Shown here: piece after piece, positions 1 through 64,000 of the stretch | How positions within the stretch are numbered: the first letter of the stretch is position 1 | How the letters are laid out: every line of letters starts with the position of its first letter | Virus record (IMG/VR): IMGVR_UViG_3300033233_000001 | Coordinates: 233,750-297,749 of that record | Length of the DNA stretch: 64,000 nucleotides | Strand: one strand, 5' to 3' | From: a virus | Notes under the pieces: model-generated | What the model saw: only the letters and a program-made list of their open reading frames with translations | Database searches by the model: none | Told to the model about the DNA's origin: nothing | Made by a program: the position numbers and the translations under genes

Positions 1-344
1 TGACCGATCGCGATCACGGCCTCTTCGGCAGTGAAACCATGATCGCGCACCAGCAGATAGAACTGATGCGCGACATCGTCAGCAAAGTTCGCTACGTGCT
101 CCGGGTCATTGGAGAACAAGGCGACGGTCTCCTTGTACGCCGTCTTCAGCGGTACACCCTCGTCGAGTAGCGTGTGCATGCGAGCAACTGCCTCGTTGCC
201 GGCGTTGTTCAGGCTGGCCGCGCTCGCGCCGTGCTGTGTCACGTAGCTCCGCTTCCAGTCGCCAATACGGCGCGTAGCGGCCTCAGCATGACGCCGATGG
301 CCGCCTGCCGGATTGCGAACGTGTCTACGTGCTCGGCGCTTCAT
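1..344 (-). CDS. unknown protein, basic N-terminus, partial at window edge
   Basis: Open from an ATG at 344 to the window edge, so the C-terminus is missing. The ribosome site GAGAGG lies 7 bases upstream, just after the stop of the preceding gene. The product begins with a strongly basic stretch (MKRRARRHVRNPAGGHRR) and continues as a soluble, mostly helical 114-residue fragment. The basic element sits at the N-terminus here, unlike its neighbours, which carry it at the C-terminus. It is the most downstream visible gene of the leftward cluster, and I recognise no family. Confidence 0.6.
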   Translation of the reverse strand, partial: MKRRARRHVRNPAGGHRRHAEAATRRIGDWKRSYVTQHGASAASLNNAGNEAVARMHTLLDEGVPLKTAYKETVALFSNDPEHVANFADDVAHQFYLLVRDHGFTAEEAVIAIG

Positions 345-354
345 GCTCGTCCTC

Positions 355-1098
355 TCAGACCGTCTGCCCGTCGTCCCTGAGATCGTCGATATAGCGCTCC
401 CAAGCCCGACCACGCTTGCCTGTCGGATTCGGATAGAGGCCCACGACGCCGCTTCCGTGATCGGTCGCGGTGAGCCCTTCCTTCTTGCAGAGCTTTTCGA
501 GGTCCGCCATCGGCAGCGTCGTGCTCGTCGAGCACTTCAGCGTGATGAGTGGCGAGACGGGCTTACAGTACCGCTTCGCTTCATCTGCATCCGTGTAGAC
601 CTTGATGTCCTTGGCCGGCAGCCCGCGCTTGCCGATGAAGCTCGTCAGCTGATGGCCGAAGCGAGTGCGACTCGGGCTCCAGCCACCCTCGTCGGCCGGC
701 GGCGGCGGAAGCGCCGGACGATCATCATCGTCCTTCTCGCCTTCGTTCGGAGTCGTCATGCCGTGCTTGTAGAGGTAGTAGCCTCCGCCGAGCACGCCGA
801 TCGTGATGAGACCCCAGCCCCACCCCGGCACTCCGGCATACCGCGCGGTCAAGATATTGCCGTCTGTCGCTGGCTGCACCGGTCCGGTCGGACCGATAGT
901 GCCCGGCAGCACGCCCTGTGCGAGCGACAGCGGGTAGTACCGCTGGCCTTCCGGCGCGTAGTACTGCTGCGGCATCCCATCGATGCCCTGCACCGTCATC
1001 GGGTGCCCACCTTCCGCGAGCATCGCCTGCTCGCTCGCCGCTTGGCGCTCGAAGTACTCGTTCTCCATCTCATCGATCTCGTCCATGGTGTCCGGCAT
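355..1098 (-). CDS. unknown single-pass membrane protein
   Basis: A 247-residue protein. It has an acidic N-terminal helix (residues 1-30), a Gln/Tyr/Pro-rich stretch, one hydrophobic segment at about 92-113 (GWGWGLITIGVLGGGYYLY), an acidic linker, and a soluble C-terminal domain with four Cys (178-204). It lacks the long Arg tail of its neighbours but has a short NPTGKRGR motif near the end. The start is supported by GAAAGG 7 bases upstream. It sits in the tight leftward cluster of putative virion membrane proteins; function unknown. Confidence 0.75.
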   Translation of the reverse strand: MPDTMDEIDEMENEYFERQAASEQAMLAEGGHPMTVQGIDGMPQQYYAPEGQRYYPLSLAQGVLPGTIGPTGPVQPATDGNILTARYAGVPGWGWGLITIGVLGGGYYLYKHGMTTPNEGEKDDDDRPALPPPPADEGGWSPSRTRFGHQLTSFIGKRGLPAKDIKVYTDADEAKRYCKPVSPLITLKCSTSTTLPMADLEKLCKKEGLTATDHGSGVVGLYPNPTGKRGRAWERYIDDLRDDGQTV

Positions 1099-1140
1099 GC
1101 CCAGCCTTTCGTGTGTGCCCAGTTATCGTTCCCAGAGACC

Positions 1141-1635
1141 TCAGCGTGAACGCCGATGTTTGCGTCGAGCATTACGACGTGCGCGTCGCTTGTTTGCCGT
1201 TGCAGCCGGCGCTCGACGACCCGACATCGCAACGAAGCCGACGGTGAGCACGACCGCACCGCCGATGAGGGCGATCGGGACCCAGGGGATCTCGCTCTCC
1301 GTCGCGCCGTACGTCATCGGCATGCCCGGCGCCGTCGGCCCATACGACGTCAACACCGTGCCACCGGTCTTGCCGCCCGTCGGAGCGTACGGCGAGTACG
1401 CCGGACCGCCGGTCGTCTTGGCGCCGCCTGTCGTCGGACCAGGCGCCGGAAAATCGGCGGAGATCGACGCCATCAGCGTGTCCTCCGACGGCGTCGTCGT
1501 CGACGGCGTCGTCTGCCCGAGCGGCTGCGCGTCGAACAGGTTCGCGCGGAAGATACCGCTACCGGTATCGTGACGCGGGCCCTGCCCGAGCGCCTCGCCG
1601 TTGAACAGATCATTCGTGAACAGTCCCTTACCCAT
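1141..1635 (-). CDS. tail-signature membrane protein
   Basis: A 164-residue protein. The N-terminus carries two GLGQ-like boxes (EALGQG, residues 14-19; QPLGQT, 37-42). A low-complexity Thr/Gly/Pro region follows, then one transmembrane segment (about 117-137), then a basic tail starting TANKRRARRN and running to the end. The ATG at 1635 is chosen over longer in-frame starts because GAGGAG lies 9 bases upstream. Layout matches the other leftward-cluster proteins, suggesting a virion membrane protein with the tail on one side of the membrane. That role is inference. Confidence 0.75.
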   Translation of the reverse strand: MGKGLFTNDLFNGEALGQGPRHDTGSGIFRANLFDAQPLGQTTPSTTTPSEDTLMASISADFPAPGPTTGGAKTTGGPAYSPYAPTGGKTGGTVLTSYGPTAPGMPMTYGATESEIPWVPIALIGGAVVLTVGFVAMSGRRAPAATANKRRARRNARRKHRRSR

Positions 1636-1649
1636 ATGACTTCTTCTCC

Positions 1650-1940
1650 TCATCGAGCCTCGCGGCTCGTCCTCTTGTTGCGACGCGGGCGCGACGTGCG
1701 CTTGCGGCCTCGGTTCTTCTTCAGTCCAGTCTTCTTCCACGCACGGAACTCGCCAGGCGTCACGTTGATGCGCTGCGCCGTTCTCTCGATGCTGCCCCAG
1801 CCTGCCTCGGCCAAAGCGGCCGAGCCCAGGTAGCCTTCATCGACGAAGCCTTTGACGCTGCCTCGCTCACCGAAGACGATCCATCCGCGTCGCGGGTTGC
1901 CGTTCGTGTCGTTGGTCGTCGCGATGTACACAGCCAGCAT
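1650..1940 (-). CDS. small soluble protein with Arg/Lys-rich tail
   Basis: A 96-residue protein with no transmembrane segment. Residues 1-72 form a small folded region (FGERGSVKGFVDEGYLG; TPGEFRAWKKTG), and the last 23 residues are the basic tail with two KRTSR units. The ATG at 1940 overlaps the upstream stop as TGATG, with AGGAG upstream. It shows that the tail is attached to soluble as well as membrane proteins. Function unknown. Confidence 0.7.
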   Translation of the reverse strand: MLAVYIATTNDTNGNPRRGWIVFGERGSVKGFVDEGYLGSAALAEAGWGSIERTAQRINVTPGEFRAWKKTGLKKNRGRKRTSRPRRNKRTSREAR

Positions 1941-2425
1941 CACCGTCTCCTGTGCTTGTTCGGCGTCGGCGCGGTCTCTTCCGGCGGCGGCGGCGCAGCC
2001 TCTTCCTCGCCACCCTGGTTACGGTTGGCGACGACGAGTGCGACCGCGGCCGCTCCGATCGCCCAGGTCATCCACGAGAAGCCGAGCGGACCCGTCACCG
2101 TACCATCAGGCTTCGTGGTCTCCAGAAAGGAAAAGAAGCCCTTCTTCGGCGTCGCGTTCGCGCTGGTCATCATCGGCATCGGCTGCGCCATCGAGCCATC
2201 CGGCATCTGCGTCGGAAGTGGCATCGAGATCGGCGGACTGATCGGGACAGCCGTCATCGGCGGCGGCGACGCGTCCACTGCCTGCGGTTGGGTGTACGCG
2301 TTAGGATCCGTCGTGAACTGCACCGTGGCCGACGGTGTAGTGTCAAACGGGTCGGTGGCGACCTCGGTCCCGAGACCATGAAGGCCGGGCAAGCGACGCG
2401 CGCGCGCTGGTTGACGATACGACAT
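1940..2425 (-). CDS. tail-signature membrane protein (MSYR...GLG)
   Basis: A 161-residue protein. It begins MSYRQPARAR and has a GLHGLG box at residues 14-19. A Pro/Met/Thr-rich region follows, then one transmembrane segment at about 116-134 (WMTWAIGAAAVALVV), an acidic Pro-rich stretch and a short basic end (TPNKHRRR). AGGAAGG precedes the ATG. It is one of the clearest examples of the shared plan: MSYR start, GLG box, transmembrane helix, TPN plus Arg end. Confidence 0.78.
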   Translation of the reverse strand: MSYRQPARARRLPGLHGLGTEVATDPFDTTPSATVQFTTDPNAYTQPQAVDASPPPMTAVPISPPISMPLPTQMPDGSMAQPMPMMTSANATPKKGFFSFLETTKPDGTVTGPLGFSWMTWAIGAAAVALVVANRNQGGEEEAAPPPPEETAPTPNKHRRR

Positions 2426-2428
2426 GAC

Positions 2429-3256
2429 CTAGGCCTTCCTGCTCGTGCGCTTGTTACGGCGCGAGGCGCGCCTGCGCCGATTCGGAGTCGACCGCGCGCT
2501 CTTGCGCGTCGACATATACCACGCGCCGCCGCCAACTACGACAGCGCCGCCGATGCCGACGTACAGCCATGGGAACCCGCCACCGACGTTCTGGTTCGCC
2601 GTAGTCGGCGTCGACGGCGGCGGCACTAGGTCGCTCGTCGTCACCGGCGCCTCGGTCCCTGGCACCGGCGAGGTCACGAGATCGACATTCGTCTTCGTCG
2701 GCGGTGGCGGCGGCGCGTCCGGCGGTTTCGGCTGCGAGCCGAAAGTCGGCGTGTACTTCAAGAGCACCGGCGCCTGCTCCTTCGGCGGCGCCAAGAACGT
2801 CGACAGCGACTTGTACGCCGTCACGTTGATAGTGCCAGGCGCGGCGACCAGTCCACCGACAAGATCTGTCGCCAGGCTCTTGTACGTCGCGCCAGGCCAG
2901 AACGTCATCAGCGCCTCGTTCAGTCGGCGCTCGCGGTTCGCATTCGTGATCGCAAGGTCGAGCAGCGCCTTCACCGTGGAGCCCGCCACTACCGTGCCGC
3001 CCGTATACGCTCCGGAGGCCAGCCGCGTCATGTCCGTCGGCCTCATGGCACGAAGACCGTCGCGCAGAGCCTTGAGCCCAGCCGCGTCTGCTGTCTCGTT
3101 GTTGATGGCCGCCATGCCCATGGCGCGGTCGGCCGCCTGCGCGAGCCGATCGCGATTCAACAGCGGCCAGGAGCCCTGCCCACGACCAGCTACGGGCGAA
3201 AACCCGCCGACGACAGCGAAGTCAATCGTTGCGCCAAGATCGTTCGTATAGCTCAT
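2429..3256 (-). CDS. tail-signature membrane protein (MSYTNDLGA)
   Basis: A 275-residue protein starting MSYTNDLGA, the same nine residues that open the next upstream gene, so the two are paralogous at least at the N-terminus. The middle has a helical soluble domain and a Pro/Thr linker. A transmembrane segment (PWLYVGIGGAVVVGGGAWYM) follows, then a tail beginning STPNRRRRASRR. The ATG at 3256 overlaps the preceding stop as ATGA; the longer frame upstream is the neighbour's coding region read out of frame. Confidence 0.78.
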   Translation of the reverse strand: MSYTNDLGATIDFAVVGGFSPVAGRGQGSWPLLNRDRLAQAADRAMGMAAINNETADAAGLKALRDGLRAMRPTDMTRLASGAYTGGTVVAGSTVKALLDLAITNANRERRLNEALMTFWPGATYKSLATDLVGGLVAAPGTINVTAYKSLSTFLAPPKEQAPVLLKYTPTFGSQPKPPDAPPPPPTKTNVDLVTSPVPGTEAPVTTSDLVPPPSTPTTANQNVGGGFPWLYVGIGGAVVVGGGAWYMSTRKSARSTPNRRRRASRRNKRTSRKA

Positions 3257-4353
3257 CGCCGCCCTCTGCTCGTGCGCGTTCGGCGCCTGTTCGGCGTCGG
3301 CCCCGGTCGCAGCAACAGATACCCACCGACCGCAACCGCGCCGCCGACTCCGATGTACATCCACGGGACCCCAAACAGCCCCGCTCGCGGAGCCACCGGC
3401 GGCGGCACCAGTTCCTGCGGCGTCGGCGGTACGAGACTGCCTTCAGGCCGCTCGACCGTCACCTCCGGCGGCGGTGGCGTAACCGTGTTCGCAACGCACA
3501 CGCCTGTCGCATCACGGTAGTAGCCGTCGTTGCACGCGATCTCCCTCGACCCCGAGCCCGTCACGTCCTGACCCTGGACCTTGCCCGCGTCGGTCCCGGC
3601 CTTCGCGGCCGCTTCGTCGGCGGCGACCTTCGCGGCAGCCGCTTCCGACGCACTCTTCGCGTCCTCGGCCGCCTTCGCCGCCGCGGCCGCAGCAGCCGCG
3701 TCATCGGCCGACTTCGCAGCCGCAGCAGCTTCCGCGGCGATCCTCGCATCAGCCGCCGCCTTGGCCGCAGCCGCCGCTTCGGCCTCGGCCTGAGCCTGCG
3801 CCGCCGCGCTCGCCTGCTGGCGCTGAAGAGTAGCCAGGGCCGCAGCCAGATTCGCCGCGCGCTGACGCAGCCGTTCTGCCGTCGCAGCCGCCTCTGCGGC
3901 AGCCTTCCGGCGCGCCGTCTCTGCGGCAGCAGCGGCAACAGCCGGATCGAACTCCATGGCCGCGACTCTCGCCATCAGCTTCGGACCGCGAATCTGCCAG
4001 TTGATGTAGCCGATCCGCGCGGTGCCGCGGTACCGATCCGAGATCGCTCCCTTGATGAGATTGACCAGCGCACGCGTGTTGACCAGGCCCGCCGCGTTCA
4101 CCGCGAGGACTCCGATCCAACTCGCCCCGTTGTTCAAGGCGGTCACGTCCGACCGTGCCGTTGTGCCCTCCGTACGAGACCGAAGCGCCGCAGACCGCAG
4201 CATCGCAGCCGCCCGCATCGCACGCACGATCTCGTTGCGCTCTGCCGCCGGATAGCCCGCACGGTAATCGACCCTGCCGGGCAGAACCGACTTGCTACTG
4301 AGTCCGGTGGGCGCGAGGTCCAGGCCGGCGCCAAGGTCGTTCGTGTAGCTCAT
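3253..4353 (-). CDS. tail-signature membrane protein with Ala-rich coiled coil
   Basis: A 366-residue protein opening MSYTNDLGA like its downstream neighbour. Residues 1-150 form a helical domain. About 150-255 is an extreme Ala/Lys/Glu-rich coiled coil. It ends with a Pro/Val linker, a transmembrane segment (PWMYIGVGGAVAVGGYLLL) and TPNRRRTRTSRGRR. GAAGGGAAG precedes the ATG and the stop of the previous gene overlaps it as ATGA. The long rod plus membrane anchor suggests a structural or spacer role; inferred only. Confidence 0.78.
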   Translation of the reverse strand: MSYTNDLGAGLDLAPTGLSSKSVLPGRVDYRAGYPAAERNEIVRAMRAAAMLRSAALRSRTEGTTARSDVTALNNGASWIGVLAVNAAGLVNTRALVNLIKGAISDRYRGTARIGYINWQIRGPKLMARVAAMEFDPAVAAAAAETARRKAAAEAAATAERLRQRAANLAAALATLQRQQASAAAQAQAEAEAAAAAKAAADARIAAEAAAAAKSADDAAAAAAAAKAAEDAKSASEAAAAKVAADEAAAKAGTDAGKVQGQDVTGSGSREIACNDGYYRDATGVCVANTVTPPPPEVTVERPEGSLVPPTPQELVPPPVAPRAGLFGVPWMYIGVGGAVAVGGYLLLRPGPTPNRRRTRTSRGRR

Positions 4354-5318
4354 TCGAGACTTCCCTTCAGCGCTGTCACCAGCGCGGACATCGCGGAACT
4401 AGACACCGGAGTAAACGTCGTGGCAATCCCAGAACGGAAAACCTGCTTGTTCATCGACGACGGAAGCCCGAGAACAGGCGGCCGGATCGTCGCGGCCGCA
4501 AACGCCGCTCTCGCAGCATCGCTCGCACTCGCAATCGCCGTTCGCCGAACGATCTGCCGTGGCGTCTCGCCAGACAGGACCGCCGCCAGCAGCTTCTCCG
4601 GAATCCGAATCTCATCACCGTTCGTGTTGGGACCGAAGTTGAAGCCGCCCGGCCAGTCACCATAGTCGAGGCGCGCCGCGCCGCTGTTCACGAGCGCTAC
4701 TCCCTCGTCGTAGTAGGCCTTCAACGCCTGGGCCATCGCGCCATCGTCCTTCGTGCTCACCGGTGCCGAGGGGGACAGGTATCCACTCTGCATGAGTGCG
4801 TTTCGCAACACGTCCTTGTACAAGCTATCGGCCACGTACAGCCGCACGTAGCCATCCGGATTCACGATCCAACGAGGCACACTCGTGCTCGTCAGACGCT
4901 CGTAGAGCGGCCGAGAAATCTGGAGATCTTTGCTGGAGTTCGTGTTGGGACCGAAGTCGGTACCCGTCGGCCACTCCGCGTCGTTCCGACCAGTCCTCAC
5001 CCAGTACGAGCGCACCGCCGTGATGAACGGGCCGTCATCCCTGATCTCATAGTCGTGGCTGCCATCCCACTTCTGCACGTTGCGACGCGCCGTGAAGAGA
5101 TGACTGTCAGCGTCGACGTTCCGACGATCGATCACGCCCAAGTCGGCCAGCCTCGACATCATGGCGTTCAGGACAGCCTCGTCTCCGATCTTCACGTAGT
5201 CCATGTCGCCATGCCGGAACGCGCTGGCCTGCATCGAACTCCACGAAGGCAGCGACGAGGGCGAGGGCGGCGTCTGTCCAAGACCGTTCCGCCGAACGCG
5301 AGGCATACGATAGGTCAT
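4350..5318 (-). CDS. unknown soluble protein with duplicated FGPNTN module
   Basis: A 322-residue protein starting MTYRMPRVRRNGLGQ, so it carries the N-terminal signature and GLGQ box, but it has neither transmembrane segment nor Arg tail. Two copies of a module are visible, each with a helix, a W-P/G turn and the invariant string FGPNTN followed by an I-P/S-x-L helix. The centres are about residues 120 and 245. CAGGAGG precedes the ATG. It may be the soluble partner of the membrane proteins around it. Confidence 0.75.
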   Translation of the reverse strand: MTYRMPRVRRNGLGQTPPSPSSLPSWSSMQASAFRHGDMDYVKIGDEAVLNAMMSRLADLGVIDRRNVDADSHLFTARRNVQKWDGSHDYEIRDDGPFITAVRSYWVRTGRNDAEWPTGTDFGPNTNSSKDLQISRPLYERLTSTSVPRWIVNPDGYVRLYVADSLYKDVLRNALMQSGYLSPSAPVSTKDDGAMAQALKAYYDEGVALVNSGAARLDYGDWPGGFNFGPNTNGDEIRIPEKLLAAVLSGETPRQIVRRTAIASASDAARAAFAAATIRPPVLGLPSSMNKQVFRSGIATTFTPVSSSAMSALVTALKGSLE

Positions 5319-6769
5319 GACGTCCTCCTGCTCGTTCGACGAGCGCGACGACGACGCGCGTTGGCGGTCGGAGCCGCAGCCCGCCGCTTACGCAGCGCGC
5401 GCACGGCGACCGCACCACCGACGACGATCGTCGCGCCGCCGCCCAGCCACGCGTACACGGGCACGCCGTTGAAGTCCTTCTGCCACCAAGGCAAACACGA
5501 CTGCCCACGAGACTGGGCGTTCAGCGCCAGCTGCGAGTCGATCAGAGCCATCTTCTGCACGATGGCGTCACGGTTCTGCGTGATCGCACCGGCCTTTGCT
5601 TGCGCGTCCGAGAACTGCAACGCCACCTGCTTCAACTGCGTGTCCAACGAGCGCTTGGCGTTCGAGAAGTACAGACACTTCATGTACTCCTTCGTCACCG
5701 CCATCGTGTCCTGCGCGACCGCGCCGTCTACGGCCTGAACGACCTCGTTGCGGATCGCTCTGACGATCGCGCCGCCGTCCGGGTTCGTCTCGCTCTGGAC
5801 ATACTGCTGAAGCCACTGCGCGCCGTCGAGCCCGCCCTGAAGCGCGGCCTTCGCGTTCGTAAGCGCAGCCGTGGTCGCATCGAGCGCCGCGACGGCCGCT
5901 GTGCACGCGTCGCCCGCAGCCGCATCGCGCGCCGCCGGGCCTGCAACCGCCGCCGCTGCGACGATCGCCTCTGTCTGTCCCGCCGCCGCCAGCGCCGCCG
6001 TCACCTTGGCCGCCGCGTCGTTGAACTGCCGCGTCGTCCGCGTGAGCGCAATCGCCCTGTTGAGCGGGCTGCCGGAGAACGGCGCGGCAAGCGCCGCAAA
6101 GAACCCGACCGTCGCGCTCGCCGAGCGGACCGCAGCCATCTGCAACGCGTTGTCGCTCTGGTCCTGGGCGACCTTGACGATCCCGCCCTTGCCGATCGGA
6201 CTCGGCAAGGTCGCCGATGCAGATCCTGCCGCCTGCACCGGCACGCCACTCGCCTTGCCGACGACGAGCAAGCCGAACGCACGAGCCGCGCTTGCCGAGA
6301 CTGCGCCCGGCCAGGCAAACGCCACCCACAGCGTGCCGTGCGAGATCGCCTGATTCGTTGCAGCATCGCGCATCCAACCGGACGCCACGAAGTTGGGAGC
6401 CGAATCGACGATCCGATCGGTGATCGCCTGGCCGGTGGCCTGGATGAGTGCGTTGCCGCCGGCCCCACCACCGTAGATGCCGTCGAGCGCCGCCTGCACC
6501 TTCACGTCGTCGAGCGTCACGTACGGCCAGGCCATGACCGCGACCTGACCGGGGCCTGGGTTCTCCGTAGTTCCGAGCGTTTCGAGCCGCAGCGACTGGC
6601 AGCTGTACGGGATGATGTCCAACGTCAACTGTCGCTGTGCAGCAGCCGTTGGCGCCGCCAACTGAGGAGCAACGCGCACGTTCGTGATCACCAACGGCGC
6701 AGCCGGGCGCGTCGGGTCAGAGGATGTCCCCTGTCCCAAGCCGAAGCCGTGCTGTGCGCGGTAGCTCAT
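5315..6769 (-). CDS. tail-signature membrane protein, 484 residues
   Basis: Begins MSYRAQHGFGLGQGT (signature plus GLGQ box). A large Ala-rich helical and beta ectodomain follows, with six Cys spread over it. A transmembrane segment comes near residues 428-447 (YAWLGGGATIVVGGAVAV), then a tail of PTANARRRRARR type ending in TSRRTS. It is the biggest ectodomain in this cluster apart from the gene at 9608. GAGGA lies 9 bases upstream of the ATG. Function unknown; virion membrane protein is the best inference. Confidence 0.77.
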   Translation of the reverse strand: MSYRAQHGFGLGQGTSSDPTRPAAPLVITNVRVAPQLAAPTAAAQRQLTLDIIPYSCQSLRLETLGTTENPGPGQVAVMAWPYVTLDDVKVQAALDGIYGGGAGGNALIQATGQAITDRIVDSAPNFVASGWMRDAATNQAISHGTLWVAFAWPGAVSASAARAFGLLVVGKASGVPVQAAGSASATLPSPIGKGGIVKVAQDQSDNALQMAAVRSASATVGFFAALAAPFSGSPLNRAIALTRTTRQFNDAAAKVTAALAAAGQTEAIVAAAAVAGPAARDAAAGDACTAAVAALDATTAALTNAKAALQGGLDGAQWLQQYVQSETNPDGGAIVRAIRNEVVQAVDGAVAQDTMAVTKEYMKCLYFSNAKRSLDTQLKQVALQFSDAQAKAGAITQNRDAIVQKMALIDSQLALNAQSRGQSCLPWWQKDFNGVPVYAWLGGGATIVVGGAVAVRALRKRRAAAPTANARRRRARRTSRRTS

Positions 6770-6781
6770 CTTCGTCGATCC

Positions 6782-7222
6782 TCAGTATCCAGGCCACCCG
6801 TATACGTACGACGGACACCAGGTTCCCATGCAGCGCTGCCAGTCGCTCGGGTCCAGGAATCCATCGCAGCGCCACTGCTCGCTGCACACCGGATAGTTAC
6901 CACCGTAGTAGTAGCCGTCGCCGTAGTAGCCCGGCCAGCCCCAACCCCAGCCGCCGCCCCAACCGCGCCCGCGCCAACGACCACCGTGCCCATGGCCGTG
7001 TCCGCCGTGGCCATGACGAGGCGCCCCGCCGCCCATGAACCCGGCGCCGCCGCCGCGAGGCCCGAGGCCGCCGCCGCCAGGCAGATTCCGAGGCGCACCT
7101 GGCATACCGCCGCCGGGACCGCGCATGGGCATTCCGCCACCCATCCGACCAGCGCCGCCGCCCCGGCCACCGCCACCGCCGCCACCCTTGCCGAGACCGT
7201 ATAGAGGCTGCCTGTAGCTCAT
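6782..7222 (-). CDS. Gly/His-rich protein with MSYR...GLG start
   Basis: A 146-residue low-complexity protein. It begins MSYRQPLYGLGKGG, then has Gly/Arg/Met-rich runs, a HGHGGHGHGHGG cluster, a Gly/Trp/Tyr-rich stretch, and a C-terminal piece with three Cys and aromatic residues (YVYGWPGY). No transmembrane segment and no Arg tail. The His cluster could bind metal, and the Gly/Tyr runs resemble adhesive or condensate-forming proteins. No family is recognised. Confidence 0.7.
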   Translation of the reverse strand: MSYRQPLYGLGKGGGGGGGRGGGAGRMGGGMPMRGPGGGMPGAPRNLPGGGGLGPRGGGAGFMGGGAPRHGHGGHGHGHGGRWRGRGWGGGWGWGWPGYYGDGYYYGGNYPVCSEQWRCDGFLDPSDWQRCMGTWCPSYVYGWPGY

Positions 7223-7341
7223 GACTGATCTCCGTACTTACGTTCCCACGCCCTGGCCTCAGGGCTGTTTTCGTACCTGACCGCGGCGACAAACCAGAGC
7301 GCGAATGCGCCGACCGCCATCCACTTGAGTCGCTCAGACAT
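7219..7341 (-). CDS. 40-residue membrane peptide
   Basis: MSERLKWMAVGAFALWFVAA is a short charged start followed by a single transmembrane helix; a polar tail (ENSPEARAWERKYGDQS) completes the 40 residues. The start at 7341 is preferred because it overlaps the stop of the upstream gene as TGATG; a longer in-frame extension runs antiparallel to nothing conserved. Size and layout fit a small virion membrane peptide or a holin-like peptide. No specific function can be assigned. Confidence 0.6.
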   Translation of the reverse strand: MSERLKWMAVGAFALWFVAAVRYENSPEARAWERKYGDQS

Positions 7342-7682
7342 CAGCGCCTCCGCTTGTTTCGACGCGCCCTGCGACGACCACGATTGGCCGTGGGCGACGC
7401 CGCGCGCGCCTTCATGCGCGTATAGAAGAACCACAGCGACCATGCACTCAACCCGAGACTCACGAACGCGACGTACTCCATGCGCCGCGCGCGCGCACGG
7501 TCTTCATCGATGAACGCGTCCTGCCCGAGATGGTCGTTCATCAGCCGCGGCGGATGCGTCTGAAACACCATGGGAGAGACCTGGCCACGAAGCCGCTGGG
7601 GCTGGCCGTAGTCGGCGAAGACCCATGGGTTCGTAACGCCCCACCTCTGGAAGCCGAGCGACCTGTCGACCTTGTAGCTCAT
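7341..7682 (-). CDS. tail-signature membrane protein
   Basis: A 113-residue protein: MSYKVDRSLGFQRWG at the N-terminus, then a helical region, one transmembrane segment (VAFVSLGLSAWSLWFFY) and the tail PTANRGRRRARRNKRRR. The ATG at 7682 overlaps the neighbouring stop as ATGA. The upstream part of the open frame is antisense-phase read-through of the next gene and is rejected as coding. Confidence 0.75.
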   Translation of the reverse strand: MSYKVDRSLGFQRWGVTNPWVFADYGQPQRLRGQVSPMVFQTHPPRLMNDHLGQDAFIDEDRARARRMEYVAFVSLGLSAWSLWFFYTRMKARAASPTANRGRRRARRNKRRR

Positions 7683-8143
7683 CGAGATCTCCCGCTGGTC
7701 CGCTTCTTCGGCCGGCGGCTGCCGCGCTTCTTGCTGCCGCGCTTCTTGTTCGCACGAAGCGGCGAGCCGTGGATCTCGCCGTCGTCGACGTACAGGTCGA
7801 ACATCCCAAACTTCTTCGCCGCTTTCGAGAGGCGCTTCTGGTTCTCTTCGGACAGATCGTCCTCGTCCCAAAAACCAGTGCCATGACCGTTCCTGTTCAA
7901 CCAGAAACGGTTGCCCGCGCGATCGTCGTCGATGCCGGCCTGATCGTCTGTCGCGCTCCAGAAGTACTCGTTGCCACCGAAGAACTCCTCGCAGTCTCGC
8001 TTCATCGCTGCGAGCGTCTCTGCTGCGATGTCAGCGGGTCCGTAGTGCTTGTCGAGCGGTTCGCCGCCAGACTCGTCGCTCTCGTCGTTCGTCGACCAGA
8101 GCGCCGCTTCGATGTACGCATCCGTGAACTTCTTGAGGCTCAT
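7679..8143 (-). CDS. widespread phage protein (FTDAYIEAALWS family) with added basic tail
   Basis: A 154-residue protein. Residues 1-125 match a family I know from many phages: FTDAYIEAALWS near the start, a DIA.ET segment, then F-W-L-x-R-N-G-H-G-x-G-F-W-D and a closing LYVDDGEI. Its function is unknown. In this window the family domain is followed by a 30-residue Lys/Arg-rich tail (ending PKKRTSGRSR) like those of its neighbours. The related phage proteins I recall end soon after the LYV-DG motif, so the tail looks added here. Confidence 0.75.
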   Translation of the reverse strand: MSLKKFTDAYIEAALWSTNDESDESGGEPLDKHYGPADIAAETLAAMKRDCEEFFGGNEYFWSATDDQAGIDDDRAGNRFWLNRNGHGTGFWDEDDLSEENQKRLSKAAKKFGMFDLYVDDGEIHGSPLRANKKRGSKKRGSRRPKKRTSGRSR

Positions 8144-8823
8144 CGTGCCCTCCCGCTGGTCCGCTTCTTCGGTCGACGGGAACCACGCTTGTTCTTCCGG
8201 AACCCGTACACGCCGAGTTCCTTCGCGAGCACCACCATTTCTGCGTCCGTGAAGCCCTCGGGATGGAACGAACGGCGACGCTCTTCGCCGCGCTCGAAGT
8301 ACCCCCGGTCCTGTACGACATCCGTCTCGGTGAACCAGCGCGGCACACCAGCAGAGGAGTCGGCTTCGAGTGAGCCGCCAGACTCGTACCTGAGCTTCTT
8401 TGCGGCAGCCTCAACCCAGCCGATGCCGTCGTCCTCGTCGAGGTCGTCCGGCGTGATGAGCATCGAGTCGTCCCAGCCGCGCTCAGCGACATCGCCCTCT
8501 TCTGCGCTCTCGGGCGTCACGATGTCGTAGGTCACGTTGATCACGCGGCACTCGTCGCCGCCGGGACGCGTGACGGTCCACTCGGCCGCCGCGCCGCCGC
8601 CGCCCGTGTAGCTCTGGCCGGGCTTGAGTGCCTTGAGCGCCTTGACCTCGTCATCGCCGAGGCCCTCGCCGTTCACGCGCAGGAACTCATGCAGCGACGT
8701 CGGAGCCTCGCCTTGAGCCTCAGTGTCGCCGTAATCGGCAGGCGAATGGTAGGTGATCTCTCCATCGATCAAGATCGTGAAGTGGTCACCGGTCCTGCCG
8801 TTGCGCTTCGGGCGCCTAGTCAT
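8140..8823 (-). CDS. soluble unknown with tail signature
   Basis: A 227-residue protein from the ATG at 8823, which overlaps the preceding stop as ATGA. It has a small basic start (MTRRPKRNGR), an acidic beta-rich middle that includes EWTVTRPGGDEC, and a C-terminal segment with F-x-x-A-E-x-V-x-L-A-K-E-L-G-V-Y-G-F. A tail nearly identical to that of the adjacent gene follows (SRRPKKRTSGRAR against SRRPKKRTSGRSR). The two genes therefore share their last ~20 residues although their bodies differ, suggesting tail exchange or common selection. Confidence 0.7.
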   Translation of the reverse strand: MTRRPKRNGRTGDHFTILIDGEITYHSPADYGDTEAQGEAPTSLHEFLRVNGEGLGDDEVKALKALKPGQSYTGGGGAAAEWTVTRPGGDECRVINVTYDIVTPESAEEGDVAERGWDDSMLITPDDLDEDDGIGWVEAAAKKLRYESGGSLEADSSAGVPRWFTETDVVQDRGYFERGEERRRSFHPEGFTDAEMVVLAKELGVYGFRKNKRGSRRPKKRTSGRAR

Positions 8824-9260
8824 CGACGCCTCCGGCTCGTGCGCTTCTTCGGGCGACTCGTGCGCCTGCGACGCGGAACCGGGTTCCGACGCGAACGGCG
8901 GCTCCTGCGCTTCCCGCGATTCGCCGCCGTTCCATGCTGGATCCGGTACTCCGCCGCCCATTCCTCGGCCATGTCTTTCGCGACCTGCTTGCGCGTGGCC
9001 GGCGTGAACATCGAGTTCCACCGATCAGGCGTCCCCTCCTCACGTGCCCACTTCTTGGCGCCCGCGTCGACGAGGTACTTGAAAGCCGCAGGCGCGCGCG
9101 CCGCGTCGAAGACGCCGCGCTTCATCTTCTTTTCGAGACCTTTGTGAACGTACGTCGTCGTCGATCGATACAAGTCGCCATCGTTGTCGATGTAGAGCTT
9201 GAGATCATCCGCGCTGTACACGCGGTTACAACGAGAAGTACGCGTTGTTCGACGGACCAT
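8820..9260 (-). CDS. small protein with long double basic tail
   Basis: A 146-residue protein from the ATG at 9260. It starts with a basic segment (MVRRTTRTSRCNR), then about 85 residues of a compact domain (YSADDLKLYIDNDGDLY; W-x-x-x-F-T-P-A). It ends in roughly 40 residues that are more than half Arg/Lys and contain the unit KRTSRRRR. No transmembrane segment. The length and charge of the tail make nucleic-acid binding plausible; no family recognised. Confidence 0.7.
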   Translation of the reverse strand: MVRRTTRTSRCNRVYSADDLKLYIDNDGDLYRSTTTYVHKGLEKKMKRGVFDAARAPAAFKYLVDAGAKKWAREEGTPDRWNSMFTPATRKQVAKDMAEEWAAEYRIQHGTAANRGKRRSRRSRRNPVPRRRRTSRPKKRTSRRRR

Positions 9261-9262
9261 CG

Positions 9263-9604
9263 TCAGTCCTCGCTCTTCGTCTTGAACTTGAAGTGCTTGT
9301 TCTTCTCGAACTTCTTCTTCTTCGATCGCGCCTGCCGCGGCCGCCACCATCCGAAGTAGAACCACAGCGCGCCGATCGCAGTCGCGCCCGTTCCGAACCA
9401 GAAGTAGTTGGCCCGATAAAACGGCACAGCCTCCGGCGCGGGCGGAACCTGCCCGATGCCGTACAGCGGATATGGTGCCATCCCGGCCGCCTGCCGAGCG
9501 CCGCCGCTCGCACGGCGCGCCTGCGACGCGTACGAGAGCGGCGCGTCGCTCTCGTCACCGCCGATGACGTAGTCCTGTGCTGTCATGGTGCGTGCTGCGG
9601 GCAT
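9263..9604 (-). CDS. tail-signature membrane protein, Lys-type tail
   Basis: A 113-residue protein. It has a YPLYGIGQVPP box (the GLGQ element, Ile variant) near residue 48, a transmembrane segment (FWFGTGATAIGALWFYFGWW), and a tail that is Lys/Phe-rich (SKKKKFEKNKHFKFKTK) instead of Arg-rich. The start at 9604 has GAGG 9 bases upstream; a second ATG seven codons in is possible. It shows that positive charge, more than exact sequence, is what the tail conserves. Confidence 0.7.
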   Translation of the reverse strand: MPAARTMTAQDYVIGGDESDAPLSYASQARRASGGARQAAGMAPYPLYGIGQVPPAPEAVPFYRANYFWFGTGATAIGALWFYFGWWRPRQARSKKKKFEKNKHFKFKTKSED

Positions 9605-9607
9605 GGG

Positions 9608-11107
9608 TTAGTTCCTCTTTCCTCGACTGCGCTTCGAGCGCCGACTGTTCCGCTTCATCTTGCGCATCATGCGCCGCCAGCTGCCCTTGACGTTCTCAGT
9701 CACCTTCTGACCAGCTTCCGTCTGGGTCGCCGCGAGGTAGCCGACGCCGAGCACCGCAGCGCCGATGACGATGTTGCGCGGCGTCAGAAAGCCCGTCGGC
9801 GTCTGCCCAGCGGGCACAATCGCCGTCCCGTCCGGCGAAGTCTGCGCGACCTCGCCCATGCCGGCAGCGGCAGGAGAGTGGTAGAACGCTCCGAGGTCCG
9901 TCTGGAGCTTCTGCTGGTCGGCCACGAGCGGCGAAAGGTGGTCGCTTGCCGCCTTCTTCAACGCCGGCTGATTGGCTCGCACGGCCATCGCCATGCGGTC
10001 GAGACGCGGCAGACCGCCGCCGGCCTTCGCGCGGTCGGCAAGGTCGCGCATCGTCGCGTGCATCACGCAGTGCGCGAGCGTGTCTTCGAGCGCCGCATCC
10101 GGCCGGTAGCCCATCTGGATCAGACGGTCCGCCACGAGCTTCGCCTTCTTCGACATCTGCGGCCCAAGAGCCTCGGTCGCAGTCGACAGGAACCGCGACC
10201 GCGTGTTCGGGTCGTGCATCATCTTGGCCTCCGCCAAGAGACACTGCGCAGCGCGCCGCCCGAATGCCTCGATGTGCGACTGCGGGCCAGTGCGATCCTT
10301 CGCCATCTTGGGCATCGCTCGACTCTGCCGACTCGGACCCTGCGCGTTGCCGTTCATGTACGGACTGAACGCAGCGGGCGGCGGATTCAGAGACGGCACG
10401 CGCTTGCTGAGGGGAACGCCAGAGGCGTTCACCTGCGTGACGGTCCAGTTGTCGGCAGTCGAGTCCCACATGGCAGACTGCTGAATCCCGTCCGCGTCCT
10501 CTTCTGCGATGTACGCTGGCTCTGCGAACTTGTTCGCGAAGATACCGTCGCGCACACGAAAGGTCACGCCCTCCGGCATGTCGAAAATGCCGGCGCCGAT
10601 GACGTTCTGCTCGCTCGTGTCGTACTCGTAGGACGACCGGTCGTATTCCGTCAGCGGATCGACATCCTCCTGGGACGGCATCTCGTTCTGCTGCGTCGGC
10701 CGGAAGCGTGAAATCCGAGCCTCACCGTCGGGACTGACTGCGATGCTGCGCGGTGCGAGCGCGGTACCTGGACCTGCATCGCCAAGGTCCGACATATCCG
10801 TGTGCTGCTGCGAGAACGGACGGTAGCCCGTGTCGCTAGCGGTTTCCCACGGGTTCGCGCCGTAGGTCGTCTGGTTGATGCCAGGGCCATTGTCGACATC
10901 GTCCATCATCGTGAACGACTTCGTGCCCTCGATGTCTGTCGCGGGCGCAGGGCCGCCGCCCTTCTTCGGCACGGTCTCCTGAAGGTCATCGGTCAGGAAG
11001 TCGTCGTCCATCGACGAGCCCTGGTAGTCCTGCACGTCGAGATTGGCGTTGCCGCGCATCGTCGGCAGTTCCATCTCGTCATCGTTGAACAGATCGTCGT
11101 CGCTCAT
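9608..11107 (-). CDS. large tail-anchored structural-type protein
   Basis: A 499-residue protein. It has a very acidic N-terminus (MSDDDLFNDDEMELP) and a polar Asp/Asn/Ser-rich region to about residue 250. A helical domain follows with conserved-looking LAEAKMMHDPNTRSRFL, then a transmembrane segment near 444-462 (PRNIVIGAAVLGVGYLAA). The tail is amphipathic and basic, ending RNSRRSKRSRGKRN. The acidic start and basic end give strong charge polarity. Likely a major virion membrane-associated protein by position and size; inferred. Confidence 0.72.
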   Translation of the reverse strand: MSDDDLFNDDEMELPTMRGNANLDVQDYQGSSMDDDFLTDDLQETVPKKGGGPAPATDIEGTKSFTMMDDVDNGPGINQTTYGANPWETASDTGYRPFSQQHTDMSDLGDAGPGTALAPRSIAVSPDGEARISRFRPTQQNEMPSQEDVDPLTEYDRSSYEYDTSEQNVIGAGIFDMPEGVTFRVRDGIFANKFAEPAYIAEEDADGIQQSAMWDSTADNWTVTQVNASGVPLSKRVPSLNPPPAAFSPYMNGNAQGPSRQSRAMPKMAKDRTGPQSHIEAFGRRAAQCLLAEAKMMHDPNTRSRFLSTATEALGPQMSKKAKLVADRLIQMGYRPDAALEDTLAHCVMHATMRDLADRAKAGGGLPRLDRMAMAVRANQPALKKAASDHLSPLVADQQKLQTDLGAFYHSPAAAGMGEVAQTSPDGTAIVPAGQTPTGFLTPRNIVIGAAVLGVGYLAATQTEAGQKVTENVKGSWRRMMRKMKRNSRRSKRSRGKRN

Positions 11108-11153
11108 GTCCGTGTTTCCCGTCTTGTTTTTAGGCGCCCAGCCCGGTTTATGA

Positions 11154-11885
11154 TCAGGAGAGAATCAGCCAGAGAATCGCGGTGACACCAAGGACGCCGC
11201 CGCCGACCATGAACATCTTCCTTCGCGTGACCTGTGCGTGCCCGGCAGCAAGCTGTGCAGCCTCAAGCTGTCGCTGAGCGGTCGCTGCCTGTGACGCCGC
11301 GAGTCTAGCCTGCGCTTCGCGCTGCTCGCGCGTGCAGTCCATCGCGCCGCTTGCGATACCGCTGCCGACGTCGGTGACACCTTTGACGATGGTGCCCCAG
11401 AATGGAACGATACTCGCGATGCCGCCGACGGTGTTCGCGCCGCCTGCAATAGAACAGCCGATGGCACGGTCGCCAGGAGCGAGATCGCCCAGGCCGGCGG
11501 TGCCGAGGGGCGTGTCGACCAGCACATCCCAGCCGAGGCGGTTGCCGACGCTGTTTCGGATCTGCCCGACGACTCGCTCGCGGACGCGGTCAGCGAGCGT
11601 CGAGCGGATCGCGTCGAACAGCGCCTGGTCCTGGCCGCGGTTCCGCGTGTTCTTCCGCAGCCGCCGCGCGACTTCCGGGCCGAGGCCCGGCTGAAGCGCA
11701 TCGAGCTTCTGGCGCAGCACCAGAGACCGCGAGGCCGGCTGCGCCTTCGCCATGGCGAGCAAAACGCCACTCGCGTCGAGCGAAGCGCGCGCGAGGATCG
11801 GATCTGCGGACGCGGCTTGCCCGACGGTGAGTCCGCCCGAAGCCACTTCGCCGAAACCGAGACCTCTCCGCGCACGATACGACAC
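11154..11885 (-). CDS. tail-anchored protein, paralogue of the 12279 gene
   Basis: A 243-residue protein. The GTG at 11885 is chosen because GAAAGG sits 6 bases upstream and the product then begins VSYRARRGLGFGE, matching the cluster signature. The body contains DPILARASLDASGVLL and GLGP...RRLRK, which align with the gene two positions upstream. A Gly-rich central segment (GGANTVGGIASIVPFWG), a Gln/Ala coiled coil and a C-terminal hydrophobic anchor (MFMVGGGVLGVTAILWLIL) follow. No basic tail beyond the anchor. Confidence 0.75.
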   Translation of the reverse strand: MSYRARRGLGFGEVASGGLTVGQAASADPILARASLDASGVLLAMAKAQPASRSLVLRQKLDALQPGLGPEVARRLRKNTRNRGQDQALFDAIRSTLADRVRERVVGQIRNSVGNRLGWDVLVDTPLGTAGLGDLAPGDRAIGCSIAGGANTVGGIASIVPFWGTIVKGVTDVGSGIASGAMDCTREQREAQARLAASQAATAQRQLEAAQLAAGHAQVTRRKMFMVGGGVLGVTAILWLILS

Positions 11886-11895
11886 ACGAGCCTTT

Positions 11896-12270
11896 CTACC
11901 ATTCACGAACGTAGTTGCCGATCCCGCGCATGGATACGCGCATCAGCGGGCGTACAGCGGGCTTTGTCATCAAGATGGAACGCGCGGCCGCCTGTGCCCG
12001 CTGCGCTTGCCTTGCCGTAAGCCAGGACGTATCGCCACCGACGCGCGTTCTGCGCGCTGCCTGCTCTCGATAGGATGCCGTGCGCGCTGCTTCGTAGCGG
12101 GCCCGCCTGGACTGCCTTTCCCGCTCCGCCTGATTTCGCTGGGATGCCGTACGCGCCGCTTCGTAACGGGCGCGGGTGGCCTGTCTTTCTCGATCTAGCT
12201 GCGCCGCTTCGCGCGCTAGTTCTTCCGGCGAAACCCTCACCTTCAATCCAACCTGTCCAAGTCCGAACAT
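11896..12270 (-). CDS. basic helical protein ending GIGNYVREW
   Basis: A 124-residue protein. It starts MFGLGQVGLKV (GLGQ box), then has two copies of the 12-residue unit RARYEAARTAS(Q/Y)R within a charged coiled coil, and ends in GIGNYVREW. The same C-terminal nonapeptide (G for E) ends the gene at 13761, and a related GIGNYRRLP lies at the N-terminus of the gene at 15666. The ATG at 12270 is the first with the signature. Function unknown; the shared end may be a docking peptide. Confidence 0.7.
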   Translation of the reverse strand: MFGLGQVGLKVRVSPEELAREAAQLDRERQATRARYEAARTASQRNQAERERQSRRARYEAARTASYREQAARRTRVGGDTSWLTARQAQRAQAAARSILMTKPAVRPLMRVSMRGIGNYVREW

Positions 12271-12278
12271 CCTACGCC

Positions 12279-12962
12279 TCACTTCTTCAACACCGCGAAC
12301 AACACGGTCGCGATCACTAGACCGCCGCCGCCGATGAGAAGGTAGCGCATCATACGCGCCTCCTGAGCCTGCTGCATCTGAAGCTGCTGCATCTGAACGC
12401 TCTGCGCGAGTTGCGCCTGCGCCTGCGCCTGCCGAGTCTGAGCATCGATGCCAGCGATGTTGCAACCGCCGATCGTGCCACCCGTTGCCGAGGCCGACTG
12501 GACTGCGCCGATCTGTCCGGTCTGACCGCCGGCTCCGAACGCATCGAGGAAGCCCCCGACAATCGACGTGCCTCCCGCCACCGTACAGAAGCCGACACGG
12601 ACGTCACTATCGGTGCTGCCGAGGCCCTGCGTCCCCTGCTGACCCATCTGCGCCTTCGTCAACGCGACGAGCCGATTCGCGATGGCCGCGCGCACGACGT
12701 CGAAAATGACTTGGTCAGCCTGATCAGCGGACTTCGTCGCGGCGAGACGCAGGAAGTCGGCGCGCGTCTTCGTCCCAAGACCTGGCGTCGCGGCGTTCAG
12801 CGTGTCCGTCATCACCCGAAGCCGCTTGCTGCGCGGGACGGCCGCCATCTTGAGCAGCACGTTCGACGCCGCGAGGCTGGCCGACGAGAGGATCGGGTCC
12901 GTCTTTGCCTGTTGGCCGGCCTGGATGGGCGCAGAGCCTGTGATCGTGAGTCCGAGAGCCAT
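12279..12962 (-). CDS. tail-anchored protein, paralogue of the 11154 gene
   Basis: A 227-residue protein, clearly paralogous to the product of the 11154-11885 gene: DPILSSASLAASNVLL, TPGLGTKTRADFLR and a shared Gly-rich centre with paired Cys (FCTVAGG; GGCNIAG). It ends in a Gln-rich coiled coil and a hydrophobic anchor (YLLIGGGGLVIATVLFAVL) plus KK. The pair probably arose by local duplication with the small 11896 gene between them. Role unknown; virion membrane protein inferred. Confidence 0.75.
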   Translation of the reverse strand: MALGLTITGSAPIQAGQQAKTDPILSSASLAASNVLLKMAAVPRSKRLRVMTDTLNAATPGLGTKTRADFLRLAATKSADQADQVIFDVVRAAIANRLVALTKAQMGQQGTQGLGSTDSDVRVGFCTVAGGTSIVGGFLDAFGAGGQTGQIGAVQSASATGGTIGGCNIAGIDAQTRQAQAQAQLAQSVQMQQLQMQQAQEARMMRYLLIGGGGLVIATVLFAVLKK

Positions 12963-12965
12963 GGA

Positions 12966-13406
12966 TCACTTCCTTCTGCGACGCCGACGAACGTTCGGGC
13001 TGACCGAGGCCGGCGCGGCCGCTCTGGCCGGAGCGGGCCTCATGGCCACCGTGATGAGCGCGACCGCAACGGCAGCGCCGCCGATGCCGATGTACGTCAG
13101 CGTGTTGTCCGGTGCGGGCACCATCGGCATGACCGGAGCCCAACTCGTCGACGGCGAAGCCGACACGAAGTGCGAGAGGTCGGTCTTCGCCGGTTCCGGA
13201 CGATAACCCGACGGCTTCGTCCCGCCCGAGGGCGCCGGTGTCGTCGTAGACGTCGACGCCCCGGTCGTACTCGACGGCATCCCGATTGACATCGCCGTCA
13301 AAGACGACTCCTGTCCGAGCGAGCCCGTGCCGTGGTACTGCGGCACGCGACCACGCACTCGGAAGGCCGCGAGACGGTCGAAGATCGGCGAGATCGCGTA
13401 GCTCAC
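12966..13406 (-). CDS. tail-signature membrane protein
   Basis: A 146-residue protein. The GTG at 13406 gives VSYAISPIFDRL, matching the cluster N-terminus, and overlaps the upstream stop. Further features are a GSLGQES box near residue 28, a Ser/Thr/Pro linker, a transmembrane segment (LTYIGIGGAAVAVALITVAM) and SPNVRRRRRRK at the end. The Ser-Pro-Asn lead-in is a variant of the TPN/TAN that precedes most tails. Confidence 0.75.
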   Translation of the reverse strand: MSYAISPIFDRLAAFRVRGRVPQYHGTGSLGQESSLTAMSIGMPSSTTGASTSTTTPAPSGGTKPSGYRPEPAKTDLSHFVSASPSTSWAPVMPMVPAPDNTLTYIGIGGAAVAVALITVAMRPAPARAAAPASVSPNVRRRRRRK

Positions 13407-13750
13407 CGCGAACGCCTCCGGCGACGGCGGCTGTTGCGCTGCGTGTGCCGAACTCCGAAGCCCTGGGCAAGGCTGATCGGAATCGCCAGCGGCCAGAAGG
13501 CGCCGCCGATGATGCCCCATACGAGGGCCCACCCGATCGAGTTGTTCCGGCGGTAGCCGTGGTACGCGAGGGCGCCGACAGATGCAGTGCCCGCGACGAG
13601 CATGAGCGTGCGCACGGGCTGCGAAAGGGTCATCGCCGTGCTCGTCTGACCGGTTACGACCGGAGACGGAGCAGGCGGAATCGTCTGCTGACCGAGTCCA
13701 GCCGCCGCGAAGAGTCCGCCGCCAGCGCCGTAATAGCCCATGCCGTTCAT
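13403..13750 (-). CDS. tail-signature protein with two membrane segments
   Basis: A 115-residue protein from the ATG at 13750. It has a Gly-rich start with AAGLGQQTIPP (GLGQ box), then two hydrophobic segments (TLMLVAGTASVGALAYHGY and IGWALVWGIIGGAFWPLAI) and the tail TQRNSRRRRRRSR. With two passes, both termini would lie on the same side of the membrane, unlike the single-pass relatives. The longer open frame upstream is rejected: it is Arg/Ser nonsense antisense to the neighbour. Confidence 0.72.
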   Translation of the reverse strand: MNGMGYYGAGGGLFAAAGLGQQTIPPAPSPVVTGQTSTAMTLSQPVRTLMLVAGTASVGALAYHGYRRNNSIGWALVWGIIGGAFWPLAIPISLAQGFGVRHTQRNSRRRRRRSR

Positions 13751-13760
13751 TGTCGTCTCC

Positions 13761-14231
13761 TTACCAGCCACGCACGTAGTTGCCGATGCCTGAAGTGGCT
13801 GGCAACGCCCTGTCCGCCGAACCTCGCTGCGTCGTCGACGAGGCCTGTGCGGCCGCCGCGATCTGCTGCGCCGCAGCCGCCGCCTGCGCGTTCGCAACCG
13901 CTGCTGCCTGCGGAGAGCGAGCGCGAAGTTCGAGCACCGCGAGCCAGCCCTGCGCGTCCCCGTGCACCGACGGACCGACGAGCGCGAGCCAGTCCGCGAG
14001 CGCGGCCGGCGACACGCTCTGCCCGACGACGACGACGTCCGCGCGGTTGACCATCTCGGCAAAGTCCGGCTGCCATGCCGATCGCGGCTGCGAAAGCATC
14101 GAGGCGGCCTGCTGCTTGGCAGAGTCGTACCGCTGACGTCGCGCTTCGGTCGAAACCGCCATCCCAGGCGGGACCTGGCCGTCCGGTCGTCGACCAGTGA
14201 AAACGCTGAGGATTCTGTCGATGAAGTTCAC
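13761..14231 (-). CDS. soluble helical protein ending GIGNYVRGW
   Basis: A 156-residue protein. It starts MNFIDRILSVFTGRRPDG, an amphipathic helix that could touch the membrane. A helical domain and an Ala/Gln-rich coiled coil follow, and it ends GIGNYVRGW. The end matches that of the 11896 gene except one residue, though the rest is unrelated. It lies just after the transglutaminase-like gene in transcription order. No family recognised. Confidence 0.72.
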   Translation of the reverse strand: MNFIDRILSVFTGRRPDGQVPPGMAVSTEARRQRYDSAKQQAASMLSQPRSAWQPDFAEMVNRADVVVVGQSVSPAALADWLALVGPSVHGDAQGWLAVLELRARSPQAAAVANAQAAAAAQQIAAAAQASSTTQRGSADRALPATSGIGNYVRGW

Positions 14232-14246
14232 GTGTTCGTTTCCTTC

Positions 14247-14822
14247 TTACGCCGCCGACTGGACCGGGAACATCGAGTGCTGCTTCACGCGCCCAAGCAT
14301 CGACGCCGTACGTCGGCCCGCGACCGGATCGAGAACCCACCAGGTCTTCGTGCGCGGGTCCTGCGCCGTACAGAAGACGTGCGTGTGGATCTTCTGCTCG
14401 CCAGGCCATCGAGGCTGAAAGCCGACGGTCACGAAGCGAACCGGCGCACCGATACAGAGGCATCCGGTGCCGATTGCCACAGCGAGGTCGTCGCAGTCCA
14501 TCGCCGCCCGACCAGAGAGCGCATCGTCGAGCAGACGCTCAGGGTCCCGGATCAATTCCTGGTGCAACGGGTCTCGCGTATAGCGACCCGCGTTGCCCCA
14601 CCATCGGCAGATGGCGATGATCTCGGACGTGTAGTCCTTCGGACGAATGTTCGCGATGATCTGTTCCGTGTGCCGCCGGACCTTGAACGATTGTTCGCCG
14701 CGCGGACCGAGCGCGACCTCGATCATCTTCGCGACGGTGTGATCGGTGCCTCGGTACGGCTCAACCGTACCGACCGCCGTGTTGTAGGCAGAATTGTAGG
14801 CGCTTGCGCGGAGCGACGGCAT
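14247..14822 (-). CDS. transglutaminase-like cysteine enzyme
   Basis: A 191-residue protein with a transglutaminase-like (papain-fold) triad in order: Cys in AAMDCDDLAV, His in KIHTHVFC, Asp in WWVLDPVAG. The spacing is normal for bacterial and phage members, which act as peptidases or cross-linking enzymes. It is the first gene of the leftward cluster, so it would be made with the tail-signature proteins; processing or cross-linking of virion proteins is a reasonable inference. The ATG at 14822 has only a weak ribosome site; in-frame starts exist upstream. Confidence 0.75.
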   Translation of the reverse strand: MPSLRASAYNSAYNTAVGTVEPYRGTDHTVAKMIEVALGPRGEQSFKVRRHTEQIIANIRPKDYTSEIIAICRWWGNAGRYTRDPLHQELIRDPERLLDDALSGRAAMDCDDLAVAIGTGCLCIGAPVRFVTVGFQPRWPGEQKIHTHVFCTAQDPRTKTWWVLDPVAGRRTASMLGRVKQHSMFPVQSAA

Positions 14823-14965
14823 ATTTCTGCCGTGCCCGAGGCGCCCGGATGGAAGTCTCGCACATAGACCGGTCGATGTGCAAGTGCCGAAGCCGCCCGA
14901 TCTCAAACCGCTGGCGTCGTTACCACGGCGTGCTAACGTCACGAGCAAGGAGCAGCGTTTGCACG

Positions 14966-15199
14966 ATGAACACCACCATCAGGAAGATCGGGAACAGCGA
15001 CGGCGTCATCATTCCGGCGGCCGTCATGGCGCGCCTGGGCATGGAGACAGGCGATCCGGTTACTCTCGACGTCGAGGGTAGCCGACTCGTGATCTCGTCG
15101 AGGTCCGGCGCGGCCTCTGACAGCGGCGACTTCGAGCGCGCGGCCGTTGCCGTGACGAGGCGCTACGCGTCGCTTCTTCGTAAGCTGGCCGACTTGTGA
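14966..15199 (+). CDS. AbrB/MazE-type antitoxin
   Basis: A 77-residue protein with the swapped-hairpin AbrB/SpoVT DNA-binding fold: KIGNSDGVIIPAAVMARLG, then GDPVTLDVEG and LVISS. In this family the N-terminal part binds DNA at its own promoter and the C-terminal part neutralises the toxin. AGGAG lies 13 bases upstream. It is coupled to the Doc gene by a GTGA overlap and is isolated on the plus strand between two leftward blocks, like an inserted cassette. Confidence 0.85.
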   Translation: MNTTIRKIGNSDGVIIPAAVMARLGMETGDPVTLDVEGSRLVISSRSGAASDSGDFERAAVAVTRRYASLLRKLADL

Positions 15200-15669
15200 G
15201 CCACTTCCGCTACCTCAGCGTCGACGAGGTTCTGGCTCTTCACGAGATAGCAATTCAGAATGGCGGCGGTGGCCCACTTGAAGTCCGAGACCCAGGCGGA
15301 GTCGAAGCTGCCGTTTTTCAACCGCAAGCCGGCTTCGGAGACATTCTATTCTACAAGACCGTCCCCGAGATTGCCGCTGCTTACGCGTATTTCATCGCAC
15401 AACGGCAGGCTTTCGTCGAGGGCAACAAAAGGACCGGATGGCTTGCGGCCTGCACCTTCGTCGAGATGAACGGCGGCCTAGTCGAAGCCACGGACGACGA
15501 CGCCATCCAGATGCTACTGGAGGTCTCAAAAGGCCTGTCGCTGGAAAGCGTGGCGGACTGGTTTGCCGAGCGCATCGTCCAACTGGTACACGAAAATCTC
15601 CCGAAACGGAACAGCAGACCAAAGCGCACGAGTCGCAGGTCGAAGCGCGCTAGCAGGCCGAAGCGCTAG
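15196..15669 (+). CDS. doc: Doc-family (Fic fold) toxin with virion-type basic tail
   Basis: A 157-residue protein. Residues 1-130 are Doc-like: LSVDEVLALHE at the start, then the Fic motif as QAFVEGNKRTG. Doc enzymes phosphorylate EF-Tu and use the first His of HxFx(D/E)(A/G)N(G/K)R; here that position is Gln (codon CAG), so activity may be lost or altered. The last ~25 residues (PKRNSRPKRTSRR and on) are the same type of tail as on the neighbouring late proteins and exceed the usual Doc length of about 125. Confidence 0.82.
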   Translation: MSHFRYLSVDEVLALHEIAIQNGGGGPLEVRDPGGVEAAVFQPQAGFGDILFYKTVPEIAAAYAYFIAQRQAFVEGNKRTGWLAACTFVEMNGGLVEATDDDAIQMLLEVSKGLSLESVADWFAERIVQLVHENLPKRNSRPKRTSRRSKRASRPKR

Positions 15670-15995
15670 CGCCGCGTCGTCAGCTTCACCCCGTCGCGCA
15701 TGACGACCTTCGGCAACGGTCGCTCGACGACCGCCGGCCTCGATCCGGTGCGTTCAATGCGCACGTCGACGACGTTCCGCCCCTGGAAGACCGTCACCAT
15801 GACGAACGGGTCACCGGGCACGATGCCGAGCGTCCGGAACGGCGCGAGCGGAAACGCGTGCAGCTGTCCGTCGAGCCAGCGCACCGACACGCGATCGCCC
15901 CGCGCTGACAGCACCATGCCGGTGCGACGCTCCTGCGTCAGCTTCTGCTGCTGCGGTTGCGGCAGTCGCCGATAGTTACCGATGCCGACCTTCAC
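15666..15995 (-). CDS. small unknown protein starting GIGNYRRLP
   Basis: A 109-residue protein, GTG start. The N-terminus KVGIGNYRRLPQPQQQ resembles the C-terminal GIGNYVR(E/G)W of two cluster genes. The rest is a small beta-rich domain with a KOW/SH3-like pattern (TGMVLSARGDRVSVRWLDGQLHAFPL; GDPFVMVTVF). It converges on and overlaps the Doc gene by four bases, so no terminator separates them. Function unknown. Confidence 0.65.
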   Translation of the reverse strand: MKVGIGNYRRLPQPQQQKLTQERRTGMVLSARGDRVSVRWLDGQLHAFPLAPFRTLGIVPGDPFVMVTVFQGRNVVDVRIERTGSRPAVVERPLPKVVMRDGVKLTTRR

Positions 15996-16006
15996 GCGCG
16001 CAGAGC

Positions 16007-18604
16007 TTACTCGTCCCCGCCGCCGCCCGCTACAGCCTCACGCAACAGCGCCATGGAATCCCTGATCAGGCGATGCCCGGCAGGCGTCGCACCCGCAGAC
16101 CGCGGCTCGACCGCCTTGATGCCGTCGATGATTTCCTGGTCGCTCTTGGCGCAGATGCCTTCGAGAATCGCGGTCGGGAAGCCGCCTTCCATGACCTTCT
16201 CGACGAACTCCTCAGCCGTGTCGGCCTGGTTCACGGAGTCGTGCACGAGCTTCGCGACCGCCAGAGCGATCTGCTTTTCCATCGCGTTCATGCTGACCCT
16301 CTCCGGACGAGCCGGCGCCGCCGCGACGGCCGCCGGAACCTGCTGTTGCTGCTGCGGGGCTGCCTGCTGAGCGGCGGGCTGCGGCTTCTGCGCGAACGGG
16401 CCCTGCCGCTGCTCCCACGGAGCCCTCGGGCGTTCGAGACCTTCAGCGAGATTCGGAATCGGATCGAAGTCAGCCGATCCACCGCGCTTACGGCGCCGCG
16501 GCGGGCCCTGCTGCGCGTGCTGCTCGGCCGCCGTCTGCTGAGCCTGCCGACGTGCCTGCTGCCCGGGAACCGGCGCGGCCGGCGCGGCCGGCGGCTGCCC
16601 CGGGGGGAGAAGCCGCGGCGGCTCCCCAAGCGGCTGGAGCCGAAGCCCTTCAGGCGTCTGCACGACCATCATCTGACCCATCGGAGTGATCACGATTTGG
16701 CCCGGAATCATGGCGCCCTGCTGTGGCTGCTGTCCGGGACCCGGACCCCTGACGAGCGTCGAGAGCGCGCTAAGCAGTTCCGGTCCGCGCTCGGCGACGG
16801 TCTGCACCATTTCGTTGAGGTCGACGTTCGAGCCAGAGAGTCCGATCCCGCTCGCACTACCCGAAGACGAAGACGAGGACGACGACGTGTTCTCGACGAG
16901 CCCGAGGCCATCACGAGCCGCATCTCGGAACTCGCGGAACCTGGTCATCTGGACCACCGGATCGTGCGTGTCCTGGAGCTTACTCCGAACCTCGCCGATC
17001 TCGCGTACCTTGTTGTCGACTTCCGACTGGAGCCAGCGCACGCGTTCGCCGTGATTCGTCTCGACCATCGCGAGACGCGCTTCCCACTGCGTCTTGAGGT
17101 TCATTTCCATCGTCTCGCGACTGTCCTTCGCCGCCTGATCGCGCTCGTTCTGGACCTCGCGTGCGCGTTCCTGATCGCGACGCCGCTCTTCACGCTCCTG
17201 CTTGATCTGGTCCTCGTACCGAAGCTCGCGGTGCCGCCAGGCCTCGCGCTCGGCCGCAAGCTCGCGCGCGGCCATCTCGCGCACGGATACGAGTTCCCGC
17301 TCGTGCGCGCCGCGCTCCATCTTGACCTGCTCATCGTGGCGCTGTTCGCGATGGCGCTGCGCCTCGCGTTCCGCCGCGATTTCGCGCGCATTCGCTTCAC
17401 GCGTCGCCGCGATCTCGCGTTCGTGTCCAGCCCGCAGGCCGTCGATCAGCGTCGCGTGCTGACCGCGCATGGCCTCGATCTCGGCGCGGTGTTTCTCGGA
17501 CGTCTGGTCGAGCACCTTGCCGGCAAGTTCAAGCTCGCCGCGCGGTGGAGGCGGCGGTGGCGGTGGCGGCTCCGGCTTGGGCATCGCCGAGAAGATGTCG
17601 CGGATCTCCGCCCCAAGACTCGGGCGCGAGTTTTCGACTTCCCGCCGTGCGTTCTCCATCTCTTCCATCCTTCGCAGAAGCACGTCGCTCTGCCGTCGTT
17701 GTTCTTCTAGCGCTCGTTCCAGCGTCGTCTGACGCTCCGCCGCGCGCTCGCGATCGACGGCCGCGCGCTCTTCGAGTGCCTTCCTCTCCGCTTCCGCACG
17801 CTCGCGATGAAGCGTGATGACGTCTTCGGAGCGACGAAGCTCTGCTTCTACGAGCGGAGCCGCCAGCTGTCGTGCATCGGCGAGGCCAACTTCGCTACGC
17901 TGCTCGACGCGCCGCCGCTCGTCACGCTCACTCGTTAGCGCGTCCTTGAGCGTGCCCATCGCGATCTCGACGATCCTCGGGTTCTCTTCTACCCGAACAG
18001 GCGGTGCGCTCGGCCCGCCGTCCTTTGCGTCTACCGTCTGCTGAGCACGAGAGACGCGCGCCCACTTCGGGTCGCCCTGGATGTTCACGCGCACCGACTC
18101 GTAGTGCTGGTAGCCCTGATTCGTGCCCGACTTCGGGCCCACAACCTTCACCAAGTACTCGCCGCCGCCGTATTCGTTCTGGATGAACGCCTCGTCGATC
18201 GGCTGGTCGTAGTCGTCGAGGAAGCCGTCGGCCTTTCGACCGCCAGGAAAGATCTTCGGCCACTGCCGATAGACCTGGAGCTTGAAATCCGCTCGCTGAC
18301 CGATGTTGTACTTGCCGACCAGGTACCCGATCGTCTTGACGTTCTCGACCGGCTTCGGCAGGTCAGGCACGATCGTCTGGAGCGCTTCTAGCTGCTCCAT
18401 CGTGATCTGCTCGACGTCCTTGGCCGGAGGCGTCGTCGCCAACGGCGGCTCGATCGACTCCGCAGCCGCTGCGGTCGCCTCAGCATCGTCACCGTCGGGC
18501 GGCACGACCCGAGTCGCGCCCTTCTTGTTGCGGTTTCGCTGCTGCTTCACCACGCCGTCGACGAGCTTGTCGATCTCGTCCTCGGTGGTCGTCGCGTCGC
18601 TCAC
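16007..18604 (-). CDS. 865-residue coiled-coil protein with YGGGEY module
   Basis: GTG start overlapping the upstream stop. Residues ~85-175 hold a module with YRQWPKIFPGG, DDYDQPIDEAF and NEYGGGEYLVKVVGP. Its core is identical over 63 residues to part of the gene at 45878. Then come ~300 residues of Arg/Glu coiled coil broken by a Pro run, a second coiled coil, a Gln/Pro-rich low-complexity region and a helical C-terminal domain. It lacks the basic tail. A long rod-forming virion or scaffold protein is the likeliest role; inferred. Confidence 0.7.
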   Translation of the reverse strand: MSDATTTEDEIDKLVDGVVKQQRNRNKKGATRVVPPDGDDAEATAAAAESIEPPLATTPPAKDVEQITMEQLEALQTIVPDLPKPVENVKTIGYLVGKYNIGQRADFKLQVYRQWPKIFPGGRKADGFLDDYDQPIDEAFIQNEYGGGEYLVKVVGPKSGTNQGYQHYESVRVNIQGDPKWARVSRAQQTVDAKDGGPSAPPVRVEENPRIVEIAMGTLKDALTSERDERRRVEQRSEVGLADARQLAAPLVEAELRRSEDVITLHRERAEAERKALEERAAVDRERAAERQTTLERALEEQRRQSDVLLRRMEEMENARREVENSRPSLGAEIRDIFSAMPKPEPPPPPPPPPRGELELAGKVLDQTSEKHRAEIEAMRGQHATLIDGLRAGHEREIAATREANAREIAAEREAQRHREQRHDEQVKMERGAHERELVSVREMAARELAAEREAWRHRELRYEDQIKQEREERRRDQERAREVQNERDQAAKDSRETMEMNLKTQWEARLAMVETNHGERVRWLQSEVDNKVREIGEVRSKLQDTHDPVVQMTRFREFRDAARDGLGLVENTSSSSSSSSGSASGIGLSGSNVDLNEMVQTVAERGPELLSALSTLVRGPGPGQQPQQGAMIPGQIVITPMGQMMVVQTPEGLRLQPLGEPPRLLPPGQPPAAPAAPVPGQQARRQAQQTAAEQHAQQGPPRRRKRGGSADFDPIPNLAEGLERPRAPWEQRQGPFAQKPQPAAQQAAPQQQQQVPAAVAAAPARPERVSMNAMEKQIALAVAKLVHDSVNQADTAEEFVEKVMEGGFPTAILEGICAKSDQEIIDGIKAVEPRSAGATPAGHRLIRDSMALLREAVAGGGGDE
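18086..18274 (-). repeat. 189-bp duplicated coding module, copy 1
   Basis: Inverted copy of 46451-46639, inside the late coiled-coil gene. It spans from the VYRQWPK segment to ESVRV in the protein. Boundaries are sharp: flanking residues diverge at once on both sides. Confidence 0.85.
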
Positions 18605-19308
18605 GGGGCGGGCTTCTCCGGTGACGGCGACGCCGCTGCCTCTGGGGGCGCGGGTTTCACCGGCTTCTTCGAGGTCTTCTTCGGCTTCTTGTCTGCCGGC
18701 GACGCACCTTCGGCCTCATCACCGTCGTCGTCGTCATCACCGTCGTCGTCGTCATCACCGTCGTCGTCATCACCGTCGTCGTCATCACCGTCGTCGTCCC
18801 GCTCCTCGTCGTCCTCGTCCTCGTTCTCCGGGCCCTCGGTCATCTGCTCCATGAGTTCCTGGATCTTCTCGGTGACACCGTTGAAGATCTTCTCCATGTC
18901 CTGATCACCAGGGAGCTTCTTCTGGAGGAAGGCCCCGAGTTCGTACATGGCGGCCGCGAGTTCCTGAACCGTCGCCATGGACGGCCCGTCATCTCCATCG
19001 TCCCCGAAGCGCTCCCGGAACGCCCGGTGAAGACGCCGGATATCGTCCGCGTTCGAGGCTGCGAACGCGTACGTGTCGTTCAAGGCCGGCCCGAGAAGTT
19101 CGAGCAACGTGATCATCTGCGGGTAGGCATACTGCCCGATGAACTGACGCAGCTGCGCCGGGTCGTCGAACGCCGGCTTGCCTCCGGGACCCTTGTCTCG
19201 AAGCAACTTCTTCCGCGACGCCTGAAGCTCGCTACGGAACTTGCCGAGCATCGGCGGCAGCGGCACTTCGCCGGTCTCTTCAATGGAGGCGCTCTCGTTT
19301 TCGCTCAT
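18601..19308 (-). CDS. acidic protein with Asp-repeat tract
   Basis: A 235-residue protein from the ATG at 19308. The N-terminal ~150 residues are helical (FRSELQASRKKLLRDKG; YAYPQMITLLELLGP). A tract of almost pure Asp/Glu/Gly, encoded by the imperfect tandem repeat at 18721-18799, follows. It ends in KKPKKTSKKPVKP, a short basic segment. The polyacidic tract could neutralise or chaperone the Arg-rich tails made by neighbouring genes; this is speculation. Confidence 0.7.
   Translation of the reverse strand: MSENESASIEETGEVPLPPMLGKFRSELQASRKKLLRDKGPGGKPAFDDPAQLRQFIGQYAYPQMITLLELLGPALNDTYAFAASNADDIRRLHRAFRERFGDDGDDGPSMATVQELAAAMYELGAFLQKKLPGDQDMEKIFNGVTEKIQELMEQMTEGPENEDEDDEERDDDGDDDDGDDDDGDDDDDGDDDDDGDEAEGASPADKKPKKTSKKPVKPAPPEAAASPSPEKPAP
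18721..18799 (+). repeat. tandem 15/18-bp repeat coding the Asp tract
   Basis: Repeats of ACCGTCGTCGTC(GTC)ATC in 18- and 15-base units, about 4.5 copies, in frame within the acidic gene on the minus strand. Unit length differs by one codon, as expected for slippage. Length variation between relatives would be neutral in frame. Confidence 0.8.
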
Positions 19309-19324
19309 GTGATTCCCAGGTCTC

Positions 19325-19840
19325 CTAGAGGTCGATTTCACCGGTCGTGCGTGCAGCTTCGCGCGACATCATCTCTTGCCGTTCCTCGAATTCCTCGATC
19401 TCGCGTGCCGACGCCTCGTCCTGCGGTTCGCGGACGGTGCACGCGAAGAACGAGATCTCGCCGATCTGCATCAGTTCACTCTGGGACGCGAGACGTGTGC
19501 AGAATCGGTGGATCTGCTTCGGCGCGGCGAACCCTGCGATCGTCCCATCCGCCTCGGTCAAGAGCGCGGCGTAGAAACGGCACGGCGGTCGGCCGCTCGT
19601 CTTGTCGCCCTTGCAGATCAGCGTCTTGCCGCTGACCCAGGACTTCGGCCCAGGCTCGTCGACGACCAGCTGCACACCTTCGCCAGGCGCGCCTTCGGCT
19701 ACCTGGAGCGCCGAAAATTCGACGTGTGCACCGGGGCTCAGCGGATTCGCGGGCAGCGGGATCTGAAACTCTCGCTCCGTCAGTCCGGCAGAGGGTTGCC
19801 CGTCATCCCCTGTGACGGGGATTTGCTCAGAAGCGCCCAT
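19325..19840 (-). CDS. unknown protein at head of leftward block
   Basis: A 171-residue protein from the ATG at 19840 (a frame-open extension to 19876 exists). It is beta-rich with five Cys, the motif LICKGDKTSGRPPCRFYAALL and a charged helical end. It is the first gene transcribed leftward from the divergent control region. The ribosome site is weak whichever start is used, so the start is uncertain. No family recognised. Confidence 0.65.
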   Translation of the reverse strand: MGASEQIPVTGDDGQPSAGLTEREFQIPLPANPLSPGAHVEFSALQVAEGAPGEGVQLVVDEPGPKSWVSGKTLICKGDKTSGRPPCRFYAALLTEADGTIAGFAAPKQIHRFCTRLASQSELMQIGEISFFACTVREPQDEASAREIEEFEERQEMMSREAARTTGEIDL

Positions 19841-19890
19841 GGCCCGGACGCTAACGACGCTGTCCGCGAAGAACAAGCCTGATTCGGTTT

Positions 19891-19908
19891 ATCACGTCTT
19901 GACGTGAT
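19891..19908. repeat. perfect palindrome ATCACGTC-TT-GACGTGAT
   Basis: Two 8-base arms around TT, about 50 bases upstream of the first leftward gene. No T-run follows in either direction that would make a good terminator, so an operator for a dimeric regulator is more likely. Only one copy was noticed in the window. Confidence 0.65.
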
Positions 19909-20090
19909 TGCTGGGCACCAAAAGCCTCGGTGAATCTGCATTGAACGCGTCCCAGACATGATGCCCAGCCAAACGCCATCGGCGAAGACCGGTCGGGCTC
20001 ATGCGTCCTAACAGATTGCCGGCTGGCACGACTCGTGTCGCCCATAAATCGGCCATTTACAGTAGTAGCGCGACCTACACCGCGTAATCA

Positions 20091-20119
20091 TTGACCTTTT
20101 CGTCTGCGGCCAGTATCCG
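20091..20119 (+). promoter_or_regulatory. candidate sigma70-like promoter
   Basis: TTGACC, 17-base spacer, TATCCG. It would transcribe toward the early block across about 270 bases with no clear gene, so it could drive a leader or small RNA or add to the promoter at 20314. Confidence 0.4.
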
Positions 20120-20313
20120 TGCCATCTGGACAGACCGGACCGAAGCCGCTTCGGCCACAGCGGAGGACGGCTCAAAACCGGGCCTGCCAGGAACGCAACG
20201 TCGCGCCGGGAAACTGCATGGCCACGCTGGTCATCGGCGCGCGACGGATACCTCTCTCTACACAGGCCGCGGCCGCGGCTGTCGCCGATGTTGCACTTTG
20301 TTGTGGTCGGCGC

Positions 20314-20341
20314 TTGACAATGTGGACGCTGTCGCTATCAT
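20314..20341 (+). promoter_or_regulatory. early promoter 1
   Basis: TTGACA, 16-base spacer, TATCAT, preceded by CGC as in two other early promoters. A hairpin begins 10 bases after the -10 box and GGGAGG precedes the first early gene at 20382. Confidence 0.7.
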
Positions 20342-20351
20342 CTCGCCGTGA

Positions 20352-20369
20352 GCAGGCAAACACGCCTGC
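20352..20369 (+). promoter_or_regulatory. 5' leader hairpin 1 (loop AAACAC)
   Basis: Stem GCAGGC/GCCTGC with loop AAACAC at the predicted start of the transcript. It is one of five such hairpins in the window; the stem sequence differs from copy to copy while pairing is kept. Confidence 0.7.
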
Positions 20370-20381
20370 CGGGAGGACAGC

Positions 20382-20525
20382 ATGAACGAGAACACGCAGA
20401 CCGTGGACGGGGTCGAGGACAACGAGCGGCAGGAGGCCGAGGCGGAGTGCGGTCAGATGTCGGAGTACGAGACTCCGGCGTCGTGGGACGGTGGCGGCGC
20501 GCCGAGCGCAGACTCCGGGTGGTGA
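20382..20525 (+). CDS. 47-residue acidic early protein
   Basis: ATG 4 bases after GGGAGGAC. The product is 47 residues, rich in Glu/Asp/Gly (MNENTQTVDGVEDNERQ...), with no domain. It directly follows early promoter 1 and its leader hairpin, and its stop overlaps the next GTG. Small acidic first-early proteins are common in phages and often act on host enzymes, but nothing here shows a target. Confidence 0.6.
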   Translation: MNENTQTVDGVEDNERQEAEAECGQMSEYETPASWDGGGAPSADSGW

Positions 20526-20791
20526 GCGCCATGCTGGTCGTCCGCGTTCCGACGAAGTGGGTCCGCGACGCCGAGACGCGCGGGCTCGACATCGGCACGA
20601 TCGAGAAGCGCGGCGTCTCGTGCATGCTGCGCGGCACACGCGAGCAGATCGAGGAGGCGCTGTCCGACGCGTCCTTCTACGCGACCGCGGAGTGTGGCGA
20701 GGGCAAGGACATGGACGCCTCGTACCGACCGCTCGTGCGCTCGGCAGCCCGCGCTGTGCGCCGCCTGCGCGCGGCGTTGGAGAGCGTCTGA
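20522..20791 (+). CDS. small unknown early protein
   Basis: 89 residues from GTG (overlapping the previous stop) or 86 from an ATG three codons on. It has an alpha/beta pattern: MLVVRVPTKWVRDAETRGL, IGTIEKRG, CMLRGTREQIEEALSDASFY, then a basic helix. The composition suits a small RNA- or protein-binding fold. No family recognised. Confidence 0.65.
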   Translation: MSAMLVVRVPTKWVRDAETRGLDIGTIEKRGVSCMLRGTREQIEEALSDASFYATAECGEGKDMDASYRPLVRSAARAVRRLRAALESV

Positions 20792-20819
20792 CGACGCTGC
20801 GAAATGTTGCGAGCAACGC

Positions 20820-20847
20820 TTGACGTACGCGTGGGACTGACTAAGCT
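20820..20847 (+). promoter_or_regulatory. early promoter 2
   Basis: TTGACG, 16-base spacer, TAAGCT, in the 98-base gap before the gene at 20890. A hairpin starts 12 bases after the -10 box. Confidence 0.6.
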
Positions 20848-20859
20848 CTGACACGTGAG

Positions 20860-20875
20860 CCGCCGAACATGGCGG
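20860..20875 (+). promoter_or_regulatory. 5' leader hairpin 2 (loop GAACAT)
   Basis: Stem CCGCC/GGCGG, loop GAACAT, followed by AAGGAGG. The ATG in the loop is in frame with the gene but lacks a ribosome site, so the start after AAGGAGG is preferred. Confidence 0.7.
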
Positions 20876-20889
20876 ACAAGGAGGACGGG

Positions 20890-21111
20890 ATGACACAGGA
20901 AGATCGAGAGTGGGCGGCGCGGAAGATCGCGCGGGACTTGGAGTCGCTCGGCGGCAAGACGCCGGAGCAGACTCTGGAGAGGGCGCACCTCGCCGTCGTC
21001 GACGTCGTCGTCGAGCACCTCGGCGAGTGCCCGCCAGCCGTGCGCGAGGCCGTCAAGCTCTGGCAAGCGGCCGGCGAAGCACTCGTGCGCGAGCAACGGA
21101 GGCCGTGGTGA
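20890..21111 (+). CDS. small helical early protein
   Basis: A 73-residue, fully helical protein (MTQEDREWAARKIARDLESLG...). AAGGAGG lies 5 bases upstream of the ATG at 20890. It follows promoter 2 and leader hairpin 2 and overlaps the next gene by GTGA. No family recognised. Confidence 0.7.
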   Translation: MTQEDREWAARKIARDLESLGGKTPEQTLERAHLAVVDVVVEHLGECPPAVREAVKLWQAAGEALVREQRRPW

Positions 21112-21764
21112 GCCTCCGCGAGGCCTACTTGGCGACGCTGGCCGAGGTCGAGCGCCTGCGCACGTCCGAAGCGGCCGCGGCGGACGCCTACCGCGCGACG
21201 GACGCCGGGTCCGACGCTGAGGCGGAGGCATGCGGACGCGCGGACGGATACACAGTCGCGCTGGCGCACGCAGAGGCGGCACGCATCGCGCTGCACGAGT
21301 CGAGCGAGCACGAACGGTGGACGGCGCGCGACGGCGAGAGCGGAGTCGAGGAAGACCTCGGCGTCTGCTCGCTCAAGAAGGCGCGTCGTCTCGCCGAGGA
21401 GTGGCAGCGCGGCGGCGACTACGGCGACGTGACGGAAACGATCTGGACCGACGTGTACCTCACGAGCGAGACCGGTCACAAGGAGACGATCACCGTCGAG
21501 ATCGAGCCCGAGGAGCCCGGCTGCGACGGCGAGAGCCACGAGTGGTCGGACGACGTCGATCTGGTCGGCGGCATCAAGGAGAACCCAGGCGTGTGGGGCC
21601 ACGGCGGCGGCGTCACCATCGACGAGTGCTGCACGCGCTGCGGCTGCCGCCGGCACACCGACACGTGGGCACAGCGGCGCGACACCGGCGAGCAGGGTCT
21701 GACGTCGGTGTCGTACGAGCCCGGCTACTACAGCGAAGCGCTCGCGGAACGGAGTGCGTCATGA
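21108..21764 (+). CDS. unknown protein with ENPGVWG-GGGV and Cys cluster
   Basis: A 218-residue protein, GTG start. The N-terminal half is a helical bundle. The C-terminal half has HEWSDDVDLVGG, KENPGVWGHGGGV and a CCTRCGC cluster followed by VSYEPGY. I recall the C-terminal motif set from other phage and actinobacterial unknowns, probably a small metal-binding fold. No function can be named. Confidence 0.7.
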   Translation: MSLREAYLATLAEVERLRTSEAAAADAYRATDAGSDAEAEACGRADGYTVALAHAEAARIALHESSEHERWTARDGESGVEEDLGVCSLKKARRLAEEWQRGGDYGDVTETIWTDVYLTSETGHKETITVEIEPEEPGCDGESHEWSDDVDLVGGIKENPGVWGHGGGVTIDECCTRCGCRRHTDTWAQRRDTGEQGLTSVSYEPGYYSEALAERSAS

Positions 21765-22531
21765 GCCAAGCCCTACTCGACGGGCTACGCGGACGAGCGG
21801 TGCCCGGCAAAGGCTTCGGCACGAATGGGTCATACCAGGTCCGAGTCCACGGCGAAGCGGTCGAGACGGCCGCGCCGTACGACTCGGGCCGCGGCGAGGA
21901 TACGCCCTGGGTCCCGCAGGTGATCGGCTCGGCTCACGTCGATGACGCAGGCGAGGTGTCCATCGACTGCCACTCGATCGAGGCGGCCTCGCGCGACGCC
22001 TTGGCCGTAGACCACCGCCGACTCCTGCGCGATCTTGGTCTCGTACGCCCCGAGACCGGCCGACGCTACCTCACGCGCCGCTATGCCACGCTCGACCGCG
22101 CCGAGGCGGAGAGACTCGCGGCGATCGACGGCACGCCGGTCACCGCAATCGTCGTCGCCGACGCAGAGCCCGTCGCGGCGAGCGGATCGTGGGCCTGGTG
22201 GTCGGACGGCAGGCTGACAACCGCGATCGGACTGCCTCGCTGGACCGAGCGCCTGGACGGCCTCTCGGCCGACGCGCGAAAGCTGATCGGCCTCGCCTAC
22301 GGATCGGACAGCGGATGCCCCAGCGTCGGCTGGTCAGCGCTCGCGAGCGTCGCCGAGATCGTCTCGACGAACACGATCGAGACGGGCCCGCCGACAGGCG
22401 TCTACGCCCGTGCGAAAGTGGAAACGATGACTGTGCGGCTCACAGACGGCACGGTGGTCAAGTGGCTCGTCAACAGCAGTGGCCACTACGAGGGCTACGC
22501 TTACGAGATCAAGCCGGAGGCGACACCATGA
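21761..22531 (+). CDS. unknown early protein with C-terminal beta domain
   Basis: A 256-residue protein, ATG overlapping the previous stop as ATGA. The middle (GRRYLTRRYATLDRAEAERL) looks like a helical linker. The final ~70 residues resemble a beta sandwich (VETMTVRLTDGTVVKWLVNSSGHYEGYAYEI). It forms one operon with the genes on either side. No family recognised. Confidence 0.65.
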   Translation: MSQALLDGLRGRAVPGKGFGTNGSYQVRVHGEAVETAAPYDSGRGEDTPWVPQVIGSAHVDDAGEVSIDCHSIEAASRDALAVDHRRLLRDLGLVRPETGRRYLTRRYATLDRAEAERLAAIDGTPVTAIVVADAEPVAASGSWAWWSDGRLTTAIGLPRWTERLDGLSADARKLIGLAYGSDSGCPSVGWSALASVAEIVSTNTIETGPPTGVYARAKVETMTVRLTDGTVVKWLVNSSGHYEGYAYEIKPEATP

Positions 22532-23235
22532 GCGGCGTACGAGTCATCTGTCCGGACTGCGGCGACACCGTCCAACACACGTGCCACAGCGGGCTCGCAC
22601 AGGCGCTCCGCGAGCTTCTGACGTGGGCGCCGGAACGCGGGTTCGCAACCGACAAGCTGGAGAAGGCCCTCGTCGAGGCCGGCGTCGAGCACGGCTGGAT
22701 CGAGAAGGGCAAGGGCAAGGAGTATCTCGCAGAGCACCGCGAGAGCCCGTTCTTCGGCAGTCAGGCCTGGAGTTACCCGCTCTTCGGCAGCAAGGACACC
22801 GCGCGCTCCTTCCACGCGCTGATCCATCAAGTCGTTCGCGCCGCCGGCATGGATCCACACGGGATCGAGCAGGAGATCCGGCGAGAACAGCAGGCACGCG
22901 CGAAGGCCGAGGCCGACCGGAAGACCCGCGTCCAGAAGGTCCGCGACGAGCGCACGGCCGTCGCCGACTACCTCAAGGACAAGAAGGTCCCGCTGGACGA
23001 GCGCATCGCGAAGCTCGACGAGCTTCTACGCGCCCAAGCCGCAAGGCACAAGCTGGTACCGTTCCAGGGCGAGAAGAGCAGGGAGGAAGCCGCGCACGAG
23101 GGCTACGACTACCTGCATCGCTGGCTGAAGACCTACTACGGCGACGGCATCAATCCGGACATCAACCGGGCTCGCATCGAGAAGCTGGAACACGAGGCGT
23201 TCGAGGCGCAGACACGCGAAAGGAGCGCGCGATGA
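22528..23235 (+). CDS. zinc-ribbon plus coiled-coil protein
   Basis: A 235-residue protein. The N-terminal CPDCGDTVQHTCHSG is a likely zinc site. A helical domain with two FFGSQAWSYP/LFGSKDTARSF segments follows, then a charged coiled coil (about 120-190) and a basic end. ATGA-coupled to its neighbours. The zinc ribbon and coiled coil suggest nucleic-acid or protein binding; the target is unknown. Confidence 0.68.
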   Translation: MSGVRVICPDCGDTVQHTCHSGLAQALRELLTWAPERGFATDKLEKALVEAGVEHGWIEKGKGKEYLAEHRESPFFGSQAWSYPLFGSKDTARSFHALIHQVVRAAGMDPHGIEQEIRREQQARAKAEADRKTRVQKVRDERTAVADYLKDKKVPLDERIAKLDELLRAQAARHKLVPFQGEKSREEAAHEGYDYLHRWLKTYYGDGINPDINRARIEKLEHEAFEAQTRERSAR

Positions 23236-23930
23236 ACCCCGCACACGCACACAAGGCGTCCAAGCACAAGCTGCATCCGGCACACTTCACGCCAGAGCCT
23301 CCCGTCCGGACGCCGAGGCCGCCGAAGTCTCCGGGGATACGGAAGCCAGCGACGCGCTCTCCGGCGCACTTCATTCCGGAGAAGCCGCAGAAGACGCCCA
23401 ACAGGCGCGTCGAGGTCAAGCGCGCCGAAAAGCGTTCCGCGAAGAAGCCGGAAGCGACCGCCAACAAGCCGACTGGCGCCGAGTCGAAGAAGAAGCTCTC
23501 GCTGTTTCGTAACAGCGTCGTCGCACGTCGCTCGCCGCTCGTGTGTCGCCTCGCCTCGATCCTCGACTGGCCGAAGGAGGTCACCGCTCGCGGTGCCGGC
23601 GGAGAAGACGCGCTCATCATGCCAGACAACGCGCACGCCGAGTACCGCGCCCAGAGGGGTTACATCACGTTCCAGGTCCGCTTCAACAGCGGCACTCTCT
23701 TCGTGAGTCTCTCCACCTCGTCGTTCGGAACGCGCGAGCCGTGCGAAGCGCGTCTCAATCTCGCTGCAACCGGAAGCATCGACGCTGCGAGGGCCGAGGC
23801 GCACGCGCGAGAGGTCAGCCTCTGGGCACAGCGACTCGTCGAGATCGAGACCTGTCTCGTGTCAATCAGCAACGTCGAGATCGAAATCGACGAGGCGGTC
23901 GCGATTTGGCGAGAAAGGGGGCATAAGTGA
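23232..23930 (+). CDS. unknown protein with basic Pro-rich N-terminus
   Basis: A 232-residue protein. Residues 1-90 are Lys/Pro/His-rich with a repeated HPAHF(T/I)PE motif (twice, about 30 apart) and a stretch KRAEKRSAKKPEATANK. The remainder is an alpha/beta domain. The basic part recalls the late tails but sits at the other end and lacks the Arg-Arg-Thr-Ser unit. No family recognised. Confidence 0.65.
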   Translation: MNPAHAHKASKHKLHPAHFTPEPPVRTPRPPKSPGIRKPATRSPAHFIPEKPQKTPNRRVEVKRAEKRSAKKPEATANKPTGAESKKKLSLFRNSVVARRSPLVCRLASILDWPKEVTARGAGGEDALIMPDNAHAEYRAQRGYITFQVRFNSGTLFVSLSTSSFGTREPCEARLNLAATGSIDAARAEAHAREVSLWAQRLVEIETCLVSISNVEIEIDEAVAIWRERGHK

Positions 23931-24328
23931 CCGCCACCAACATCGTCTGGTCCCCGCACGCGCGGCAGCGCGCCGAACAGCGCGGTCCGACTACGCTCAA
24001 GAGCATCCACGAGCGCATCCGCAATGCGTTCGCGGCCCACACCTGGGAGGAGCGCTGGGAGGTCGACGTCCGCGAGGGGCGCGGCCTGCGGCTCAACTAT
24101 CTGGTCCGCTGCGGAGACTGCTGGGCTCTGCTGCGTCTCGCCGGGGACTCGCGCACGTTCATCATCTGCTCGATCCTCACGCTCTACCAGCGCGACTTCA
24201 ACGAGACGCACCTCTGGCATCGCTCGGCCGAAGACGCACGCGCGGCCGCCGATGCGCCGAAGACGCACGCGAGCGCGCCCGTCACGCACAACCCGTTCGC
24301 GGCCGCTCTGCTTCGGAGAAGCGCGTGA
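23927..24328 (+). CDS. small protein with HARQRAEQRG motif
   Basis: A 133-residue protein, GTG start. The N-terminal WSPHARQRAEQRGPT helix and the strand pattern that follows resemble DUF4258/BrnT-like small folds, in which HARxRxxxRG is typical. Such folds include ribonuclease toxins, but no antitoxin partner is seen and similarity is limited to this motif. Treat as unknown. Confidence 0.55.
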   Translation: MTATNIVWSPHARQRAEQRGPTTLKSIHERIRNAFAAHTWEERWEVDVREGRGLRLNYLVRCGDCWALLRLAGDSRTFIICSILTLYQRDFNETHLWHRSAEDARAAADAPKTHASAPVTHNPFAAALLRRSA

Positions 24329-25044
24329 CCATCCGCGATCAGATCGCCGCACTCATGGCCGAACGCGCACGCGCTGCCGCGGCTCTCGCCGAGATCCCGA
24401 GCACAGCTGACGCCGACTTCGAGGTCCGCTGCGCCGAGTACCTCAAGCTCATCAAGCGCAAGCCGATGAAGGACCGGAACGCGCGATACACCGTGAGCGA
24501 GAAGTGCGAAGCGTGGGAAGACGCCGCGCTGCGCGCTCCCATCCTCGCGCGATACAGGCCCGAGTACGAGGCGCTGCGGAGCGAGCGACGCTGGCTCGAC
24601 TTCGAGATCGATCGGCTCTGCGAGGATGCGGCCCCGCTGCCCGGTAACGCCTGGATCGAGCTTCGGCGCACGCATCCGCACCACACACAGGGCTTCGGCG
24701 CCGACCACTACGGCGAGAACGAGGCCAAGCTCTACGCGTCGGAACGCGACCGTCTCGGCGTACAGGTCCGCGTCCGCAAGGTCACAGAGGGCGTCCAGAG
24801 CACCGATCGTTGGGGCTGCCCGAGCGGCTACCGCTACTGGGTCGTGGAGGCCTACGTCGCGGCCGAGGTCGATGCCGAGATCCTCCGCCACAAGTCGCTT
24901 CCGCTCCGCGAGTGGCTGGCCGCGTGCTGGGCTCGGCAGACCAACCCGCGCGTGCTATGCCCCGGCCTGCCGCACGGGCTCGAAGAGAAGCTCGGCGTCG
25001 ACTACTTCGGGAACATCAAGGAGCGCGCCCATGGCCACGCGTAA
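24325..25044 (+). CDS. unknown early protein
   Basis: A 239-residue protein, GTG start overlapping the previous stop. The N-terminal 100 residues are charged helices. The remainder has WIELRRTHPHHTQGFGADHYGE, GVQVRVRKVTEG and a C-terminal Cys. The mixed alpha/beta C-terminal part looks enzymatic or binding, but no motif is diagnostic. The next gene begins inside its last 14 bases. Confidence 0.65.
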   Translation: MTIRDQIAALMAERARAAAALAEIPSTADADFEVRCAEYLKLIKRKPMKDRNARYTVSEKCEAWEDAALRAPILARYRPEYEALRSERRWLDFEIDRLCEDAAPLPGNAWIELRRTHPHHTQGFGADHYGENEAKLYASERDRLGVQVRVRKVTEGVQSTDRWGCPSGYRYWVVEAYVAAEVDAEILRHKSLPLREWLAACWARQTNPRVLCPGLPHGLEEKLGVDYFGNIKERAHGHA

Positions 25045-25861
25045 GGTTCAAGGCGGCAAGCGCATCGACACGTGGTCATGGACCGTCGAGGGCCGCGCCG
25101 TGCCCGTTGAAGTTTACATGGCCAAGGCCGGACGCAGCTACGGAGAGCCCGACAGGCCGCCGGAAGGCTCCACGATCTTCCATGCCGTCTGCGAAGAACT
25201 CGACATCCGCGACACGGACGTCGATATCAACGCGCTCAAGGCGCGCGCCGAGCAGACCGTCAAGACCCGCGTCACGGTCGACTGGCAACCCATGTTGCTA
25301 GTCACGCTCACCGGCGATCGGCCGCCGCCCGAGAAGACCAAGTGGTCTGTCGAAGACGAGCAGCCGTACAAGCCAGTTACGCCCGAGCCGTACGTCTTCG
25401 GCCAGTTCCCGCCGCCGCCTCCGACGACCACAACGCGACCGCTCTTCGTTCGCGGGCCGTACGCGGACGTGGAGATGAAGATCGAGATCCATGCGATCGA
25501 TATCGCCGAGATCCTCGGCGAGAAGAAGCACCGGATCCGGATGCGTAAAACGAACGAGAAGGCCGACATCCGCGACGGCTGGCCGGACACCGGCGACTTC
25601 ACCAAGCCGACCAAGGAGAAGCGGGAGCACGTCTACAGCAACTACCACCACGCCCGTACAATCGCGATGATCCCGGACACGCCAGAGAACCGCACAGGGC
25701 TGATCCAGATCCGCGCCGCGCTGGAAACCCTCGTCGACAAGCTCGATCAGCTGCTCCATCCGGACCGCATCGAGGACACGCTGTCGCGTGCGCTGGCATC
25801 GACGGCCGTGGCGATGCTGCCGGAGTCCACCGAAACGACCACACGCGGGAAGCGAAAATGA
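25031..25861 (+). CDS. unknown early protein with Pro/Thr linker
   Basis: A 276-residue protein from the ATG at 25031. The N-terminal domain starts KRIDTWSWTVEGRAVPVEVY. A PPPPPTTTT linker separates it from a C-terminal helical domain with HVYSNYHHARTIAMIP and a paired-helix end. In-frame termination overlaps the next ATG. The two domains likely act together; no family recognised. Confidence 0.65.
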   Translation: MATRKVQGGKRIDTWSWTVEGRAVPVEVYMAKAGRSYGEPDRPPEGSTIFHAVCEELDIRDTDVDINALKARAEQTVKTRVTVDWQPMLLVTLTGDRPPPEKTKWSVEDEQPYKPVTPEPYVFGQFPPPPPTTTTRPLFVRGPYADVEMKIEIHAIDIAEILGEKKHRIRMRKTNEKADIRDGWPDTGDFTKPTKEKREHVYSNYHHARTIAMIPDTPENRTGLIQIRAALETLVDKLDQLLHPDRIEDTLSRALASTAVAMLPESTETTTRGKRK

Positions 25862-26031
25862 CGAGCGAAGAGCGTTTCTGGAACGCCAAGTGGGACGAGT
25901 ATCGCGCGGCACATCCCGAAGTCGTCGAGCGGCCATCGTGGCTCAAGCTCGGCATCACGCCGCGCGTACACGAAGCGAACGTCGCGCGCTGCAAGCTCGA
26001 TGCGTGGCACGAGAGGTTCTTCGCGCTCTAG
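25858..26031 (+). CDS. 57-residue unknown protein
   Basis: A short ORF in the same operon, ATGA-coupled to the previous stop: MTSEERFWNAKWDEYRAAHPEV and on to a TAG. It is aromatic and charged, helical. The codon pattern matches its neighbours, and its end is followed within 5 bases by the -35 box of early promoter 3. No domain. Confidence 0.6.
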   Translation: MTSEERFWNAKWDEYRAAHPEVVERPSWLKLGITPRVHEANVARCKLDAWHERFFAL

Positions 26032-26035
26032 GCGC

Positions 26036-26064
26036 TTGACAGGCGCCTCGACCGAGGCTAGATA
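26036..26064 (+). promoter_or_regulatory. early promoter 3
   Basis: TTGACA, 17-base spacer, TAGATA in the 76-base gap between genes. A hairpin begins 10 bases after the -10 box. Confidence 0.7.
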
Positions 26065-26074
26065 GACGACTGAA

Positions 26075-26090
26075 CCGGCGGACATGCCGG
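26075..26090 (+). promoter_or_regulatory. 5' leader hairpin 3 (loop GGACAT)
   Basis: Stem CCGGC/GCCGG, loop GGACAT, then GAGGAGG and the ATG at 26108. The third and fourth stem pairs are swapped relative to hairpins 2 and 4, so pairing is kept while sequence changes. Confidence 0.72.
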
Positions 26091-26107
26091 ACGTGAGGAG
26101 GAACCGA

Positions 26108-26347
26108 ATGATCACAGTTGGACAGCTTCGCAAGGCTCTGGACGGGCTGGACGATTCGCTTCCCGTCCTCGTGGAAGGCGGCTCGGACCACAGCTACAAG
26201 TCCCACTACATCCGTGCGCGCGTCGAGACGGTCGGGAAGTTCGAGAACGCCCGTCGACGCGACAGCGCACAGTTCAGCGAGTGGTACGACGAGCACAACG
26301 CGAGCCCCGGAGAGAAGCCGGTCCAGGCCCTCGTCATCGAAGGCTGA
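26108..26347 (+). CDS. small early protein (QLRKALDGLDDSLPV type)
   Basis: A 79-residue protein from the ATG with GAGGAGG 7 bases upstream. MITVGQLRKALDGLDDSLPVLV resembles a small fold found in many phages (ITVGQLxxxLxxLPxDxPV) with unknown role. It is the first gene after promoter 3 and its leader hairpin. Confidence 0.72.
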   Translation: MITVGQLRKALDGLDDSLPVLVEGGSDHSYKSHYIRARVETVGKFENARRRDSAQFSEWYDEHNASPGEKPVQALVIEG

Positions 26348-26348
26348 A

Positions 26349-27107
26349 GTGCGTAACGACATCGCCAAGGTCATCTGCGAACGGCCCCGTGTCGGCGGCG
26401 TACGTAAGCGCAGTCATCGTCGGCAGCTGAATCGCGTCGATGGCGAGACGGACCCGAAGGGCGAGTCTATGCACCGTCGCCGGCTGTACAGCTGGGCGGC
26501 GAAGGAGTTCAGCGACTTCCTCGAACCGCTCAAGGGCTTCCTCGCGAAGTCCGTCGGCCGGCCTTGGAACAAGGTCTACGCGGAGTTGGCCGCGCTCTTG
26601 CCGAAGGACACGACGACTGGGCGACACGTCTGGACCCACGTCGACGGCTACGTCGAGCGTCACGCGGTCTTCGAGAACGGGCGCGTCTACAACCCCGAGG
26701 GGCGCGGCGGCTACCGCATCGACGGCGGCAAGTTGCCGCGGAGCTTGCGCGAGCTTTCGCGCGGCGACCTCTACGTCAGCGCACACGGCCTGCTCATGCG
26801 CTACCGCAAGGCGCCCGCGAAGCGCACGGACGGTCCGCCTGCGGCGCCGACCGCGTGTCAGCTGATCTCGCGCACCGCGGGCTACGTCAAGCAGGGCGGG
26901 GCCTGGTGGCACGTCACGTTCCAGGTCGTTCCGTTCGACGCAGACGCCTTCGGGCTCTACGGCGCGAAGCAGTGCCAGGCCGCCTACGGACGCGTGAAGG
27001 GCGACCCGCCCGTCGTCGATGGCCTCGTCTCCGACTCGCACCGCCGCGCAATCTCGAAGCGCCTCATGTCCAAGCGCGACGTCAAGCGCTTCGTCCTCCA
27101 GCCCTAA
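26349..27107 (+). CDS. conserved unknown (VICERPR...GRPWNKVYAEL)
   Basis: A 252-residue protein, GTG start. It has a recognisable conserved N-terminal pattern: KVICERPRVGG, a basic segment, then FLEPLKGFLAKSVGRPWNKVYAEL, known from phage and bacterial proteins of unknown function. The central region has VERHAVFENGRVYNP and a Gly-rich beta segment; the C-terminus is basic. Probably a nucleic-acid-associated protein, judged from charge alone. Confidence 0.7.
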   Translation: MRNDIAKVICERPRVGGVRKRSHRRQLNRVDGETDPKGESMHRRRLYSWAAKEFSDFLEPLKGFLAKSVGRPWNKVYAELAALLPKDTTTGRHVWTHVDGYVERHAVFENGRVYNPEGRGGYRIDGGKLPRSLRELSRGDLYVSAHGLLMRYRKAPAKRTDGPPAAPTACQLISRTAGYVKQGGAWWHVTFQVVPFDADAFGLYGAKQCQAAYGRVKGDPPVVDGLVSDSHRRAISKRLMSKRDVKRFVLQP

Positions 27108-27116
27108 CGAGAACAG

Positions 27117-27416
27117 ATGAGCAACGGCGGCCTCCTTCTGGCGATCCTCCCTACCATCCTCGTGGCCGGCGCGTTGCGCCTCTGGGCGCTGTGGCTTGCG
27201 TGGGGCTGGTTCCTCGTACCTCTCGGCATGCCCGAAGCCACGTGGCCACACGTGGCTGGCGTCGGGACCGCACTGGCCGCGATGACATACGCCGATCGAA
27301 CCACAAACACGAAAGAAGGTCTTTCCGCTCGCGAAGTGCAGACTCTCCTCGTTCGCGCCCTAGTCTCGCCCGTCGTGCTGCTCGGTTTCATATGGCTCTG
27401 GCACGCGCTGATGTAG
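27117..27416 (+). CDS. small membrane protein
   Basis: A 99-residue protein with about three hydrophobic segments (LLLAILPTILVAGALRLWAL; HVAGVGTALAAMTYA; VVLLGFIWLWHAL) and a short charged loop. It carries none of the late-protein signatures. In an early operon it could be a superinfection-exclusion or holin-like protein; there is no direct evidence. Confidence 0.65.
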   Translation: MSNGGLLLAILPTILVAGALRLWALWLAWGWFLVPLGMPEATWPHVAGVGTALAAMTYADRTTNTKEGLSAREVQTLLVRALVSPVVLLGFIWLWHALM

Positions 27417-27451
27417 CGTCAGTCCGATCCCGTCTCGAACGTCACCTCCTC

Positions 27452-27964
27452 ATGACCAAGAAAAAGCCACTTCCCGGACAGACCTCCCTCTTCGGTGCGC
27501 CGCCAGTGCCGCCGCCGCCGATCGCTGTTCCAGCGCCACCGACGGTCGCCGAGCGCCTCGAAGCGCGGCCGCTCAAGCCGCGGCGTAAGCGCGGCTCTCC
27601 TGGGCCGGCCGACATGGAGAGCGCGGCGCGCGACGAGGCGCTGGACATGCTGGACGCCGCGCGCTCAAGACTCATCGCGGAGGCTCGCAAGATCGTGCGG
27701 CAACTCGTCCAGCAACGCGGCCGAGTGACCAGCGTCGAGGTGTTCCAGGTCATGCGCAGCTACGGTTACGATGCAGAAATCGACGCTGTAGACAGCCGCT
27801 GGATGGGATGCGTATTCAAATCATGCGGACTAGTCGAGGCCGGCTGGGAAAACACCGGTAGCCATCGCCGACCAGTGCGAATCTGGGCAGTGCCAACGTC
27901 TGAACTGGCCATTGCCTACGCCGCTCATGGTGCGCAAGCCGCAGCAAGAGTGCAGCTGCGATGA
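27452..27964 (+). CDS. helical DNA-binding-like early protein
   Basis: A 170-residue protein from the ATG at 27452, with no good ribosome site (possibly leaderless or coupled). It has a Pro-rich start, basic PRRKRGSPG, a long helix (ARSRLIAEARKIVRQLV) and a C-terminal winged-helix-like segment (RVTSVEVFQVMRSYGYDAEI ... DSRWMGCVF). The last part resembles host-range or replication-associated phage proteins that use VDSRWLGxVF. Low certainty. Confidence 0.6.
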   Translation: MTKKKPLPGQTSLFGAPPVPPPPIAVPAPPTVAERLEARPLKPRRKRGSPGPADMESAARDEALDMLDAARSRLIAEARKIVRQLVQQRGRVTSVEVFQVMRSYGYDAEIDAVDSRWMGCVFKSCGLVEAGWENTGSHRRPVRIWAVPTSELAIAYAAHGAQAAARVQLR

Positions 27965-28701
27965 CCTGGACTTCCACGATGCCGACCGAGGCCGGACGCT
28001 ACTGGTGGGGCGCGCCGGACAGGTACGGGCGGCCAGAGTCGCAGTACGAGCAGTATGGCCTGATGCTCGTCCAGTGGGACCCGCCCTCGTACGTCGCCCG
28101 CGGCTTCGGTCCGCCACGGCTCCGGGTCCGCACGCTCGATACCTTCTGCGGCAGCGGCCTAGGCGGCGAAGCAGATTACGGCGGCTGGTCCGGCGGTGGT
28201 ATCTCCGACCCCTGTGCCGAACTGCCTCGCCACTATCCAGGCATTCAGATCTGGTCCGTGCCCGAGCGCGGTCCCGACGACTTTCTGCCCGAGCTTCCGC
28301 CCAAGCCCGCATGGAGCCCGCCAACTTCGGAAGAACTCGAAGCCAAGCGCAAGAAGACCGAGACGGCCCGGAAGGCCAGCGCCAAGCGCGCCGCCAAGGA
28401 GGTCGACGAGCGTGCTCAACGCATCACTGAGGCGCAGAAGTCGGGAGAGACGCTGTACGAGTGCGACCAGTGCAACGAGCTACTCGACGAGGACGCTCTG
28501 GTGCAGATCCGCGAGTGTCCACACTGCCAGGACGCGAAGTTCAACGGCACCGAGAACGGACAGAACTGTCCGACGTGCAACCGCAGCTTCACGCGTAACT
28601 ACACCGAGCACGGCTGTCCGGACTGTCTCGAAGAATGCGAGCCACTGGCCTCGGAACCCATCGAGTCGGTGCCAAGCGCGCCGAAAAAGCGGAAGCGGTA
28701 G
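27961..28701 (+). CDS. double zinc-ribbon protein
   Basis: A 246-residue protein. The N-terminal domain is rich in Trp, Gly and Pro (EAGRYWWGAP). A coiled coil follows, then two zinc ribbons: YECDQCNEL...ECPHC, and NCPTCNRSF...GCPDC. The end is basic (PKKRKR). ATGA-coupled to the previous gene. Zinc ribbons with a basic end suggest nucleic-acid binding. Confidence 0.68.
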   Translation: MTWTSTMPTEAGRYWWGAPDRYGRPESQYEQYGLMLVQWDPPSYVARGFGPPRLRVRTLDTFCGSGLGGEADYGGWSGGGISDPCAELPRHYPGIQIWSVPERGPDDFLPELPPKPAWSPPTSEELEAKRKKTETARKASAKRAAKEVDERAQRITEAQKSGETLYECDQCNELLDEDALVQIRECPHCQDAKFNGTENGQNCPTCNRSFTRNYTEHGCPDCLEECEPLASEPIESVPSAPKKRKR

Positions 28702-28712
28702 CCCTTTTTTCC

Positions 28713-28740
28713 TTGCGTCCGTCCACGGAGTGAGTAGCTT
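28713..28740 (+). promoter_or_regulatory. early promoter 4
   Basis: TTGCGT, 16-base spacer, TAGCTT, after a six-T run that follows the preceding stop. The -10 box overlaps the motif GCTTACGACACAC (28737-28749). Confidence 0.6.
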
Positions 28741-28753
28741 ACGACACACACAA

Positions 28754-28769
28754 CCGCCGGACATGGCGG
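28754..28769 (+). promoter_or_regulatory. 5' leader hairpin 4 (loop GGACAT)
   Basis: Stem CCGCC/GGCGG, loop GGACAT, 13 bases after the -10 box and before AGGAAGG of the next gene. Same loop as hairpin 3, same stem as hairpin 2. Confidence 0.7.
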
Positions 28770-28786
28770 AGAACAGGAAGGTTCCA

Positions 28787-29083
28787 GTGCCAGCAGGACA
28801 TCTCCGACTCGTCATGAACGACGAGCAACCCAAGCCCGAACAGGCCGTCACCGCGCTCGCCCACGAGGACGGCTGGGTCATCGGTCTCGCGACCGAGAAC
28901 GAGGCGGGCTACAACCGGCTGAACTACGGACCCTTCGAGGCGGAAGCGCGCGCGTTCGCCGACGCCACCAACGAGCGCACGTTCCACGTGTCGCCGAAGC
29001 GCGCGATGATGATCGTCGCCTCCAGCATGTTCCCGGCGCCGCCGAGGGCGCACGCCAAGCGCCGGAAGGAGTGGCCTGCCTGA
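28787..29083 (+). CDS. small early protein
   Basis: 98 residues from GTG 5 bases after AGGAAGG; an ATG inside the leader hairpin is in frame but poorly placed. Pattern: HEDGWVIGLATENEAGYNRL, FEAEARAFADATNERTF, a compact alpha/beta fold. Its stop overlaps the next ATG (TGATG). No family recognised. Confidence 0.65.
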   Translation: MPAGHLRLVMNDEQPKPEQAVTALAHEDGWVIGLATENEAGYNRLNYGPFEAEARAFADATNERTFHVSPKRAMMIVASSMFPAPPRAHAKRRKEWPA

Positions 29084-29403
29084 TGCTCACGGTCACACAC
29101 GTGCTGCCGGACTGGCGCTTCGCCACGCCGATCCCGATGCCGTCGGACCTCGACGCCTGGCGGAAGCTGCTGGGCGGCCCGATCGACGTCGTCGACTGCC
29201 GACGCACGGTCGTTCCGTGCGCAATCGTCTGTCTCTTCCGGCCCGTCGACGGCACGGAAAACGAGATGGCGACGGCTGTCGCCGACGGGCTCATCCGCGG
29301 ACCCGCCGTGCTCGTGGCCGGAGCCAGCGCGGTGGACGTGCTCGATGTGCAGCTGGAGAACTGGGAAGGCGACGAGCCGCCGGAACAACAGGTGACGCGA
29401 TGA
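29083..29403 (+). CDS. unknown early protein
   Basis: A 106-residue protein from the ATG at 29083 (TGATG overlap). Strand/helix alternation with LPDWRFATPIPMPSDLDAWRKLLGG and ADGLIRGPAVLVAG suggests a small alpha/beta domain. Coupled by ATGA to the next gene. No family recognised. Confidence 0.6.
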   Translation: MLTVTHVLPDWRFATPIPMPSDLDAWRKLLGGPIDVVDCRRTVVPCAIVCLFRPVDGTENEMATAVADGLIRGPAVLVAGASAVDVLDVQLENWEGDEPPEQQVTR

Positions 29404-29615
29404 CAACGCTGACGTTCACGACCGAAGAGAAGCGTGCGATGGCGCGCAAGCGCCGCCAACTCTGCGCGGGCTCATTCACGCAGCTGCCGATCGCGGCCGG
29501 CACAGGCTGGGGCTACGGCCGCTGCCCGCGCTGCTGTCGCAACATCGGCGTCACGAAGCGCGGCCTCTTCTGCGCACACAAGGTGCAGTCACCGCCGACG
29601 AGGAGCACGCCATGA
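29400..29615 (+). CDS. small Cys-rich early protein
   Basis: A 71-residue basic protein with one CxxC (RCPRCCRN), a later Cys (LFCAHK) and an isolated upstream Cys, so a single zinc site is plausible. ATGA-linked on both sides. One of about a dozen small Cys-pair proteins in this block. Confidence 0.62.
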   Translation: MTTLTFTTEEKRAMARKRRQLCAGSFTQLPIAAGTGWGYGRCPRCCRNIGVTKRGLFCAHKVQSPPTRSTP

Positions 29616-30013
29616 GCGAGGACCCCAATGACCTTCGCGAGCAGCTAGCGATCGCACAGAGGGCCGAGCGAGAGCTTCAGCTGATCGACGAGCGCTTGCG
29701 CGCTCACATCGGCATGCCGCGCTCACGCAACATCATGACGATTCATCTGCTCTCCGAGACGCTCGGCACAGCGGAGTTCGAGCGACGCGCGGAGAAGCCC
29801 GAGGGCCCGACGCCACGCGTCGAACTGACCTCCGACCGCGGCTGGGTGTTCGGATCGCGGCCGCTGCGCGAAGAGGACGAGCGCGTGCTCGTTCTCTTGC
29901 ATGTCCCTGGACGCACGCCCACGTCGATCTTCACGGGCGGTGCGCGCGACCTCCAGCGCGCCGTGGACATCCGCGATGCGATGCAGGCGGCCCTCGACTG
30001 GAAGTCCACGTGA
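29612..30013 (+). CDS. unknown early protein
   Basis: A 133-residue protein with an N-terminal coiled coil (LREQLAIAQRAERELQLIDERL), a middle helix and a C-terminal beta part (VLVLLHVPGRTPTSIFTGG). The final helix has RAVDIRDAMQAAL. Coupled by GTGA to the following gene. No family recognised. Confidence 0.62.
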   Translation: MSEDPNDLREQLAIAQRAERELQLIDERLRAHIGMPRSRNIMTIHLLSETLGTAEFERRAEKPEGPTPRVELTSDRGWVFGSRPLREEDERVLVLLHVPGRTPTSIFTGGARDLQRAVDIRDAMQAALDWKST

Positions 30014-30453
30014 TCTACGAGATCGTCAACCCGTCCGACGCATGCACGATCGAACACGGCGACACGATCGCCGCGAGTCTCGCATGCTTGCTACTCGGCG
30101 AAGGCCGGTACGCGCTCCGAGGCGAAGACGACAGCGAGCCGATCGGCATCCTCATCTTCGGCGGCCAAGACGCGCTCAAGAACTGGCTCGCAGCGAACAA
30201 GCTCGGCGAAGACGTCAACGTCGAGATCGACTCCCGTCGCGCGGCCATCGCCGATGCCCTCGAATCCATCACGTACGGCCGGATCGATGACCGGGCAGCC
30301 GTGCTCGCCGTCGTCGGAACCTCCGGCGACAAGCTGGCAGCACTCGCTCGCTGGAACGACGCGAAGCGCTCCAGCATGAACGACATGTCTTCTGCGGCCT
30401 TCGCCATCGCGAAGCAGCTACGAGAGCCGGCCAAAGGGGACCGCGATGCCTGA
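30010..30453 (+). CDS. unknown early protein
   Basis: A 147-residue protein, GTG start. MIYEIVNPSDACTIEHGDT followed by ASLACLLLGEGRYAL and ILIFGGQDALKNWLA looks like a small conserved phage fold with a Gly-Glu-Gly turn; the C-terminal half is helical. No function can be named. It overlaps the next gene by 8 bases. Confidence 0.65.
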   Translation: MIYEIVNPSDACTIEHGDTIAASLACLLLGEGRYALRGEDDSEPIGILIFGGQDALKNWLAANKLGEDVNVEIDSRRAAIADALESITYGRIDDRAAVLAVVGTSGDKLAALARWNDAKRSSMNDMSSAAFAIAKQLREPAKGDRDA

Positions 30454-30808
30454 GCGCGTCCAGTGCAAGGCCTGCCCGTGGAAGACGAGCACGCGGCCCG
30501 CTGAGGACATACCCGGCGGCTACACCGACGCGCGGCACCGCGCACTCGCCTGTACGATCGCGACGCCCGGCGAGTACGCGCCATCGGCGAATCTCCGCAT
30601 GATGGCATGTCACGAGTCCTCGCCCGGCACGGAGAAGCCCTGCGTCGGCTGGCTCGTCAACCAACTCGGACCCGGCAACAACATCCCCCTGCGCATCCAG
30701 GCGATGAGCGGCGAGTTCGGCAGCTTCAGGACGGACGGGCCGCAGCACGCGACGTTCGAGGACACGCTGCCTCGAAGTACCTACCGGAAGAGGCGCCGCC
30801 ATGCGTGA
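30446..30808 (+). CDS. DUF6283-family Cys protein
   Basis: A 120-residue protein with the DUF6283 pattern: CKACPWKTSTRPAEDIPGGY, H-R-A-L-A-C-T-I, MMACHESSPG and CVGWLVNQLGPGNN. The conserved Cys/His set suggests metal binding. The family is widespread in actinophages and other phages and has no known role. It overlaps the next gene by 8 bases. Confidence 0.8.
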   Translation: MPERVQCKACPWKTSTRPAEDIPGGYTDARHRALACTIATPGEYAPSANLRMMACHESSPGTEKPCVGWLVNQLGPGNNIPLRIQAMSGEFGSFRTDGPQHATFEDTLPRSTYRKRRRHA

Positions 30809-31358
30809 AGACCTCACTGCGGCTCTGCGTCGTACTGTCGACGAAACCGACCTCATCGTCGTACGGAAAGGATCCGCAGTGTCCGACAAGCAGCAGCACC
30901 CGATCACCACCATGGCCACGCCAAACCGCGAAACCATGCAGCGCACGCTCGTCGCGCTCGCCTGGGGCCTCCGAGAATCGGCCGGCGAGACCGAGCGCTA
31001 CCTCGACTCGAACGAGGAGACCGTTTCGTTCTCCACGGTCACGCCACCAACACAACTACGTTCGATGGCCGATGCGTGCGGACGACTGGCCGACACGCTC
31101 GGGGAACCAGGTGCCGCGCTCTTCTTCGCCGCGTCGTCGTCGCATATCGGTGGCGCCGACGCGCACCTGACATCGCACGTTACGTACGCGGCTCTCGTCG
31201 ATGCTCACCCGAACGACCAGCACCTCGCGGACCTTCATGACGAGGAACGGACCTACGCCGCCCGCGCCATGAAGCTCGGACGCCAGCTGGCCCACCGCGG
31301 GCTCAGTAAGCTCGTCGAAGCCTGGCCAGATTCGTTCGACAAGGAGGACGCGCCATGA
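30801..31358 (+). CDS. helical early protein
   Basis: A 185-residue protein, mostly helical, with REDLTAALRRTVDETDLIVV at the start and three long helices after residue 50, including MADACGRLADTLGEPGAALFFA. No Cys pairs and no recognisable motif. ATGA-coupled to the next gene. Confidence 0.62.
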   Translation: MREDLTAALRRTVDETDLIVVRKGSAVSDKQQHPITTMATPNRETMQRTLVALAWGLRESAGETERYLDSNEETVSFSTVTPPTQLRSMADACGRLADTLGEPGAALFFAASSSHIGGADAHLTSHVTYAALVDAHPNDQHLADLHDEERTYAARAMKLGRQLAHRGLSKLVEAWPDSFDKEDAP

Positions 31359-32335
31359 GATTCAAGATCGGGGATCGTGTCCACGTGGCCGGTTGGTCTC
31401 ATCTTGGCCAGCACCGCGGCAGCGGCGTGATCGTCGCGAGGCACGACTACCTCTACCTCCTGACCGCCGGCCCCCACCAGACCTCCAACCAAGGTTGGAT
31501 CGTCGATCACGACGAAGAGAACAGTCGTGGCCATCTCGGCGTCGACTGGTGGGAGATCAACCTCGCGCTGGAGACGCCGCCGAAGAACGTCGCGGGCGCC
31601 GAAGCGACGGATCCGACCCGCGTCATCCTGCCGGTAGGCTCGCCGGTACTCCGCGCGATCCAGTGCGCCATCCTCAACTGCCTTACGGCCGCGGGCTCTG
31701 TCAGGGCGCATCGCCACAGCAAGACCATCCTGGCACTGCGTTCATGGGCAGAAGAGCACGTACACGCGCGTGCCGCGGCAACCGTCCGTGCCGGGCAGGA
31801 TGTCTGCCTCGCCAACGACGGCACCGAAATCGCCGGGCTCGACATCGACCGTGACCTTTTCGACGCTCTTCGGAACGCCTTCCCGACCATTCCAGCGCTC
31901 GACCAGCCCGCGGTGACGACGGAAACAGTCGCCACCACGACGACCGTCCCGTCGCTCGCCATCCTGTGCGGACACTGCTCTGTCGATGGCGTACGCGTCG
32001 CCCGACGCGTTCGCGGTGAGATCCGCATTCACTACTGGGCCTGCGGCTGCAAGGTCGAGCCGACCTCCATCGACCCGCCTGGAAAACACGCGCGGTGCGC
32101 ATGCGGCGCCGAAGCCACGACGCGCGTCGATGGCCCATTCTCGCGGATCGAAGTCTGCGGCGACTGTGCATCCGACAGCGGCACGAAGCTGGCAAATATC
32201 GTACCCCTCTACGTCCTCCGACCGTACTGGTCCGTCCGCGGCCACGGCGCGGCTGCACATGGTCCGACGGCTCAGATTGCGACCGAGCGCTGGCGCGAGG
32301 GGCTCGTCGAGGCCCAGCGCGCGGAGGACGCATGA
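31355..32335 (+). CDS. multi-domain early protein with two zinc sites
   Basis: A 326-residue protein. Residues 1-65 resemble a small SH3/KOW-like barrel (FKIGDRVHVAGW...GSGVIVARHDYLYLL). A helical middle follows. The C-terminal ~130 residues hold LCGHCS, CGCK, CACG and CGDCA, enough for two zinc ribbons. Barrel plus zinc ribbons suggests RNA or DNA binding. No family recognised. Confidence 0.65.
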   Translation: MRFKIGDRVHVAGWSHLGQHRGSGVIVARHDYLYLLTAGPHQTSNQGWIVDHDEENSRGHLGVDWWEINLALETPPKNVAGAEATDPTRVILPVGSPVLRAIQCAILNCLTAAGSVRAHRHSKTILALRSWAEEHVHARAAATVRAGQDVCLANDGTEIAGLDIDRDLFDALRNAFPTIPALDQPAVTTETVATTTTVPSLAILCGHCSVDGVRVARRVRGEIRIHYWACGCKVEPTSIDPPGKHARCACGAEATTRVDGPFSRIEVCGDCASDSGTKLANIVPLYVLRPYWSVRGHGAAAHGPTAQIATERWREGLVEAQRAEDA

Positions 32336-32709
32336 GCGTCCTCGGCTGCCCTGGCGTGCTCCACATGCGCATTCGCAACGGCAAGAAGCGCTACCGCTTC
32401 TGGTCTGGTGTCGTGGATGCGTACATCACCGAGGAGTGCTCCAAGGTCCAAGCGCTCAACTTCATGCGCGCCGAAGCGCTCAAGGAGGTCGAGCGACAAG
32501 CGAAGGTCGCGTTCGAGCAAGCGGACGAAAACGGGGCAGCTGGGTGGGGAGATACGGCAGACATCAAGGGTCCGTGGGCCCAGGAGATCTGCCGAAAGCA
32601 CGGCGTCTTCCATCATAAGTACCAAGACGGCTTCAACGTCGACCGGTGCGGCGAGTGCGGTGAATCGGCCGCCGACGAGAGCCACCATCCGACCGCCGGC
32701 TGCCGATAG
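32332..32709 (+). CDS. small early protein with C-terminal zinc motif
   Basis: A 125-residue protein. The N-terminal KKRYRFWSGVVDAYITEECSK and a helix are followed by EICRKHGVFHHK and a RCGECGESAADESHH Cys/His cluster at the end. ATGA-coupled to the previous gene. One of the block's small metal-binding unknowns. Confidence 0.62.
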   Translation: MSVLGCPGVLHMRIRNGKKRYRFWSGVVDAYITEECSKVQALNFMRAEALKEVERQAKVAFEQADENGAAGWGDTADIKGPWAQEICRKHGVFHHKYQDGFNVDRCGECGESAADESHHPTAGCR

Positions 32710-32717
32710 GAAACGAC

Positions 32718-33500
32718 ATGCGATCAAAGCCAGAAGACGACTACGAGCACGCCGAACTCGCGCGACTGAACGCCGAGCCGTGGCAGGTCGCCCTGCTCGA
32801 TCTGAACCCCTCGTACGTCCACTGGGGTCCGCACGAGGACTACATGCCAGGAAAAAGCTGGCAAGAGCCTCTGTTCTACGACTCGTGGAGGGCGTCCGGT
32901 CCCTTCTCTCTCGACGACCTGAACGAGGTCGTCCATTTCTACTTCTCGGTCGAACGCGACTCCGAGAGATGCGCCGCCTGCGATGGGTCCGGTCATAACC
33001 CCGCGACCAAGCAGATCTCAGACGACTTCTACGACTGCGCAGGCATGGGCCGCCGCTGGTGCGACGCCATCACCGAAGACGAGGCCACGGCGCTGATCGA
33101 AGCGGGGCGCATCGGCCGCAAGTGGAATGGCCTGAACTGGGACGAACGCGTCGTGCCGGCCCCGACCGCCGCGCAGATCAACGCGATCAACGCTCGCGGA
33201 AGCGTAGTCCTGTTCGGCGAGGGCGCTCACGACGCGATCAACAGCACAATCCTCGTCAAGACGCGTGCCAAGCGTCTTGGCGTCTACGGCAAGTGCACGG
33301 CGTGCGACGGGCATGGCGAGATCTTCACAGCACCGGCCGCGCATTCGACGCTCACGCTCTGGGTACTCCACCCGCGAAAGGGCGCCGCACGCGGCGTAGA
33401 GGTCAAGATCGTGCGCGACGACCTGTCCGAGGTCTACGCGTTCCTACGCGAGGCCGCCGAGCGCAACGCCGAGCGTTTCGCAAAGGTCGTGGCGCTATAA
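32718..33500 (+). CDS. phage protein with DnaJ-like CxxCxGxG repeats
   Basis: A 260-residue protein of a type I recognise from many phages: LNPSYVHWGPHEDYM, then CAACDGSG and CTACDGHG (DnaJ-like CxxCxGxG units, normally zinc-binding) separated by a helical insert with HDAINSTIL, and a C-terminal alpha/beta domain. Function of the family is unknown. AGGAA precedes the ATG. It is unrelated to the DnaJ-domain protein at 54906. Confidence 0.72.
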   Translation: MRSKPEDDYEHAELARLNAEPWQVALLDLNPSYVHWGPHEDYMPGKSWQEPLFYDSWRASGPFSLDDLNEVVHFYFSVERDSERCAACDGSGHNPATKQISDDFYDCAGMGRRWCDAITEDEATALIEAGRIGRKWNGLNWDERVVPAPTAAQINAINARGSVVLFGEGAHDAINSTILVKTRAKRLGVYGKCTACDGHGEIFTAPAAHSTLTLWVLHPRKGAARGVEVKIVRDDLSEVYAFLREAAERNAERFAKVVAL

Positions 33501-33525
33501 CGACTGCCGCGGAGATTCCCACGAC

Positions 33526-33597
33526 ATGCCGAGCCAGATGACACTTGTCGACGCGTACGCGAAGGCGCGGACGCTCGGGTGGGAGCCGCCGCCATGA
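33526..33597 (+). CDS. 23-residue leader-like ORF
   Basis: MPSQMTLVDAYAKARTLGW and four more residues, ending in TGA that overlaps the next ATG (ATGA). It is too short for a fold. It could be a real small protein or a coupling leader for the NDT-NUDIX gene. Kept because spacing and codon use fit the operon. Confidence 0.4.
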   Translation: MPSQMTLVDAYAKARTLGWEPPP

Positions 33598-34772
33598 TCG
33601 TCGTCTACACAGGCGAGCAGCCGCCAGACACCTTTGCGTCGTCAATCTTCCTCGCCGGCCCATCACCACGGAAGCCCGCCGACCCGAACTGGCGGGCGGA
33701 GGCCATTCAGATCCTCGACCGCCTCGGCTACCAGGGCGTCGTCTTCGCACCCGTCTGGCGCGACCCAAACGCGCCGGGCGCCTTCGACTACGACAAGCAG
33801 ATCTGGTGGGAACGCAAACATCTGAACATGTCGGACCAGATCGTGTTCTGGGTGCCTCGTGACCTCCAGACGTTGCCTGGCTTCACGACGAACGTCGAGT
33901 ACGGCGTGTGGCTCCGTTCCGGCAAGATCATGCTCGGTAGTCCCGAGGGCGCGCCGAAGATGGACTATCTCGACTGGTGGGCATGCCGCGAGCATGTCGA
34001 CAACTATCGCGATCTCGGACTCATGCTTCGCGGCGCGATCGACAAGCTCGGTGCCGGCGCGCTGCGCTCCGGTGGCCAGCGAGAAGTTCCGCTGCATCTC
34101 TGGCAAAAGTCGGAGTTCCAGCACTGGCTCAGCTGCCAGGAAGGCGAGAACCGCCTGGAAGGCGCGGAGGTCGTCTGGACGTTCCGAGTCGGGGCTCGCA
34201 AGGAAAAGACGTTCCTATGGGCACTCCATATTCGCGTGTGGATCGCGAGTGAGCAGCGCTCGAAGGTCAACGAGGTCGTCGTCTTCCGGCCTGATGTTTC
34301 GGCCATCGTCGCGTACCGCGACCGATGGCCCGACGACGGGTACGACCGCACCATCATGGACACCGAGATCGTGCTCGTCCGCGAGTTCCGCTCGCCTGCG
34401 GCCAACGTGACCGCGATGGTTCACGAGCTTCCCGGCGGCTCGTCGGTGAGGCCCGGCGTCGATCCGAAGTCGGTTGCCGCCGATGAGTTCCGCGAGGAGA
34501 CGGCGCTGACGATCGATGCCAGCCGCTTCCGTTCCGTCGGAGTCCGGCAGATCGCGGCGACGCTGTCAGCGCACCGAGGTCACGTCTTCAAGGTCGCGCT
34601 GACCGCCGAGGAGATGGCCGAACTTCGAGCGCACGCGGAGACGCCGAAAGGCAACCACGCCGACACCGAGTACACGTGGGTCGAGATCCTAACCGTCCGC
34701 GAGCTACTCGCGAACGAAAACGTAGACTGGTCGAATCTCGGCATGGTGTTTCACGCGCTGATGGGGGCGTAG
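33594..34772 (+). CDS. nucleoside 2-deoxyribosyltransferase-like / NUDIX fusion
   Basis: A 392-residue protein. Residues 1-130 match nucleoside 2-deoxyribosyltransferase-like folds: SIFLAGPSPR, a FAPVWRDPN segment, NMSDQIVFWVPRD and TTNVEYG (substrate-side Glu). A second domain at ~225-392 is NUDIX: LPGGSS followed by AADEFREETAL, keeping the metal-binding Glu pair but not the full box, then LSAHRGHVF. Such fusions are known in phages and actinobacteria. Likely acts on nucleoside, nucleotide or NAD-derived compounds; the substrate is unknown. Confidence 0.8.
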   Translation: MIVVYTGEQPPDTFASSIFLAGPSPRKPADPNWRAEAIQILDRLGYQGVVFAPVWRDPNAPGAFDYDKQIWWERKHLNMSDQIVFWVPRDLQTLPGFTTNVEYGVWLRSGKIMLGSPEGAPKMDYLDWWACREHVDNYRDLGLMLRGAIDKLGAGALRSGGQREVPLHLWQKSEFQHWLSCQEGENRLEGAEVVWTFRVGARKEKTFLWALHIRVWIASEQRSKVNEVVVFRPDVSAIVAYRDRWPDDGYDRTIMDTEIVLVREFRSPAANVTAMVHELPGGSSVRPGVDPKSVAADEFREETALTIDASRFRSVGVRQIAATLSAHRGHVFKVALTAEEMAELRAHAETPKGNHADTEYTWVEILTVRELLANENVDWSNLGMVFHALMGA

Positions 34773-34776
34773 GGCG

Positions 34777-34971
34777 ATGGTGGAATCAGAAGACGAGCGG
34801 CGCGAGAGCGAGAGCGCGGAACGCGAAGACCTGTACCGGGCACTGGAAGAGACCGACCGGGCCGCTGCGCGTGTGAACACGAATCCGTGGGAGTTCTGGT
34901 TCCCGGCCTGCGTTGGGCTGGGGCTGCTCGTCGGCGGAGCCTTCTCTCTCGTGGAGTGGCTCTGGCCATGA
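34777..34971 (+). CDS. small single-pass membrane protein
   Basis: A 64-residue protein: 40 charged residues (MVESEDERRESESAEREDLY...), then one transmembrane helix (WFPACVGLGLLVGGAFSLVEWLW) at the very C-terminus. The next ATG overlaps its stop. It is a tail-anchored layout without the basic tail of the late proteins. Function unknown. Confidence 0.65.
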   Translation: MVESEDERRESESAEREDLYRALEETDRAAARVNTNPWEFWFPACVGLGLLVGGAFSLVEWLWP

Positions 34972-35219
34972 TCCGCTACCCGGTCGTGCACAGTCGGACA
35001 TGGGGCCCGTGCTGTACTTGGTGCGACAACTTTCTGTGCCAGGGCAGCGGTTGCTGCTGCGAGACGTGCGGCGGCTGGATCGTCGCGCACTACTCCGCGG
35101 ACAACAAGCTCAAGAAGTTCGACTGCGAGCACGGGCATCTCGAAGCGGCCGGCAGAGCGAAGTGGTTGCCCGTCATCGCGGCAGTCATCACCGACGCGTG
35201 CCACAGGAAGCCACGGTGA
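34968..35219 (+). CDS. Cys-rich early protein
   Basis: An 83-residue protein with eight Cys in its first 35 residues (CCTWCDNFLC; SGCCCETCGG) and two more Cys plus His later (FDCEHGH), so two or more metal sites are likely. It ends just before the promoter at 35222. No family recognised. Confidence 0.62.
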   Translation: MIRYPVVHSRTWGPCCTWCDNFLCQGSGCCCETCGGWIVAHYSADNKLKKFDCEHGHLEAAGRAKWLPVIAAVITDACHRKPR

Positions 35220-35221
35220 GC

Positions 35222-35250
35222 TTGCGACACACGTGGCAGCGTGCTAGATC
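35222..35250 (+). promoter_or_regulatory. promoter of the HNH-RNA ligase gene
   Basis: TTGCGA, 17-base spacer, TAGATC. The -35 box lies within a GCTTGCGACACAC motif (35220-35232). The expected start point is only about 10 bases before the GTG at 35266, so the message may be nearly leaderless; no ribosome site is visible. Confidence 0.55.
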
Positions 35251-35265
35251 TGTTGAAGTGCCGCC

Positions 35266-36366
35266 GTGCTCCCGAGGCTCCTCACCCGCGACGTATTTCG
35301 CACGAGCGTCTTCGCTCGTGATGGGCACAAGTGCGTCTGGTGCGGAGCGCCGGCTGTCGATGCCCACCACATAGTCGAACGCAAGTTGTTCACCGCGCCA
35401 CACGAGTTGTCCGGATACTTCGCCGACAACGGCGCCAGCGTGTGTGCCGACTGCCACCTTCTCGCCGAGCAGACGCTCGTCTCATGCGACGACCTGCGTG
35501 AGAAGTGCGGCATCACGCGTATCGTCGTGCCCGAGCACCTGTACGCCGAAGCCGACACGCCCTACGACAAGTGGGGTAATCCGCTCTTGCCGAACGGGCA
35601 GCGCATGCGCGGCGAGCTTTTCGACGACGAGAGCGTCCAGAAGGTTCTCGCGCCCGTGCTCCACCTGTTCACGAAGCGCGTGAAGTACCCGCGCACGTAC
35701 CATCTCAGCTGGTCGCCCGGTGCCACCAAGGACGACCGCACGCTGCCGGACGTCAAGCACTTCGAGGAGCAGGAAGTCGTCGTCACGCTGAAGCTCGACG
35801 GAGAGAACTGCACAATGTACCGCGACGGACTCCATGCGCGTTCACTGGAATACGACGCGCACCCGTCACGCGACTGGGTGAAGTCGCTTCACGCGCGCAT
35901 CGCACACGAGATCCCCGAGGGCTGGCGAATCTGCGGCGAGAACCTGTACGCAAAGCACTCGATCCACTACAGGCATCTGACCAGCTACTTCCAGGTCTTC
36001 TCGATCTGGGATGGCCTGCGCTGCCTCGACTGGGACACGACCTGTGCGTACGCCGGGATGCTCGATCTCACGACCGTGCCCGTGCTCTACCGCGGCACCT
36101 GGGACCAGAAGGTGATAAAGGGCCTCTGCGGCCCAGGAGCCGGCACGCACGGCGGTGATGAGATGGAGGGCTATGTCGTACGCCTCGCTAGCGACTTCCA
36201 GTACGGCGGATTCCGGCGCTCTGTCGCGAAGTACGTGCGCGCCGGGCACGTCACCGAGACCAGGCACGGACACTGGATGCGTAGCATGGTCGTGCCGAAC
36301 GGAGTCCAATCGGCTGCGTTGACGCGCGTGGCTGCAACAGAGATCAAGGAAGACGGCAATGGGTGA
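35266..36366 (+). CDS. HNH endonuclease-RNA ligase fusion
   Basis: A 366-residue protein, GTG start. Residues 1-70 are an HNH domain: CVWCGAP...AHHIVER...N...CADCH (two CxxC zinc pairs plus His). Residues ~165-366 are an RNA ligase of the T4 Rnl family as seen in phages: motif I KLDGENC (nucleotidyl Lys), then GENLYAKHS, EGYVVRL and SVAKYVR. The domains are joined by a linker with KWGNPLLPNG. A plausible role is repair of tRNA cut by host defence, or programmed cutting and joining; the HNH target is unknown. Confidence 0.85.
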   Translation: MLPRLLTRDVFRTSVFARDGHKCVWCGAPAVDAHHIVERKLFTAPHELSGYFADNGASVCADCHLLAEQTLVSCDDLREKCGITRIVVPEHLYAEADTPYDKWGNPLLPNGQRMRGELFDDESVQKVLAPVLHLFTKRVKYPRTYHLSWSPGATKDDRTLPDVKHFEEQEVVVTLKLDGENCTMYRDGLHARSLEYDAHPSRDWVKSLHARIAHEIPEGWRICGENLYAKHSIHYRHLTSYFQVFSIWDGLRCLDWDTTCAYAGMLDLTTVPVLYRGTWDQKVIKGLCGPGAGTHGGDEMEGYVVRLASDFQYGGFRRSVAKYVRAGHVTETRHGHWMRSMVVPNGVQSAALTRVAATEIKEDGNG

Positions 36367-37252
36367 CCAGCGCAACGGCGGTATCGCGTGGACGGATCAT
36401 AGTTGGAATCCCGTCCGCGGCTGTTCGCGCGTGAACGCCTCGTGCGTCAACTGCTACGCCGAAACGATGGCGATGCGGTTCTACGGCTCCGGCATGCCAT
36501 ACGAAGAGCTCGTGCGTATCTCGAAGAAGACCAAGAAGCCGCTTGGCTGGAGTGGTGACGTGCGCCTAGTGCCCGAGCGCCTCGGCGACCCGCTTCGGTG
36601 GCAACGGCCGCGACGCATCTTCGTCAACTCGATGAGCGACCTCTTTCACGAAAAACTCCCTGATAAGACGATCGATCTCATCTTCGGCGTGATGGCCGGC
36701 GCGCCACGGCACACATTTCAGGTGCTCACAAAGCGACCGGAGCGGATGTCCAAGTACATGCGTGCCCGCGCGTCACTCTCGAACGTCTGGCTCGGAGCAA
36801 GCGTCGGCTGCCAGTCAGAAGCCGACGAGTTCATCCCGTTTCTGCTCGATACGCCGGCCGCGGTCCGGTGGGTAAGCTACGAGCCCGCCCACGGCGCTAT
36901 CGACTTCACGAACATCGCCTGCGTTCGCGAGGAGGACGAGCCGGATACGTTCAACCCACTGCGGGACGGCTCGCCTCGGCGCTACGGCTCAGATCCGTCG
37001 AAGCGGATAAACTGGATCGTCTGCGGCGGAGAGAGCGGTCCGCGTGCTCGTCCGTTCGACCTCGCCTGGGCTCGCTCGACGATCGCACAGTGTCGCCAAG
37101 CGAAAGTACCCGTGTTCGTGAAGCAGCTTGGCTCAAACCCGTTCAGCATGCTCGACCGGGATACGTGCCAGCCGGTGCGGTACCATGACAGTGCTGGCGC
37201 CGAGCCGAACGAATGGCCCGAGGATCTCAGAGTACAGGAGTTCCCGACGTGA
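36359..37252 (+). CDS. Gp37/Gp68-family protein (DUF5131)
   Basis: A 297-residue protein with hallmarks of the phage Gp37/Gp68 (DUF5131) family: IAWTDHSWNPVRGC, a Cys triplet (GCSRVNASCVNCYAE), FVNSMSDLFHE, FQVLTKRPERM, NVWLGASVG and CGGESGPRARPF. The Cys cluster resembles radical-SAM enzymes, and the family is thought related to them, but the reaction is not known to me. It starts inside the last 8 bases of the ligase gene. Confidence 0.88.
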   Translation: MGDQRNGGIAWTDHSWNPVRGCSRVNASCVNCYAETMAMRFYGSGMPYEELVRISKKTKKPLGWSGDVRLVPERLGDPLRWQRPRRIFVNSMSDLFHEKLPDKTIDLIFGVMAGAPRHTFQVLTKRPERMSKYMRARASLSNVWLGASVGCQSEADEFIPFLLDTPAAVRWVSYEPAHGAIDFTNIACVREEDEPDTFNPLRDGSPRRYGSDPSKRINWIVCGGESGPRARPFDLAWARSTIAQCRQAKVPVFVKQLGSNPFSMLDRDTCQPVRYHDSAGAEPNEWPEDLRVQEFPT

Positions 37253-37407
37253 CTCCGCAGCCGCACACGTGGATTCCCGGTCCGGACGGGCCCCGCTGTC
37301 GCGTCTGCGGCATGCGCGACAGTTGGCCGGGAGCGCGGCTCCTGTGCCTTCGAGCGAAAGGCAGACGAAAGCATCGCAAGAAGGAGGCCGCCCGTGAATC
37401 GGCATGA
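37249..37407 (+). CDS. small zinc-binding-like protein
   Basis: A 52-residue protein, GTG start overlapping the previous stop. A WIPGPDGPRCRVCGMRDSW segment (CxxC) is followed by a very basic end with KGRRKHRKK. Likely a small nucleic-acid-binding protein. Common in phages but unnamed. Confidence 0.6.
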   Translation: MTPQPHTWIPGPDGPRCRVCGMRDSWPGARLLCLRAKGRRKHRKKEAARESA

Positions 37408-37423
37408 ACAAGGCCGAATCGGC

Positions 37424-37452
37424 TTGCTACTGTCCGACGGTTCAGCTATTGT
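37424..37452 (+). promoter_or_regulatory. promoter before the signal-peptide gene
   Basis: TTGCTA, 17-base spacer, TATTGT, ending 20 bases before the ATG at 37473. No leader hairpin of the RRACAY type follows. Confidence 0.6.
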
Positions 37453-37472
37453 CGGGGGCTGGAAATACCGCC

Positions 37473-37748
37473 ATGCCTCGCCTCATCACCGCCATGATGC
37501 TCTTGCTCGTTCTGTGCCTCTACAGCGCTGTCGCGCTCGCCGACCATTTGCCGCCTCCGCCATTGCCGCCTCCGCCATCGCTACCGCGACCCAGGCCACG
37601 GCCTACCGTCGAGTCGGTCGAGGTCGCGCATGGCCCGACAAGCGACGGCGGGCTGATGTCAGTGGGCGTGATCTCTGCGCTCGTGTGCCTCGCGCTGATC
37701 GGCGATCATCGCCGCCACAGACGCGACGACCCGACGCTAGAGGAGTGA
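37473..37748 (+). CDS. exported Pro-rich protein with C-terminal membrane segment
   Basis: A 91-residue protein. It has a signal peptide (MPRLITAMMLLLVLCLYSAVALA), a Pro-rich stretch with six-residue PLPPPP-type runs, and a second hydrophobic segment (LMSVGVISALVCLALIG) before a basic/acidic end. This is similar in outline to small periplasmic phage proteins such as spanin-like or exclusion proteins, but there is no lipobox. The ATG at 37473 is chosen for the signal peptide and promoter position. Confidence 0.6.
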   Translation: MPRLITAMMLLLVLCLYSAVALADHLPPPPLPPPPSLPRPRPRPTVESVEVAHGPTSDGGLMSVGVISALVCLALIGDHRRHRRDDPTLEE

Positions 37749-37749
37749 C

Positions 37750-38529
37750 GTGAGCCGCGTCTTCGCAGTCGGAGACATCCACGGGTGCCTCGAAGAATTC
37801 GACGAGCTTCTGAAGCTCTGCGAGTTCAAGAAAGGCACAGACCGGCTGGTGCTTGTCGGCGACCTCATGGACCGAGGCCCTGACCCGGTCGGCGTCGTGC
37901 GCCGAGCGCGAGAACTAGAGGCCACCTGTCTGCTCGGCAACCATGAGGAAAAGCACCTCCGCTGGCGCAAGCACGAGAAGAAGGTCGCTGCCACGCCGGG
38001 CTACAAAAACCCGATGCGACGGATGCGCAGCCCGGATGCCGACGCACACGAGAAGCTCTCGGACGACGACTTCACCTGGCTCGCAGCGCTACCGCTGACG
38101 ATCAACCTCGGACAGATCGGAAGCCAGGTTGGCGACTGGATCGTCGTACACGCCGGCTTCGAGCCGTGCCTGCCGCTCGCGGAGCAGCGGCCGGACAAGC
38201 TGCTTCGGGTGCGCTACGTCAACGCGGACGGCAAGATGGTGCCGATCAACAACGACACGGACCAGCCCGAGGGCACCGTGCGCTGGGCGAGCGTCTGGAA
38301 AGGCGAGCACCATGTCGTCTACGGCCATCACGCGACGTCGCTGAAGAAGCCGCAGATGGACGTCTACCTCGACGAGACCGGTCGGCAGTGGTGGCGCTAC
38401 GGCATCGACACTGGATGCTGCTTCGGGGGTCGCTTGACCGCAATCGATCTCGCGACGTGCGATTACGTCCAGGTGGCGGCCAAACACCGGTACGCCGAAG
38501 TCTGGGGCGCGAAGGAGACCGACGCTTGA
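37750..38529 (+). CDS. metallophosphatase (PPP-family)
   Basis: A 259-residue protein with all motifs of the calcineurin-like PPP group: GDIHG, GDLMDRG, GNHE, VVHAGF and a late GHH, then GIDTGCCFGGRLTA as in bacterial PrpE/ApaH-like and lambda-type phosphatases. Two metal ions are expected. Possible substrates are phosphoproteins, dinucleoside polyphosphates or RNA ends; the RNA ligase nearby makes RNA end repair one option. GTG start. Confidence 0.88.
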   Translation: MSRVFAVGDIHGCLEEFDELLKLCEFKKGTDRLVLVGDLMDRGPDPVGVVRRARELEATCLLGNHEEKHLRWRKHEKKVAATPGYKNPMRRMRSPDADAHEKLSDDDFTWLAALPLTINLGQIGSQVGDWIVVHAGFEPCLPLAEQRPDKLLRVRYVNADGKMVPINNDTDQPEGTVRWASVWKGEHHVVYGHHATSLKKPQMDVYLDETGRQWWRYGIDTGCCFGGRLTAIDLATCDYVQVAAKHRYAEVWGAKETDA

Positions 38530-38915
38530 GCCACGAAGTCGACGAGGCGTACGACCTCTATCATAAGACGAGGCGCAAGGCTCGCAAAGAGCACCGCTGC
38601 TGCGCGTGCGGAGAGACAATCCTGTCAGGCCACGTCTACGTGTACGTCGGTCTCGTGTGGGAAGGTCGAGGCGAAAACTACAAACGCTGCCTGCGCTGCG
38701 ACACGATCTTCGATGCCATCGTCGCACGGCAACAGGCGGCTTCTCGTCACGGCTACGCGGACCAATGGCCAGACGAAGACCTCAACTGCGGGCACACGTG
38801 GCGCGAGAACTTCGAGGAAGATCCGCCGGAAGAAGTGGCCCGTCTCGCGTTCATGTCCCGGGAAGAGGCGCAAGAGACGCTGACGAAGAAGATGGGTGCA
38901 GATGAGCAGAGTTAG
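38526..38915 (+). CDS. zinc-finger phage protein
   Basis: A 129-residue protein, TTG start overlapping the previous stop (TTGA). KARKEHRCCACGETILSGH, then YKRCLRCDTIF: a Cys4 zinc site typical of a small phage family in which RKEHxCxxCxxxI precedes RCxxC. The C-terminal half has NCGHTWRENF and acidic helices. Function unknown. Confidence 0.7.
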   Translation: MSHEVDEAYDLYHKTRRKARKEHRCCACGETILSGHVYVYVGLVWEGRGENYKRCLRCDTIFDAIVARQQAASRHGYADQWPDEDLNCGHTWRENFEEDPPEEVARLAFMSREEAQETLTKKMGADEQS

Positions 38916-39228
38916 GCAACCGCGCGTCTCGATGTCATTCAGCGAGGAGCAGGTGACACTGCTGCACGAGATCCTCACCCAGCTGACGCGCGGCAGCGAT
39001 CCACGCATGCTGTGTCGCAACAAATCGTACGCGCCGCTCATGGTGGCGGTCGCGTCCATGAAACGACGACTCGTGACTCCCAGCGCGCCACGGCCGCGGA
39101 AGCCGAAGCCGTACGACGCAGCTGTCGTCGAGCTAGCCGACGTGACAGAGGACCCGTTCACCGTCGCCGGACCGGCGGGCATCGTGAGCGTCGCCGAAGA
39201 CCCGGGCCCAGCGACTTCGGAATCCTAA
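38902..39228 (+). CDS. small helical protein with Pro/Lys linker
   Basis: A 108-residue protein. The helical N-terminus (FSEEQVTLLHEILTQLTRG) and basic centre (RPRKPKPYD) are followed by a Val/Ala-rich acidic end. It overlaps the previous gene by 14 bases and is the last gene before a 184-base control gap. Confidence 0.6.
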   Translation: MSRVRQPRVSMSFSEEQVTLLHEILTQLTRGSDPRMLCRNKSYAPLMVAVASMKRRLVTPSAPRPRKPKPYDAAVVELADVTEDPFTVAGPAGIVSVAEDPGPATSES

Positions 39229-39316
39229 GGCGATTCCGCCAGCGCTGCACGCCGCCCGATAAGCCGGGCTGAAACGCGGCGTTCACAGCGGAAAGGCAGG
39301 GCTCGGGCGCTTTTTG

Positions 39317-39345
39317 TTGACCCTGAGCTTCCGACACACTAGCTT
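39317..39345 (+). promoter_or_regulatory. promoter of the recombination/helicase operon
   Basis: TTGACC, 17-base spacer, TAGCTT. The spacer contains GCTTCCGACACAC (39327-39339). It drives a run of genes from the HTH protein through the helicase. Confidence 0.65.
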
Positions 39346-39388
39346 CGGCCCTCCGTCCCGCTCTGGCCGGCCGCCCTGGCCGATCGCT

Positions 39389-39400
39389 CTGGGATCCCAG
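39389..39400. promoter_or_regulatory. palindrome CTGGGATCCCAG (candidate operator)
   Basis: A perfect 12-base palindrome whose last two bases are part of the AGGAGG ribosome site of the HTH gene. Similar palindromes occur at 59474 and 59530. Placement fits a repressor site or an occluded ribosome site. Confidence 0.55.
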
Positions 39401-39412
39401 GAGGTTCACGCG

Positions 39413-39682
39413 GTGACCGTACCCAAGTCGTTCGTCGACAAGAAGTTGCTCTCGACCGGCGAAGTCGCCAAGCGCTTGAACGTTCACCGCGGCACGGTCT
39501 GGCACTGGATCCAGATCGGGATGCTGCGAGCCGAGAGGGTAACCGAGCGGTATTCCGGCGTGAGGCCGGAGGCTCTCGCGGCCTTCAAGAAAACGTACTC
39601 GCAGGATGTCGATTCTGTCCGAAAGGGCGTCAGTCCGGCGAAAGCGCCAGCGTCAGCACGGAAGCGGAGGAAAACTGCATGA
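39413..39682 (+). CDS. helix-turn-helix (excisionase/MerR-like) protein
   Basis: An 89-residue protein, GTG start 8 bases after AGGAGG. LLSTGEVAKRLNVHRGTVWHWIQIG is a winged helix-turn-helix of the excisionase/MerR type; the end is Lys/Arg-rich. Such proteins act as regulators or excision factors. Its own leader holds the palindrome at 39389, so self-regulation is a fair guess. It overlaps the next gene by ATGA. Confidence 0.82.
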   Translation: MTVPKSFVDKKLLSTGEVAKRLNVHRGTVWHWIQIGMLRAERVTERYSGVRPEALAAFKKTYSQDVDSVRKGVSPAKAPASARKRRKTA

Positions 39683-40743
39683 GCGATGAGAACGACGACG
39701 ACGTGGTGGACTCGATTCCCATCGAGAGCACCGAACTGCTGAACATCCACGAGCCGGAACCGGCCGGCAGATCTTTCTCCATCGAGGAACTCAACCGGCT
39801 GGGCATGCCGGTGCCGGTCGCCGACCCAGACGTGCTCCGTGCGGCGTACGCGTTCAGACAGAAGATGGTCGCGGCCATTCTCGATCGCGAACACGACTTC
39901 CTCTACACGATCTCCTACGTCGAGCAGAACAAGACGCGCGAGAAGATCACCACGTCCTACAAGGACGCGCTGAAGTTCTCGGAGACCTACAGGGTTCCGT
40001 ACAAGGCGGTGCCGAAGAAGTCTGGGATCGCAAAGCTCGCGACCGCTTTCAACATCGAGGGTCGCATCGTCACGCAGCGCGGTCTGCCTGTCGACGAAAA
40101 GGCGAGCTACGCCTACGTCGAATACGAGGTCGTGCACAAGGCGAGCGGCAAGAAAGCGGTCGGCATCGGCTGGGCACGCGGCAGCGAACGCGGCTACGCG
40201 ATGCCCGAGCACCACATGATCGCGCTCGCAGACACCCGCGCCTGGGGTCGCGCAATTCTCCGCATCTGCGGCTTCGGCGAGGCAGGAGCCGAGGAGATCG
40301 GCAGCGACGTCGTGCCTCTCCCGACCGTACGCATCGAGATGAGCGCGCGCGCTGCGCTACCCGCCGAGGTCTCGGTCGATGTCATCGACGTCCGAGCCGT
40401 GACCGAGACTCGGGTCCCAGTTCCGGTGAATGCGCCGTCGCAGTCTCCGACGGTACAACCCGCAGCGGCTCAGCCCGCAGCCACTTCGGCGCCACAGGCT
40501 TCCGTGAGTGCTCCGGTCAGCGTGCCCTCCAGCGTCCCGCTGCCCACTCCGGGCGCGACGACTCCGACCATCACAGAGGCGCAGGTGGGCAAGCTGTCCG
40601 GCCTACTGAAGGAAAAGCTCGGCAGCGTCGACAGGGCAAAGGCCTGGCTCAAGACAGAAGTGGCAGTCGAGACTACGCGGCTCGTGCGCGAGGCCGACTA
40701 CCCGAACCTACTCAAAAAGCTCGAAGCGATGGAGGTCCCCTGA
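39679..40743 (+). CDS. putative single-strand annealing / recombination protein
   Basis: A 354-residue protein. The central domain has KSGIAKLATAFNIEG, SYAYVEYEVVHKASGKKAVG and RAWGRAILRICGFGEAGAEEIG. That last helix-Gly pattern is typical of DNA-annealing/replication phage proteins (Erf/Rad52-like context), though I cannot place it in a named family. The C-terminus, after a Pro/Ala/Ser linker, has a helical ITEAQVGKLSGLLKE domain as in many such proteins. Next to DUF669 and the helicase, a recombination or replication role is likely. Confidence 0.6.
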   Translation: MSDENDDDVVDSIPIESTELLNIHEPEPAGRSFSIEELNRLGMPVPVADPDVLRAAYAFRQKMVAAILDREHDFLYTISYVEQNKTREKITTSYKDALKFSETYRVPYKAVPKKSGIAKLATAFNIEGRIVTQRGLPVDEKASYAYVEYEVVHKASGKKAVGIGWARGSERGYAMPEHHMIALADTRAWGRAILRICGFGEAGAEEIGSDVVPLPTVRIEMSARAALPAEVSVDVIDVRAVTETRVPVPVNAPSQSPTVQPAAAQPAATSAPQASVSAPVSVPSSVPLPTPGATTPTITEAQVGKLSGLLKEKLGSVDRAKAWLKTEVAVETTRLVREADYPNLLKKLEAMEVP

Positions 40744-41225
40744 TGCCGGTGGTCAAGGTTCAGCACAACCTCAACGACGCGAGCAAGCCGCCGCCGCGAC
40801 AGCCGATCCCCCCGGGGATCTACGACTCGCTGATCGTGAACAGCACGGTCGGCGTGACGAACAAGACGAGCCTCAGCAAGTTCACCATCGAGTACCGTCT
40901 GCTCAAGACAATCGAGGGCGACGAGACGATGAGCGGCCGTCGGGTGTTCCAGGACTACGTCCTTCAGCCTGGAACCGACCCCGACATGAACGTGCGCGAG
41001 AGGTATCGGATCAGACAGTTGATCGACGCGACCGGCGTCGCCTTCGCCATCGACGCCGCCGGATCGTTCGAGGTCAACACGGACCACATGCACAACAAGA
41101 GCGTACGCATCACGGTCTCGCAGCGGCCCGGCAAGCAGCCGGGCCCCGACGGGAGCGTGCCGATCTTCAACAACGTCGACCGAGTCGATACGACTGTCGC
41201 GATCGACGAAGCAAACGTGATCTGA
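40743..41225 (+). CDS. DUF669-like (ssDNA-binding-type) protein
   Basis: A 160-residue protein: PPGIYDSLIVNSTVGVTNKTSLSKFTIEY is cut by a helical turn, then RVFQDYVL, RYRIRQLIDATGV and SVRITVSQR. The layout (short N-term, beta barrel, 'rL.dAtG' helix, closing strands) fits DUF669, phage proteins found beside recombinases and thought to act as ssDNA-binding proteins. A divergent double copy is embedded in the gene at 46699. Confidence 0.62.
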   Translation: MPVVKVQHNLNDASKPPPRQPIPPGIYDSLIVNSTVGVTNKTSLSKFTIEYRLLKTIEGDETMSGRRVFQDYVLQPGTDPDMNVRERYRIRQLIDATGVAFAIDAAGSFEVNTDHMHNKSVRITVSQRPGKQPGPDGSVPIFNNVDRVDTTVAIDEANVI

Positions 41226-41233
41226 GGATCCCG

Positions 41234-41551
41234 GTGACCGCCCACCACTGCCACGCGATCAACTGTCCGCGTCCGTGTCCGCCTCGGATGCTGATGTGCC
41301 GCGTGTGCTGGGCTACGGTCTCGCCGGAAACCCAGCGCGAAGTCTACCGAACTGTAAAACTCCGCGACATGAGCGGTTGTGATGCCACCTGGGCGCCCTG
41401 GTGGCGCGCATCGCATCGCGCAATCTACGAGGCGGCGCTGGCCGCCGGACTAGACCGCGCTGCCAGGCCGAGCGGCGGACCGTGGAACGCCGACGCCTGG
41501 CTTGCACACGAGATGCACGTGGCGGACGAACTCGCAAACGAGGGCGTATAG
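41234..41551 (+). CDS. small Cys/His phage protein
   Basis: A 105-residue protein, GTG start. HCHAINCPRPCPPRMLMCRVCWATV is the hallmark of a small, widespread phage family (HCHxxxC..PxPPxxLMCxxHW). It binds metal presumably; role unknown. Follows DUF669 by 8 bases in the same operon. Confidence 0.72.
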   Translation: MTAHHCHAINCPRPCPPRMLMCRVCWATVSPETQREVYRTVKLRDMSGCDATWAPWWRASHRAIYEAALAAGLDRAARPSGGPWNADAWLAHEMHVADELANEGV

Positions 41552-41553
41552 CC

Positions 41554-41823
41554 GTGCCGAAAGCGCATCGCCTCAAGACGTGGCCCGAGCCGTTCCAGGC
41601 CGTGATCGACGGCCAGAAGCGCTTCGAGTTCCGCAAGGACGACCGCGGCTTCGCGCTCGGCGACACGCTGGTCCTCGACGAATGGGACCAGAAGACCGAA
41701 CGCCTTACGGGCCGATGCGCGACCGCGCTCGTCACCTACATCGTCGCGGGACCGCGTTTCGGTATCCCCAAGGGCTACGTCGTGATGTCGCTCGGCGAGC
41801 CCGTGCGTTCCAGTTCGTCATGA
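41554..41823 (+). CDS. DUF3850 (ASCH-like) protein
   Basis: An 89-residue protein, GTG start: HRLKTWPEPFQAVIDGQKRFEFRK, GDTLVLDEWD, a TGR turn, VTYIVAGPRFGIPKGYVVMSL. This is DUF3850, an ASCH/PUA-like small fold expected to bind RNA, common in phages and bacteria. The helicase ATG overlaps its stop (ATGA). Confidence 0.88.
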   Translation: MPKAHRLKTWPEPFQAVIDGQKRFEFRKDDRGFALGDTLVLDEWDQKTERLTGRCATALVTYIVAGPRFGIPKGYVVMSLGEPVRSSSS

Positions 41824-44800
41824 GTTACGCTCACCCTGCCGGGGCGCGCCGTGCCGGCCAAGGTGAACCCCCCTTCCCTACCCGCGGCGCGCCCCGGTCT
41901 TTCTCGCACGCCATGCCCTTTCTGCGCGTTCCCGAGATCGTTTACACGGCCACTACGGTGCCGCCGGAGATCGATCGCGCCTGGACCGAACAGCCCGGCA
42001 GCCAGGGTCTCGAATGGACGTGTGTCGACGTCGTCGCCGGTCTCGATGCCGACGGCTTCGTCTCTGCCGTCTCGGCTAACGCGCTTGCCGCCCAAGTCGT
42101 CTCGACAGCGGTGAAGGAGACATTTCGGGTTTCGCCAAGCGGCTCGCCGGTCCAGCTGCGCTACTACCAGAAGGAGGCGGTCGAAGCTGTCTTTCGATGC
42201 TGGGAGGAAGGCAAGAACGCGCCGATCATCATCTGTCCGACAGGGTGCCACCGCGCCGGACAGCGCGTGCTGATGTTCGACGGGTCGACCAAGGCCGTCG
42301 AGAGCGTTCAGGTGGATGACGTTCTGCGCGGACCGCGCGGGCAACAGCGTTCTGTCCTGGCGCTTTGCCGCGGGCAAGCTCCGATGTGGACCATCAGGCC
42401 CACCAGTCACGACGGTTGGCCATCTTGGGTCGTGAACGGCGACCACGTTCTGGCCCTACAGTATTTTCCTGACTCCGGGAGCCGCCGAAAACAGGGGCCC
42501 GTCGCCGTCTCCATGCGTGTTGCTGACTACATCATGCTTCCGTTTGAAGACACCGAAAGATTTCTGCTCTACAGAGAGCACCTGTCCACGGCCATGGGCG
42601 GTTACTACAGCTATGAGTTCTCTCGATTCGAGGTCACGCCGACTGACGCGGTCGAGCCGTTCTACGGCTTCGTACTCGACGGCGACCATCTCTACCTGCT
42701 CGCCGACGGCACGATCACCCACAACTCAGGAAAGACCCTGGTAGCCGCAGAGGTCATGCGAATCGCGCACGAGTCCTGTCTCTACATGCGCCCAGTCTTC
42801 ATCGCACATCGCCAGGAGCTACTCGACCAGACGCTCGCGAAGGTCAAGCTCATGGCTCCGACGCGCACGGTCGGCCTCGTCCAGGCCGAGCGCAACGAAC
42901 CAGATCGCCAGATCACCGTCGCGAGCGTTCAGACGTTGGCAGGCAAGAACGGCGAACGCATCAAGCAGATCATCGGCGATCATCCGCCGCAGCTACTGGT
43001 CATCGATGAGAGCCATCACGCCGTTGCGAATTCTTACGGTCGCGTCATCGAAGCATTCCGCGCGGCGAATCCGAACATCAAGATCCTTGGTCTGTCTGTA
43101 GGGCCGGACTCGTACGTGGAGCTTCGCGGTGGCCCATTTTCGACAGGCTTCGTGGGCCGTATTGAAGACGCCTGGACCAAGGCTGCTCAGTCGATTTCAT
43201 CACGCACGGCCCATGGTTTCAACATTATGGACCTGCGTGACGTCCAGGCACGCGGATGGACCGGAAAGGGGTTTGCTTGGAAAGACTGCCGACGACTTCT
43301 CCGTCATTTGCTAAACGACGAGCCCTGCTCGGCCGCCACGGTTGGCGGCCGCATTACAACTGTACTCACAGACAATCATGCGGTTTACGTGGCTACCGGC
43401 CGACGCCGGTCCAATGCGGGACATGCGCCGCTTATTTCGACATCCGAAGCAAGCGCGCTGAGTGGCGCTGTTCTCGTGGGCGACGACGGCGCCAAGTGGG
43501 AATCTGATTCGACCATAAACACCTGGGACATGCTCGCCTTTGCTTCCGTACACATGGGCGACTATCGCGTCTATGTTACGTGCGATGTGAAAAGCATTCC
43601 GCGCGCTGCGCTTCGGGCGGCGAAGCTCACTCCGCAAGCCATTTACGACGCGCGGGCGGCGGCCAGTCTCCCGCTCACGGTATACCGTGGGCTTGGACGA
43701 ATCGCCCCGTCCGCACTGGCGTTGGGTGTGGCAGGATCATCGTACCTATCACCGTCTACGCTTGCTACGGAAGCCGTCGCTTTCGTGCTCGGTGTCTGGC
43801 TCGGCGACGGCTGGATCGACTGGGAGCGAGAACGTCGCGACGGTCGTGGTCGGATCGGATTCGCAATAGCGAATCACCAAGTCGAGGACTTTTGCGCCGC
43901 AGTCCGACAAACGCCGCTGGCATGCGGCGTGTCATTTTCGCAACGCAACGAAGGATCGACGGAGGTCCGCGTCAGCAACGTTTTCTTCGGCGCGCTGTGT
44001 CGCCACTACTTCGGCCGTGTTACGGCCAGCTTCAAGCGCATCCCGTCGGAGTGGATTGTCTCTTGGTCAGAGCCCGCGCGCCGTGAACTGCTTCGTGGGC
44101 TCCTCTTCTCTGACGGTCACACTCATGATGCCGACAGGGGACGTGTTCGCCGCTACTACCGTACTACGAGTTGGGGCCTTGCTCACGACGTTCTTGCTCT
44201 CCTTCGCAGTCTTCGGATTGCCGGCTCACTGGGCCGCCAACCGCCCCGAGACGGTGGCGTAATTGCTGGGAGACTCATCCTCGGTCGCCATATGTCGTAC
44301 GTGGTTCACTGGTCCGTGTCTGCGGAGCATGGTGATAACGAGGGCCACCGCGGCGCTCGCGAGCGGTTCGATCACTCAACCATGAAGTTCCACGAGCGCC
44401 CGGTGCGCGATGTCGCTACTGTCGCAGACAGACCCACGCACGTCTTCGATATGGAAATGGACGGACATCCGTCGTTCGTGGTGAACGGTGTGCTGGTTCA
44501 CAACACAGCGACGCCAGGCCGTGCAGACGGCACGAGCCTCGACCGCGTGTTCGACTGCGTCGCCTACCAGAAGTCCGTTTACGAGATGATCAACGAGGGC
44601 TACCTCGTGCCGCCCACGGGCGTTCGCGTGGTCCTCGACATCAACCTCGATGTAGTGGACTCCGAGAGCGGCGACTTCGTCACGAAGAAGCTCGCGAAGA
44701 TCATCGACCGGCCAGCGGTCAACGACGAGGTGGTCAAGGCCTGGCTGACGCATAGTCAATTCCGTCGCACTATTGCCTTCTGCATCACGAAAGAGCACGC

Positions 44801-45881
44801 GGCGAACATCGCAGCGGGCATCACCACGGCCGGATACACCGCTGTGGTGGTCCATGAAAAAACGACGCGAGCCGAACGCAAGGACATCTACCAGAAATTC
44901 CGGGACGGCCACATCAAGGTCATCTGCTCTGTTGAGGTACTGACAGAGGGCTTTGACGAGCCGAGCGTCGAGTGCATTCTCATGGCGCGTCCGACACAGA
45001 GCCAGGGTTTGTTTTCGCAGTGCTTGGGCCGTGGACTCCGGCTTTTCCCTGGCAAAGAAGACTGCATCGTTGTCGACTGCACCGGCAATTCCAGCAAGTA
45101 TCCCCTTGCCCAGCTAGCGAATCTCAGCGGCCTTGAGCCGCCGAGGCCGCCCGGCGAGGGTCCGCCGAAGCCGCCGGAGGAAGAGGGAGAAGAGGGCGAA
45201 GCGCGCGTCGACGGCGTGTTCGCACACGCGATCGACTTCAAGCTCCGCAAGCGCGAGGCGAAGTACGCTTGGCGCGAGATTCCGCCGTTCGGCTGGACGC
45301 TTCAGATCCCGCGCATCGGCTACTTCCTGCTCGCTTGGCACGGCCAGGACAAGACGCTCGCGACCGTGCGCTTCCACGACATGCGACCGGGGCGGCGTGA
45401 TTCTCCGCCCATCACGATCTTGGACACGCCTATCGAGTTCGAGATGGCCTACGGCCTCGTCGAGTCCGAGGTCCAGCGCCTCGTCGAGGCGAAGTCATCG
45501 CGGGCGCGCGCGAACGACCCGCTTCAGAAGGACAACGCCCCCGAGCCGTTTGCCTTCTTGGAGGACGGCCTCGAAGACGACGTGACCGTCTCCGAAGCCA
45601 CGCTCGTGAACGACGCCGGCTGGCGCCTGAAGCCCACCACGGAGAAGCAGCGAGAGTTTCTCCGCAAGCTCGGCCTCAAGGGCGAGATGCCGGAGACCTC
45701 CGGCGAAGCGGCCGACCTCATCACGGTCATGCAGATCGAGCGCGACGTGAAGATGCGCGAGCCAGCGACACACAAACAGTTGTGGTACCTGCGCTCTAAC
45801 CACATCGCGTTTGGGTTGACCATCACGAAAAACGCTGCGAAGAAGCTGATTCTCACGCACAGAATGGGAGGCAAGTCGTGA
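41820..45881 (+). CDS. SF2 DNA helicase carrying two inteins
   Basis: A 1353-residue precursor; about 723 residues after splicing. RYYQKEAVEAV (Q-like motif), then PTG-[intein 1]-SGKT (Walker A), VIDESHH (DEAH-type box), ILGL-[intein 2]-TATPGRADG (motif III region), QCLGRGLRLFPGK (motif VI). The final ~200 residues include TEKQREFLRKLGLKGEMP and THKQLWYLRSNHIAFGL helix pairs, as in phage replicative or repair SF2 helicases. The ATG at 41820 is coupled to DUF3850; a later ATG at 41913 is possible. It should unwind DNA during viral replication. Confidence 0.88.
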   Translation: MSYAHPAGARRAGQGEPPFPTRGAPRSFSHAMPFLRVPEIVYTATTVPPEIDRAWTEQPGSQGLEWTCVDVVAGLDADGFVSAVSANALAAQVVSTAVKETFRVSPSGSPVQLRYYQKEAVEAVFRCWEEGKNAPIIICPTGCHRAGQRVLMFDGSTKAVESVQVDDVLRGPRGQQRSVLALCRGQAPMWTIRPTSHDGWPSWVVNGDHVLALQYFPDSGSRRKQGPVAVSMRVADYIMLPFEDTERFLLYREHLSTAMGGYYSYEFSRFEVTPTDAVEPFYGFVLDGDHLYLLADGTITHNSGKTLVAAEVMRIAHESCLYMRPVFIAHRQELLDQTLAKVKLMAPTRTVGLVQAERNEPDRQITVASVQTLAGKNGERIKQIIGDHPPQLLVIDESHHAVANSYGRVIEAFRAANPNIKILGLSVGPDSYVELRGGPFSTGFVGRIEDAWTKAAQSISSRTAHGFNIMDLRDVQARGWTGKGFAWKDCRRLLRHLLNDEPCSAATVGGRITTVLTDNHAVYVATGRRRSNAGHAPLISTSEASALSGAVLVGDDGAKWESDSTINTWDMLAFASVHMGDYRVYVTCDVKSIPRAALRAAKLTPQAIYDARAAASLPLTVYRGLGRIAPSALALGVAGSSYLSPSTLATEAVAFVLGVWLGDGWIDWERERRDGRGRIGFAIANHQVEDFCAAVRQTPLACGVSFSQRNEGSTEVRVSNVFFGALCRHYFGRVTASFKRIPSEWIVSWSEPARRELLRGLLFSDGHTHDADRGRVRRYYRTTSWGLAHDVLALLRSLRIAGSLGRQPPRDGGVIAGRLILGRHMSYVVHWSVSAEHGDNEGHRGARERFDHSTMKFHERPVRDVATVADRPTHVFDMEMDGHPSFVVNGVLVHNTATPGRADGTSLDRVFDCVAYQKSVYEMINEGYLVPPTGVRVVLDINLDVVDSESGDFVTKKLAKIIDRPAVNDEVVKAWLTHSQFRRTIAFCITKEHAANIAAGITTAGYTAVVVHEKTTRAERKDIYQKFRDGHIKVICSVEVLTEGFDEPSVECILMARPTQSQGLFSQCLGRGLRLFPGKEDCIVVDCTGNSSKYPLAQLANLSGLEPPRPPGEGPPKPPEEEGEEGEARVDGVFAHAIDFKLRKREAKYAWREIPPFGWTLQIPRIGYFLLAWHGQDKTLATVRFHDMRPGRRDSPPITILDTPIEFEMAYGLVESEVQRLVEAKSSRARANDPLQKDNAPEPFAFLEDGLEDDVTVSEATLVNDAGWRLKPTTEKQREFLRKLGLKGEMPETSGEAADLITVMQIERDVKMREPATHKQLWYLRSNHIAFGLTITKNAAKKLILTHRMGGKS
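42246..42725 (+). other. mini-intein 1 (160 residues) in Walker A
   Basis: Begins with Cys (CHRAGQRVLMFDG) and ends TITHN, followed by extein Ser. Removing it restores PTGSGKT exactly. WVVNGDHVLAL fits block B (a TxxH-like site), and the last segment FYGFVLDGDHLYLL fits block F. No LAGLIDADG motifs and only 160 residues, so it is a mini-intein without endonuclease. Confidence 0.85.
43095..44504 (+). other. intein 2 (470 residues) with LAGLIDADG endonuclease
   Basis: Begins with Ser (SVGPDSYVELRGG) and ends FVVNGVLVHN, followed by extein Thr; removing it restores ILGLTATPGRADG. Two DOD motifs are visible, FVLGVWLGDGW and LLRGLLFSDGH, so the homing endonuclease looks intact. Codon use includes more A/T-ending codons than flanking exteins, consistent with a mobile origin. 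Confidence 0.88.
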
Positions 45882-46702
45882 ACGTCGTCACTGTCAAATG
45901 CAAATGCACGCGCTGCGGTCAGTCGCCCGATCCTGCCGGGCACTGGCGAGACCGCAACATCTGTCTCCGCGTCATTTCCGTCGGAGGGGGCGCCGCCATC
46001 GATACATGCAACGGACAATACGTGTGGCAGGACGACCCGGAAGCAGCCCGTGCACAGGCCTGCGCTCTGATGCGCCGGGAGCGCGACCACGAGGCGCGGA
46101 TGCACGGCGCCTGCCTCTCGATTGCCGAGGGCGCGCACGGCTGGGAACGACCCATCCCCCACGGCGGCGACTCACCGGCCACCAGCGCCGTCCGCTCGCT
46201 GCGCATCAAGCTCGAAGAGACCGAAGAGGCCCTCGCAGCGCTCAGAGCGGAGCGCCGTGAAAGCATCACGAACCAACTGGGACGGCTGCGGGCGACTCTC
46301 GAAGCCATCCCGCAGAACGCGCGCGTTCCGATGTTCGAGATCGAAACGCCCGCCGGCCAACCGCAGCGGTATGGCCCGGTGCCATCGCCAACTCTCGACG
46401 ATCTCTGCGCGCACTACTGCATCGGCCGCGGGCACGGCAACAGGCTTAGCGTCTATCGGCAGTGGCCGAAGATCTTCCCCGGTGGGCGGAAGGCCGACGG
46501 CTTTCTCGACGACTACGACCAGCCGATCGACGAGGCGTTCATCCAGAACGAGTACGGTGGCGGCGAATATCTCGTGAAGGTCGTGGGCCCGAAGTCGGGC
46601 ACCAATCAGGGCTACCAACACTACGAGTCGGTGCGCGTCTGCATCAGCGGCGACGCCAAGTACCATCAGACACCGCAGCAGACCCCAAGGACGACGCCAT
46701 GA
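45878..46702 (+). CDS. unknown protein with the YGGGEY module
   Basis: A 274-residue protein coupled to the helicase. CTRCGQSPDPAGHW is a small Cys motif; a coiled coil follows (about 105-145). The C-terminal ~80 residues are the module with YRQWPKIFPGG, DYDQPIDEAF and NEYGGGEYLVKVVGP. Sixty-three consecutive residues are identical to the late 865-residue protein encoded at 16007-18604. A divergent version opens the next gene. Function of the module unknown. Confidence 0.72.
   Translation: MNVVTVKCKCTRCGQSPDPAGHWRDRNICLRVISVGGGAAIDTCNGQYVWQDDPEAARAQACALMRRERDHEARMHGACLSIAEGAHGWERPIPHGGDSPATSAVRSLRIKLEETEEALAALRAERRESITNQLGRLRATLEAIPQNARVPMFEIETPAGQPQRYGPVPSPTLDDLCAHYCIGRGHGNRLSVYRQWPKIFPGGRKADGFLDDYDQPIDEAFIQNEYGGGEYLVKVVGPKSGTNQGYQHYESVRVCISGDAKYHQTPQQTPRTTP
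46451..46639 (+). repeat. 189-bp duplicated coding module, copy 2
   Basis: Encodes 63 residues identical to those encoded on the opposite strand at 18086-18274. By eye the DNA is about nine-tenths identical, with differences mostly at third codon positions, so the copies are old enough to have gained silent changes under protein-level constraint or are kept alike by gene conversion. Confidence 0.85.
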
Positions 46703-49398
46703 AAGACAGCAATCCCACGACACTCGAAGACCTCTGCGCGAAGTACAAGATCGGGCAACCCGACTCGGAATACATGCTCCTGATCAGTAAGTGGCCGACC
46801 GGCCGCAGCGGCGGCATCGACGGCATCGAGCAGGTGGACGTGGCTAGCGAGCCGCTAACCGAGCACGCGCTCGCCGAACGCTACGGCGCTGGCGACTATG
46901 TCGTCGGGGCCGTACTCGACGGTGACGTGCACAGCGACGTCGATGTCCACGTGGAGGCGAACTTCATGGTCGACGGCGACGGCGAGGTCGTAGCCCGTGC
47001 CGATATCGCGCGCCTCAAAAACCTCGTCGAGGGCGTCCACGAGGCGCTGTGGGACAAGGACCACCGGGGCGAGGACGTCGAAGAGATGGCACTGCGAGTG
47101 AAGAGGGAGCGGGATGCTGCGCGTGCGATGCTCAAGGGGATCGGCGCGCCGATTCCGACGGTCCCGCCGACGCTGCACGAGACCGACATCCTGCGCGCCG
47201 CTGGCGCCGCGGTTCGGGACCAAGTCGATCGCGAAGTCATGCAGGACATGCAGAAGCACCAGGACGGGGCCAAGTATGACGTGCCGAACGTCGACTGGTG
47301 CGCGCTCGGCGCGCGTTTTCGCGCACGAGCAGAGATGGATGCGTACAAGTACAAGTACGCAAGCACGCGTTCGTCAGCCAACGAAGACGCTGCGCGTGAC
47401 TTCGACGGATTCGACCCGGACGAGGAACTCCAGCGTTTCCGAGGCGCGATCGAAGACCAGAGCTTCGAGGATGCCGCGTGGCTCGCCTTCAACCTCGATG
47501 AGTGGATGACGCGCGGCGGAACCAAGCCGCGCGAGTGGGAGAACGCCTTCAAGCACTCCGCGCTCGTCGAGATCGCAAACAGCACCGACGAGTACAAGAC
47601 CTGGGCAACAGCGCAACGAGGCATCGATCCGGACGCGACCTCATACGCGATTCCAAAGCGGCTCATCGTCAGCGCGGCGGATGACATCGACCCCGGCGTC
47701 CTCGATGACGACGGGCTTCGCACAGCGCTCGGCGACCCGCGGCTCGGGCCGGCTAGCCCCCTGCGAGACCGCGTACAGGACGCTTTCGAGCGCCTGCTGC
47801 GCGAGCGCGACGCGGCCATTCCTCGGAGCTTCCAGGTTGACCAGCGCTTTCAGATCGACCCGGCCACAAGCCAGCTGCTGGACCGCGCCATCCGAGATCT
47901 GCGTCACGAGATCGAAAACACCAACAGCCGGGCGATGTCGATCGGCGTGGCCAACAGATTCAACAGTATCGACTCACTCTGGCGCGGCCTCCGGTCCGGC
48001 CTACCGACGGCAGAGCCGCAGACCTCAGCGTTCGCTTGGGACGGCTCCGACTACCGGAGCGGCGTCAACAGCGGCATCCGGCGCGCACAGGCGGCTGCGC
48101 GGCTCTGCGCTGCGGTCAATGAGAAGCCCTACGCAAGCGGCGCGCTTTTCGACGCACTCTCCGACATCGAAGCAGCCTGGGGCAAGGCGATCGAGTGCGG
48201 CCAGGTCCAGGCGCCCGCGGAGTACACGAAGCTAGCGAGGCCGCTCTACGTGCCGATGCGGCAGGGATTCGAGACCATCACGGACCATGCCGGACGCGTC
48301 TTCGACCTCGGCGACCCCAGGAAGCACGCGGCAGCGAGGGCGAGCGCCGACCTCGACTTCTACGTAGCCGTCTTCCGAAAGCGAGACGTCACGCTTAGCT
48401 CCGAATGGATGCTACACAAGGTCTTCGACCCGCAGGCGATTCCGGAGATTCTCGCGAACCATCCGGCATGGGAGTTCGTCTGTTACGAGCACGTGCACCG
48501 CCTGAATACGCCCACCGCCGGCAAGCTGTATCGTGTTGCTGCGACGAAGATCCCGGAGACGCCGCCGGAGAGCCAGTCGTCCCAATCGCTCCAGGCACGC
48601 TTCGCCAATGCGCTCTCCGAAGGCGTCTACGATGCGGTCATCACGAACACCACGCGCGGCCTCACAAAGGCCGGGCTCAACAAGCTCGCGGTGTATTTCG
48701 CTTTCACGGAGCAGCCGCATATCGGCCGGACCATCTATCACGACTATCCAACCGACCCCGGCCCCGACCAGGGCGAAAACCTCCGTGCGGCCTGGCATAT
48801 GCGTCGTTTGCTGCAAGCGACCGGCTTCGAGAGGCCGATCTCGTTCGACAGCGACCGTATGCTGCACGGCAAAGACGTACGCCTCACCATCGCGCTCGAC
48901 TTCAACGGAGCCAACCGCGTAATGGACGTGCTCCCAGCGAAGACGGCGATGCCCGAAGTTCCCATCGCAGTCGCTGCCGCTGGCATCCCGGGCCTCAGCT
49001 GGGAAAAGGGAAGCACCGGAGTCGGCTGTTTCGTCGCGCGCGTCTATAGCGCTGGCACAGGCATGTGGAATTTCGACGCTGCCTTCGAGATTCTGCGGCG
49101 TGACAACGGCGACACGGCCCATGCTGGCTGTCGCATCTCGCAGAACTACGCCGTTCAGCACTACCAACTAGCCGACCCGTCGCATGTACCATTCCTGCAC
49201 ATGATGAACGAGAAGGTCTACTACCGCGTACGACGACTGTACGAAGCAGCCGGACTTCGACAGCCAGGTGACCGCTGCCACGGCCTCGCCGAATACAGCA
49301 CGGAAGCGCTGGCTGGCAAGATCGTACGCATTCACGTCGAGTACGTGGACGCGCGCTCGTGCTACATAGTCAACGGCTACTCTCCGGAGACGCCATGA
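46699..49398 (+). CDS. 899-residue multidomain early protein
   Basis: Residues ~6-92 are a divergent copy of the YGGGEY module (ERYGAGDYVVGAV). Charged coiled coil follows (95-130), then ~450 residues of helical regions with YDVPNVDWCALGARF and DLDFYVAVFRKRDV. Two DUF669-like domains end the protein: ~638-746 (VYDAVITNTT, YHDYPTD, RRLLQATGF, DVRLTIALD) and ~774-899 (RISQNYAV, YRVRRLYEAAGL, KIVRIHVEY). It has no enzymatic motif I can see. The set suggests a replication/ssDNA scaffold coupled to the helicase operon. Confidence 0.68.
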   Translation: MKDSNPTTLEDLCAKYKIGQPDSEYMLLISKWPTGRSGGIDGIEQVDVASEPLTEHALAERYGAGDYVVGAVLDGDVHSDVDVHVEANFMVDGDGEVVARADIARLKNLVEGVHEALWDKDHRGEDVEEMALRVKRERDAARAMLKGIGAPIPTVPPTLHETDILRAAGAAVRDQVDREVMQDMQKHQDGAKYDVPNVDWCALGARFRARAEMDAYKYKYASTRSSANEDAARDFDGFDPDEELQRFRGAIEDQSFEDAAWLAFNLDEWMTRGGTKPREWENAFKHSALVEIANSTDEYKTWATAQRGIDPDATSYAIPKRLIVSAADDIDPGVLDDDGLRTALGDPRLGPASPLRDRVQDAFERLLRERDAAIPRSFQVDQRFQIDPATSQLLDRAIRDLRHEIENTNSRAMSIGVANRFNSIDSLWRGLRSGLPTAEPQTSAFAWDGSDYRSGVNSGIRRAQAAARLCAAVNEKPYASGALFDALSDIEAAWGKAIECGQVQAPAEYTKLARPLYVPMRQGFETITDHAGRVFDLGDPRKHAAARASADLDFYVAVFRKRDVTLSSEWMLHKVFDPQAIPEILANHPAWEFVCYEHVHRLNTPTAGKLYRVAATKIPETPPESQSSQSLQARFANALSEGVYDAVITNTTRGLTKAGLNKLAVYFAFTEQPHIGRTIYHDYPTDPGPDQGENLRAAWHMRRLLQATGFERPISFDSDRMLHGKDVRLTIALDFNGANRVMDVLPAKTAMPEVPIAVAAAGIPGLSWEKGSTGVGCFVARVYSAGTGMWNFDAAFEILRRDNGDTAHAGCRISQNYAVQHYQLADPSHVPFLHMMNEKVYYRVRRLYEAAGLRQPGDRCHGLAEYSTEALAGKIVRIHVEYVDARSCYIVNGYSPETP

Positions 49399-49505
49399 GC
49401 CGTTCCGTGTCGGACGAACAACTCGCCGTCGCCGTGAAGACGTGGACAACGGCAAACCTCGTTCGCTATTGTCTCGACGGGCTACACGCGGGGGCGATCT
49501 CGTGA
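49395..49505 (+). CDS. 36-residue ORF
   Basis: MSRSVSDEQLAVAVKTWTTAN and on to a TGA that overlaps the next GTG; the start overlaps the previous stop as ATGA. Helical, no domain. Double coupling and neighbour-like codons support it as a real small gene. Confidence 0.45.
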   Translation: MSRSVSDEQLAVAVKTWTTANLVRYCLDGLHAGAIS

Positions 49506-50107
49506 CCAACGAAGAGGCAGAAGCCTTTGTCGACAGCCTCTGGCTCACCGGGTGTCACCCAACGCCAGTCGAGCAGACAGCGCTGCTCGCGGCGTTGCTC
49601 GACCAAAACGGCCACTACGTATCCGACAAGGTCGTCGGGCTAATGGCCCTTGCCGGCGTTGCGCCGAGCGGTGGATACGCGCTAGTCATGCGAACCGACA
49701 CATGGGGCTCGGCGATGGAGCCGCCTGGCGGTACGATACGCACGAACGGCGAGTTCGATGCGTTGTTCTATCCGGAGCACGGGCTGCCGACGTACGAAGA
49801 ATCCGTGGCCGCCCTGCCCGACGTCCTCGTTCCGTGCCGCGCGGCGTGCGAGCGCTGGGGCATCGACTCAGCGTACGAGGAGAACAAGCTCAACTTCCCG
49901 TGGGGCTCGTCGTCGGTGAAGTCGCTGGACCCGCAGGTACTCCGCCGTACGGGACAGTGCGGCGACATGGACGCTGCTGCGCACCACGCTTGGCTGTTCG
50001 CAAGAGGCCGACCCGCAGGCGTCGTTGCAGTCGCTGCCGGACGGTTGAGCGCCGTGGTCCTCGCGGTCATTCCGGCGCGCTGGATGTTCGACGTGGAGAC
50101 GCCGTGA
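49502..50107 (+). CDS. unknown early protein
   Basis: A 201-residue protein, GTG start. N-terminal helices (EEAEAFVDSLWLTGCHPTPVE) precede an alpha/beta part with YALVMRTDTWGSAMEPPGG and a C-terminal Val/Ala-rich segment. No diagnostic motif. Coupled to the HTH gene by GTGA. Confidence 0.62.
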   Translation: MTNEEAEAFVDSLWLTGCHPTPVEQTALLAALLDQNGHYVSDKVVGLMALAGVAPSGGYALVMRTDTWGSAMEPPGGTIRTNGEFDALFYPEHGLPTYEESVAALPDVLVPCRAACERWGIDSAYEENKLNFPWGSSSVKSLDPQVLRRTGQCGDMDAAAHHAWLFARGRPAGVVAVAAGRLSAVVLAVIPARWMFDVETP

Positions 50108-50535
50108 ACAAGCCGCTTCAGTCTCGGCGGGCTGCTCTCGTGAGTCGACGAGCAGCATCGTACCAGCCGACCACCACGTACGACACGCTCGTCGGCGTGA
50201 TGATCGTTCACTGGCGCAACGTGAGGTCAATGTCACAGGTCGCTCTCGCTCATGCGCTAGACATGGCCCAGCCCTGGCTCAGTCGTGTCGAGGCCGGGCA
50301 CACGCCGCTTAGCGTCGCGCGACTAGCGGACATCGGGCGCGCGCTCGGGCTGTCTTCGGCTCGCATCATCGCGGACGCCGATGGCGCGATGTCGTACGAA
50401 CTCGCTCATAGTAACGTGAAGGTCACGACCTCACGGCGTGACGCGCAGTCCCTCACCGCCAAGCAGATCAACGCGATCCTCCTCGGCGCGGACAGCATCA
50501 CCATCCGTTCGATCTACTCGGACGGCCGGACGTAA
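50104..50535 (+). CDS. XRE-type helix-turn-helix regulator
   Basis: A 143-residue protein, GTG start. The XRE/Cro-type HTH is clear: VHWRNVRSMSQVALAHALDMAQPWLSRVEAG, then LADIGRALGLSS. A short C-terminal part has LTAKQINAILLGADS. Likely a transcription regulator, possibly the switch protein of the primase-side genes that follow. It ends just before the next promoter gap. Confidence 0.8.
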   Translation: MNKPLQSRRAALVSRRAASYQPTTTYDTLVGVMIVHWRNVRSMSQVALAHALDMAQPWLSRVEAGHTPLSVARLADIGRALGLSSARIIADADGAMSYELAHSNVKVTTSRRDAQSLTAKQINAILLGADSITIRSIYSDGRT

Positions 50536-50556
50536 CCGCCCTTGCCCTCTTCCACC

Positions 50557-50569
50557 GCTTGCGACACAC
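50557..50569 (+). promoter_or_regulatory. GCTTNCGACACAC motif, one of four
   Basis: GCTTGCGACACAC, 11 bases before the ATG at 50580. Other copies: 28737-28749, 35220-35232 and 39327-39339, all just upstream of plus-strand genes. A weak TTGCCC/CACACT promoter pair could also be read at 50542-50570. Confidence 0.45.
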
Positions 50570-50579
50570 TCGGCCGACC

Positions 50580-50768
50580 ATGAAGCTCTACGCCGTCGTC
50601 TCCAAGGAGGGCCACAACAAGCCCCGGGTCCTAGCCGACCAGGGCGGCCGGCTGCTGGTCTTTGCCACCAAGGCCAAGGCCACAAGCGCGCGCGTCGAGG
50701 AGGCCCACGGCAGCGACTACCTGCTGCGCACCTGGAAGATCGTACCATTCGTACCGGAACACGTATGA
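50580..50768 (+). CDS. small early protein
   Basis: A 62-residue protein from the ATG at 50580: MKLYAVVSKEGHNKPRVLADQ then a basic AxAKATSARVEEA helix and LLRTWKIVPFVPE. No ribosome site is obvious and the motif GCTTGCGACACAC lies right upstream, so the message may be nearly leaderless. It overlaps the NADAR gene by ATGA. Confidence 0.6.
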   Translation: MKLYAVVSKEGHNKPRVLADQGGRLLVFATKAKATSARVEEAHGSDYLLRTWKIVPFVPEHV

Positions 50769-51520
50769 CCGAACCCATCACGCGTTTCGACGGTCGCTAT
50801 CGTTGGCTCTCGAATTTCTGGGCGTGCTTCGTCACGTTCGACGGCCGCGAGTACCAATCGACCGAAGCGGCTTACCAGGCCGCGAAGACAATCGACCTCA
50901 GTCTGCGTGCGCCATTCGAGTCCTACTTCGCCAGCAAGGCCAAGGAGGAAGGCGGGAAGCTGCCGCTGCGCGCCGACTGGGAAGACGTGAAGCTCGGAAT
51001 CATGGAAGACCTGAACCGGCAGAAGTTCGCGAACAACGCTGAACTTCGGGCGCGACTACTCGACACGGGAGACGCGGACCTCGTCGAGACGAATACCTGG
51101 GGAGACACGTTCTGGGGCCGAGATCACAACACCGGCGAGGGCGAGAACCACCTCGGGCGCATCCTCATGCGCATCCGCGACGAGCTACGGCCGCGAGTGC
51201 CTGGTCCGGAAGAAGCGATCGAGAGGCTGAGCGCAGAGTGGGCCGAAGCCGAGCGTGCTGTCGAGACCGCGGAGGATGGCGTGCGTGCGGCGAAGGACCG
51301 AGCACGCGACCTTCGGAAGCGCGTTGCGGTCGCTAAGTACGGCACGCATCGCGGACGCGAACATGCTAACGCGATGACCGTCATGAATCTTCGCGAGGCC
51401 ATCGCAGACGCCGCTCGCGAACACGGCGCGCAGTGCGTGGCCGACCAAAGGGTCAGCACTACGCCGCAGTGGGAAATGTTCCGTGCGCTGCTGGCGGTGC
51501 TCGCCGAGAGAGCGAGATGA
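50765..51520 (+). CDS. NADAR-family protein with coiled-coil extension
   Basis: A 251-residue protein. Residues 1-150 are NADAR (YbiA-like): YRWLSNFWACFVTFDGREY, STEAAYQAAKT, then NTWGDTFWGRDHNTGEGENHLG. NADAR enzymes cleave the N-glycosidic bond of ADP-ribosyl-type or riboflavin-precursor substrates; some reverse ADP-ribosylation of guanine in DNA made by DarT toxins. A 100-residue coiled-coil C-terminus is extra. A counter-defence role is plausible but inferred. Confidence 0.87.
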   Translation: MTEPITRFDGRYRWLSNFWACFVTFDGREYQSTEAAYQAAKTIDLSLRAPFESYFASKAKEEGGKLPLRADWEDVKLGIMEDLNRQKFANNAELRARLLDTGDADLVETNTWGDTFWGRDHNTGEGENHLGRILMRIRDELRPRVPGPEEAIERLSAEWAEAERAVETAEDGVRAAKDRARDLRKRVAVAKYGTHRGREHANAMTVMNLREAIADAAREHGAQCVADQRVSTTPQWEMFRALLAVLAERAR

Positions 51521-51990
51521 GGCTCGCCGTCACCGGTCACCGACCGCAGAAAACAGGCGGCTACGACGAGCCGAACCGTCTGCGCCTCGTCGCGTTCGCG
51601 CGTGAGCAGCTGGCTAAGCTCGCGCCCGCCCAGGTCATCAGCGGCATGGCCCTCGGCTGGGACCAGGCGATCGCCGAGGCCGCGCTCGATCTCGATCTGC
51701 CGCTGCTAGCGGCCATCCCGTGCGACGGCCAGGATTCGACCTGGCCGTTCATGTCGCGCAGACGCTACCGCGAGCTTCTCGGCCGCCCTGGCGTCGAGAG
51801 CCACGTAGTCTGCCCAGGATCTTACAAGCCGTACAAGATGCAGGTCCGCAACGAGTGGATGGTGCGGCAGGCCGATCTACTTCTCGCGCTGTTCGACGGA
51901 ACGGCTGGCGGGACTGCGAACTGCGTCGCGTACGCCCAAACCCAGGGCGTGAAGATCGTGAACGTCTGGAACGAGTGGATCGCCGGGTGA
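51517..51990 (+). CDS. SLOG-family (YpsA/DUF1273-like) protein
   Basis: A 157-residue protein with the Rossmann-like SLOG fold: MRLAVTGHRPQKTGGYDE, VISGMALGWDQAIAEAAL, IPCDGQD...WP, VRNEWMVRQADLLLALFDG, GGTANCVAYAQ. The family binds nucleotide-derived ligands. Close to NADAR and the NDT-NUDIX fusion, it may act in NAD or nucleotide metabolism or defence signalling; ligand unknown. ATGA and GTGA overlaps on both sides. Confidence 0.85.
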   Translation: MRLAVTGHRPQKTGGYDEPNRLRLVAFAREQLAKLAPAQVISGMALGWDQAIAEAALDLDLPLLAAIPCDGQDSTWPFMSRRRYRELLGRPGVESHVVCPGSYKPYKMQVRNEWMVRQADLLLALFDGTAGGTANCVAYAQTQGVKIVNVWNEWIAG

Positions 51991-52613
51991 TCGATCACTT
52001 CGCATGCTGGCTCGACCTACCTTGGGCCGTCGTCGACGTCGAGACGACGGGCTTTCAGCCGAGCTACGCGAAGATCGTCGAGCTTGCCGTCGTGCGCATG
52101 CAGGCGGGCAAGGTCGTAGCCAGCTGGTCGTCGTTGATCAACCCGCAGGTGTTCATCCCGCCCGAGGTCACGCGCATCCACGGCATCGACAACCAGGACG
52201 TCGTCGGCGCCCCGCGCTTCGTCGACGCGCTCAGCCGCTTCGTGCCGCTGCTCTCGGAGGCCATCCCGGTCGCCTACAACGCGCCGTTCGACCGCGGTTT
52301 CGTCATGAGCGCGCTGGCAGCGCTGCGTATCGAGGGCCTACCGAACCCGGCCCTCGGCGAGGGCTGGCCGGCATGGGTCGATCCTTGCGTCTGGGTGCGC
52401 CACCTCGATCGCTGCGTGCAGGACGGAAAGGCCAGCAATTCCCTCGCGGCGGCATGTCCGCGCTGGGGCGTCGAGTTCACGGAAAGCCATCGAGCGCTTG
52501 CGGACGCGACGGCGACGGGGCAGTTGTTGTGGGCGATCGGACCCGACGTCGGCAGGATGACGGTGAGCGAGCTACTGCGGAAGCAGGCGCTGCTCGGGGG
52601 AAGAAAGTCGTGA
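51987..52613 (+). CDS. DnaQ-like 3'-5' exonuclease
   Basis: A 208-residue protein, GTG start. DEDDh exonuclease motifs: DVETTGF (Exo I), YNAPFDRGF (Exo II), HRALADATAT (Exo III His and Asp). The IHGID segment is typical of DNA polymerase III epsilon-like proteins. It probably proofreads or trims DNA ends for the replication module. Coupled to SLOG and to the methyltransferase remnant. Confidence 0.9.
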   Translation: MIDHFACWLDLPWAVVDVETTGFQPSYAKIVELAVVRMQAGKVVASWSSLINPQVFIPPEVTRIHGIDNQDVVGAPRFVDALSRFVPLLSEAIPVAYNAPFDRGFVMSALAALRIEGLPNPALGEGWPAWVDPCVWVRHLDRCVQDGKASNSLAAACPRWGVEFTESHRALADATATGQLLWAIGPDVGRMTVSELLRKQALLGGRKS

Positions 52614-52798
52614 CGGTCACTATCCTCGAAGGCGACTGCATCGCCGTGATGAGTACGCTCGAACCGGCGAGCGTCGACATGGTACTGGCCGACCTCCCCT
52701 ACGGCACGACGTACGCCCCATGGGACTGCGCGATCAGTCTCGACGCCCTCTATGAAGCTCGGTGCGTGGCGCGACGAGCAGGACCAAGACGACGCTGA
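52610..52798 (+). pseudogene. truncated DNA methyltransferase remnant
   Basis: 62 residues, GTG start overlapping the exonuclease stop. ILEGDCIAVMSTLEPASVDMVLADLPYGTTYAPWD is a methyltransferase start with a DPPY-type motif (here DLPY), as in phage N-6 adenine or N-4 cytosine enzymes. After LDALYE the frame runs into unrelated sequence and stops. The SAM-binding FxGxG part and the target-recognition region are missing, so activity is not expected. The next gene's ATG lies inside it. Confidence 0.75.
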
Positions 52799-52940
52799 CG
52801 TGCTGTTGCGCGACCTGGGCGGCGAGGTCAAGGAAGACGTGTGGGCTCTGATCGAGCCGTACCTGCAAAAGGGACGCGAGGACAAAAGTTGGTACGCGTT
52901 CGAGACGCTCTGGGAGGACATTCATGGAGACGATGACTAA
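52752..52940 (+). CDS. small acidic protein starting inside the remnant
   Basis: A 62-residue acidic protein: MKLGAWRDEQDQDDADVLLRD and on, ending DIHGDDD. Its start lies within the methyltransferase remnant, with no ribosome site, as if a deletion brought the two together. It overlaps the next gene by 17 bases. Confidence 0.6.
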   Translation: MKLGAWRDEQDQDDADVLLRDLGGEVKEDVWALIEPYLQKGREDKSWYAFETLWEDIHGDDD

Positions 52941-53283
52941 GCAGCTGTCGGAAGCGGTTCTGCTCCGGGATGCGCTCCTGGCTCGCAGCATCGTAATTTC
53001 GATGCACCGCGCGCGTTCGGCTCTGTCCGAGTGCCCATGTCCGCGCCGGATTTCGCCGGATGCTCTGATTGTATCCGCTGCTCTGCTAGAACTGCTGGCC
53101 TCCCGATGGGGCTTGGTCGCGCCTGTCTGGACACAGGCCGTGGGCGGTCTGTCGATGCCGTTCTACGTAACGTCGCTCGCTCTCCGTTCGGCGCGCGAGC
53201 GAGCTATGTGTGAGCGTGAGTCCCCACTGCCGCTCAAGCGGCGGAACGTGTTCGCGCCCGGCGAGTTCCTGACGTTCGCGTGA
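52924..53283 (+). CDS. unknown helical early protein
   Basis: A 119-residue protein from the ATG at 52924 (GGAGG 6 bases upstream). Pattern: helix to residue 40 with RSALSECPCPRRI, then helices and a C-terminal LPLKRRNVFAPGEFLTF. No domain recognised. Five bases before the primase start. Confidence 0.6.
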   Translation: METMTKQLSEAVLLRDALLARSIVISMHRARSALSECPCPRRISPDALIVSAALLELLASRWGLVAPVWTQAVGGLSMPFYVTSLALRSARERAMCERESPLPLKRRNVFAPGEFLTFA

Positions 53284-53287
53284 GAGC

Positions 53288-54460
53288 TTGGCGCTCTCGC
53301 TTGACGACAAGATCCGCTTCTTCCGTGAGGCCACTCGCGGGGCTGACGACGTCGTCGCTATCCGCAGCGACACCGACGGCACTGGCCCACCCTGGAAGCC
53401 CGTGTACGCAGCGCTCACGGACGACAACGTCCGGCTGCATCTGGCGGGGACGATCGAGATCGGATCATACCCGCTCATCCCCGTCGACGGCGGATTCCCG
53501 CTCATCTGGTGGATCGGAGCGGACTTCGACGGTAAGCGTCCGGGCTCCATCTGGGAGCGCGACGTCAGACGCGTCGTGCGCTTCATGCTCGACCTCGACG
53601 CGAACGTCATGGTCAATCTTTCGCGGTCGGCCAAGGGCGCCCACGTGCGCGTGCTCTTCCGGGAGCCTGTGCCGGCGTGGATGGCGCGCCGCTGGATGTA
53701 CGCGTGGCTTCAGGAAGCCCAGGTCACCAAGGACGACTCGTTCGACGGCAACACGAGCTACGACCGCTTCATCCCGCCGCAGGACACGCTCCAGGGCGGC
53801 CTCAACAGCAAGGGTCGACGCGAGATCGGCAACCTCCTCGGGAGCCCCCTGAACGGGCGCCTGGCCCGTGCCTACAAGGGCACGCTGGTCCTCGATCCGG
53901 TAGCGGTGTCCCTCGACGACTACGAGCCGGACGGCAAGCACTGGGACTACCTGGTCGCGGCCGTCGAGAACCGCGCCTGGGGCGTCGAGGAGCTTCGGAA
54001 GGCGCTGAGCGAGATCCCCGGCACCCCCGACATGAACCCGCCGGCCTGGCGAAGCTACGCTAGCCATGGCGGTACTGGCGGCGGCACGGTCGACGGTCGA
54101 CGGCTACGTGTCGTCGCAGCCGACGGCATGCTTGCCTTCACGCTCGACTTCTGCGAGTTCTTCCGGCACATGCGCACGTGCGGCCTACAGACCTACGGCA
54201 TGTGGCTCGCCCTCGCCACGCAGCTGCATCACTACGGGGACGATGGGCACCAGGCATTTCACCAGATCAGCAGCCTAGATCCGCGGTACAACTTCGACCA
54301 GGCCGAGAAGCTCTGGACCTCGACGCGGGATTTGCCTCAGAAGTGCACGACCATCGCGGCGCGCGAGTGGGTGTGTCCGCACCTCGACACTCCTCGATGC
54401 GCTGGGGCGAAGGCTCCGGCGTATTTCTGGGAGCATGTGTACTACGAGCCGGTGCCGTGA
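53288..54460 (+). CDS. AEP primase (TOTE-like)
   Basis: A 390-residue protein, TTG start. Its core matches the archaeo-eukaryotic primase domain of TOTE conflict systems: IGADFDGKRP (metal Asp), a RSAKGAHVRVLFREPVPAWMARR segment, TSYDRFIPPQD, and GNLLGSPLNGRLAR. The C-terminal ~115 residues form a PriCT-like helical domain with a Cys motif (VCPHLDTPRCAGAKAPAYFW). It should make RNA/DNA primers for viral replication. Confidence 0.8.
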   Translation: MALSLDDKIRFFREATRGADDVVAIRSDTDGTGPPWKPVYAALTDDNVRLHLAGTIEIGSYPLIPVDGGFPLIWWIGADFDGKRPGSIWERDVRRVVRFMLDLDANVMVNLSRSAKGAHVRVLFREPVPAWMARRWMYAWLQEAQVTKDDSFDGNTSYDRFIPPQDTLQGGLNSKGRREIGNLLGSPLNGRLARAYKGTLVLDPVAVSLDDYEPDGKHWDYLVAAVENRAWGVEELRKALSEIPGTPDMNPPAWRSYASHGGTGGGTVDGRRLRVVAADGMLAFTLDFCEFFRHMRTCGLQTYGMWLALATQLHHYGDDGHQAFHQISSLDPRYNFDQAEKLWTSTRDLPQKCTTIAAREWVCPHLDTPRCAGAKAPAYFWEHVYYEPVP

Positions 54461-54900
54461 TGGCCGACCGGTCCGCAGCCGATAAGCTCGCTATCATCGA
54501 GCAAGAGCTTGCTCGCCTCCACGACGAGCACGAGACGCTCTTCGACTCGCTCATCGATCCTGCCATCGCTATGTGGCTCGCGGAGTTCCCGCCGCCGCGC
54601 ACGGGCAAGAAGCAGAGTGCGCCGCGCGTGTTGACGGCGTTCGAGATGGCGACGGTCCTGCGGCTCGACGAGCTAAGCCCTCAGATCCGCAAGCTCGAAG
54701 CGGCCGCCGCATTCTTGGTCGTCCGCACCATCGACGAGATGGGGGGACGAGCGAGCGAGGGCCTGGAAGACCCCGAGGCGCTGCTGCGCGCGGCTCTCGT
54801 GTGCATGGCGCGCGCATGGCGGTCTGGCTGCCGCGACGTCGAGCACCGGGTCACGCTACAGGCGATCGCAGCTTACCTGCGGAGCCTCGACGAGGACTAG
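54460..54900 (+). CDS. helical protein after primase
   Basis: A 146-residue protein, ATG overlapping the primase stop (TGATG). Coiled coil at the start (LAIIEQELARLHDEHETLFDSL), then helices with VLTAFEMATVLRLDELSPQIRKLEAAAAFLV. It is the last gene of the rightward block and converges on the DnaJ gene with 5 bases between them. A primase partner is possible. No family recognised. Confidence 0.65.
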   Translation: MADRSAADKLAIIEQELARLHDEHETLFDSLIDPAIAMWLAEFPPPRTGKKQSAPRVLTAFEMATVLRLDELSPQIRKLEAAAAFLVVRTIDEMGGRASEGLEDPEALLRAALVCMARAWRSGCRDVEHRVTLQAIAAYLRSLDED

Positions 54901-54905
54901 CGTTC

Positions 54906-57608
54906 TCATCTTCGTCGCCGCCGGTTTCTCTTCGGCCGCCGCCGTGGTCCATGCACGATCCTGCCGATCATCATGCCGACGGAGAACGCGACGACCTGCA
55001 CGGCGAGACCAGTCGCTAGCTGACCCCACCAGGGCCAGCGCTTCGACGATCTTGCTGGTGCTAGCGCCGTAGGACGCGCTGGAGAGACAGTCGCCGCCGG
55101 ATTCGTGTACACCACGACCGGGCCGGTAAACACCGAGCCGGTGTAGATGTTGATCGGTTGGCTGAAAATGCCCTGCTGAACAGGGTTCGCAGAGTCCTTA
55201 CGCTTGCGCTTCTTCTTCTTTTTCTTGGGCTTTCGCGGCTTACTGCGCGCTTCCGCTTCAGCCGCCGCAACGTCCATCGCATCTGCGGCGTTTTCAGCGG
55301 CCTTTTCCGCTTCAGCACGCCGCAGGAACTCGCTCCACTCGACGTCTTCCGTCGACTCTCGAAGTGCGAGGGCGGGACGCTTTCGCTTTTGTGCGCCAGC
55401 GCCGGCCAGACGTTGAACCGCATCGTAGGCGGCAGTCAGATCTGCGAAGACGTCGCTGTCGCCACCGAGGTCCGGATGCAGCTTGCGCGCAGCGCGACGC
55501 AGGCTTTTACGCGCCGTCGTTCCCAGCAACTCAAGGTCGTCACTCTCGTCGATGTAATCGGCGGGGCCTCCATCGCGCTTGAGATAAATCGGTGGCAGTC
55601 CGCCGCCGCCACCAGTCAGAATACCGGCGCCGCCCGCGGGCACAAACGGCGGAACGTACGCCGGAGGTAGCGGCGGAGGCGGAGGAGGCGGCGGCGGCGG
55701 GAGCGGGCCAAGACCGAACGAGTCCGGCTGCTGCGGTACCGGACGGTCGAGTCGATCTGGGAAGACCGCACCGAAGAACGTCGGAACCGCCGCTGGCGCG
55801 ACGATGACGACGACCGGCACCTGCTCTGGCACCGGAGCCCTCGGACGATCGAGCCACTCAGGCGCGTACGCATCGAAGAACGGCGCAGTACGATCAATCG
55901 GCGTTTCGGCGACGCTATCCGGCTGCTGTGGTACCGGCCGATCCAGCCGATCGTCGAAGTAGGCCTCGGCGAACGGAACAACATCTTCCGGTTCGACGAA
56001 GACGACTGCTACTTGCTCGGCGATCGGAAGCCAGGGCCGATCGATACGGTCCGGAACTAGCGCATCGAAATAGGGGTCCGTTCTGTCGAGCGGGACCAGC
56101 GACAGACTATCTGGCTGCTGCGGTGCCGGCCGGTCGAGGCGATCCGGCGCTACGACATCCTCAAGCGGCGAGGTTCGGTCAGTAGCGGTCTCGACCGCCG
56201 ACTCGGGCTGTTGCGGCTGCGGACGATCCAGCCGCTCTGGCGCATACGCGTCAAAGAAGGTGGCAGCGCTCTCTTGGATCGGCTGCGGCGACTCTGGCTG
56301 CTGCGGTACCGGACGGTCGAGTCGATCATCGAAGTAGGCGTCCGCGAATGGAATAACGTCTTCGGGCTCAACGAAGACCAGCGCCAACTGATCGGCGACC
56401 AGGAGATACGGCCTATCAAGACGCTCGGGTGCGTACGCATCGAAGAACAACGACGCGCGATCGACTGGCGTCGCGGCAACACTGTCTGGCTGCTGCGGTA
56501 CAGGACGATCGAGACGCTCTGGCGCCACGACATCCGCAAGCGACTGCGTCCGATCGATGGATGTCGCAACAAAGCTATCGGGCTGCTGCGGTACAGGACG
56601 ATCGAGACGCTCTGGCGCCACGACATCCGCAAGCGACTGCGTCCGATCGATGGATGTCGCAACAAAGCTATCGGGCTGCTGCGGTACCGGCCTATCCAAC
56701 CGGTCGTCAAAATAAGCCTCGGCAAACGGGACGACGTCCTCTGGCTCGACGAAGACCAGCGCCAGCTGATCGGCAACTAGGAGATACGGCCGGTCCAGAC
56801 GCTCTGGCGCCACAACCGTCGCCAGTGGCGACGTGCGATCGCGTGACGTAAACGTCGCGCTGTCCGGCTGCTGCGGCCACGGTCTATCGATGCGGTCCGG
56901 GAAGAACGCGGCCGCTGCCGGAGCAGTCCGGTCGCGCGGGACGATCGCCGTGTCAGGCTGCTGCGCGCCGGGCTTGTCGAGACGGTCGGGGAAGATCGCC
57001 GCCGCCGCGGGAACAACGCGGTCTCTCGGCGTAAAAACAAACGAGTCCGGCTGCTGCGGTACCGGACGGTCGACACGGTCCGGGAAAACAGCGACGGCTA
57101 GCGGGGCAACTCGCTCGCGGATCGGGGCGACGAACGAGTCCGGCTGCTGAGCGCGCGGACGATCGAGTCGCTCCGGAGCGTACGTCTCCGCAAACGGAAG
57201 ACGCCTGTCTCGCGGAACAAGTACCGACTCACCAAGAACAAAGCGAGAGGCAGCGTCGAGCCGTGGAGGACCGATGGCATCGAAGAACGTCGCCGTCCGC
57301 TCGCGAAGCGCGATGACGAACGAGTCTGGCTGCTGCGGACGCGGGCGGTCGAGACGTTCCGGCGCGACAACAGTCTCTAGCGGCCCAGTACGTTCTGGGA
57401 TCGGGGTAGAGAACGAGTCCGGCTGCTGCGGTACCGGACGGTCGAGTCGATCTGGGAAGACCGCACCGAAGAACGTCGGAACCGCCGGAGGCTGTAGCGG
57501 ATAGACCGCCGACTCCGGCTGCTGCGGAACTCGCGCCGGGAAAGCAACCGGCGCGTCCACTGACGGGACGAGCGGAAGCTGCTGCGCGATGAGTGACGCA
57601 AGCGCCAC
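54906..57608 (-). CDS. 900-residue PERLDRP-repeat protein with DnaJ-like domain and basic tail
   Basis: GTG start with AGGAGG 4 bases upstream. Residues ~30-610 are about 20 degenerate units of 31-37 residues, each with (P/A)(D/E)RLDRP...PQQPDS. A Pro/Gly hinge precedes a J-like domain (~660-700, LLGTTARKSLRRAARKLHPDLGG ... FADLTAAYDAVQRLAG); the HPD of the J loop is intact. A Lys-rich stretch, a membrane segment (QLATGLAVQVVAFSVGMMIG) and the tail PRRRPKRNRRRRR end it. It links this late block to the left one. Confidence 0.82.
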   Translation of the reverse strand: MALASLIAQQLPLVPSVDAPVAFPARVPQQPESAVYPLQPPAVPTFFGAVFPDRLDRPVPQQPDSFSTPIPERTGPLETVVAPERLDRPRPQQPDSFVIALRERTATFFDAIGPPRLDAASRFVLGESVLVPRDRRLPFAETYAPERLDRPRAQQPDSFVAPIRERVAPLAVAVFPDRVDRPVPQQPDSFVFTPRDRVVPAAAAIFPDRLDKPGAQQPDTAIVPRDRTAPAAAAFFPDRIDRPWPQQPDSATFTSRDRTSPLATVVAPERLDRPYLLVADQLALVFVEPEDVVPFAEAYFDDRLDRPVPQQPDSFVATSIDRTQSLADVVAPERLDRPVPQQPDSFVATSIDRTQSLADVVAPERLDRPVPQQPDSVAATPVDRASLFFDAYAPERLDRPYLLVADQLALVFVEPEDVIPFADAYFDDRLDRPVPQQPESPQPIQESAATFFDAYAPERLDRPQPQQPESAVETATDRTSPLEDVVAPDRLDRPAPQQPDSLSLVPLDRTDPYFDALVPDRIDRPWLPIAEQVAVVFVEPEDVVPFAEAYFDDRLDRPVPQQPDSVAETPIDRTAPFFDAYAPEWLDRPRAPVPEQVPVVVIVAPAAVPTFFGAVFPDRLDRPVPQQPDSFGLGPLPPPPPPPPPPLPPAYVPPFVPAGGAGILTGGGGGLPPIYLKRDGGPADYIDESDDLELLGTTARKSLRRAARKLHPDLGGDSDVFADLTAAYDAVQRLAGAGAQKRKRPALALRESTEDVEWSEFLRRAEAEKAAENAADAMDVAAAEAEARSKPRKPKKKKKKRKRKDSANPVQQGIFSQPINIYTGSVFTGPVVVYTNPAATVSPARPTALAPARSSKRWPWWGQLATGLAVQVVAFSVGMMIGRIVHGPRRRPKRNRRRRR
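56488..56685 (-). repeat. 93-bp perfect tandem duplication
   Basis: Two apparently identical 93-base units (31 codons) within the repeat region, for example the motif CAGGACGATCGAGACGC at 56501 and again at 56594. The lack of silent differences marks a recent duplication, showing that the array still expands. Confidence 0.85.
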
Positions 57609-57634
57609 ACGCGCCTCCTGTCAGCGGACGTGGT

Positions 57635-58303
57635 TCAGGTCTTCATGATCAGCTGGACTTCATGCCAACGGATGAAGAAGAACTGCTGAGCCGCGGCGGC
57701 CGCAGCTGCCTTCACGGCCTGCACACTGAACGCGCCACCGGGCGGCACGATGTAGAGGCCGCGCGCGCTGACCTCGTTGACCTTCCAGTTTGCACCCGCA
57801 GCCGCAGCGGCCATCTGGCCCGAGGTGCCATGAGCGAACCAGCCGTCATTCGCCACCGTCGCCGTCGTACGCGGGATGCCACGACCACCGTATGCACCAC
57901 GACCAGAAAGCGAGCGCGTCGTCGTAAGCGCCGTGCCCGTCGGTGCCGCGCTGTTCGCGGCATTGAGCATGGCAAAGATCGCCGTCACGTCCGTCTGCGC
58001 CGCGTCGACGACGCCTTCCCAGGACCCGAACGAGTCGATCACGTAGCTCATCCCGGTCGCTGGCTCGCCATTCTGGAGCGTGAGCCCGCTCGTCGTCGTC
58101 GGCAGCGCTGTGAGCGCCGCGAGACCGGTGGCAAGTGCCACCTGGTAGCTCTGACCGAGACGCACGAGTTCCGCTAGCTCGGGCATCGACTGTGCGACGA
58201 CGAGGTCGCCGCGGTTGTTGATGATGATCTGCTCGTCCTCGCGATTCTCGGGGTAATTGCCCGCGAAGAACCCCCTGACACGTCCTGCGAATTTCGCCAA
58301 CAT
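57635..58303 (-). CDS. structural-type protein
   Basis: A 222-residue protein: MLAKFAGRVRGFFAGN start, then Ala/Thr-rich beta sequence (MSYVIDSFGSWEGVV; RGLYIVPPGGAFSV; FFIRWHEVQLI). The polar start plus beta-rich, low-Cys composition is typical of phage capsid-associated or decoration proteins. No family recognised. It lies one gene away from M4-like zinc protein and shares style with the gene at 58961. Confidence 0.62.
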   Translation of the reverse strand: MLAKFAGRVRGFFAGNYPENREDEQIIINNRGDLVVAQSMPELAELVRLGQSYQVALATGLAALTALPTTTSGLTLQNGEPATGMSYVIDSFGSWEGVVDAAQTDVTAIFAMLNAANSAAPTGTALTTTRSLSGRGAYGGRGIPRTTATVANDGWFAHGTSGQMAAAAAGANWKVNEVSARGLYIVPPGGAFSVQAVKAAAAAAAQQFFFIRWHEVQLIMKT

Positions 58304-58315
58304 GATCGTTTCCTC

Positions 58316-58615
58316 CTACTCGCCCTGCATCTCTTGAAGGACTCGGATCACGCGAAGGTGCTCCTCGATCTTCGTCAGCAGATCAACAACCTCTCGCGGA
58401 TCTACCGGCAACGGGAAGTCCTTGCCGACCAAAGGCCCCCGTGGATTCTGGTCTGGACTCGCATAGCCGATGTCCACGCGCTCGCGGACGGCCTCCGTCG
58501 TGCCGTCGCTCTGCACGACCCGCGTCGCGTCCATCACCGGACCGCCTGAGTCGGGGTTAGCCGGTGTCAGGATGATCGTCGCGTCGTCGTCGTTGTTGGA
58601 TTCCGGATCTGCCAC
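58316..58615 (-). CDS. small acidic late protein
   Basis: A 99-residue protein, GTG start with GAGAGG upstream. Acidic start (MADPESNNDDDATII), a Pro-rich middle and a C-terminal helix (REVVDLLTKIEEHLRVIRVLQEM) suited to coiled-coil pairing. Sits between structural genes; possible adaptor. No family recognised. Confidence 0.62.
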   Translation of the reverse strand: MADPESNNDDDATIILTPANPDSGGPVMDATRVVQSDGTTEAVRERVDIGYASPDQNPRGPLVGKDFPLPVDPREVVDLLTKIEEHLRVIRVLQEMQGE

Positions 58616-58618
58616 GGA

Positions 58619-58957
58619 TCATCCTCTCGTGGGCCAACGACTGTATCGGCTCTCGTCGACGCGCTGGTTGCTTGCCTCTCGCGCACGTTCGTCGATCCCG
58701 CGAAGAAAAGCGCCGCGCTTTTCCATCCGCTCCAGTTTTTTCTCGAACGGCTCGCAGCGCCCCTCTGCGCCACAGGACGCGCAGATCGGACTCATGCACC
58801 CGCGGCAGAAGTCCAGCCTGTCAGCCGGTGCCGTGACCCGGCCAGCAGCGTCTTTCGTGACGAACACCACCCGCTGGCAATGCCGACAGGTAATCGTGTC
58901 CCACTCACGCGTTGTCGCGCCGGGGTCCGTGATCGTCGCGTAGCCTCCAACGCGCAC
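58619..58957 (-). CDS. zinc-binding late protein
   Basis: A 112-residue protein, GTG start. CRHC...CRGCMSPICASC...C gives two zinc pairs, followed by EPFEKKLERMEKRG. I have seen this Cys order followed by PFExxLExxExRG in phage late regions; it often lies next to structural genes. Function unknown. Confidence 0.68.
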   Translation of the reverse strand: MRVGGYATITDPGATTREWDTITCRHCQRVVFVTKDAAGRVTAPADRLDFCRGCMSPICASCGAEGRCEPFEKKLERMEKRGAFLRGIDERAREASNQRVDESRYSRWPTRG

Positions 58958-58960
58958 GAA

Positions 58961-59413
58961 TCACTGCTCTTCGAGAAGAGCGGCAGCGTCGACTGCGAGC
59001 GCGGTCGCCGTGGGCGTACGGATGCCGAAGCCGCTTGCGTTCGTCGCCGGGTACGTAAGCTCCGAGTACGGAGCCGCGACCCAGCGGAACGTGGCGCGCT
59101 GGTTCAAGTCGATCGTGAGCAACGTCTGACCCGCCGTGTAAGTCGGCTCGACCGTGTGGTTCTGGCCGGCAAGGCCCAGGTAGGCGGTGTCGGCGAGGTC
59201 AAGAGCAGCCGGCGTTACCGCCGTGCTCGTCCCAGCGGCTGTGATGCGCGCGACGATCCACTGAAAGATGTTGTCGGCCGGCGCTGCGGAACACCCAACA
59301 GTCAACTCGTACAACTTGCCGCGGCGCAAAGCGGTTGCGCTCGACGCGACGAACGAGCCGACAGTCGTGGCCGCGGCGGCAGTGCGGGTGAAACTCTGAG
59401 CGTACCGTGCCAT
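58961..59413 (-). CDS. structural-type protein (MARYAQSF)
   Basis: A 150-residue protein from the ATG with AAGGAG upstream: MARYAQSFTRTAAAATTVGSF, LYELTVGCSAAPADNIFQW, LTIDLNQRATFRW. I recognise this pattern from other phage genomes, where it is annotated as a structural or hypothetical beta-sandwich protein. The palindromes at 59474 and 59530 lie upstream of it. Confidence 0.72.
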   Translation of the reverse strand: MARYAQSFTRTAAAATTVGSFVASSATALRRGKLYELTVGCSAAPADNIFQWIVARITAAGTSTAVTPAALDLADTAYLGLAGQNHTVEPTYTAGQTLLTIDLNQRATFRWVAAPYSELTYPATNASGFGIRTPTATALAVDAAALLEEQ

Positions 59414-59473
59414 CTGGATTCTCCTTCGGGATTTTGGGAACCCTATCAGCAAAGACCCGCGCGGTGCAACTCT

Positions 59474-59487
59474 TTTGGGATCCCAAA
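59474..59487. promoter_or_regulatory. palindrome TTTGGGATCCCAAA
   Basis: Perfect 14-base palindrome, core TGGGATCCCA. Shares its core with 39389-39400 and 59530-59543. Candidate operator. Confidence 0.55.
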
Positions 59488-59529
59488 CCTGGGGCATTCG
59501 GAGCGCGCGCCAAGTTGGCGCGGATCAGG

Positions 59530-59543
59530 TCTGGGATCCCAGA
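59530..59543. promoter_or_regulatory. palindrome TCTGGGATCCCAGA
   Basis: Perfect 14-base palindrome, core TGGGATCCCA, 56 bases from the first copy (five to six helical turns). Spacing would let two dimers bind the same DNA face. Confidence 0.55.
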
Positions 59544-59606
59544 TCTTCGCTCTCGCTGCCGAACGAGCCTTGCCAGCCGCTTGGGAGGGGGCTGGCGCGG
59601 CCGGAC

Positions 59607-60416
59607 CTAGGTCCAGGTAGGAACGTGCAGCCGGTGGCCTTCCGAGAAATCGGACTCCGCACCGGTCAACGCGACCGCTCTTCGGGGACGTCGCAGGGAA
59701 GACACAGGCCAGTCGTTCGCGCTGAAGAACGCACCGAACGCGCCGCCGGTCCAGCTGTGCCAGATGTGTTCGTCGCGACACGTCGCGAACCGCACGAAGT
59801 ACTGCTGCACGCCCGGCGGCGCCTCGCCGCACACGAAGTAGCCAGCCCCGTCCGACGGCACGTGCCACCGCAGGCACTCCGGCCGCGGAGTGTGCGCGAG
59901 GCGTGCGACGCACGCGCTCCGTAGAGCCGCACGCTCGGCGTCGGTGAGGGCCACAACCGCGGTCTCGGTGCCGATGGCCGTACGGAGGTCGCGCTCGACC
60001 TCGGACTCCGGGGGTGGCGCAGCAGCAGCGACTTCGCGCGCACGATGGGCCTCGCGCCAGGCGTCCTTCTCGGCTACAAGGCGGTCTGCCTGTGCGTGCC
60101 GCTCGGCGGCGAGTCGCGTCCTAGCAGCCGCTGCCGATTCCGCAGCCGCTCTATGATGCGAGGCCTGCTCGCGAGCCACGGCCTGCCGCGCCCAATCAAG
60201 TAGATCGGCCGTTGTCTCGCCTAGATCGTCACGGCGCTCCACCTTCGCGCACGAGGAAAGGTGGATGACGATCTGTTCATCACCCCTGCCGACCGTCAGA
60301 TATCCTTGCAGCGGCGCCCAAAGGAGCAATGGGCCCACAAGATCACGTCGGCCGGTGTCGGTAAACTCCAAGTCGGAACGAAGAAGAACGAAGACGGTGG
60401 CCCGGACCGCGGACAC
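59607..60416 (-). CDS. unknown late protein
   Basis: A 269-residue protein, GTG start. A beta-rich start (VFVLLRSDLEFTDTGRRDL) precedes an Ala/Arg/Glu coiled coil (~75-130). The C-terminal half has TDAERAALRSACVARL and WHVPSDGAGYFVCGEAP, then FVRFATCRDEHIWHSW. No family recognised. Three bases from the next gene's stop. Confidence 0.62.
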   Translation of the reverse strand: MSAVRATVFVLLRSDLEFTDTGRRDLVGPLLLWAPLQGYLTVGRGDEQIVIHLSSCAKVERRDDLGETTADLLDWARQAVAREQASHHRAAAESAAAARTRLAAERHAQADRLVAEKDAWREAHRAREVAAAAPPPESEVERDLRTAIGTETAVVALTDAERAALRSACVARLAHTPRPECLRWHVPSDGAGYFVCGEAPPGVQQYFVRFATCRDEHIWHSWTGGAFGAFFSANDWPVSSLRRPRRAVALTGAESDFSEGHRLHVPTWT

Positions 60417-60419
60417 GGC

Positions 60420-60884
60420 TTAGCGCCTGTAGCGCCGGTCGCCCGCTGGCGACTTGTCGTCATGGTCCTCGACGCAGCCGAGTTCGCGCTCAAGCTGAAA
60501 GCGCGTGAAGCGAATCGGCTCGGTATAGGTCCCGTGCGCATCCCACCAGCCATCATGCAGCTGACGAGCGTGAAGCCAGTTCTCGTTCGGGAAGACCCAC
60601 ACGAAGCCACCGGAGTCGAAGAACGACGACGGACGTAGAATGACGTCCTCGTCGTCGACGACTTTCCAGTCCTCGATCTCCCACTCGTCCGACACGGCGC
60701 CTGCGGCCTCGGCCATCACGCGTGCGTCGCAAAGCACGGCAGTGCGATCGCGAGGGCCTGGCATGTCGATCGTGAACTCCCAGCCGTCCTTCTCGTTGAC
60801 GGCCGTGTAGAGTCGACGAATGTCCACCGCCTCGTCACGCGCACGCGAGAGGACAACGCGCTCCTCCCAGGTGAGCGCCTTCAA
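60420..60884 (-). CDS. unknown late protein
   Basis: 154 residues from a TTG that overlaps the previous stop (GAGGAG upstream); an ATG at 60917 would add 11 residues but lacks a ribosome site. LTWEERVVLSRARDEAVDIRRL, a beta segment (WEFTIDMPGP) and an aromatic FVWVFPNENWLHARQLHDGWW segment are visible. No family recognised. Confidence 0.6.
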   Translation of the reverse strand: MKALTWEERVVLSRARDEAVDIRRLYTAVNEKDGWEFTIDMPGPRDRTAVLCDARVMAEAAGAVSDEWEIEDWKVVDDEDVILRPSSFFDSGGFVWVFPNENWLHARQLHDGWWDAHGTYTEPIRFTRFQLERELGCVEDHDDKSPAGDRRYRR

Positions 60885-61180
60885 GTGCACTCCTCGACGT
60901 CGGCCGCTGAAATCCATCCGGCCGGACAGCGCGTGCCGCGGACCATGACGCCCTCGGGTCCGACCTTGACGACGACGCAGCGCGCGCCTCGTACGCGCAC
61001 CTCATCGCCGACCGCGAACTCGGGAGGCGGTGCGAAGTCGGCCGGAGCGGAGAGCGACGGAGGCTGCTGCGTCGGATCGCCGTAGCGCGCCTCGCGCGAC
61101 GACACTCGGCGGACCCAGCCCGCGCGGCGCGCGCGAGTGTCGTGAGATCGACTGAACCGCGATGGGGGCGAGGCGGTCAT
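60881..61180 (-). CDS. small KOW/SH3-like protein
   Basis: A 99-residue protein. The N-terminal half is basic and Pro-rich (RFSRSHDTRARRAGWVRR); the C-terminal ~45 residues look like a small barrel (EFAVGDEVRVRGARCVVVKVGPEGVMV). ATGA-coupled to the lipoprotein gene. Function unknown. Confidence 0.6.
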   Translation of the reverse strand: MTASPPSRFSRSHDTRARRAGWVRRVSSREARYGDPTQQPPSLSAPADFAPPPEFAVGDEVRVRGARCVVVKVGPEGVMVRGTRCPAGWISAADVEECT

Positions 61181-62043
61181 GGTGCGTAGGGTGGTGGGTC
61201 GACGAGAACGAAAGCACTACCAGTCATAGCGGGGTATGACGTCGTTGACAACATCGCATCCGTCGCGGTCAGCGCAAGGAACGCGCCGGGGCCGCTACTG
61301 CCAACGACCCTCGGGAGCGCGACCGCGGCGGCCCCGGTCGAACCGTCCGGCCGCACCCAGTACCACGTTCCCGGCAGCATCGTGCCCACGCGTTGAAGCG
61401 GGAGGCCACCATAGCAGGAAGCGCCGCCACAGGAAGAAGAAGTGACACTGCCGCCAACGAACAAGGCCGAGCGGAGCGAAGCGAACAACGCGTCGCGGTT
61501 GACGGCGCTGGACCAAGTGAGCAGGCGGGCATGATGGCGGGCCGCGAGCAGCGGGGTCAGCGCTGTGTTGAGATAGTACACGCAGTCGTACGTCACCGGC
61601 GTGGTGTCGTACGTCACCGGCGTGGTGCTTCCGGTGAAGCCCGGCGGCAGGACAGGACAGTGCATGCAGTCGGTGACGGGACACAGCGCCAGGTCGGTCG
61701 GGTCGAACGTGCCGTCGGCGCGGGGCGGCCCCGGGTCACAGATCTCGCCCGGATCGAGCACGCCGTTGCCACACAAACCAGACGCCATCGTCCCGGCGTC
61801 TGTCGGACCGGGCCAGGCATCCTCGGCGACCGGACCGCCGTCGGTACCGGGCAGGACGTACGCATCGGCCGAACCCGTGCCGCCATCGGTGCCAGGGCCC
61901 GCGTCGGAGCGCGGACCAGCGTCGACGGCCGGGCCGCTGTCGACGGCCGGACCGGCGTCGGTTGGCATGCCGGCCTCGATCAGCGAGTCCATGCCGCCGC
62001 AGCCAGGGATCAGGAACAAGCAGATGATGTAGGCGTTTCGCAT
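61177..62043 (-). CDS. Myxococcota-type surface lipoprotein
   Basis: A 288-residue protein. Lipoprotein signal MRNAYIICLFLIPGC (lipobox IPGC). A linker of PTDAGPAVDSGP-type repeats runs to about residue 90, then CGNGVLDPGEICD, the Cys-rich motif common on myxobacterial surface proteins. A C-terminal domain has NTALTPLLAARHHARLL, NRDALFASLRSALF and SSSCGGASCYGG. GAAGGGAG precedes the ATG. It may coat the host surface (exclusion) or be captured host cargo; both are inference. Confidence 0.82.
   Translation of the reverse strand: MRNAYIICLFLIPGCGGMDSLIEAGMPTDAGPAVDSGPAVDAGPRSDAGPGTDGGTGSADAYVLPGTDGGPVAEDAWPGPTDAGTMASGLCGNGVLDPGEICDPGPPRADGTFDPTDLALCPVTDCMHCPVLPPGFTGSTTPVTYDTTPVTYDCVYYLNTALTPLLAARHHARLLTWSSAVNRDALFASLRSALFVGGSVTSSSCGGASCYGGLPLQRVGTMLPGTWYWVRPDGSTGAAAVALPRVVGSSGPGAFLALTATDAMLSTTSYPAMTGSAFVLVDPPPYAP
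61587..61628. repeat. 21-bp tandem repeat
   Basis: Two copies of a 21-base unit (TCGTACGTCACCGGCGTGG plus two) in the lipoprotein gene, giving a duplicated TTPVTYD in the protein. Confidence 0.75.
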
Positions 62044-62060
62044 TCGCAGTCTCCCTTCAG

Positions 62061-62078
62061 GCCGCCGTGTTTGACGGC
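62061..62078 (-). promoter_or_regulatory. 5' leader hairpin 5 (loop AAACAC), minus strand
   Basis: Stem GCCGTC/GGCGGC (one T-G wobble), loop AAACAC, exactly the loop of hairpin 1. It begins 10 bases after the -10 box of the lipoprotein promoter. Confidence 0.68.
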
Positions 62079-62088
62079 TCAGTCGGAC

Positions 62089-62116
62089 AGTCTAGCGCGT
62101 GTTGGAGTGGTGTCAA
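62089..62116 (-). promoter_or_regulatory. lipoprotein promoter
   Basis: Minus strand: TTGACA (62116-62111), 16-base spacer, TAGACT (62094-62089), preceded by GGCGC as in the early promoters. Confidence 0.72.
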
Positions 62117-62124
62117 GCGCCGCT

Positions 62125-63057
62125 TTAGTCCGCCTCTGTCCACGGCAGGTCCCGCTCGCTCGCCCAGCGCCAAGCACGCGACAACCAAGTGTCGGTTAGA
62201 AAGGCACCGGCACGCTGAGAGACCACGCGTCCCTCGCTCAACAGAGTACCTCTTGAAGCCTTGTCACAAACGCGCAACTCGGCAGTGGGACGCCCGTTCG
62301 GAAACCACCAAACGTGCCAACGGCCGCGCGTGTCGAGCCAGATCCCAGGTTCCAACCAGGCCCCAAACGACGACGTAACGATCCTTCGTAATCGCTCCAT
62401 CAGCAGCACGTCCTTTTTTGCAGGCACCAATCGATTGAAATAAAAGAGCGCACGAAGACGCGCTAACCATGATCTGAACAACAAAGACGGCATCCTGTGA
62501 TGCTGGTTGCGAACGTACTTCGCACCACCTGTCCCAGGCTCCGGCTGACACCGAGGCATCTTGCTGTTTTGCATCGGACGCAAGAGAACGATCATCGCGT
62601 GCTCAGCTGCGTCCAGATCTTCCTTGTAGGCCACGCCAACGCGTTCCGGAATCCGCAGCGCTCGTGCCCACACGAACTGCTTGGAGAACAAGTGCCCGCC
62701 AATGCTCAGGATGCGACCATCGCATCGTGTCGACTGCCCAGCGTACACGACGCTGCCGAGTCCGCCGTTGTCAACGTTGTCGTTGAAGTCCTCGCCGAAT
62801 AGCACATACAAACCGCTCGCCCCATCGAGACCAGCCATCGAACATCCGTCCAAGGCGGCGAACCTGTAAACCGGTTCGCCCAAGATCAGCGGCACGGTAG
62901 CAAGCTGCGCCACATAGGCATCCACGTCGCCAGCAACACCATGGACCTGCGGGGCCTGCGACGCCGTTGCCGCGCCGTTCTGCGGCAGAACGCAACGCGG
63001 TAGCAACGCATCGAGCATCGAGGTCTGCTCGGGCACCGCCGGCCTACGACGGCTCAC
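62125..63057 (-). CDS. GIY-YIG-like protein
   Basis: A 310-residue protein, GTG start. The middle third has the layout of a GIY-YIG endonuclease: SGLYVLFG (GIY), VVYAGQS (YIG as YAG), an Arg/Ile segment, His and DLDAAEHAMIVLLRP (catalytic-type Glu). Because YIG reads YAG and the family is loose, activity is uncertain. The rest is unknown, with a basic helical C-terminal part. Possibly a homing or selfish element at the end of the late block. Confidence 0.6.
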   Translation of the reverse strand: MSRRRPAVPEQTSMLDALLPRCVLPQNGAATASQAPQVHGVAGDVDAYVAQLATVPLILGEPVYRFAALDGCSMAGLDGASGLYVLFGEDFNDNVDNGGLGSVVYAGQSTRCDGRILSIGGHLFSKQFVWARALRIPERVGVAYKEDLDAAEHAMIVLLRPMQNSKMPRCQPEPGTGGAKYVRNQHHRMPSLLFRSWLARLRALFYFNRLVPAKKDVLLMERLRRIVTSSFGAWLEPGIWLDTRGRWHVWWFPNGRPTAELRVCDKASRGTLLSEGRVVSQRAGAFLTDTWLSRAWRWASERDLPWTEAD

Positions 63058-63241
63058 GCTCAGCCTCAGCCTCGGCTCGCGCCAACGCGGACATCAACAG
63101 ATCTCGCACTGCATCACTGCGCTCGTATTTCGCGGTGCACGAGATCCCCCGCAGAGCGGTCTGAGTGCGCTTCGCGTGCGCATCGAGCCGCTTCAGCAAC
63201 GAGACCTCCACCCGAATGTTCATCTGCTCGGTAGTAGCCAC
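63044..63241 (-). CDS. ribbon-helix-helix regulator
   Basis: A 65-residue protein, GTG start: MNIRVEVSLLKRLDAHAKRT, then a SDAVRDLLMSALA helix, the layout of CopG/Arc-like ribbon-helix-helix dimers that bind DNA through a beta strand. Overlaps the GIY-YIG-like gene by 14 bases. A promoter (TTGCAC/TAGTGT) lies directly upstream. Confidence 0.72.
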   Translation of the reverse strand: MATTEQMNIRVEVSLLKRLDAHAKRTQTALRGISCTAKYERSDAVRDLLMSALARAEAEAEREPS

Positions 63242-63305
63242 CGCCTGACACTACCACTCCCTAGCAGCCGCGTGCAAGAAAGTTCTCGGCATCGCGACGA
63301 ACCGC

Positions 63306-63334
63306 TTGACGGCGGTCGACCGGACCGGTCATGG
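63306..63334 (+). promoter_or_regulatory. candidate promoter toward 63541
   Basis: TTGACG, 17-base spacer, weak -10 (TCATGG). An inverted repeat GACCGG-A-CCGGTC (63318-63330) covers the spacer, so a regulator could block it. Confidence 0.45.
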
Positions 63335-63360
63335 TGGCCGTCCACCTCAGAGACACGAAA

Positions 63361-63425
63361 GGCTCCCAGGTTGCCCTGGAAGCCACGTGCGGCCGGCGAG
63401 AAAGTTAGCGCTTTCTCGTTCGGCC
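63361..63425. promoter_or_regulatory. two strong hairpins in the leader
   Basis: 63361-63384: GGCTcCCAGG-TTGC-CCTGGaAGCC. 63391-63425: outer GGCCG/CGGCC and inner CGAGAAAG/CTTTCTCG stems around TTAGCG. Together they give the ~200-base leader before 63541 a defined fold, on either strand. Confidence 0.6.
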
Positions 63426-63467
63426 TGTTCCCCGAACCTTTCACGGAGGCCCGGATGACTTGCATCG

Positions 63468-63496
63468 AATCTACGGCTCGCTTTCCGCTTGGTCAA
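63468..63496 (-). promoter_or_regulatory. minus-strand promoter
   Basis: TTGACC (63496-63491), 17-base spacer, TAGATT (63473-63468). Faces the ribbon-helix-helix gene, about 230 bases downstream, so its leader holds the two hairpins. Confidence 0.55.
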
Positions 63497-63540
63497 GCGA
63501 AAAGTGTCCGACAGTGCTGCGACCATGCGCAGAGGCCCGC

Positions 63541-64000
63541 GTGACCTCACCGCTGCGCTGGCTCTACGAGCGCTATCGGGCCGCCCCAGCAGCCTCGCTC
63601 CTCATGGTCACGCGCAAGCCGGGCGAGTGGCTTCCGATCACACCCGGCAGCCCAGAGGCGCGCTACATCGGCGACGCCCTCGGGCTCGACACGACGGCCG
63701 CTGCCGGTCTCGTGGCCGCGCTGAAGCGGCTGGCCGGTCTCTCGCTGAACGAAATGCTCGGGATCACCTCGGATCACGAGGTCCGGATCACCCACTTCCG
63801 GAACGGGACCAGCCAGACCGTGCACGCCCGGTTCTTCCTGGCGCTACCGGGCAAGTCACGCGGCCCACGCATCGACAGACGGATGCTGCCGACGGCTATT
63901 TCCACTCAGGCGGTATTCGATCTCAGTGCCTCGGACGGCGAAACGGACCCAAAAGGAGTGGGCGTCCGTCGGACCGAATTTGGGGTCGCACTCGAAAATG
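63541..64000 (+). CDS. unknown protein, partial at window edge
   Basis: GTG start, open to the end (153 residues seen). VTSPLRWLYERYRAAPAASLLMVTRK, then YIGDALGLDTTAAAGLVAALKR (helical), LNEMLGITSDHEVRITHF and a Thr/Val C-terminal part. No family recognised. It lies behind a long structured leader. Confidence 0.5.
   Translation, partial: MTSPLRWLYERYRAAPAASLLMVTRKPGEWLPITPGSPEARYIGDALGLDTTAAAGLVAALKRLAGLSLNEMLGITSDHEVRITHFRNGTSQTVHARFFLALPGKSRGPRIDRRMLPTAISTQAVFDLSASDGETDPKGVGVRRTEFGVALEN

Follow-up and report, generated by a model that had tools for sequence, protein, structure and literature searches.

A block of single-helix membrane proteins with a shared N-terminal box beside capsid-like genes in large circular virus genomes

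Analysis of a 64-kb window of DNA (positions 233,750–297,749, the final 64 kb of a 297,749-bp IMG/VR virus record, here G000) revealed a block of many, mostly non-homologous proteins that share an N-terminal box and one transmembrane (TM) helix near the C-terminus, and that are encoded beside a conserved core trio and a protamine-like protein. We lean towards the view that this block supplies the membrane proteins of a virion module, in an undescribed and probably tailless lineage of bacterial viruses with circular dsDNA genomes of about 150–300 kb. The N-terminal box and TM plan looks like a real, conserved signature of the module, and the Arg tails look like a clade trait. The most parsimonious reading of the block is still a virion that contains a membrane; the block could instead serve a host-envelope or replication-site membrane.

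Signatures of the block proteins

A sequence-only reading of window positions 1–19,840 had listed nine (M/V)(S/T)Y starts, and all nine are present (Table 1). Genome-wide, MSY/MTY starts occur in 22 of the 467 genes of G000, compared with 1.2 expected from shuffling, and GhGQ boxes in 12 proteins, compared with 3.0 expected; the excess of both is similar in G001, G003 and G004. The use of different codons at the start was likewise borne out: the Ser/Thr codon at position 2 is written with six different codons, and therefore selection acts on the protein. The same reading had placed a GLGQ-type box near the N-terminus, in agreement with the GhGQ excess and with an N-terminal bias, as 25 of the 58 boxes in eight records lie within the first 40 residues versus 5 of 18 in shuffled proteins.

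A C-terminal TM helix followed by a basic tail, proposed for about ten genes, was detected by a simple hydropathy scan at 1141, 2429, 3253, 5315, 9608 and 13403. The genes at 7341, 9263 and 12966, which the scan scored too low or the gene calls missed, were judged by eye to have both features, and the tail at 1940 is mixed (EEE, then NKHRRR). The plan does not extend to 4350 and 6782, which have the start and box without TM helix or tail, or to 11154 and 12279, in which the terminal TM helix has no tail. At 1650, 7679, 8140 and 8820, soluble proteins have the tail and no membrane segment, as had been stated. The gene at 54906, previously taken for a tailed DnaJ gene, encodes a TM helix and a tail, but Pfam detects no DnaJ domain in it; a conserved J-domain protein is encoded instead at record position 205951 (Pfam DnaJ 5e-14). 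Start, box, TM helix and tail coincide beyond chance in G000 and less evenly in its relatives. Proteins bearing these signatures are also encoded outside the window, at 203–234 kb, 69–72 kb and 85 kb of the record. The block proteins that were scanned had no Pfam or PHROG match.

Table 1. Genes of the block and its surroundings in window coordinates, with the start codon of those that begin (M/V)(S/T)Y
Position	Strand	Start codon	Product	Evidence
1141..1635	-		164 aa; N-terminal GLFTNDLFNG...LGQ, C-terminal TM, tail TANKRRARRNARRKHRRSR (+13)	TM scan
1650..1940	-		96 aa, soluble; KRTSR/Arg C-terminus, without TM	
1940..2425	-	ATG	161 aa; MSYR...GLG, C-terminal TM, mixed tail EEEAAPPPPEETAPTPNKHRRR (net 0)	
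2429..3256	-	ATG	275 aa; MSYTNDLGA, C-terminal TM, tail TPNRRRRASRRNKRTSRKA (+13)	
3253..4353	-	ATG	366 aa; MSYTNDLGA, Ala-rich middle, C-terminal TM, tail TPNRRRTRTSRGRR (+8)	
4350..5318	-	ATG	322 aa; MTYRMPRVRRNGLGQ, without C-terminal TM or basic tail	No relevant Pfam/PHROG match
5315..6769	-	ATG	484 aa; MSYRAQHGFGLGQ, C-terminal TM, tail TANARRRRARRTSRRTS (+13)	
6782..7222	-	ATG	146 aa; MSYRQPLYGLGKGG, Gly-rich, without TM or basic tail	
7341..7682	-	ATG	113 aa; MSYKVDRSLGFQRWG, C-terminal hydrophobic stretch, tail TANRGRRRARRNKRRR (+13)	Stretch by eye, under scan threshold
7679..8143	-		154 aa, soluble; KRTSGRSR C-terminus	No Pfam
8140..8823	-		227 aa, soluble; KRTSGRAR C-terminus	No Pfam
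8820..9221	-		133 aa, soluble; C-terminal end KRTSRRRR (+15)	No Pfam
9263..9604	-		113 aa; YGIGQ box, hydrophobic stretch, Lys-rich tail	Stretch by eye
9608..11107	-		499 aa, conserved; acidic N-terminus, C-terminal TM and basic tail	
11154..11885	-	GTG (start inferred)	243 aa; VSYRARRGLGFG, terminal TM without tail; family conserved likewise without tail	
12279..12962	-		227 aa; MALGLTITG, terminal TM and KK; paralogue of 11154	
12966..13406	-	GTG (start inferred)	146 aa; VSYAISPIF...GSLGQ, C-terminal hydrophobic stretch, tail SPNVRRRRRRK	Stretch by eye
13403..13750	-		115 aa; MNGMGYY...AGLGQ, C-terminal TM, tail RNSRRRRRRSR	
14966..15199	+		MazE-type antitoxin, directly upstream of Fic/Doc gene	9e-8
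15196..15669	+		Fic/Doc-family protein with KRTSR-type basic C-terminus; soluble cargo candidate	Pfam Fic 3e-13
16007..18604	-		865 aa, coiled-coil-like flanking protein; marker of one block border	
54906..57608	-		900-aa repeat protein, C-terminal TM, tail RRRPKRNRRRRR	No Pfam DnaJ

The MazE-type and Fic/Doc genes (14966–15669) lie on the strand opposite to the neighbouring genes. A GIGNY motif, which may be a variant form of the GLGQ box, recurs in neighbours of the block (window 11896–12270, 13761–14231 and 15666–15995; record 205140–205385), in some of them as GIGNYVRxW at the C-terminus. The gene of the 865-aa border protein shares a 188-bp stretch of 92% DNA identity (173/188) with the unrelated-looking gene at 45878–46702, inside which a tRNA-Ser(cga) is predicted (46284–46367), which may be spurious.

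Circular genomes and relatives

An exact overlap of 126 bp joins window positions 63875–64000 with record positions 11–136, and G000 therefore closes into a circle of about 297.6 kb. At the start of the record, ten bases mismatch the other end and resemble an Illumina adapter remnant. The gene at window position 63541 continues across the junction into record positions 1–3267. Relatives were recovered by a scan with one core protein, and G008 was added by a scan with a second core protein (36% identity). Two of them, G001 (159,872 bp) and G003 (161,502 bp), also close, with end overlaps of 127 and 123 bp, and G004 (152,857 bp) has an imperfect end repeat; G002, G005 and G006 are fragments. The most distant relative is G008 (182,770 bp), for which end comparison found no overlap. 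The literature searched, with most subscription papers and bioRxiv as such outside its scope, contained no account of such a group.

A scan of genome contigs gave two matches, in MAGs labelled Deltaproteobacteria and Planctomycetota. At window 61177–62043 there is a lipoprotein-like ORF with DAGP/DSGP repeats, a repeat style which we take to be associated with Myxococcota. Together with the Deltaproteobacteria MAG contig, this ORF hints at the host.

Conservation of the block

For comparison across six genomes, the block was delimited by its borders and not by its signature, with the 865-aa protein (orthologues in G001, G003, G004, G006 and G008) marking one side and the Arg-rich protein, together with the capsid-like genes, marking the opposite side. 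It lies between the same flanking genes in the related genomes. Genes inside and outside were then compared per genome, with p values uncorrected for the number of tests. TM genes were enriched inside the block in G000 (15/42 vs 45/425, p 5e-5), G001 (16/23 vs 31/203, p 1e-7), G003 (7/17 vs 27/198, p 8e-3), G004 (15/28 vs 31/186, p 6e-5), G006 (17/24 vs 12/73, p 2e-6) and G008 (16/20 vs 21/182, p 2e-10). Starts of the form M..Y were enriched in five of the six genomes, the exception being G003 (p 0.07); the pattern had been broadened after the MYEYTT starts of G008 were seen, so the value for G008 is not blind. The GLG/LGQ box was also enriched in all genomes except G003 (p 0.40), and in G008 it was found in 10 of 20 genes in the block versus 7 of 182 outside (p 1e-7). 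Basic C-termini were enriched in the block only in G000 (p 2e-11), G001 (p 3e-4) and G004 (p 6e-7), and not in G003 (p 0.10), G006 (p 0.31) or G008 (0/20, p 1).

Basic tails and the protamine-like protein

The sequence-only reading had interpreted the Arg tails as lining the inside of a virion membrane and condensing the genome themselves in the manner of protamines. The coordinated set at protein level stands, and its block position and TM content are kept in the relatives. Near relatives also argue against random C-termini, since orthologous families keep their tail charge: in some families most members have tails of +7 to +15, the charge being weaker in G006 and G007, and in another family all members stay at about 0 to +5. 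Tails of +6 to +15 were found in proteins of G003, G004 and G006 clustered with the 5315..6769 product, and relatives of the 7341..7682 protein in G001 and G004 have a TM helix and tails of +10 and +14. The 9608..11107 protein has relatives in five records, of which the G006 version has no tail.

Charges of +8 to +15 on many proteins of G000–G004 and the G007 contig, kept by family, thus favour packing of DNA by the tails. However, G006 tails are short and weakly basic, and the homologous block of G008 keeps the TM helix and GLG box with tails that are neutral to acidic, such as YKRGEEEEAELEEAELAALGY. Because of these tails, a positive tail is unnecessary for the module, at least in G008, and packing of DNA by tails is not a general rule. 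In addition, KRTSR peptides occur on soluble enzymes outside the block, and a different protein of strongly basic composition is encoded next to the capsid-like genes in seven records. We therefore regard condensation of the genome by the tails as unlikely. The exchange of acidic and basic tails between relatives amounts to a natural experiment on the role of the tail.

The basic protein, of 740 aa in G000, contains 24% K+R overall, and its first 420 aa contain 36% K+R and 1% D+E; equivalents in G002, G003, G004, G006, G007 and G008 have 13–29% K+R. Its C-terminal end, GYAGGLFARNLFAGMF, carries the motif GYAGGLFARNLFAGM, which is also found where core proteins end and, in the form GLFTNDLFNG, where the 1141 block protein begins. 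Judged by its sequence, the 740-aa protein is a better protamine candidate than the Arg-tailed block proteins. We take adenovirus core proteins and Hc1-type proteins to be protamine-like parallels in composition to the 740-aa protein, which is highly basic and encoded beside capsid-like genes; unlike them, it has the GYAGGLFARNLFAGM motif at its C-terminus.

KRTSR was found in 20 proteins of G000 and in essentially none of G001, G003 and G004. Of its 29 units, 13 are N-terminal and 12 C-terminal. Copying of DNA repeats was considered as their origin and rejected, as the 29 units have 25 distinct DNA sequences, indicating no recent copying; their serine codons AGC/AGT are over-used (20/29 vs 38% genome-wide). 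It also marks soluble enzymes outside the block, and its bearers include the Fic/Doc protein as well as HicB/UPF0150-like ones. The C-terminus of an AbiEii-like protein is rich in Arg, and an ART-PolyVal protein and a SprT-like protein in relatives bear similar peptides. By analogy, we infer that the Arg/Ser peptide may be a nucleic-acid or packaging tag.

Core trio and searches for capsid and packaging genes

Three adjacent proteins, encoded at record positions 212,913–216,451, are highly conserved and present in all eight records. They had no PHROG match and no Pfam match over the cut-off, PDB profile searches with the three alignments gave nothing significant, and hhalign found no similarity among them. 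The AF2 model of the 311-aa core protein (pLDDT 61) has a long helix and a beta-sandwich. Its best PDB match (E 7e-3) is an uncharacterised bacterial protein and not a known capsid protein; most other top PDB matches are jelly-roll capsid proteins, namely SPV1 VP4, polyoma/papilloma VP1 and SH1 (E 8e-3 to 4e-2), and matches in BFVD were mixed, including circovirus-type capsids and SPV1 VP4. Because no PDB E-value was below 0.001 and TM-scores were low, we treat the single-jelly-roll resemblance as a lead. The AF2 model of the most conserved capsid candidate (pLDDT 31) showed no fold. The capsid-like gene from record position 215738 to about 217400 lacks conserved first codons and lies beside a LAGLIDADG-type ORF (216554–217159), as if split by an intron; the arrangement is similar in G005/G006.

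Searches for TerL gave no match with PF03237 in seven records or with phrog_2, PF03354 and PF04466 in five, the controls being matched, although a divergent or intein-split TerL could be missed. In five records there was also no match to the HK97 capsid and portal models PF05065 and PF04860, which cover only part of these families, or to the A32 ATPase and family-B polymerase models PF04665 and PF00136. For the FtsK/HerA class, PF01580 had no match above the cut-off in the virus records and one sub-threshold match in G003, and the ATPases of SH1 and P23-77 gave no match as phmmer queries. A 1100-aa Walker-A protein was rejected as the packaging ATPase, its motifs GKT, DEDP and QAVHRIRP looking helicase-like; a PDB profile search with this P-loop protein gave nothing significant.

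The structural cluster of G001, G002 and G003 includes three kinds of endolysin-type genes, which argues for a lytic virus. With such lysis-type genes present, and since TM proteins need not be structural, the block proteins might act in the infected cell, at a replication-site membrane, in lysis or in superinfection exclusion, instead of in the virion. We consider this distinctly unlikely: every genome has a large and diverse set of proteins encoded as one block next to capsid-like genes, and lysis alone would not account for so many.

The failure of the models searched to detect a known virus packaging gene would also fit a large circular plasmid or another extrachromosomal element, as would the ParB-like and integrase genes of G001 and the PcfJ-like domains. 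Against a plasmid stand the classification of the record as a virus in IMG/VR, the endolysin-type genes in the structural cluster, and tblastn of the 311-aa core structural protein, which gave no match among 72,556 plasmid records, or among 50,697 phage records. A non-viral nature is thus very unlikely.

Proposed role of the block

In the membrane-containing virion that we favour, the N-terminal domains would stay cytosolic, as no signal peptide is seen by eye and the TM helix is at the end. The N-terminal M-S/T-Y...G-h-G-Q box may serve for docking to a shared partner, for example a capsid or scaffold protein, and the helix would anchor the protein in the virion membrane. The Arg/Ser peptides would be clade-specific nucleic-acid or packaging tags, which membrane proteins carry behind the TM helix and soluble enzymes (Fic, AbiEii-like, ART, SprT) at the N- or C-terminus; by analogy, these enzymes may travel in the particle. 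Bulk condensation of the DNA would be carried out by the large Arg-rich protein. The domains of up to about 480 residues, the TM helix near the end and the lack of a signal peptide by eye suggest tail-anchored insertion with the C-terminus out. By the positive-inside rule, basic residues stay cytoplasmic, which would make the Arg tails cytosolic, opposite to the tail-anchored topology. The topology decides whether the tails meet DNA or capsid.

The box could have a different function if the MSY...GLGQ stretch were a short propeptide, cut at or after GLGQ by a maturation protease, as by the prohead proteases of large tailed phages. The box is often 3–40 residues from the start, with a Thr/Ser/Pro-rich linker following in several proteins, and core proteins repeatedly have a GG-LF motif at the C-terminus. 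However, no maturation protease was identified, and in several members the box lies far downstream or occurs twice, which makes cleavage improbable.

More speculatively, and with considerable doubt, the docking model may be extended to a virus lineage outside any known realm, with circular dsDNA of 150–300 kb, a tailless, membrane-containing particle and unrecognised capsid and packaging proteins, in which the N-terminal motif recruits otherwise unrelated tail-anchored proteins and soluble enzymes are brought onto the DNA through a transferable Arg/Ser peptide. If true, a tailless membrane design at 150–300 kb in which neither a terminase nor an FtsK-type ATPase is recognisable would raise the question of how these genomes are packaged. 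The core trio, the protamine-like protein and the membrane-protein block provide concrete genes for finding such particles.

Comparison with known viruses

To our knowledge, isolated prokaryotic tailless membrane viruses have small genomes; those compared here are of 20 kb (SPV1), 31 kb (SH1) and 17 kb (P23-77). SPV1 (Portogloboviridae) is a presumably nonlytic virus of an archaeal host with circular dsDNA, single-jelly-roll capsid proteins, an inner lipid layer and a nucleoprotein core, and encodes a glycosyltransferase, many DNA-binding proteins and no recognised polymerase (PMC8459092). Of these features, circularity, glycosyltransferase genes and a non-significant structure match to VP4 are seen in the present viruses; unlike SPV1, they have genomes of 297.6 kb and about 160 kb, a bacterial gene style and endolysin-type genes. 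In Sphaerolipoviridae/Matshushitaviridae (SH1, P23-77), the two small single-jelly-roll capsid proteins adjoin small one-helix membrane proteins, comparable to the membrane-protein block beside capsid-like genes here. The P23-77 genome is circular and its VP22 contains GLGFGLGNLGQ. However, hhalign found no similarity between the core proteins and the SH1/P23-77 capsid proteins VP4/VP7/VP16/VP17, and these viruses of 17–31 kb have a packaging ATPase, whereas none was found in the present ones. This comparison points to a design that works like SPV1 or SH1 with a roughly tenfold larger genome, and is not evidence of membership.

Domain classes related to those of the tagged enzymes are known in polyvalent proteins, which are injected with phage or plasmid DNA (PMC5512222). 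The Fic, nucleotidyltransferase, ART-PolyVal and SprT-like domains resemble such head-packaged injected phage proteins (T4 Alt; polyvalent proteins), here with basic terminal peptides. In contrast to the present viruses, phage-encoded polyvalent proteins are mostly tied to portal-terminase phages (PMC5512222). T4 uses a capsid-targeting sequence, unlike the KRTSR/Arg peptide. Among injected proteins, we know of no description of a KRTSR/Arg tag.

Other genes

The SF2 helicase at window 41913–45881 has intein signatures (Hint and LAGLIDADG domains), and inteins were also found in the genes of a UvrD helicase (record 87842) and RtcB (113906). A conserved protein at window 53288–54460 resembles, by eye, an archaeo-eukaryotic-type primase; helicases are present and no family-B polymerase was found. 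Pfam identified a TROVE/Ro60 protein at record position 174275, and a nicotinamide phosphoribosyltransferase and a GroES-like protein were recognised by eye (record 46845 and 71245).

Follow-up and report, generated by a model that had tools for sequence, protein, structure and literature searches.

A host-style lipoprotein gene in the promoter–hairpin regulon of a very large virus, probably a myxobacterial phage

What does a virus gain from a surface lipoprotein gene that resembles those of its host, and is that gene under viral control? The question is raised by a 288-aa open reading frame near the end of a 64,000-nt stretch of viral DNA (the window; bases 233750-297749 of an IMG/VR record of 297,749 bp). 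An earlier note, made from the letters alone, read the gene as that of a myxobacterial surface lipoprotein with its own strong promoter and a viral-type leader hairpin, and suggested exclusion of other viruses or an altered host surface as the advantage. Most known examples of phage lipoproteins that modify the host surface are small proteins of coliphages.

Genome and Likely Host

The two ends of the record (L008:1-136 and window 63875-64000) share 126 bp that follow a 10-nt remnant, CTCTTTCCCT, resembling a sequencing adapter; the genome is thus a closed circle of ~297.6 kb, though the record is classed as linear. Within 20 kb lie 31 tRNA genes in an array (L005:101-14110), and the genome encodes RNA ligases, helicases, a DNA polymerase exonuclease subunit and two integrases. 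No terminase match was obtained across the whole record with the profiles tried (Pfam Terminase_6N, phrog_9), so its virion genes are unproven, and virion hallmark genes are either absent or too diverged for these profiles. Its viral status rests on the gene set and on 178-aa and 222-aa proteins, encoded close to the lipoprotein gene, that have relatives in the head modules of other phages. We take the genome to be that of a very large bacterial virus with a likely myxobacterial host, based indirectly on the genomes that bear the peptide CGNGVLDPGEICD and on the Myxococcota relatives of a second lipoprotein (both below). Myxobacteria are predatory soil bacteria whose cells exchange outer-membrane lipoproteins.

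The genome also encodes a PurZ-like 2-aminoadenylosuccinate synthetase (PHROG name; L152:17581-18942) and a nicotinamide phosphoribosyltransferase (NAMPT; L149:6608-8215), making modified-base DNA and NAD metabolism possible. A tRNA with anticodon CTA (Pyl according to ARAGORN) is found at L153:861-935, and TAG is the stop codon of 58 of the 266 predicted genes. A LAGLIDADG intein-like stretch is inserted in a UvrD-type helicase (L151:7842-11210).

Layout of the Lipoprotein Gene

The features of the locus are collected in Table 1. The reading frame is intact, and its G+C content by codon position (0.64/0.62/0.80) is like that of the adjoining genes. The lipobox, read from the sequence, is LFLIPG before the lipid-carrying Cys. 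Gly at +2 and Leu at +7 after this Cys predict sorting to the outer membrane under the Myxococcus rule for lipoproteins, as quoted in PMC5562445. The Pro at -2 and a signal peptide of just 14 residues count against the surface role that we favour below. The Asp-Ala/Ser-Gly-Pro linker is the sole such run found by a scan of the genome. For the C-terminal region, AlphaFold2 without an alignment was uninformative (pLDDT 34); a domain with neither a homologue nor a trusted structure likewise weighs against that role.

Table 1. Features of the lipoprotein locus and copies of the promoter–hairpin module (window positions, unless an L-prefixed locus is given)
Feature	Position	Strand	Basis
-35 hexamer TTGACA	62111..62116	-	
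-10 hexamer TAGACT, 16-nt spacer	62089..62094	-	
Leader hairpin GCCGTC-AAACAC-GGCGGC, 6-bp stem, RRACAY hexaloop, predicted mRNA 5' end	62061..62078	-	
Ribosome-binding site GAAGGGAG	62051..62058	-	sequence
Lipoprotein gene, 288 aa	61177..62043	-	ORF; ATG start
Signal peptide and lipobox, MRNAYIICLFLIPG then Cys, aa 1-15	61999..62043	-	sequence
Asp-Ala/Ser-Gly-Pro-rich linker, aa 26-90, ~65 residues	61774..61968	-	sequence
CGNGVLDPGEICD, aa 91-103, start of a motif of the myxobacterial disulfide-repeat type	61735..61773	-	exact-peptide search
C-terminal region without detectable relatives, aa 104-288, ~185 residues	61180..61734	-	
99-aa gene, start overlaps lipoprotein stop	60881..61180	-	ORF
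165-aa gene, same run	60420..60917	-	ORF
269-aa gene, same run	59607..60416	-	ORF
178-aa protein	58961..59497	-	family in 76 IMG/VR loci
222-aa protein	57635..58303	-	relatives in 4 IMG/VR loci
Module copy	20327..20393	+	covariance model
Module copy	20833..20900	+	covariance model
Module copy	26050..26115	+	covariance model
Module copy, weaker	28726..28794	+	covariance model
Further module copies	L150:820-6187 (six sites); L151:12736-12804; L152:917-983		

A Repeated Promoter–Hairpin Module

The promoter, TTGACA-16-TAGACT, matches 10 of 12 consensus bases and lies 45 nt before the start codon, confirming that the gene has a promoter of its own; a score this high occurs upstream of 1.5% of the genome's genes vs 0.18% of random 200-mers. 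The stability of the leader hairpin by itself is ordinary (folding energy z = -0.16), and its exact sequence recurs only once in the window. Alignment of the leaders behind similar promoters revealed a composite module, cgcTTGACA-N16/17-TAGAnT, followed by ~10 nt, a stem of 5-6 pairs closing an RRACAY hexaloop, a ribosome-binding site and the start codon, of which the ~297.6-kb genome holds 13 copies. Seven of these are found under strict rules, compared with none in 6 Markov controls, and more appear under looser rules. The stem pairs vary between copies without loss of pairing: 8 cells differ on both sides, a count reached in 0 of 500 shuffles and partly favoured by the manner in which sites were chosen. 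A covariance model trained on eleven other sites, with the lipoprotein site held out, recovers the leader of the lipoprotein gene with a score of 39.8 bits and E = 2e-7 over 298 kb, and the site L150:3394-3460, which was in no model's training set, was also recovered by covariance model. The covariance model finds no copy of the module in 379 Myxococcota genomes or among 656 kb of loci from other phages, a strict pattern gives none in IMG/VR, and Rfam contains no such family. It is as a conserved module, by the strict counts and the held-out recovery, that the leader hairpin proves to be of viral type.

Ten of the 13 genes behind the module encode proteins of 47-139 aa, mostly orphans; the other three encode the lipoprotein, a 310-aa protein and a 306-aa protein that we take to be ParB-like from a match and our own reading of it. 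Since the lipoprotein site is a full copy, the gene belongs to a viral regulon in which most genes are small orphans, and the shared promoter, hairpin and ribosome-binding site place its integration in viral control on firmer ground than the earlier note could know. Several copies share a TGTTGCGAtAGACGC-like element before the -35 box; the lipoprotein copy is without it.

The usual distance from a -10 hexamer to the transcript start is 6-8 nt, which would put the hairpin at the 5' end of the mRNA or very close to it. The leader could serve as an mRNA stabiliser, a nascent-transcript element or a binding site for a phage regulator; its conserved loop would favour recognition over mere stability. 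Early expression is probable, because the promoter resembles the host-polymerase type and the co-regulated genes are mostly small orphans, a pattern suggestive of early phage genes read by the host polymerase.

Host-Style Scaffold and Search for Relatives

We searched species genomes totalling 257 billion bases for the exact 13-residue peptide CGNGVLDPGEICD, using its back-translation, and found it in five loci of Polyangiales and uncultured bacteria: one in a Polyangium sp., one in a Polyangiaceae MAG, two on separate contigs of one uncultured genome (which came up when the order to which the Polyangium genome belongs was searched) and one in an uncultured 'proteobacterium'. All five lie within cysteine-rich surface-type proteins, one of them behind a lipobox, and the exact peptide occurs in 0 viral contigs. 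This distribution makes the scaffold of the lipoprotein host-style, and the lipobox, linker and motif on which the earlier note had based that view are all present. The linker by itself is not diagnostic, since its DAGP pattern has 25 matches in IMG/VR, every one a tandem satellite repeat or a collagen-like protein and none preceded by a convincing lipobox.

The 288-aa protein matches no family in Pfam, NCBIfam (up to E = 1), PHROGs or PADLOC. No relative of the whole protein or of its C-terminal part was found in phage records, plasmids, IMG/VR, species genomes, the 379 Myxococcota genomes or 20 related virus records, nor any relative of the lipoprotein in the 81 phage loci that hold the downstream 178-aa and 222-aa families. 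Single-protein pattern searches detect close relatives only, so that distant ones may exist. The search for the nearest homologue thus points to Polyangiales for the motif and yields none for the C-terminal domain; because none was found at all, the nearest homologues are not viral structural proteins, the outcome that the earlier note had named as fatal to its reading.

Three leads were rejected. Weak matches of the C-terminal region in 69 Myxococcota genomes were noise on inspection. A resemblance of this region to C-type lectins, seen by eye, was examined by hmmsearch, hhalign and shuffles; it scored -1.6 bits against a profile with 24 Polyangiales domains, was equalled by 47 of 300 shuffles and gave no Lectin_C match. 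A diversity-generating retroelement was discarded, with no reverse transcriptase in the record.

Other Lipoproteins in Such Phages

A second lipoprotein of 325 aa (record 24926-25903; L148:4926-5903) has a DAG-type linker, DSDAGPPDSGPP, and a thaumatin domain (PF00314, E = 1.7e-16), and among solved structures the nearest are thaumatin-like proteins. This lipoprotein has relatives at 40-74% identity in seven IMG/VR loci, several of them keeping their own lipobox and DAG linker, and at 40-43% in 3 of the 379 Myxococcota genomes. The 74% relative lies in a 199-kb record of a distant phage (G426) that has few other genes in common with the present genome. The thaumatin lipoprotein gene is without the promoter–hairpin module. 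Three more lipoprotein-like genes of host style with a lipobox were noted in G426 (L172:4051-4770, L172:2582-2896 and L168 ~18387-18719), two of them with Asp/Ala-rich linkers. Taken together, the phage relatives of the thaumatin protein and these genes indicate that lipoproteins are a repeated cargo of such phages.

The Downstream Gene Run

The lipoprotein stop codon overlaps the start of the next gene (ATGA), and the same-strand run continues to 54906, with a 110-bp gap between its first four genes and the virion-type genes behind them. In MW202566, the 178-aa family lies downstream of terminase and portal genes, and the neighbourhoods of the 222-aa relatives in the 4 IMG/VR loci contain terminase, portal and major head proteins. 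These virion-module families make late expression or a link to the virion an equally good fit to the gene order. Profile searches recognised no receptor-binding or tail-tip gene adjoining the lipoprotein gene. Window 54906-57608 encodes a 900-aa protein with repeated ERLDRPxPQQPDSF units and a hydrophobic stretch followed by a basic tail, which belongs to no family.

Discussion

The lipoprotein combines a myxobacterial-style scaffold (lipobox, Asp-Ala-Gly-Pro linker and CGNG...GE.CD motif) with an orphan C-terminal domain. We propose that it is transcribed from the phage regulon, through a sigma-70-like promoter, a 5'-terminal stem-loop and a strong ribosome-binding site, and is probably made early in infection. 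The product would then be exported and lipidated and reach the outer membrane; there it may alter the infected cell's surface or one of its receptors. This phage-controlled alteration of the cell surface is the account that we prefer, with slightly better than even confidence. Superinfection exclusion, functionally like that by T5 Llp, would be its likeliest single use; we give the exclusion of competing phages specifically about one chance in three.

Alternatively, the lipoprotein may be linked to the virion, for example in anchoring or attachment, and be expressed together with the structural genes that follow. The same-strand run does reach the proteins with relatives in head modules; on the other hand, a lipobox with a secretion signal, the lack of a lipoprotein relative in the 81 loci with those families, the gap before the virion-type genes and a leader common to small non-structural genes all argue against this role, and we regard it as unlikely. 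It is about as doubtful that the gene is a passenger, captured from the host and of no selected use to the phage. Its host-style scaffold and the lack of a relative in other phages would suit a passenger, but the full promoter-hairpin-RBS copy, the preserved stem pairing and the intact frame would not, and the recurrence of lipoproteins in such phages counts against chance. That a bacterial fragment was joined to the phage contig is scarcely credible: the gene does lie ~2 kb from the record end, but the record closes as a circle, and the phage-specific leader directly before the gene, a copy of the common module, already refutes such an artefact.

A toxin related to SitA would have its N-terminal half deliver it to sibling cells by myxobacterial outer-membrane exchange, a toxic C-terminus and the 99-aa gene as its immunity gene. 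The C-terminal toxin domain of SitA is usually a nuclease. SitA proteins are lipoproteins whose C-terminal domains vary and whose immunity gene lies downstream, and their residence on prophage-like Mx-alpha elements of myxobacteria makes this a real rival (PMC5562445). The likeness extends to the predicted outer-membrane lipobox (+2 Gly, +7 Leu), the orphan C-terminal half, the small, tightly coupled downstream gene and the mobile-element home, with integrases in the genome. Conversely, neither a toxin nor an immunity match was obtained in NCBIfam, Pfam or PADLOC (which diverged toxins could escape), no sitB-like gene was recognised upstream, and the phage-type promoter and leader are common to many small phage genes instead of belonging to a cassette of their own. 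Furthermore, SitA is reported only from species with traAB. We consider such a toxin improbable.

A large host-style lipoprotein is thus wired into a viral regulon of a probable myxobacterial phage. The regulon, with 13 copies of a promoter and 5'-terminal hairpin, a conserved loop and no counterpart family in Rfam, offers a handle on phage gene timing. If the lipoprotein acts at the surface, the spread of a phage protein between cells by outer-membrane exchange becomes testable. More speculatively, large myxobacterial phages could carry sets of host-style lipoproteins (the present one, the thaumatin protein and several in G426), some under a dedicated viral regulon, that remodel the envelope, and in hosts with outer-membrane exchange the present protein could also reach uninfected neighbours, protecting or marking the entire group; we hold this broader scheme to be rather improbable.

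Known exclusion lipoproteins, including Llp and Cor, are small, whereas the present protein has 288 aa, a long linker and an orphan domain, a difference in size that counts against exclusion. Furthermore, no receptor-binding gene is recognised beside it, and no sequence relation to either protein is known. What it would share with them is a phage-encoded outer-membrane lipoprotein, here predicted, and early timing, here suspected: T5 Llp is a phage outer-membrane lipoprotein that blocks a receptor and is made early in infection (PMC9586334). Among bacterial proteins, CGNGVLDPGEICD is identical to repeats in cysteine-rich surface proteins of the DUF4215/myxo_disulf_rpt type from Polyangium and relatives, but the lipoprotein has the first half of one repeat only and gives no profile match. 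The module, for its part, recalls the SAS/ESAS elements of cluster K mycobacteriophages, repeated inverted-repeat elements that directly precede the start codons of some phage genes (PMC3203893); it differs from them in sequence, in belonging to an unrelated phage and in joining a promoter to a hairpin of 6 bp where the mRNA is predicted to start.
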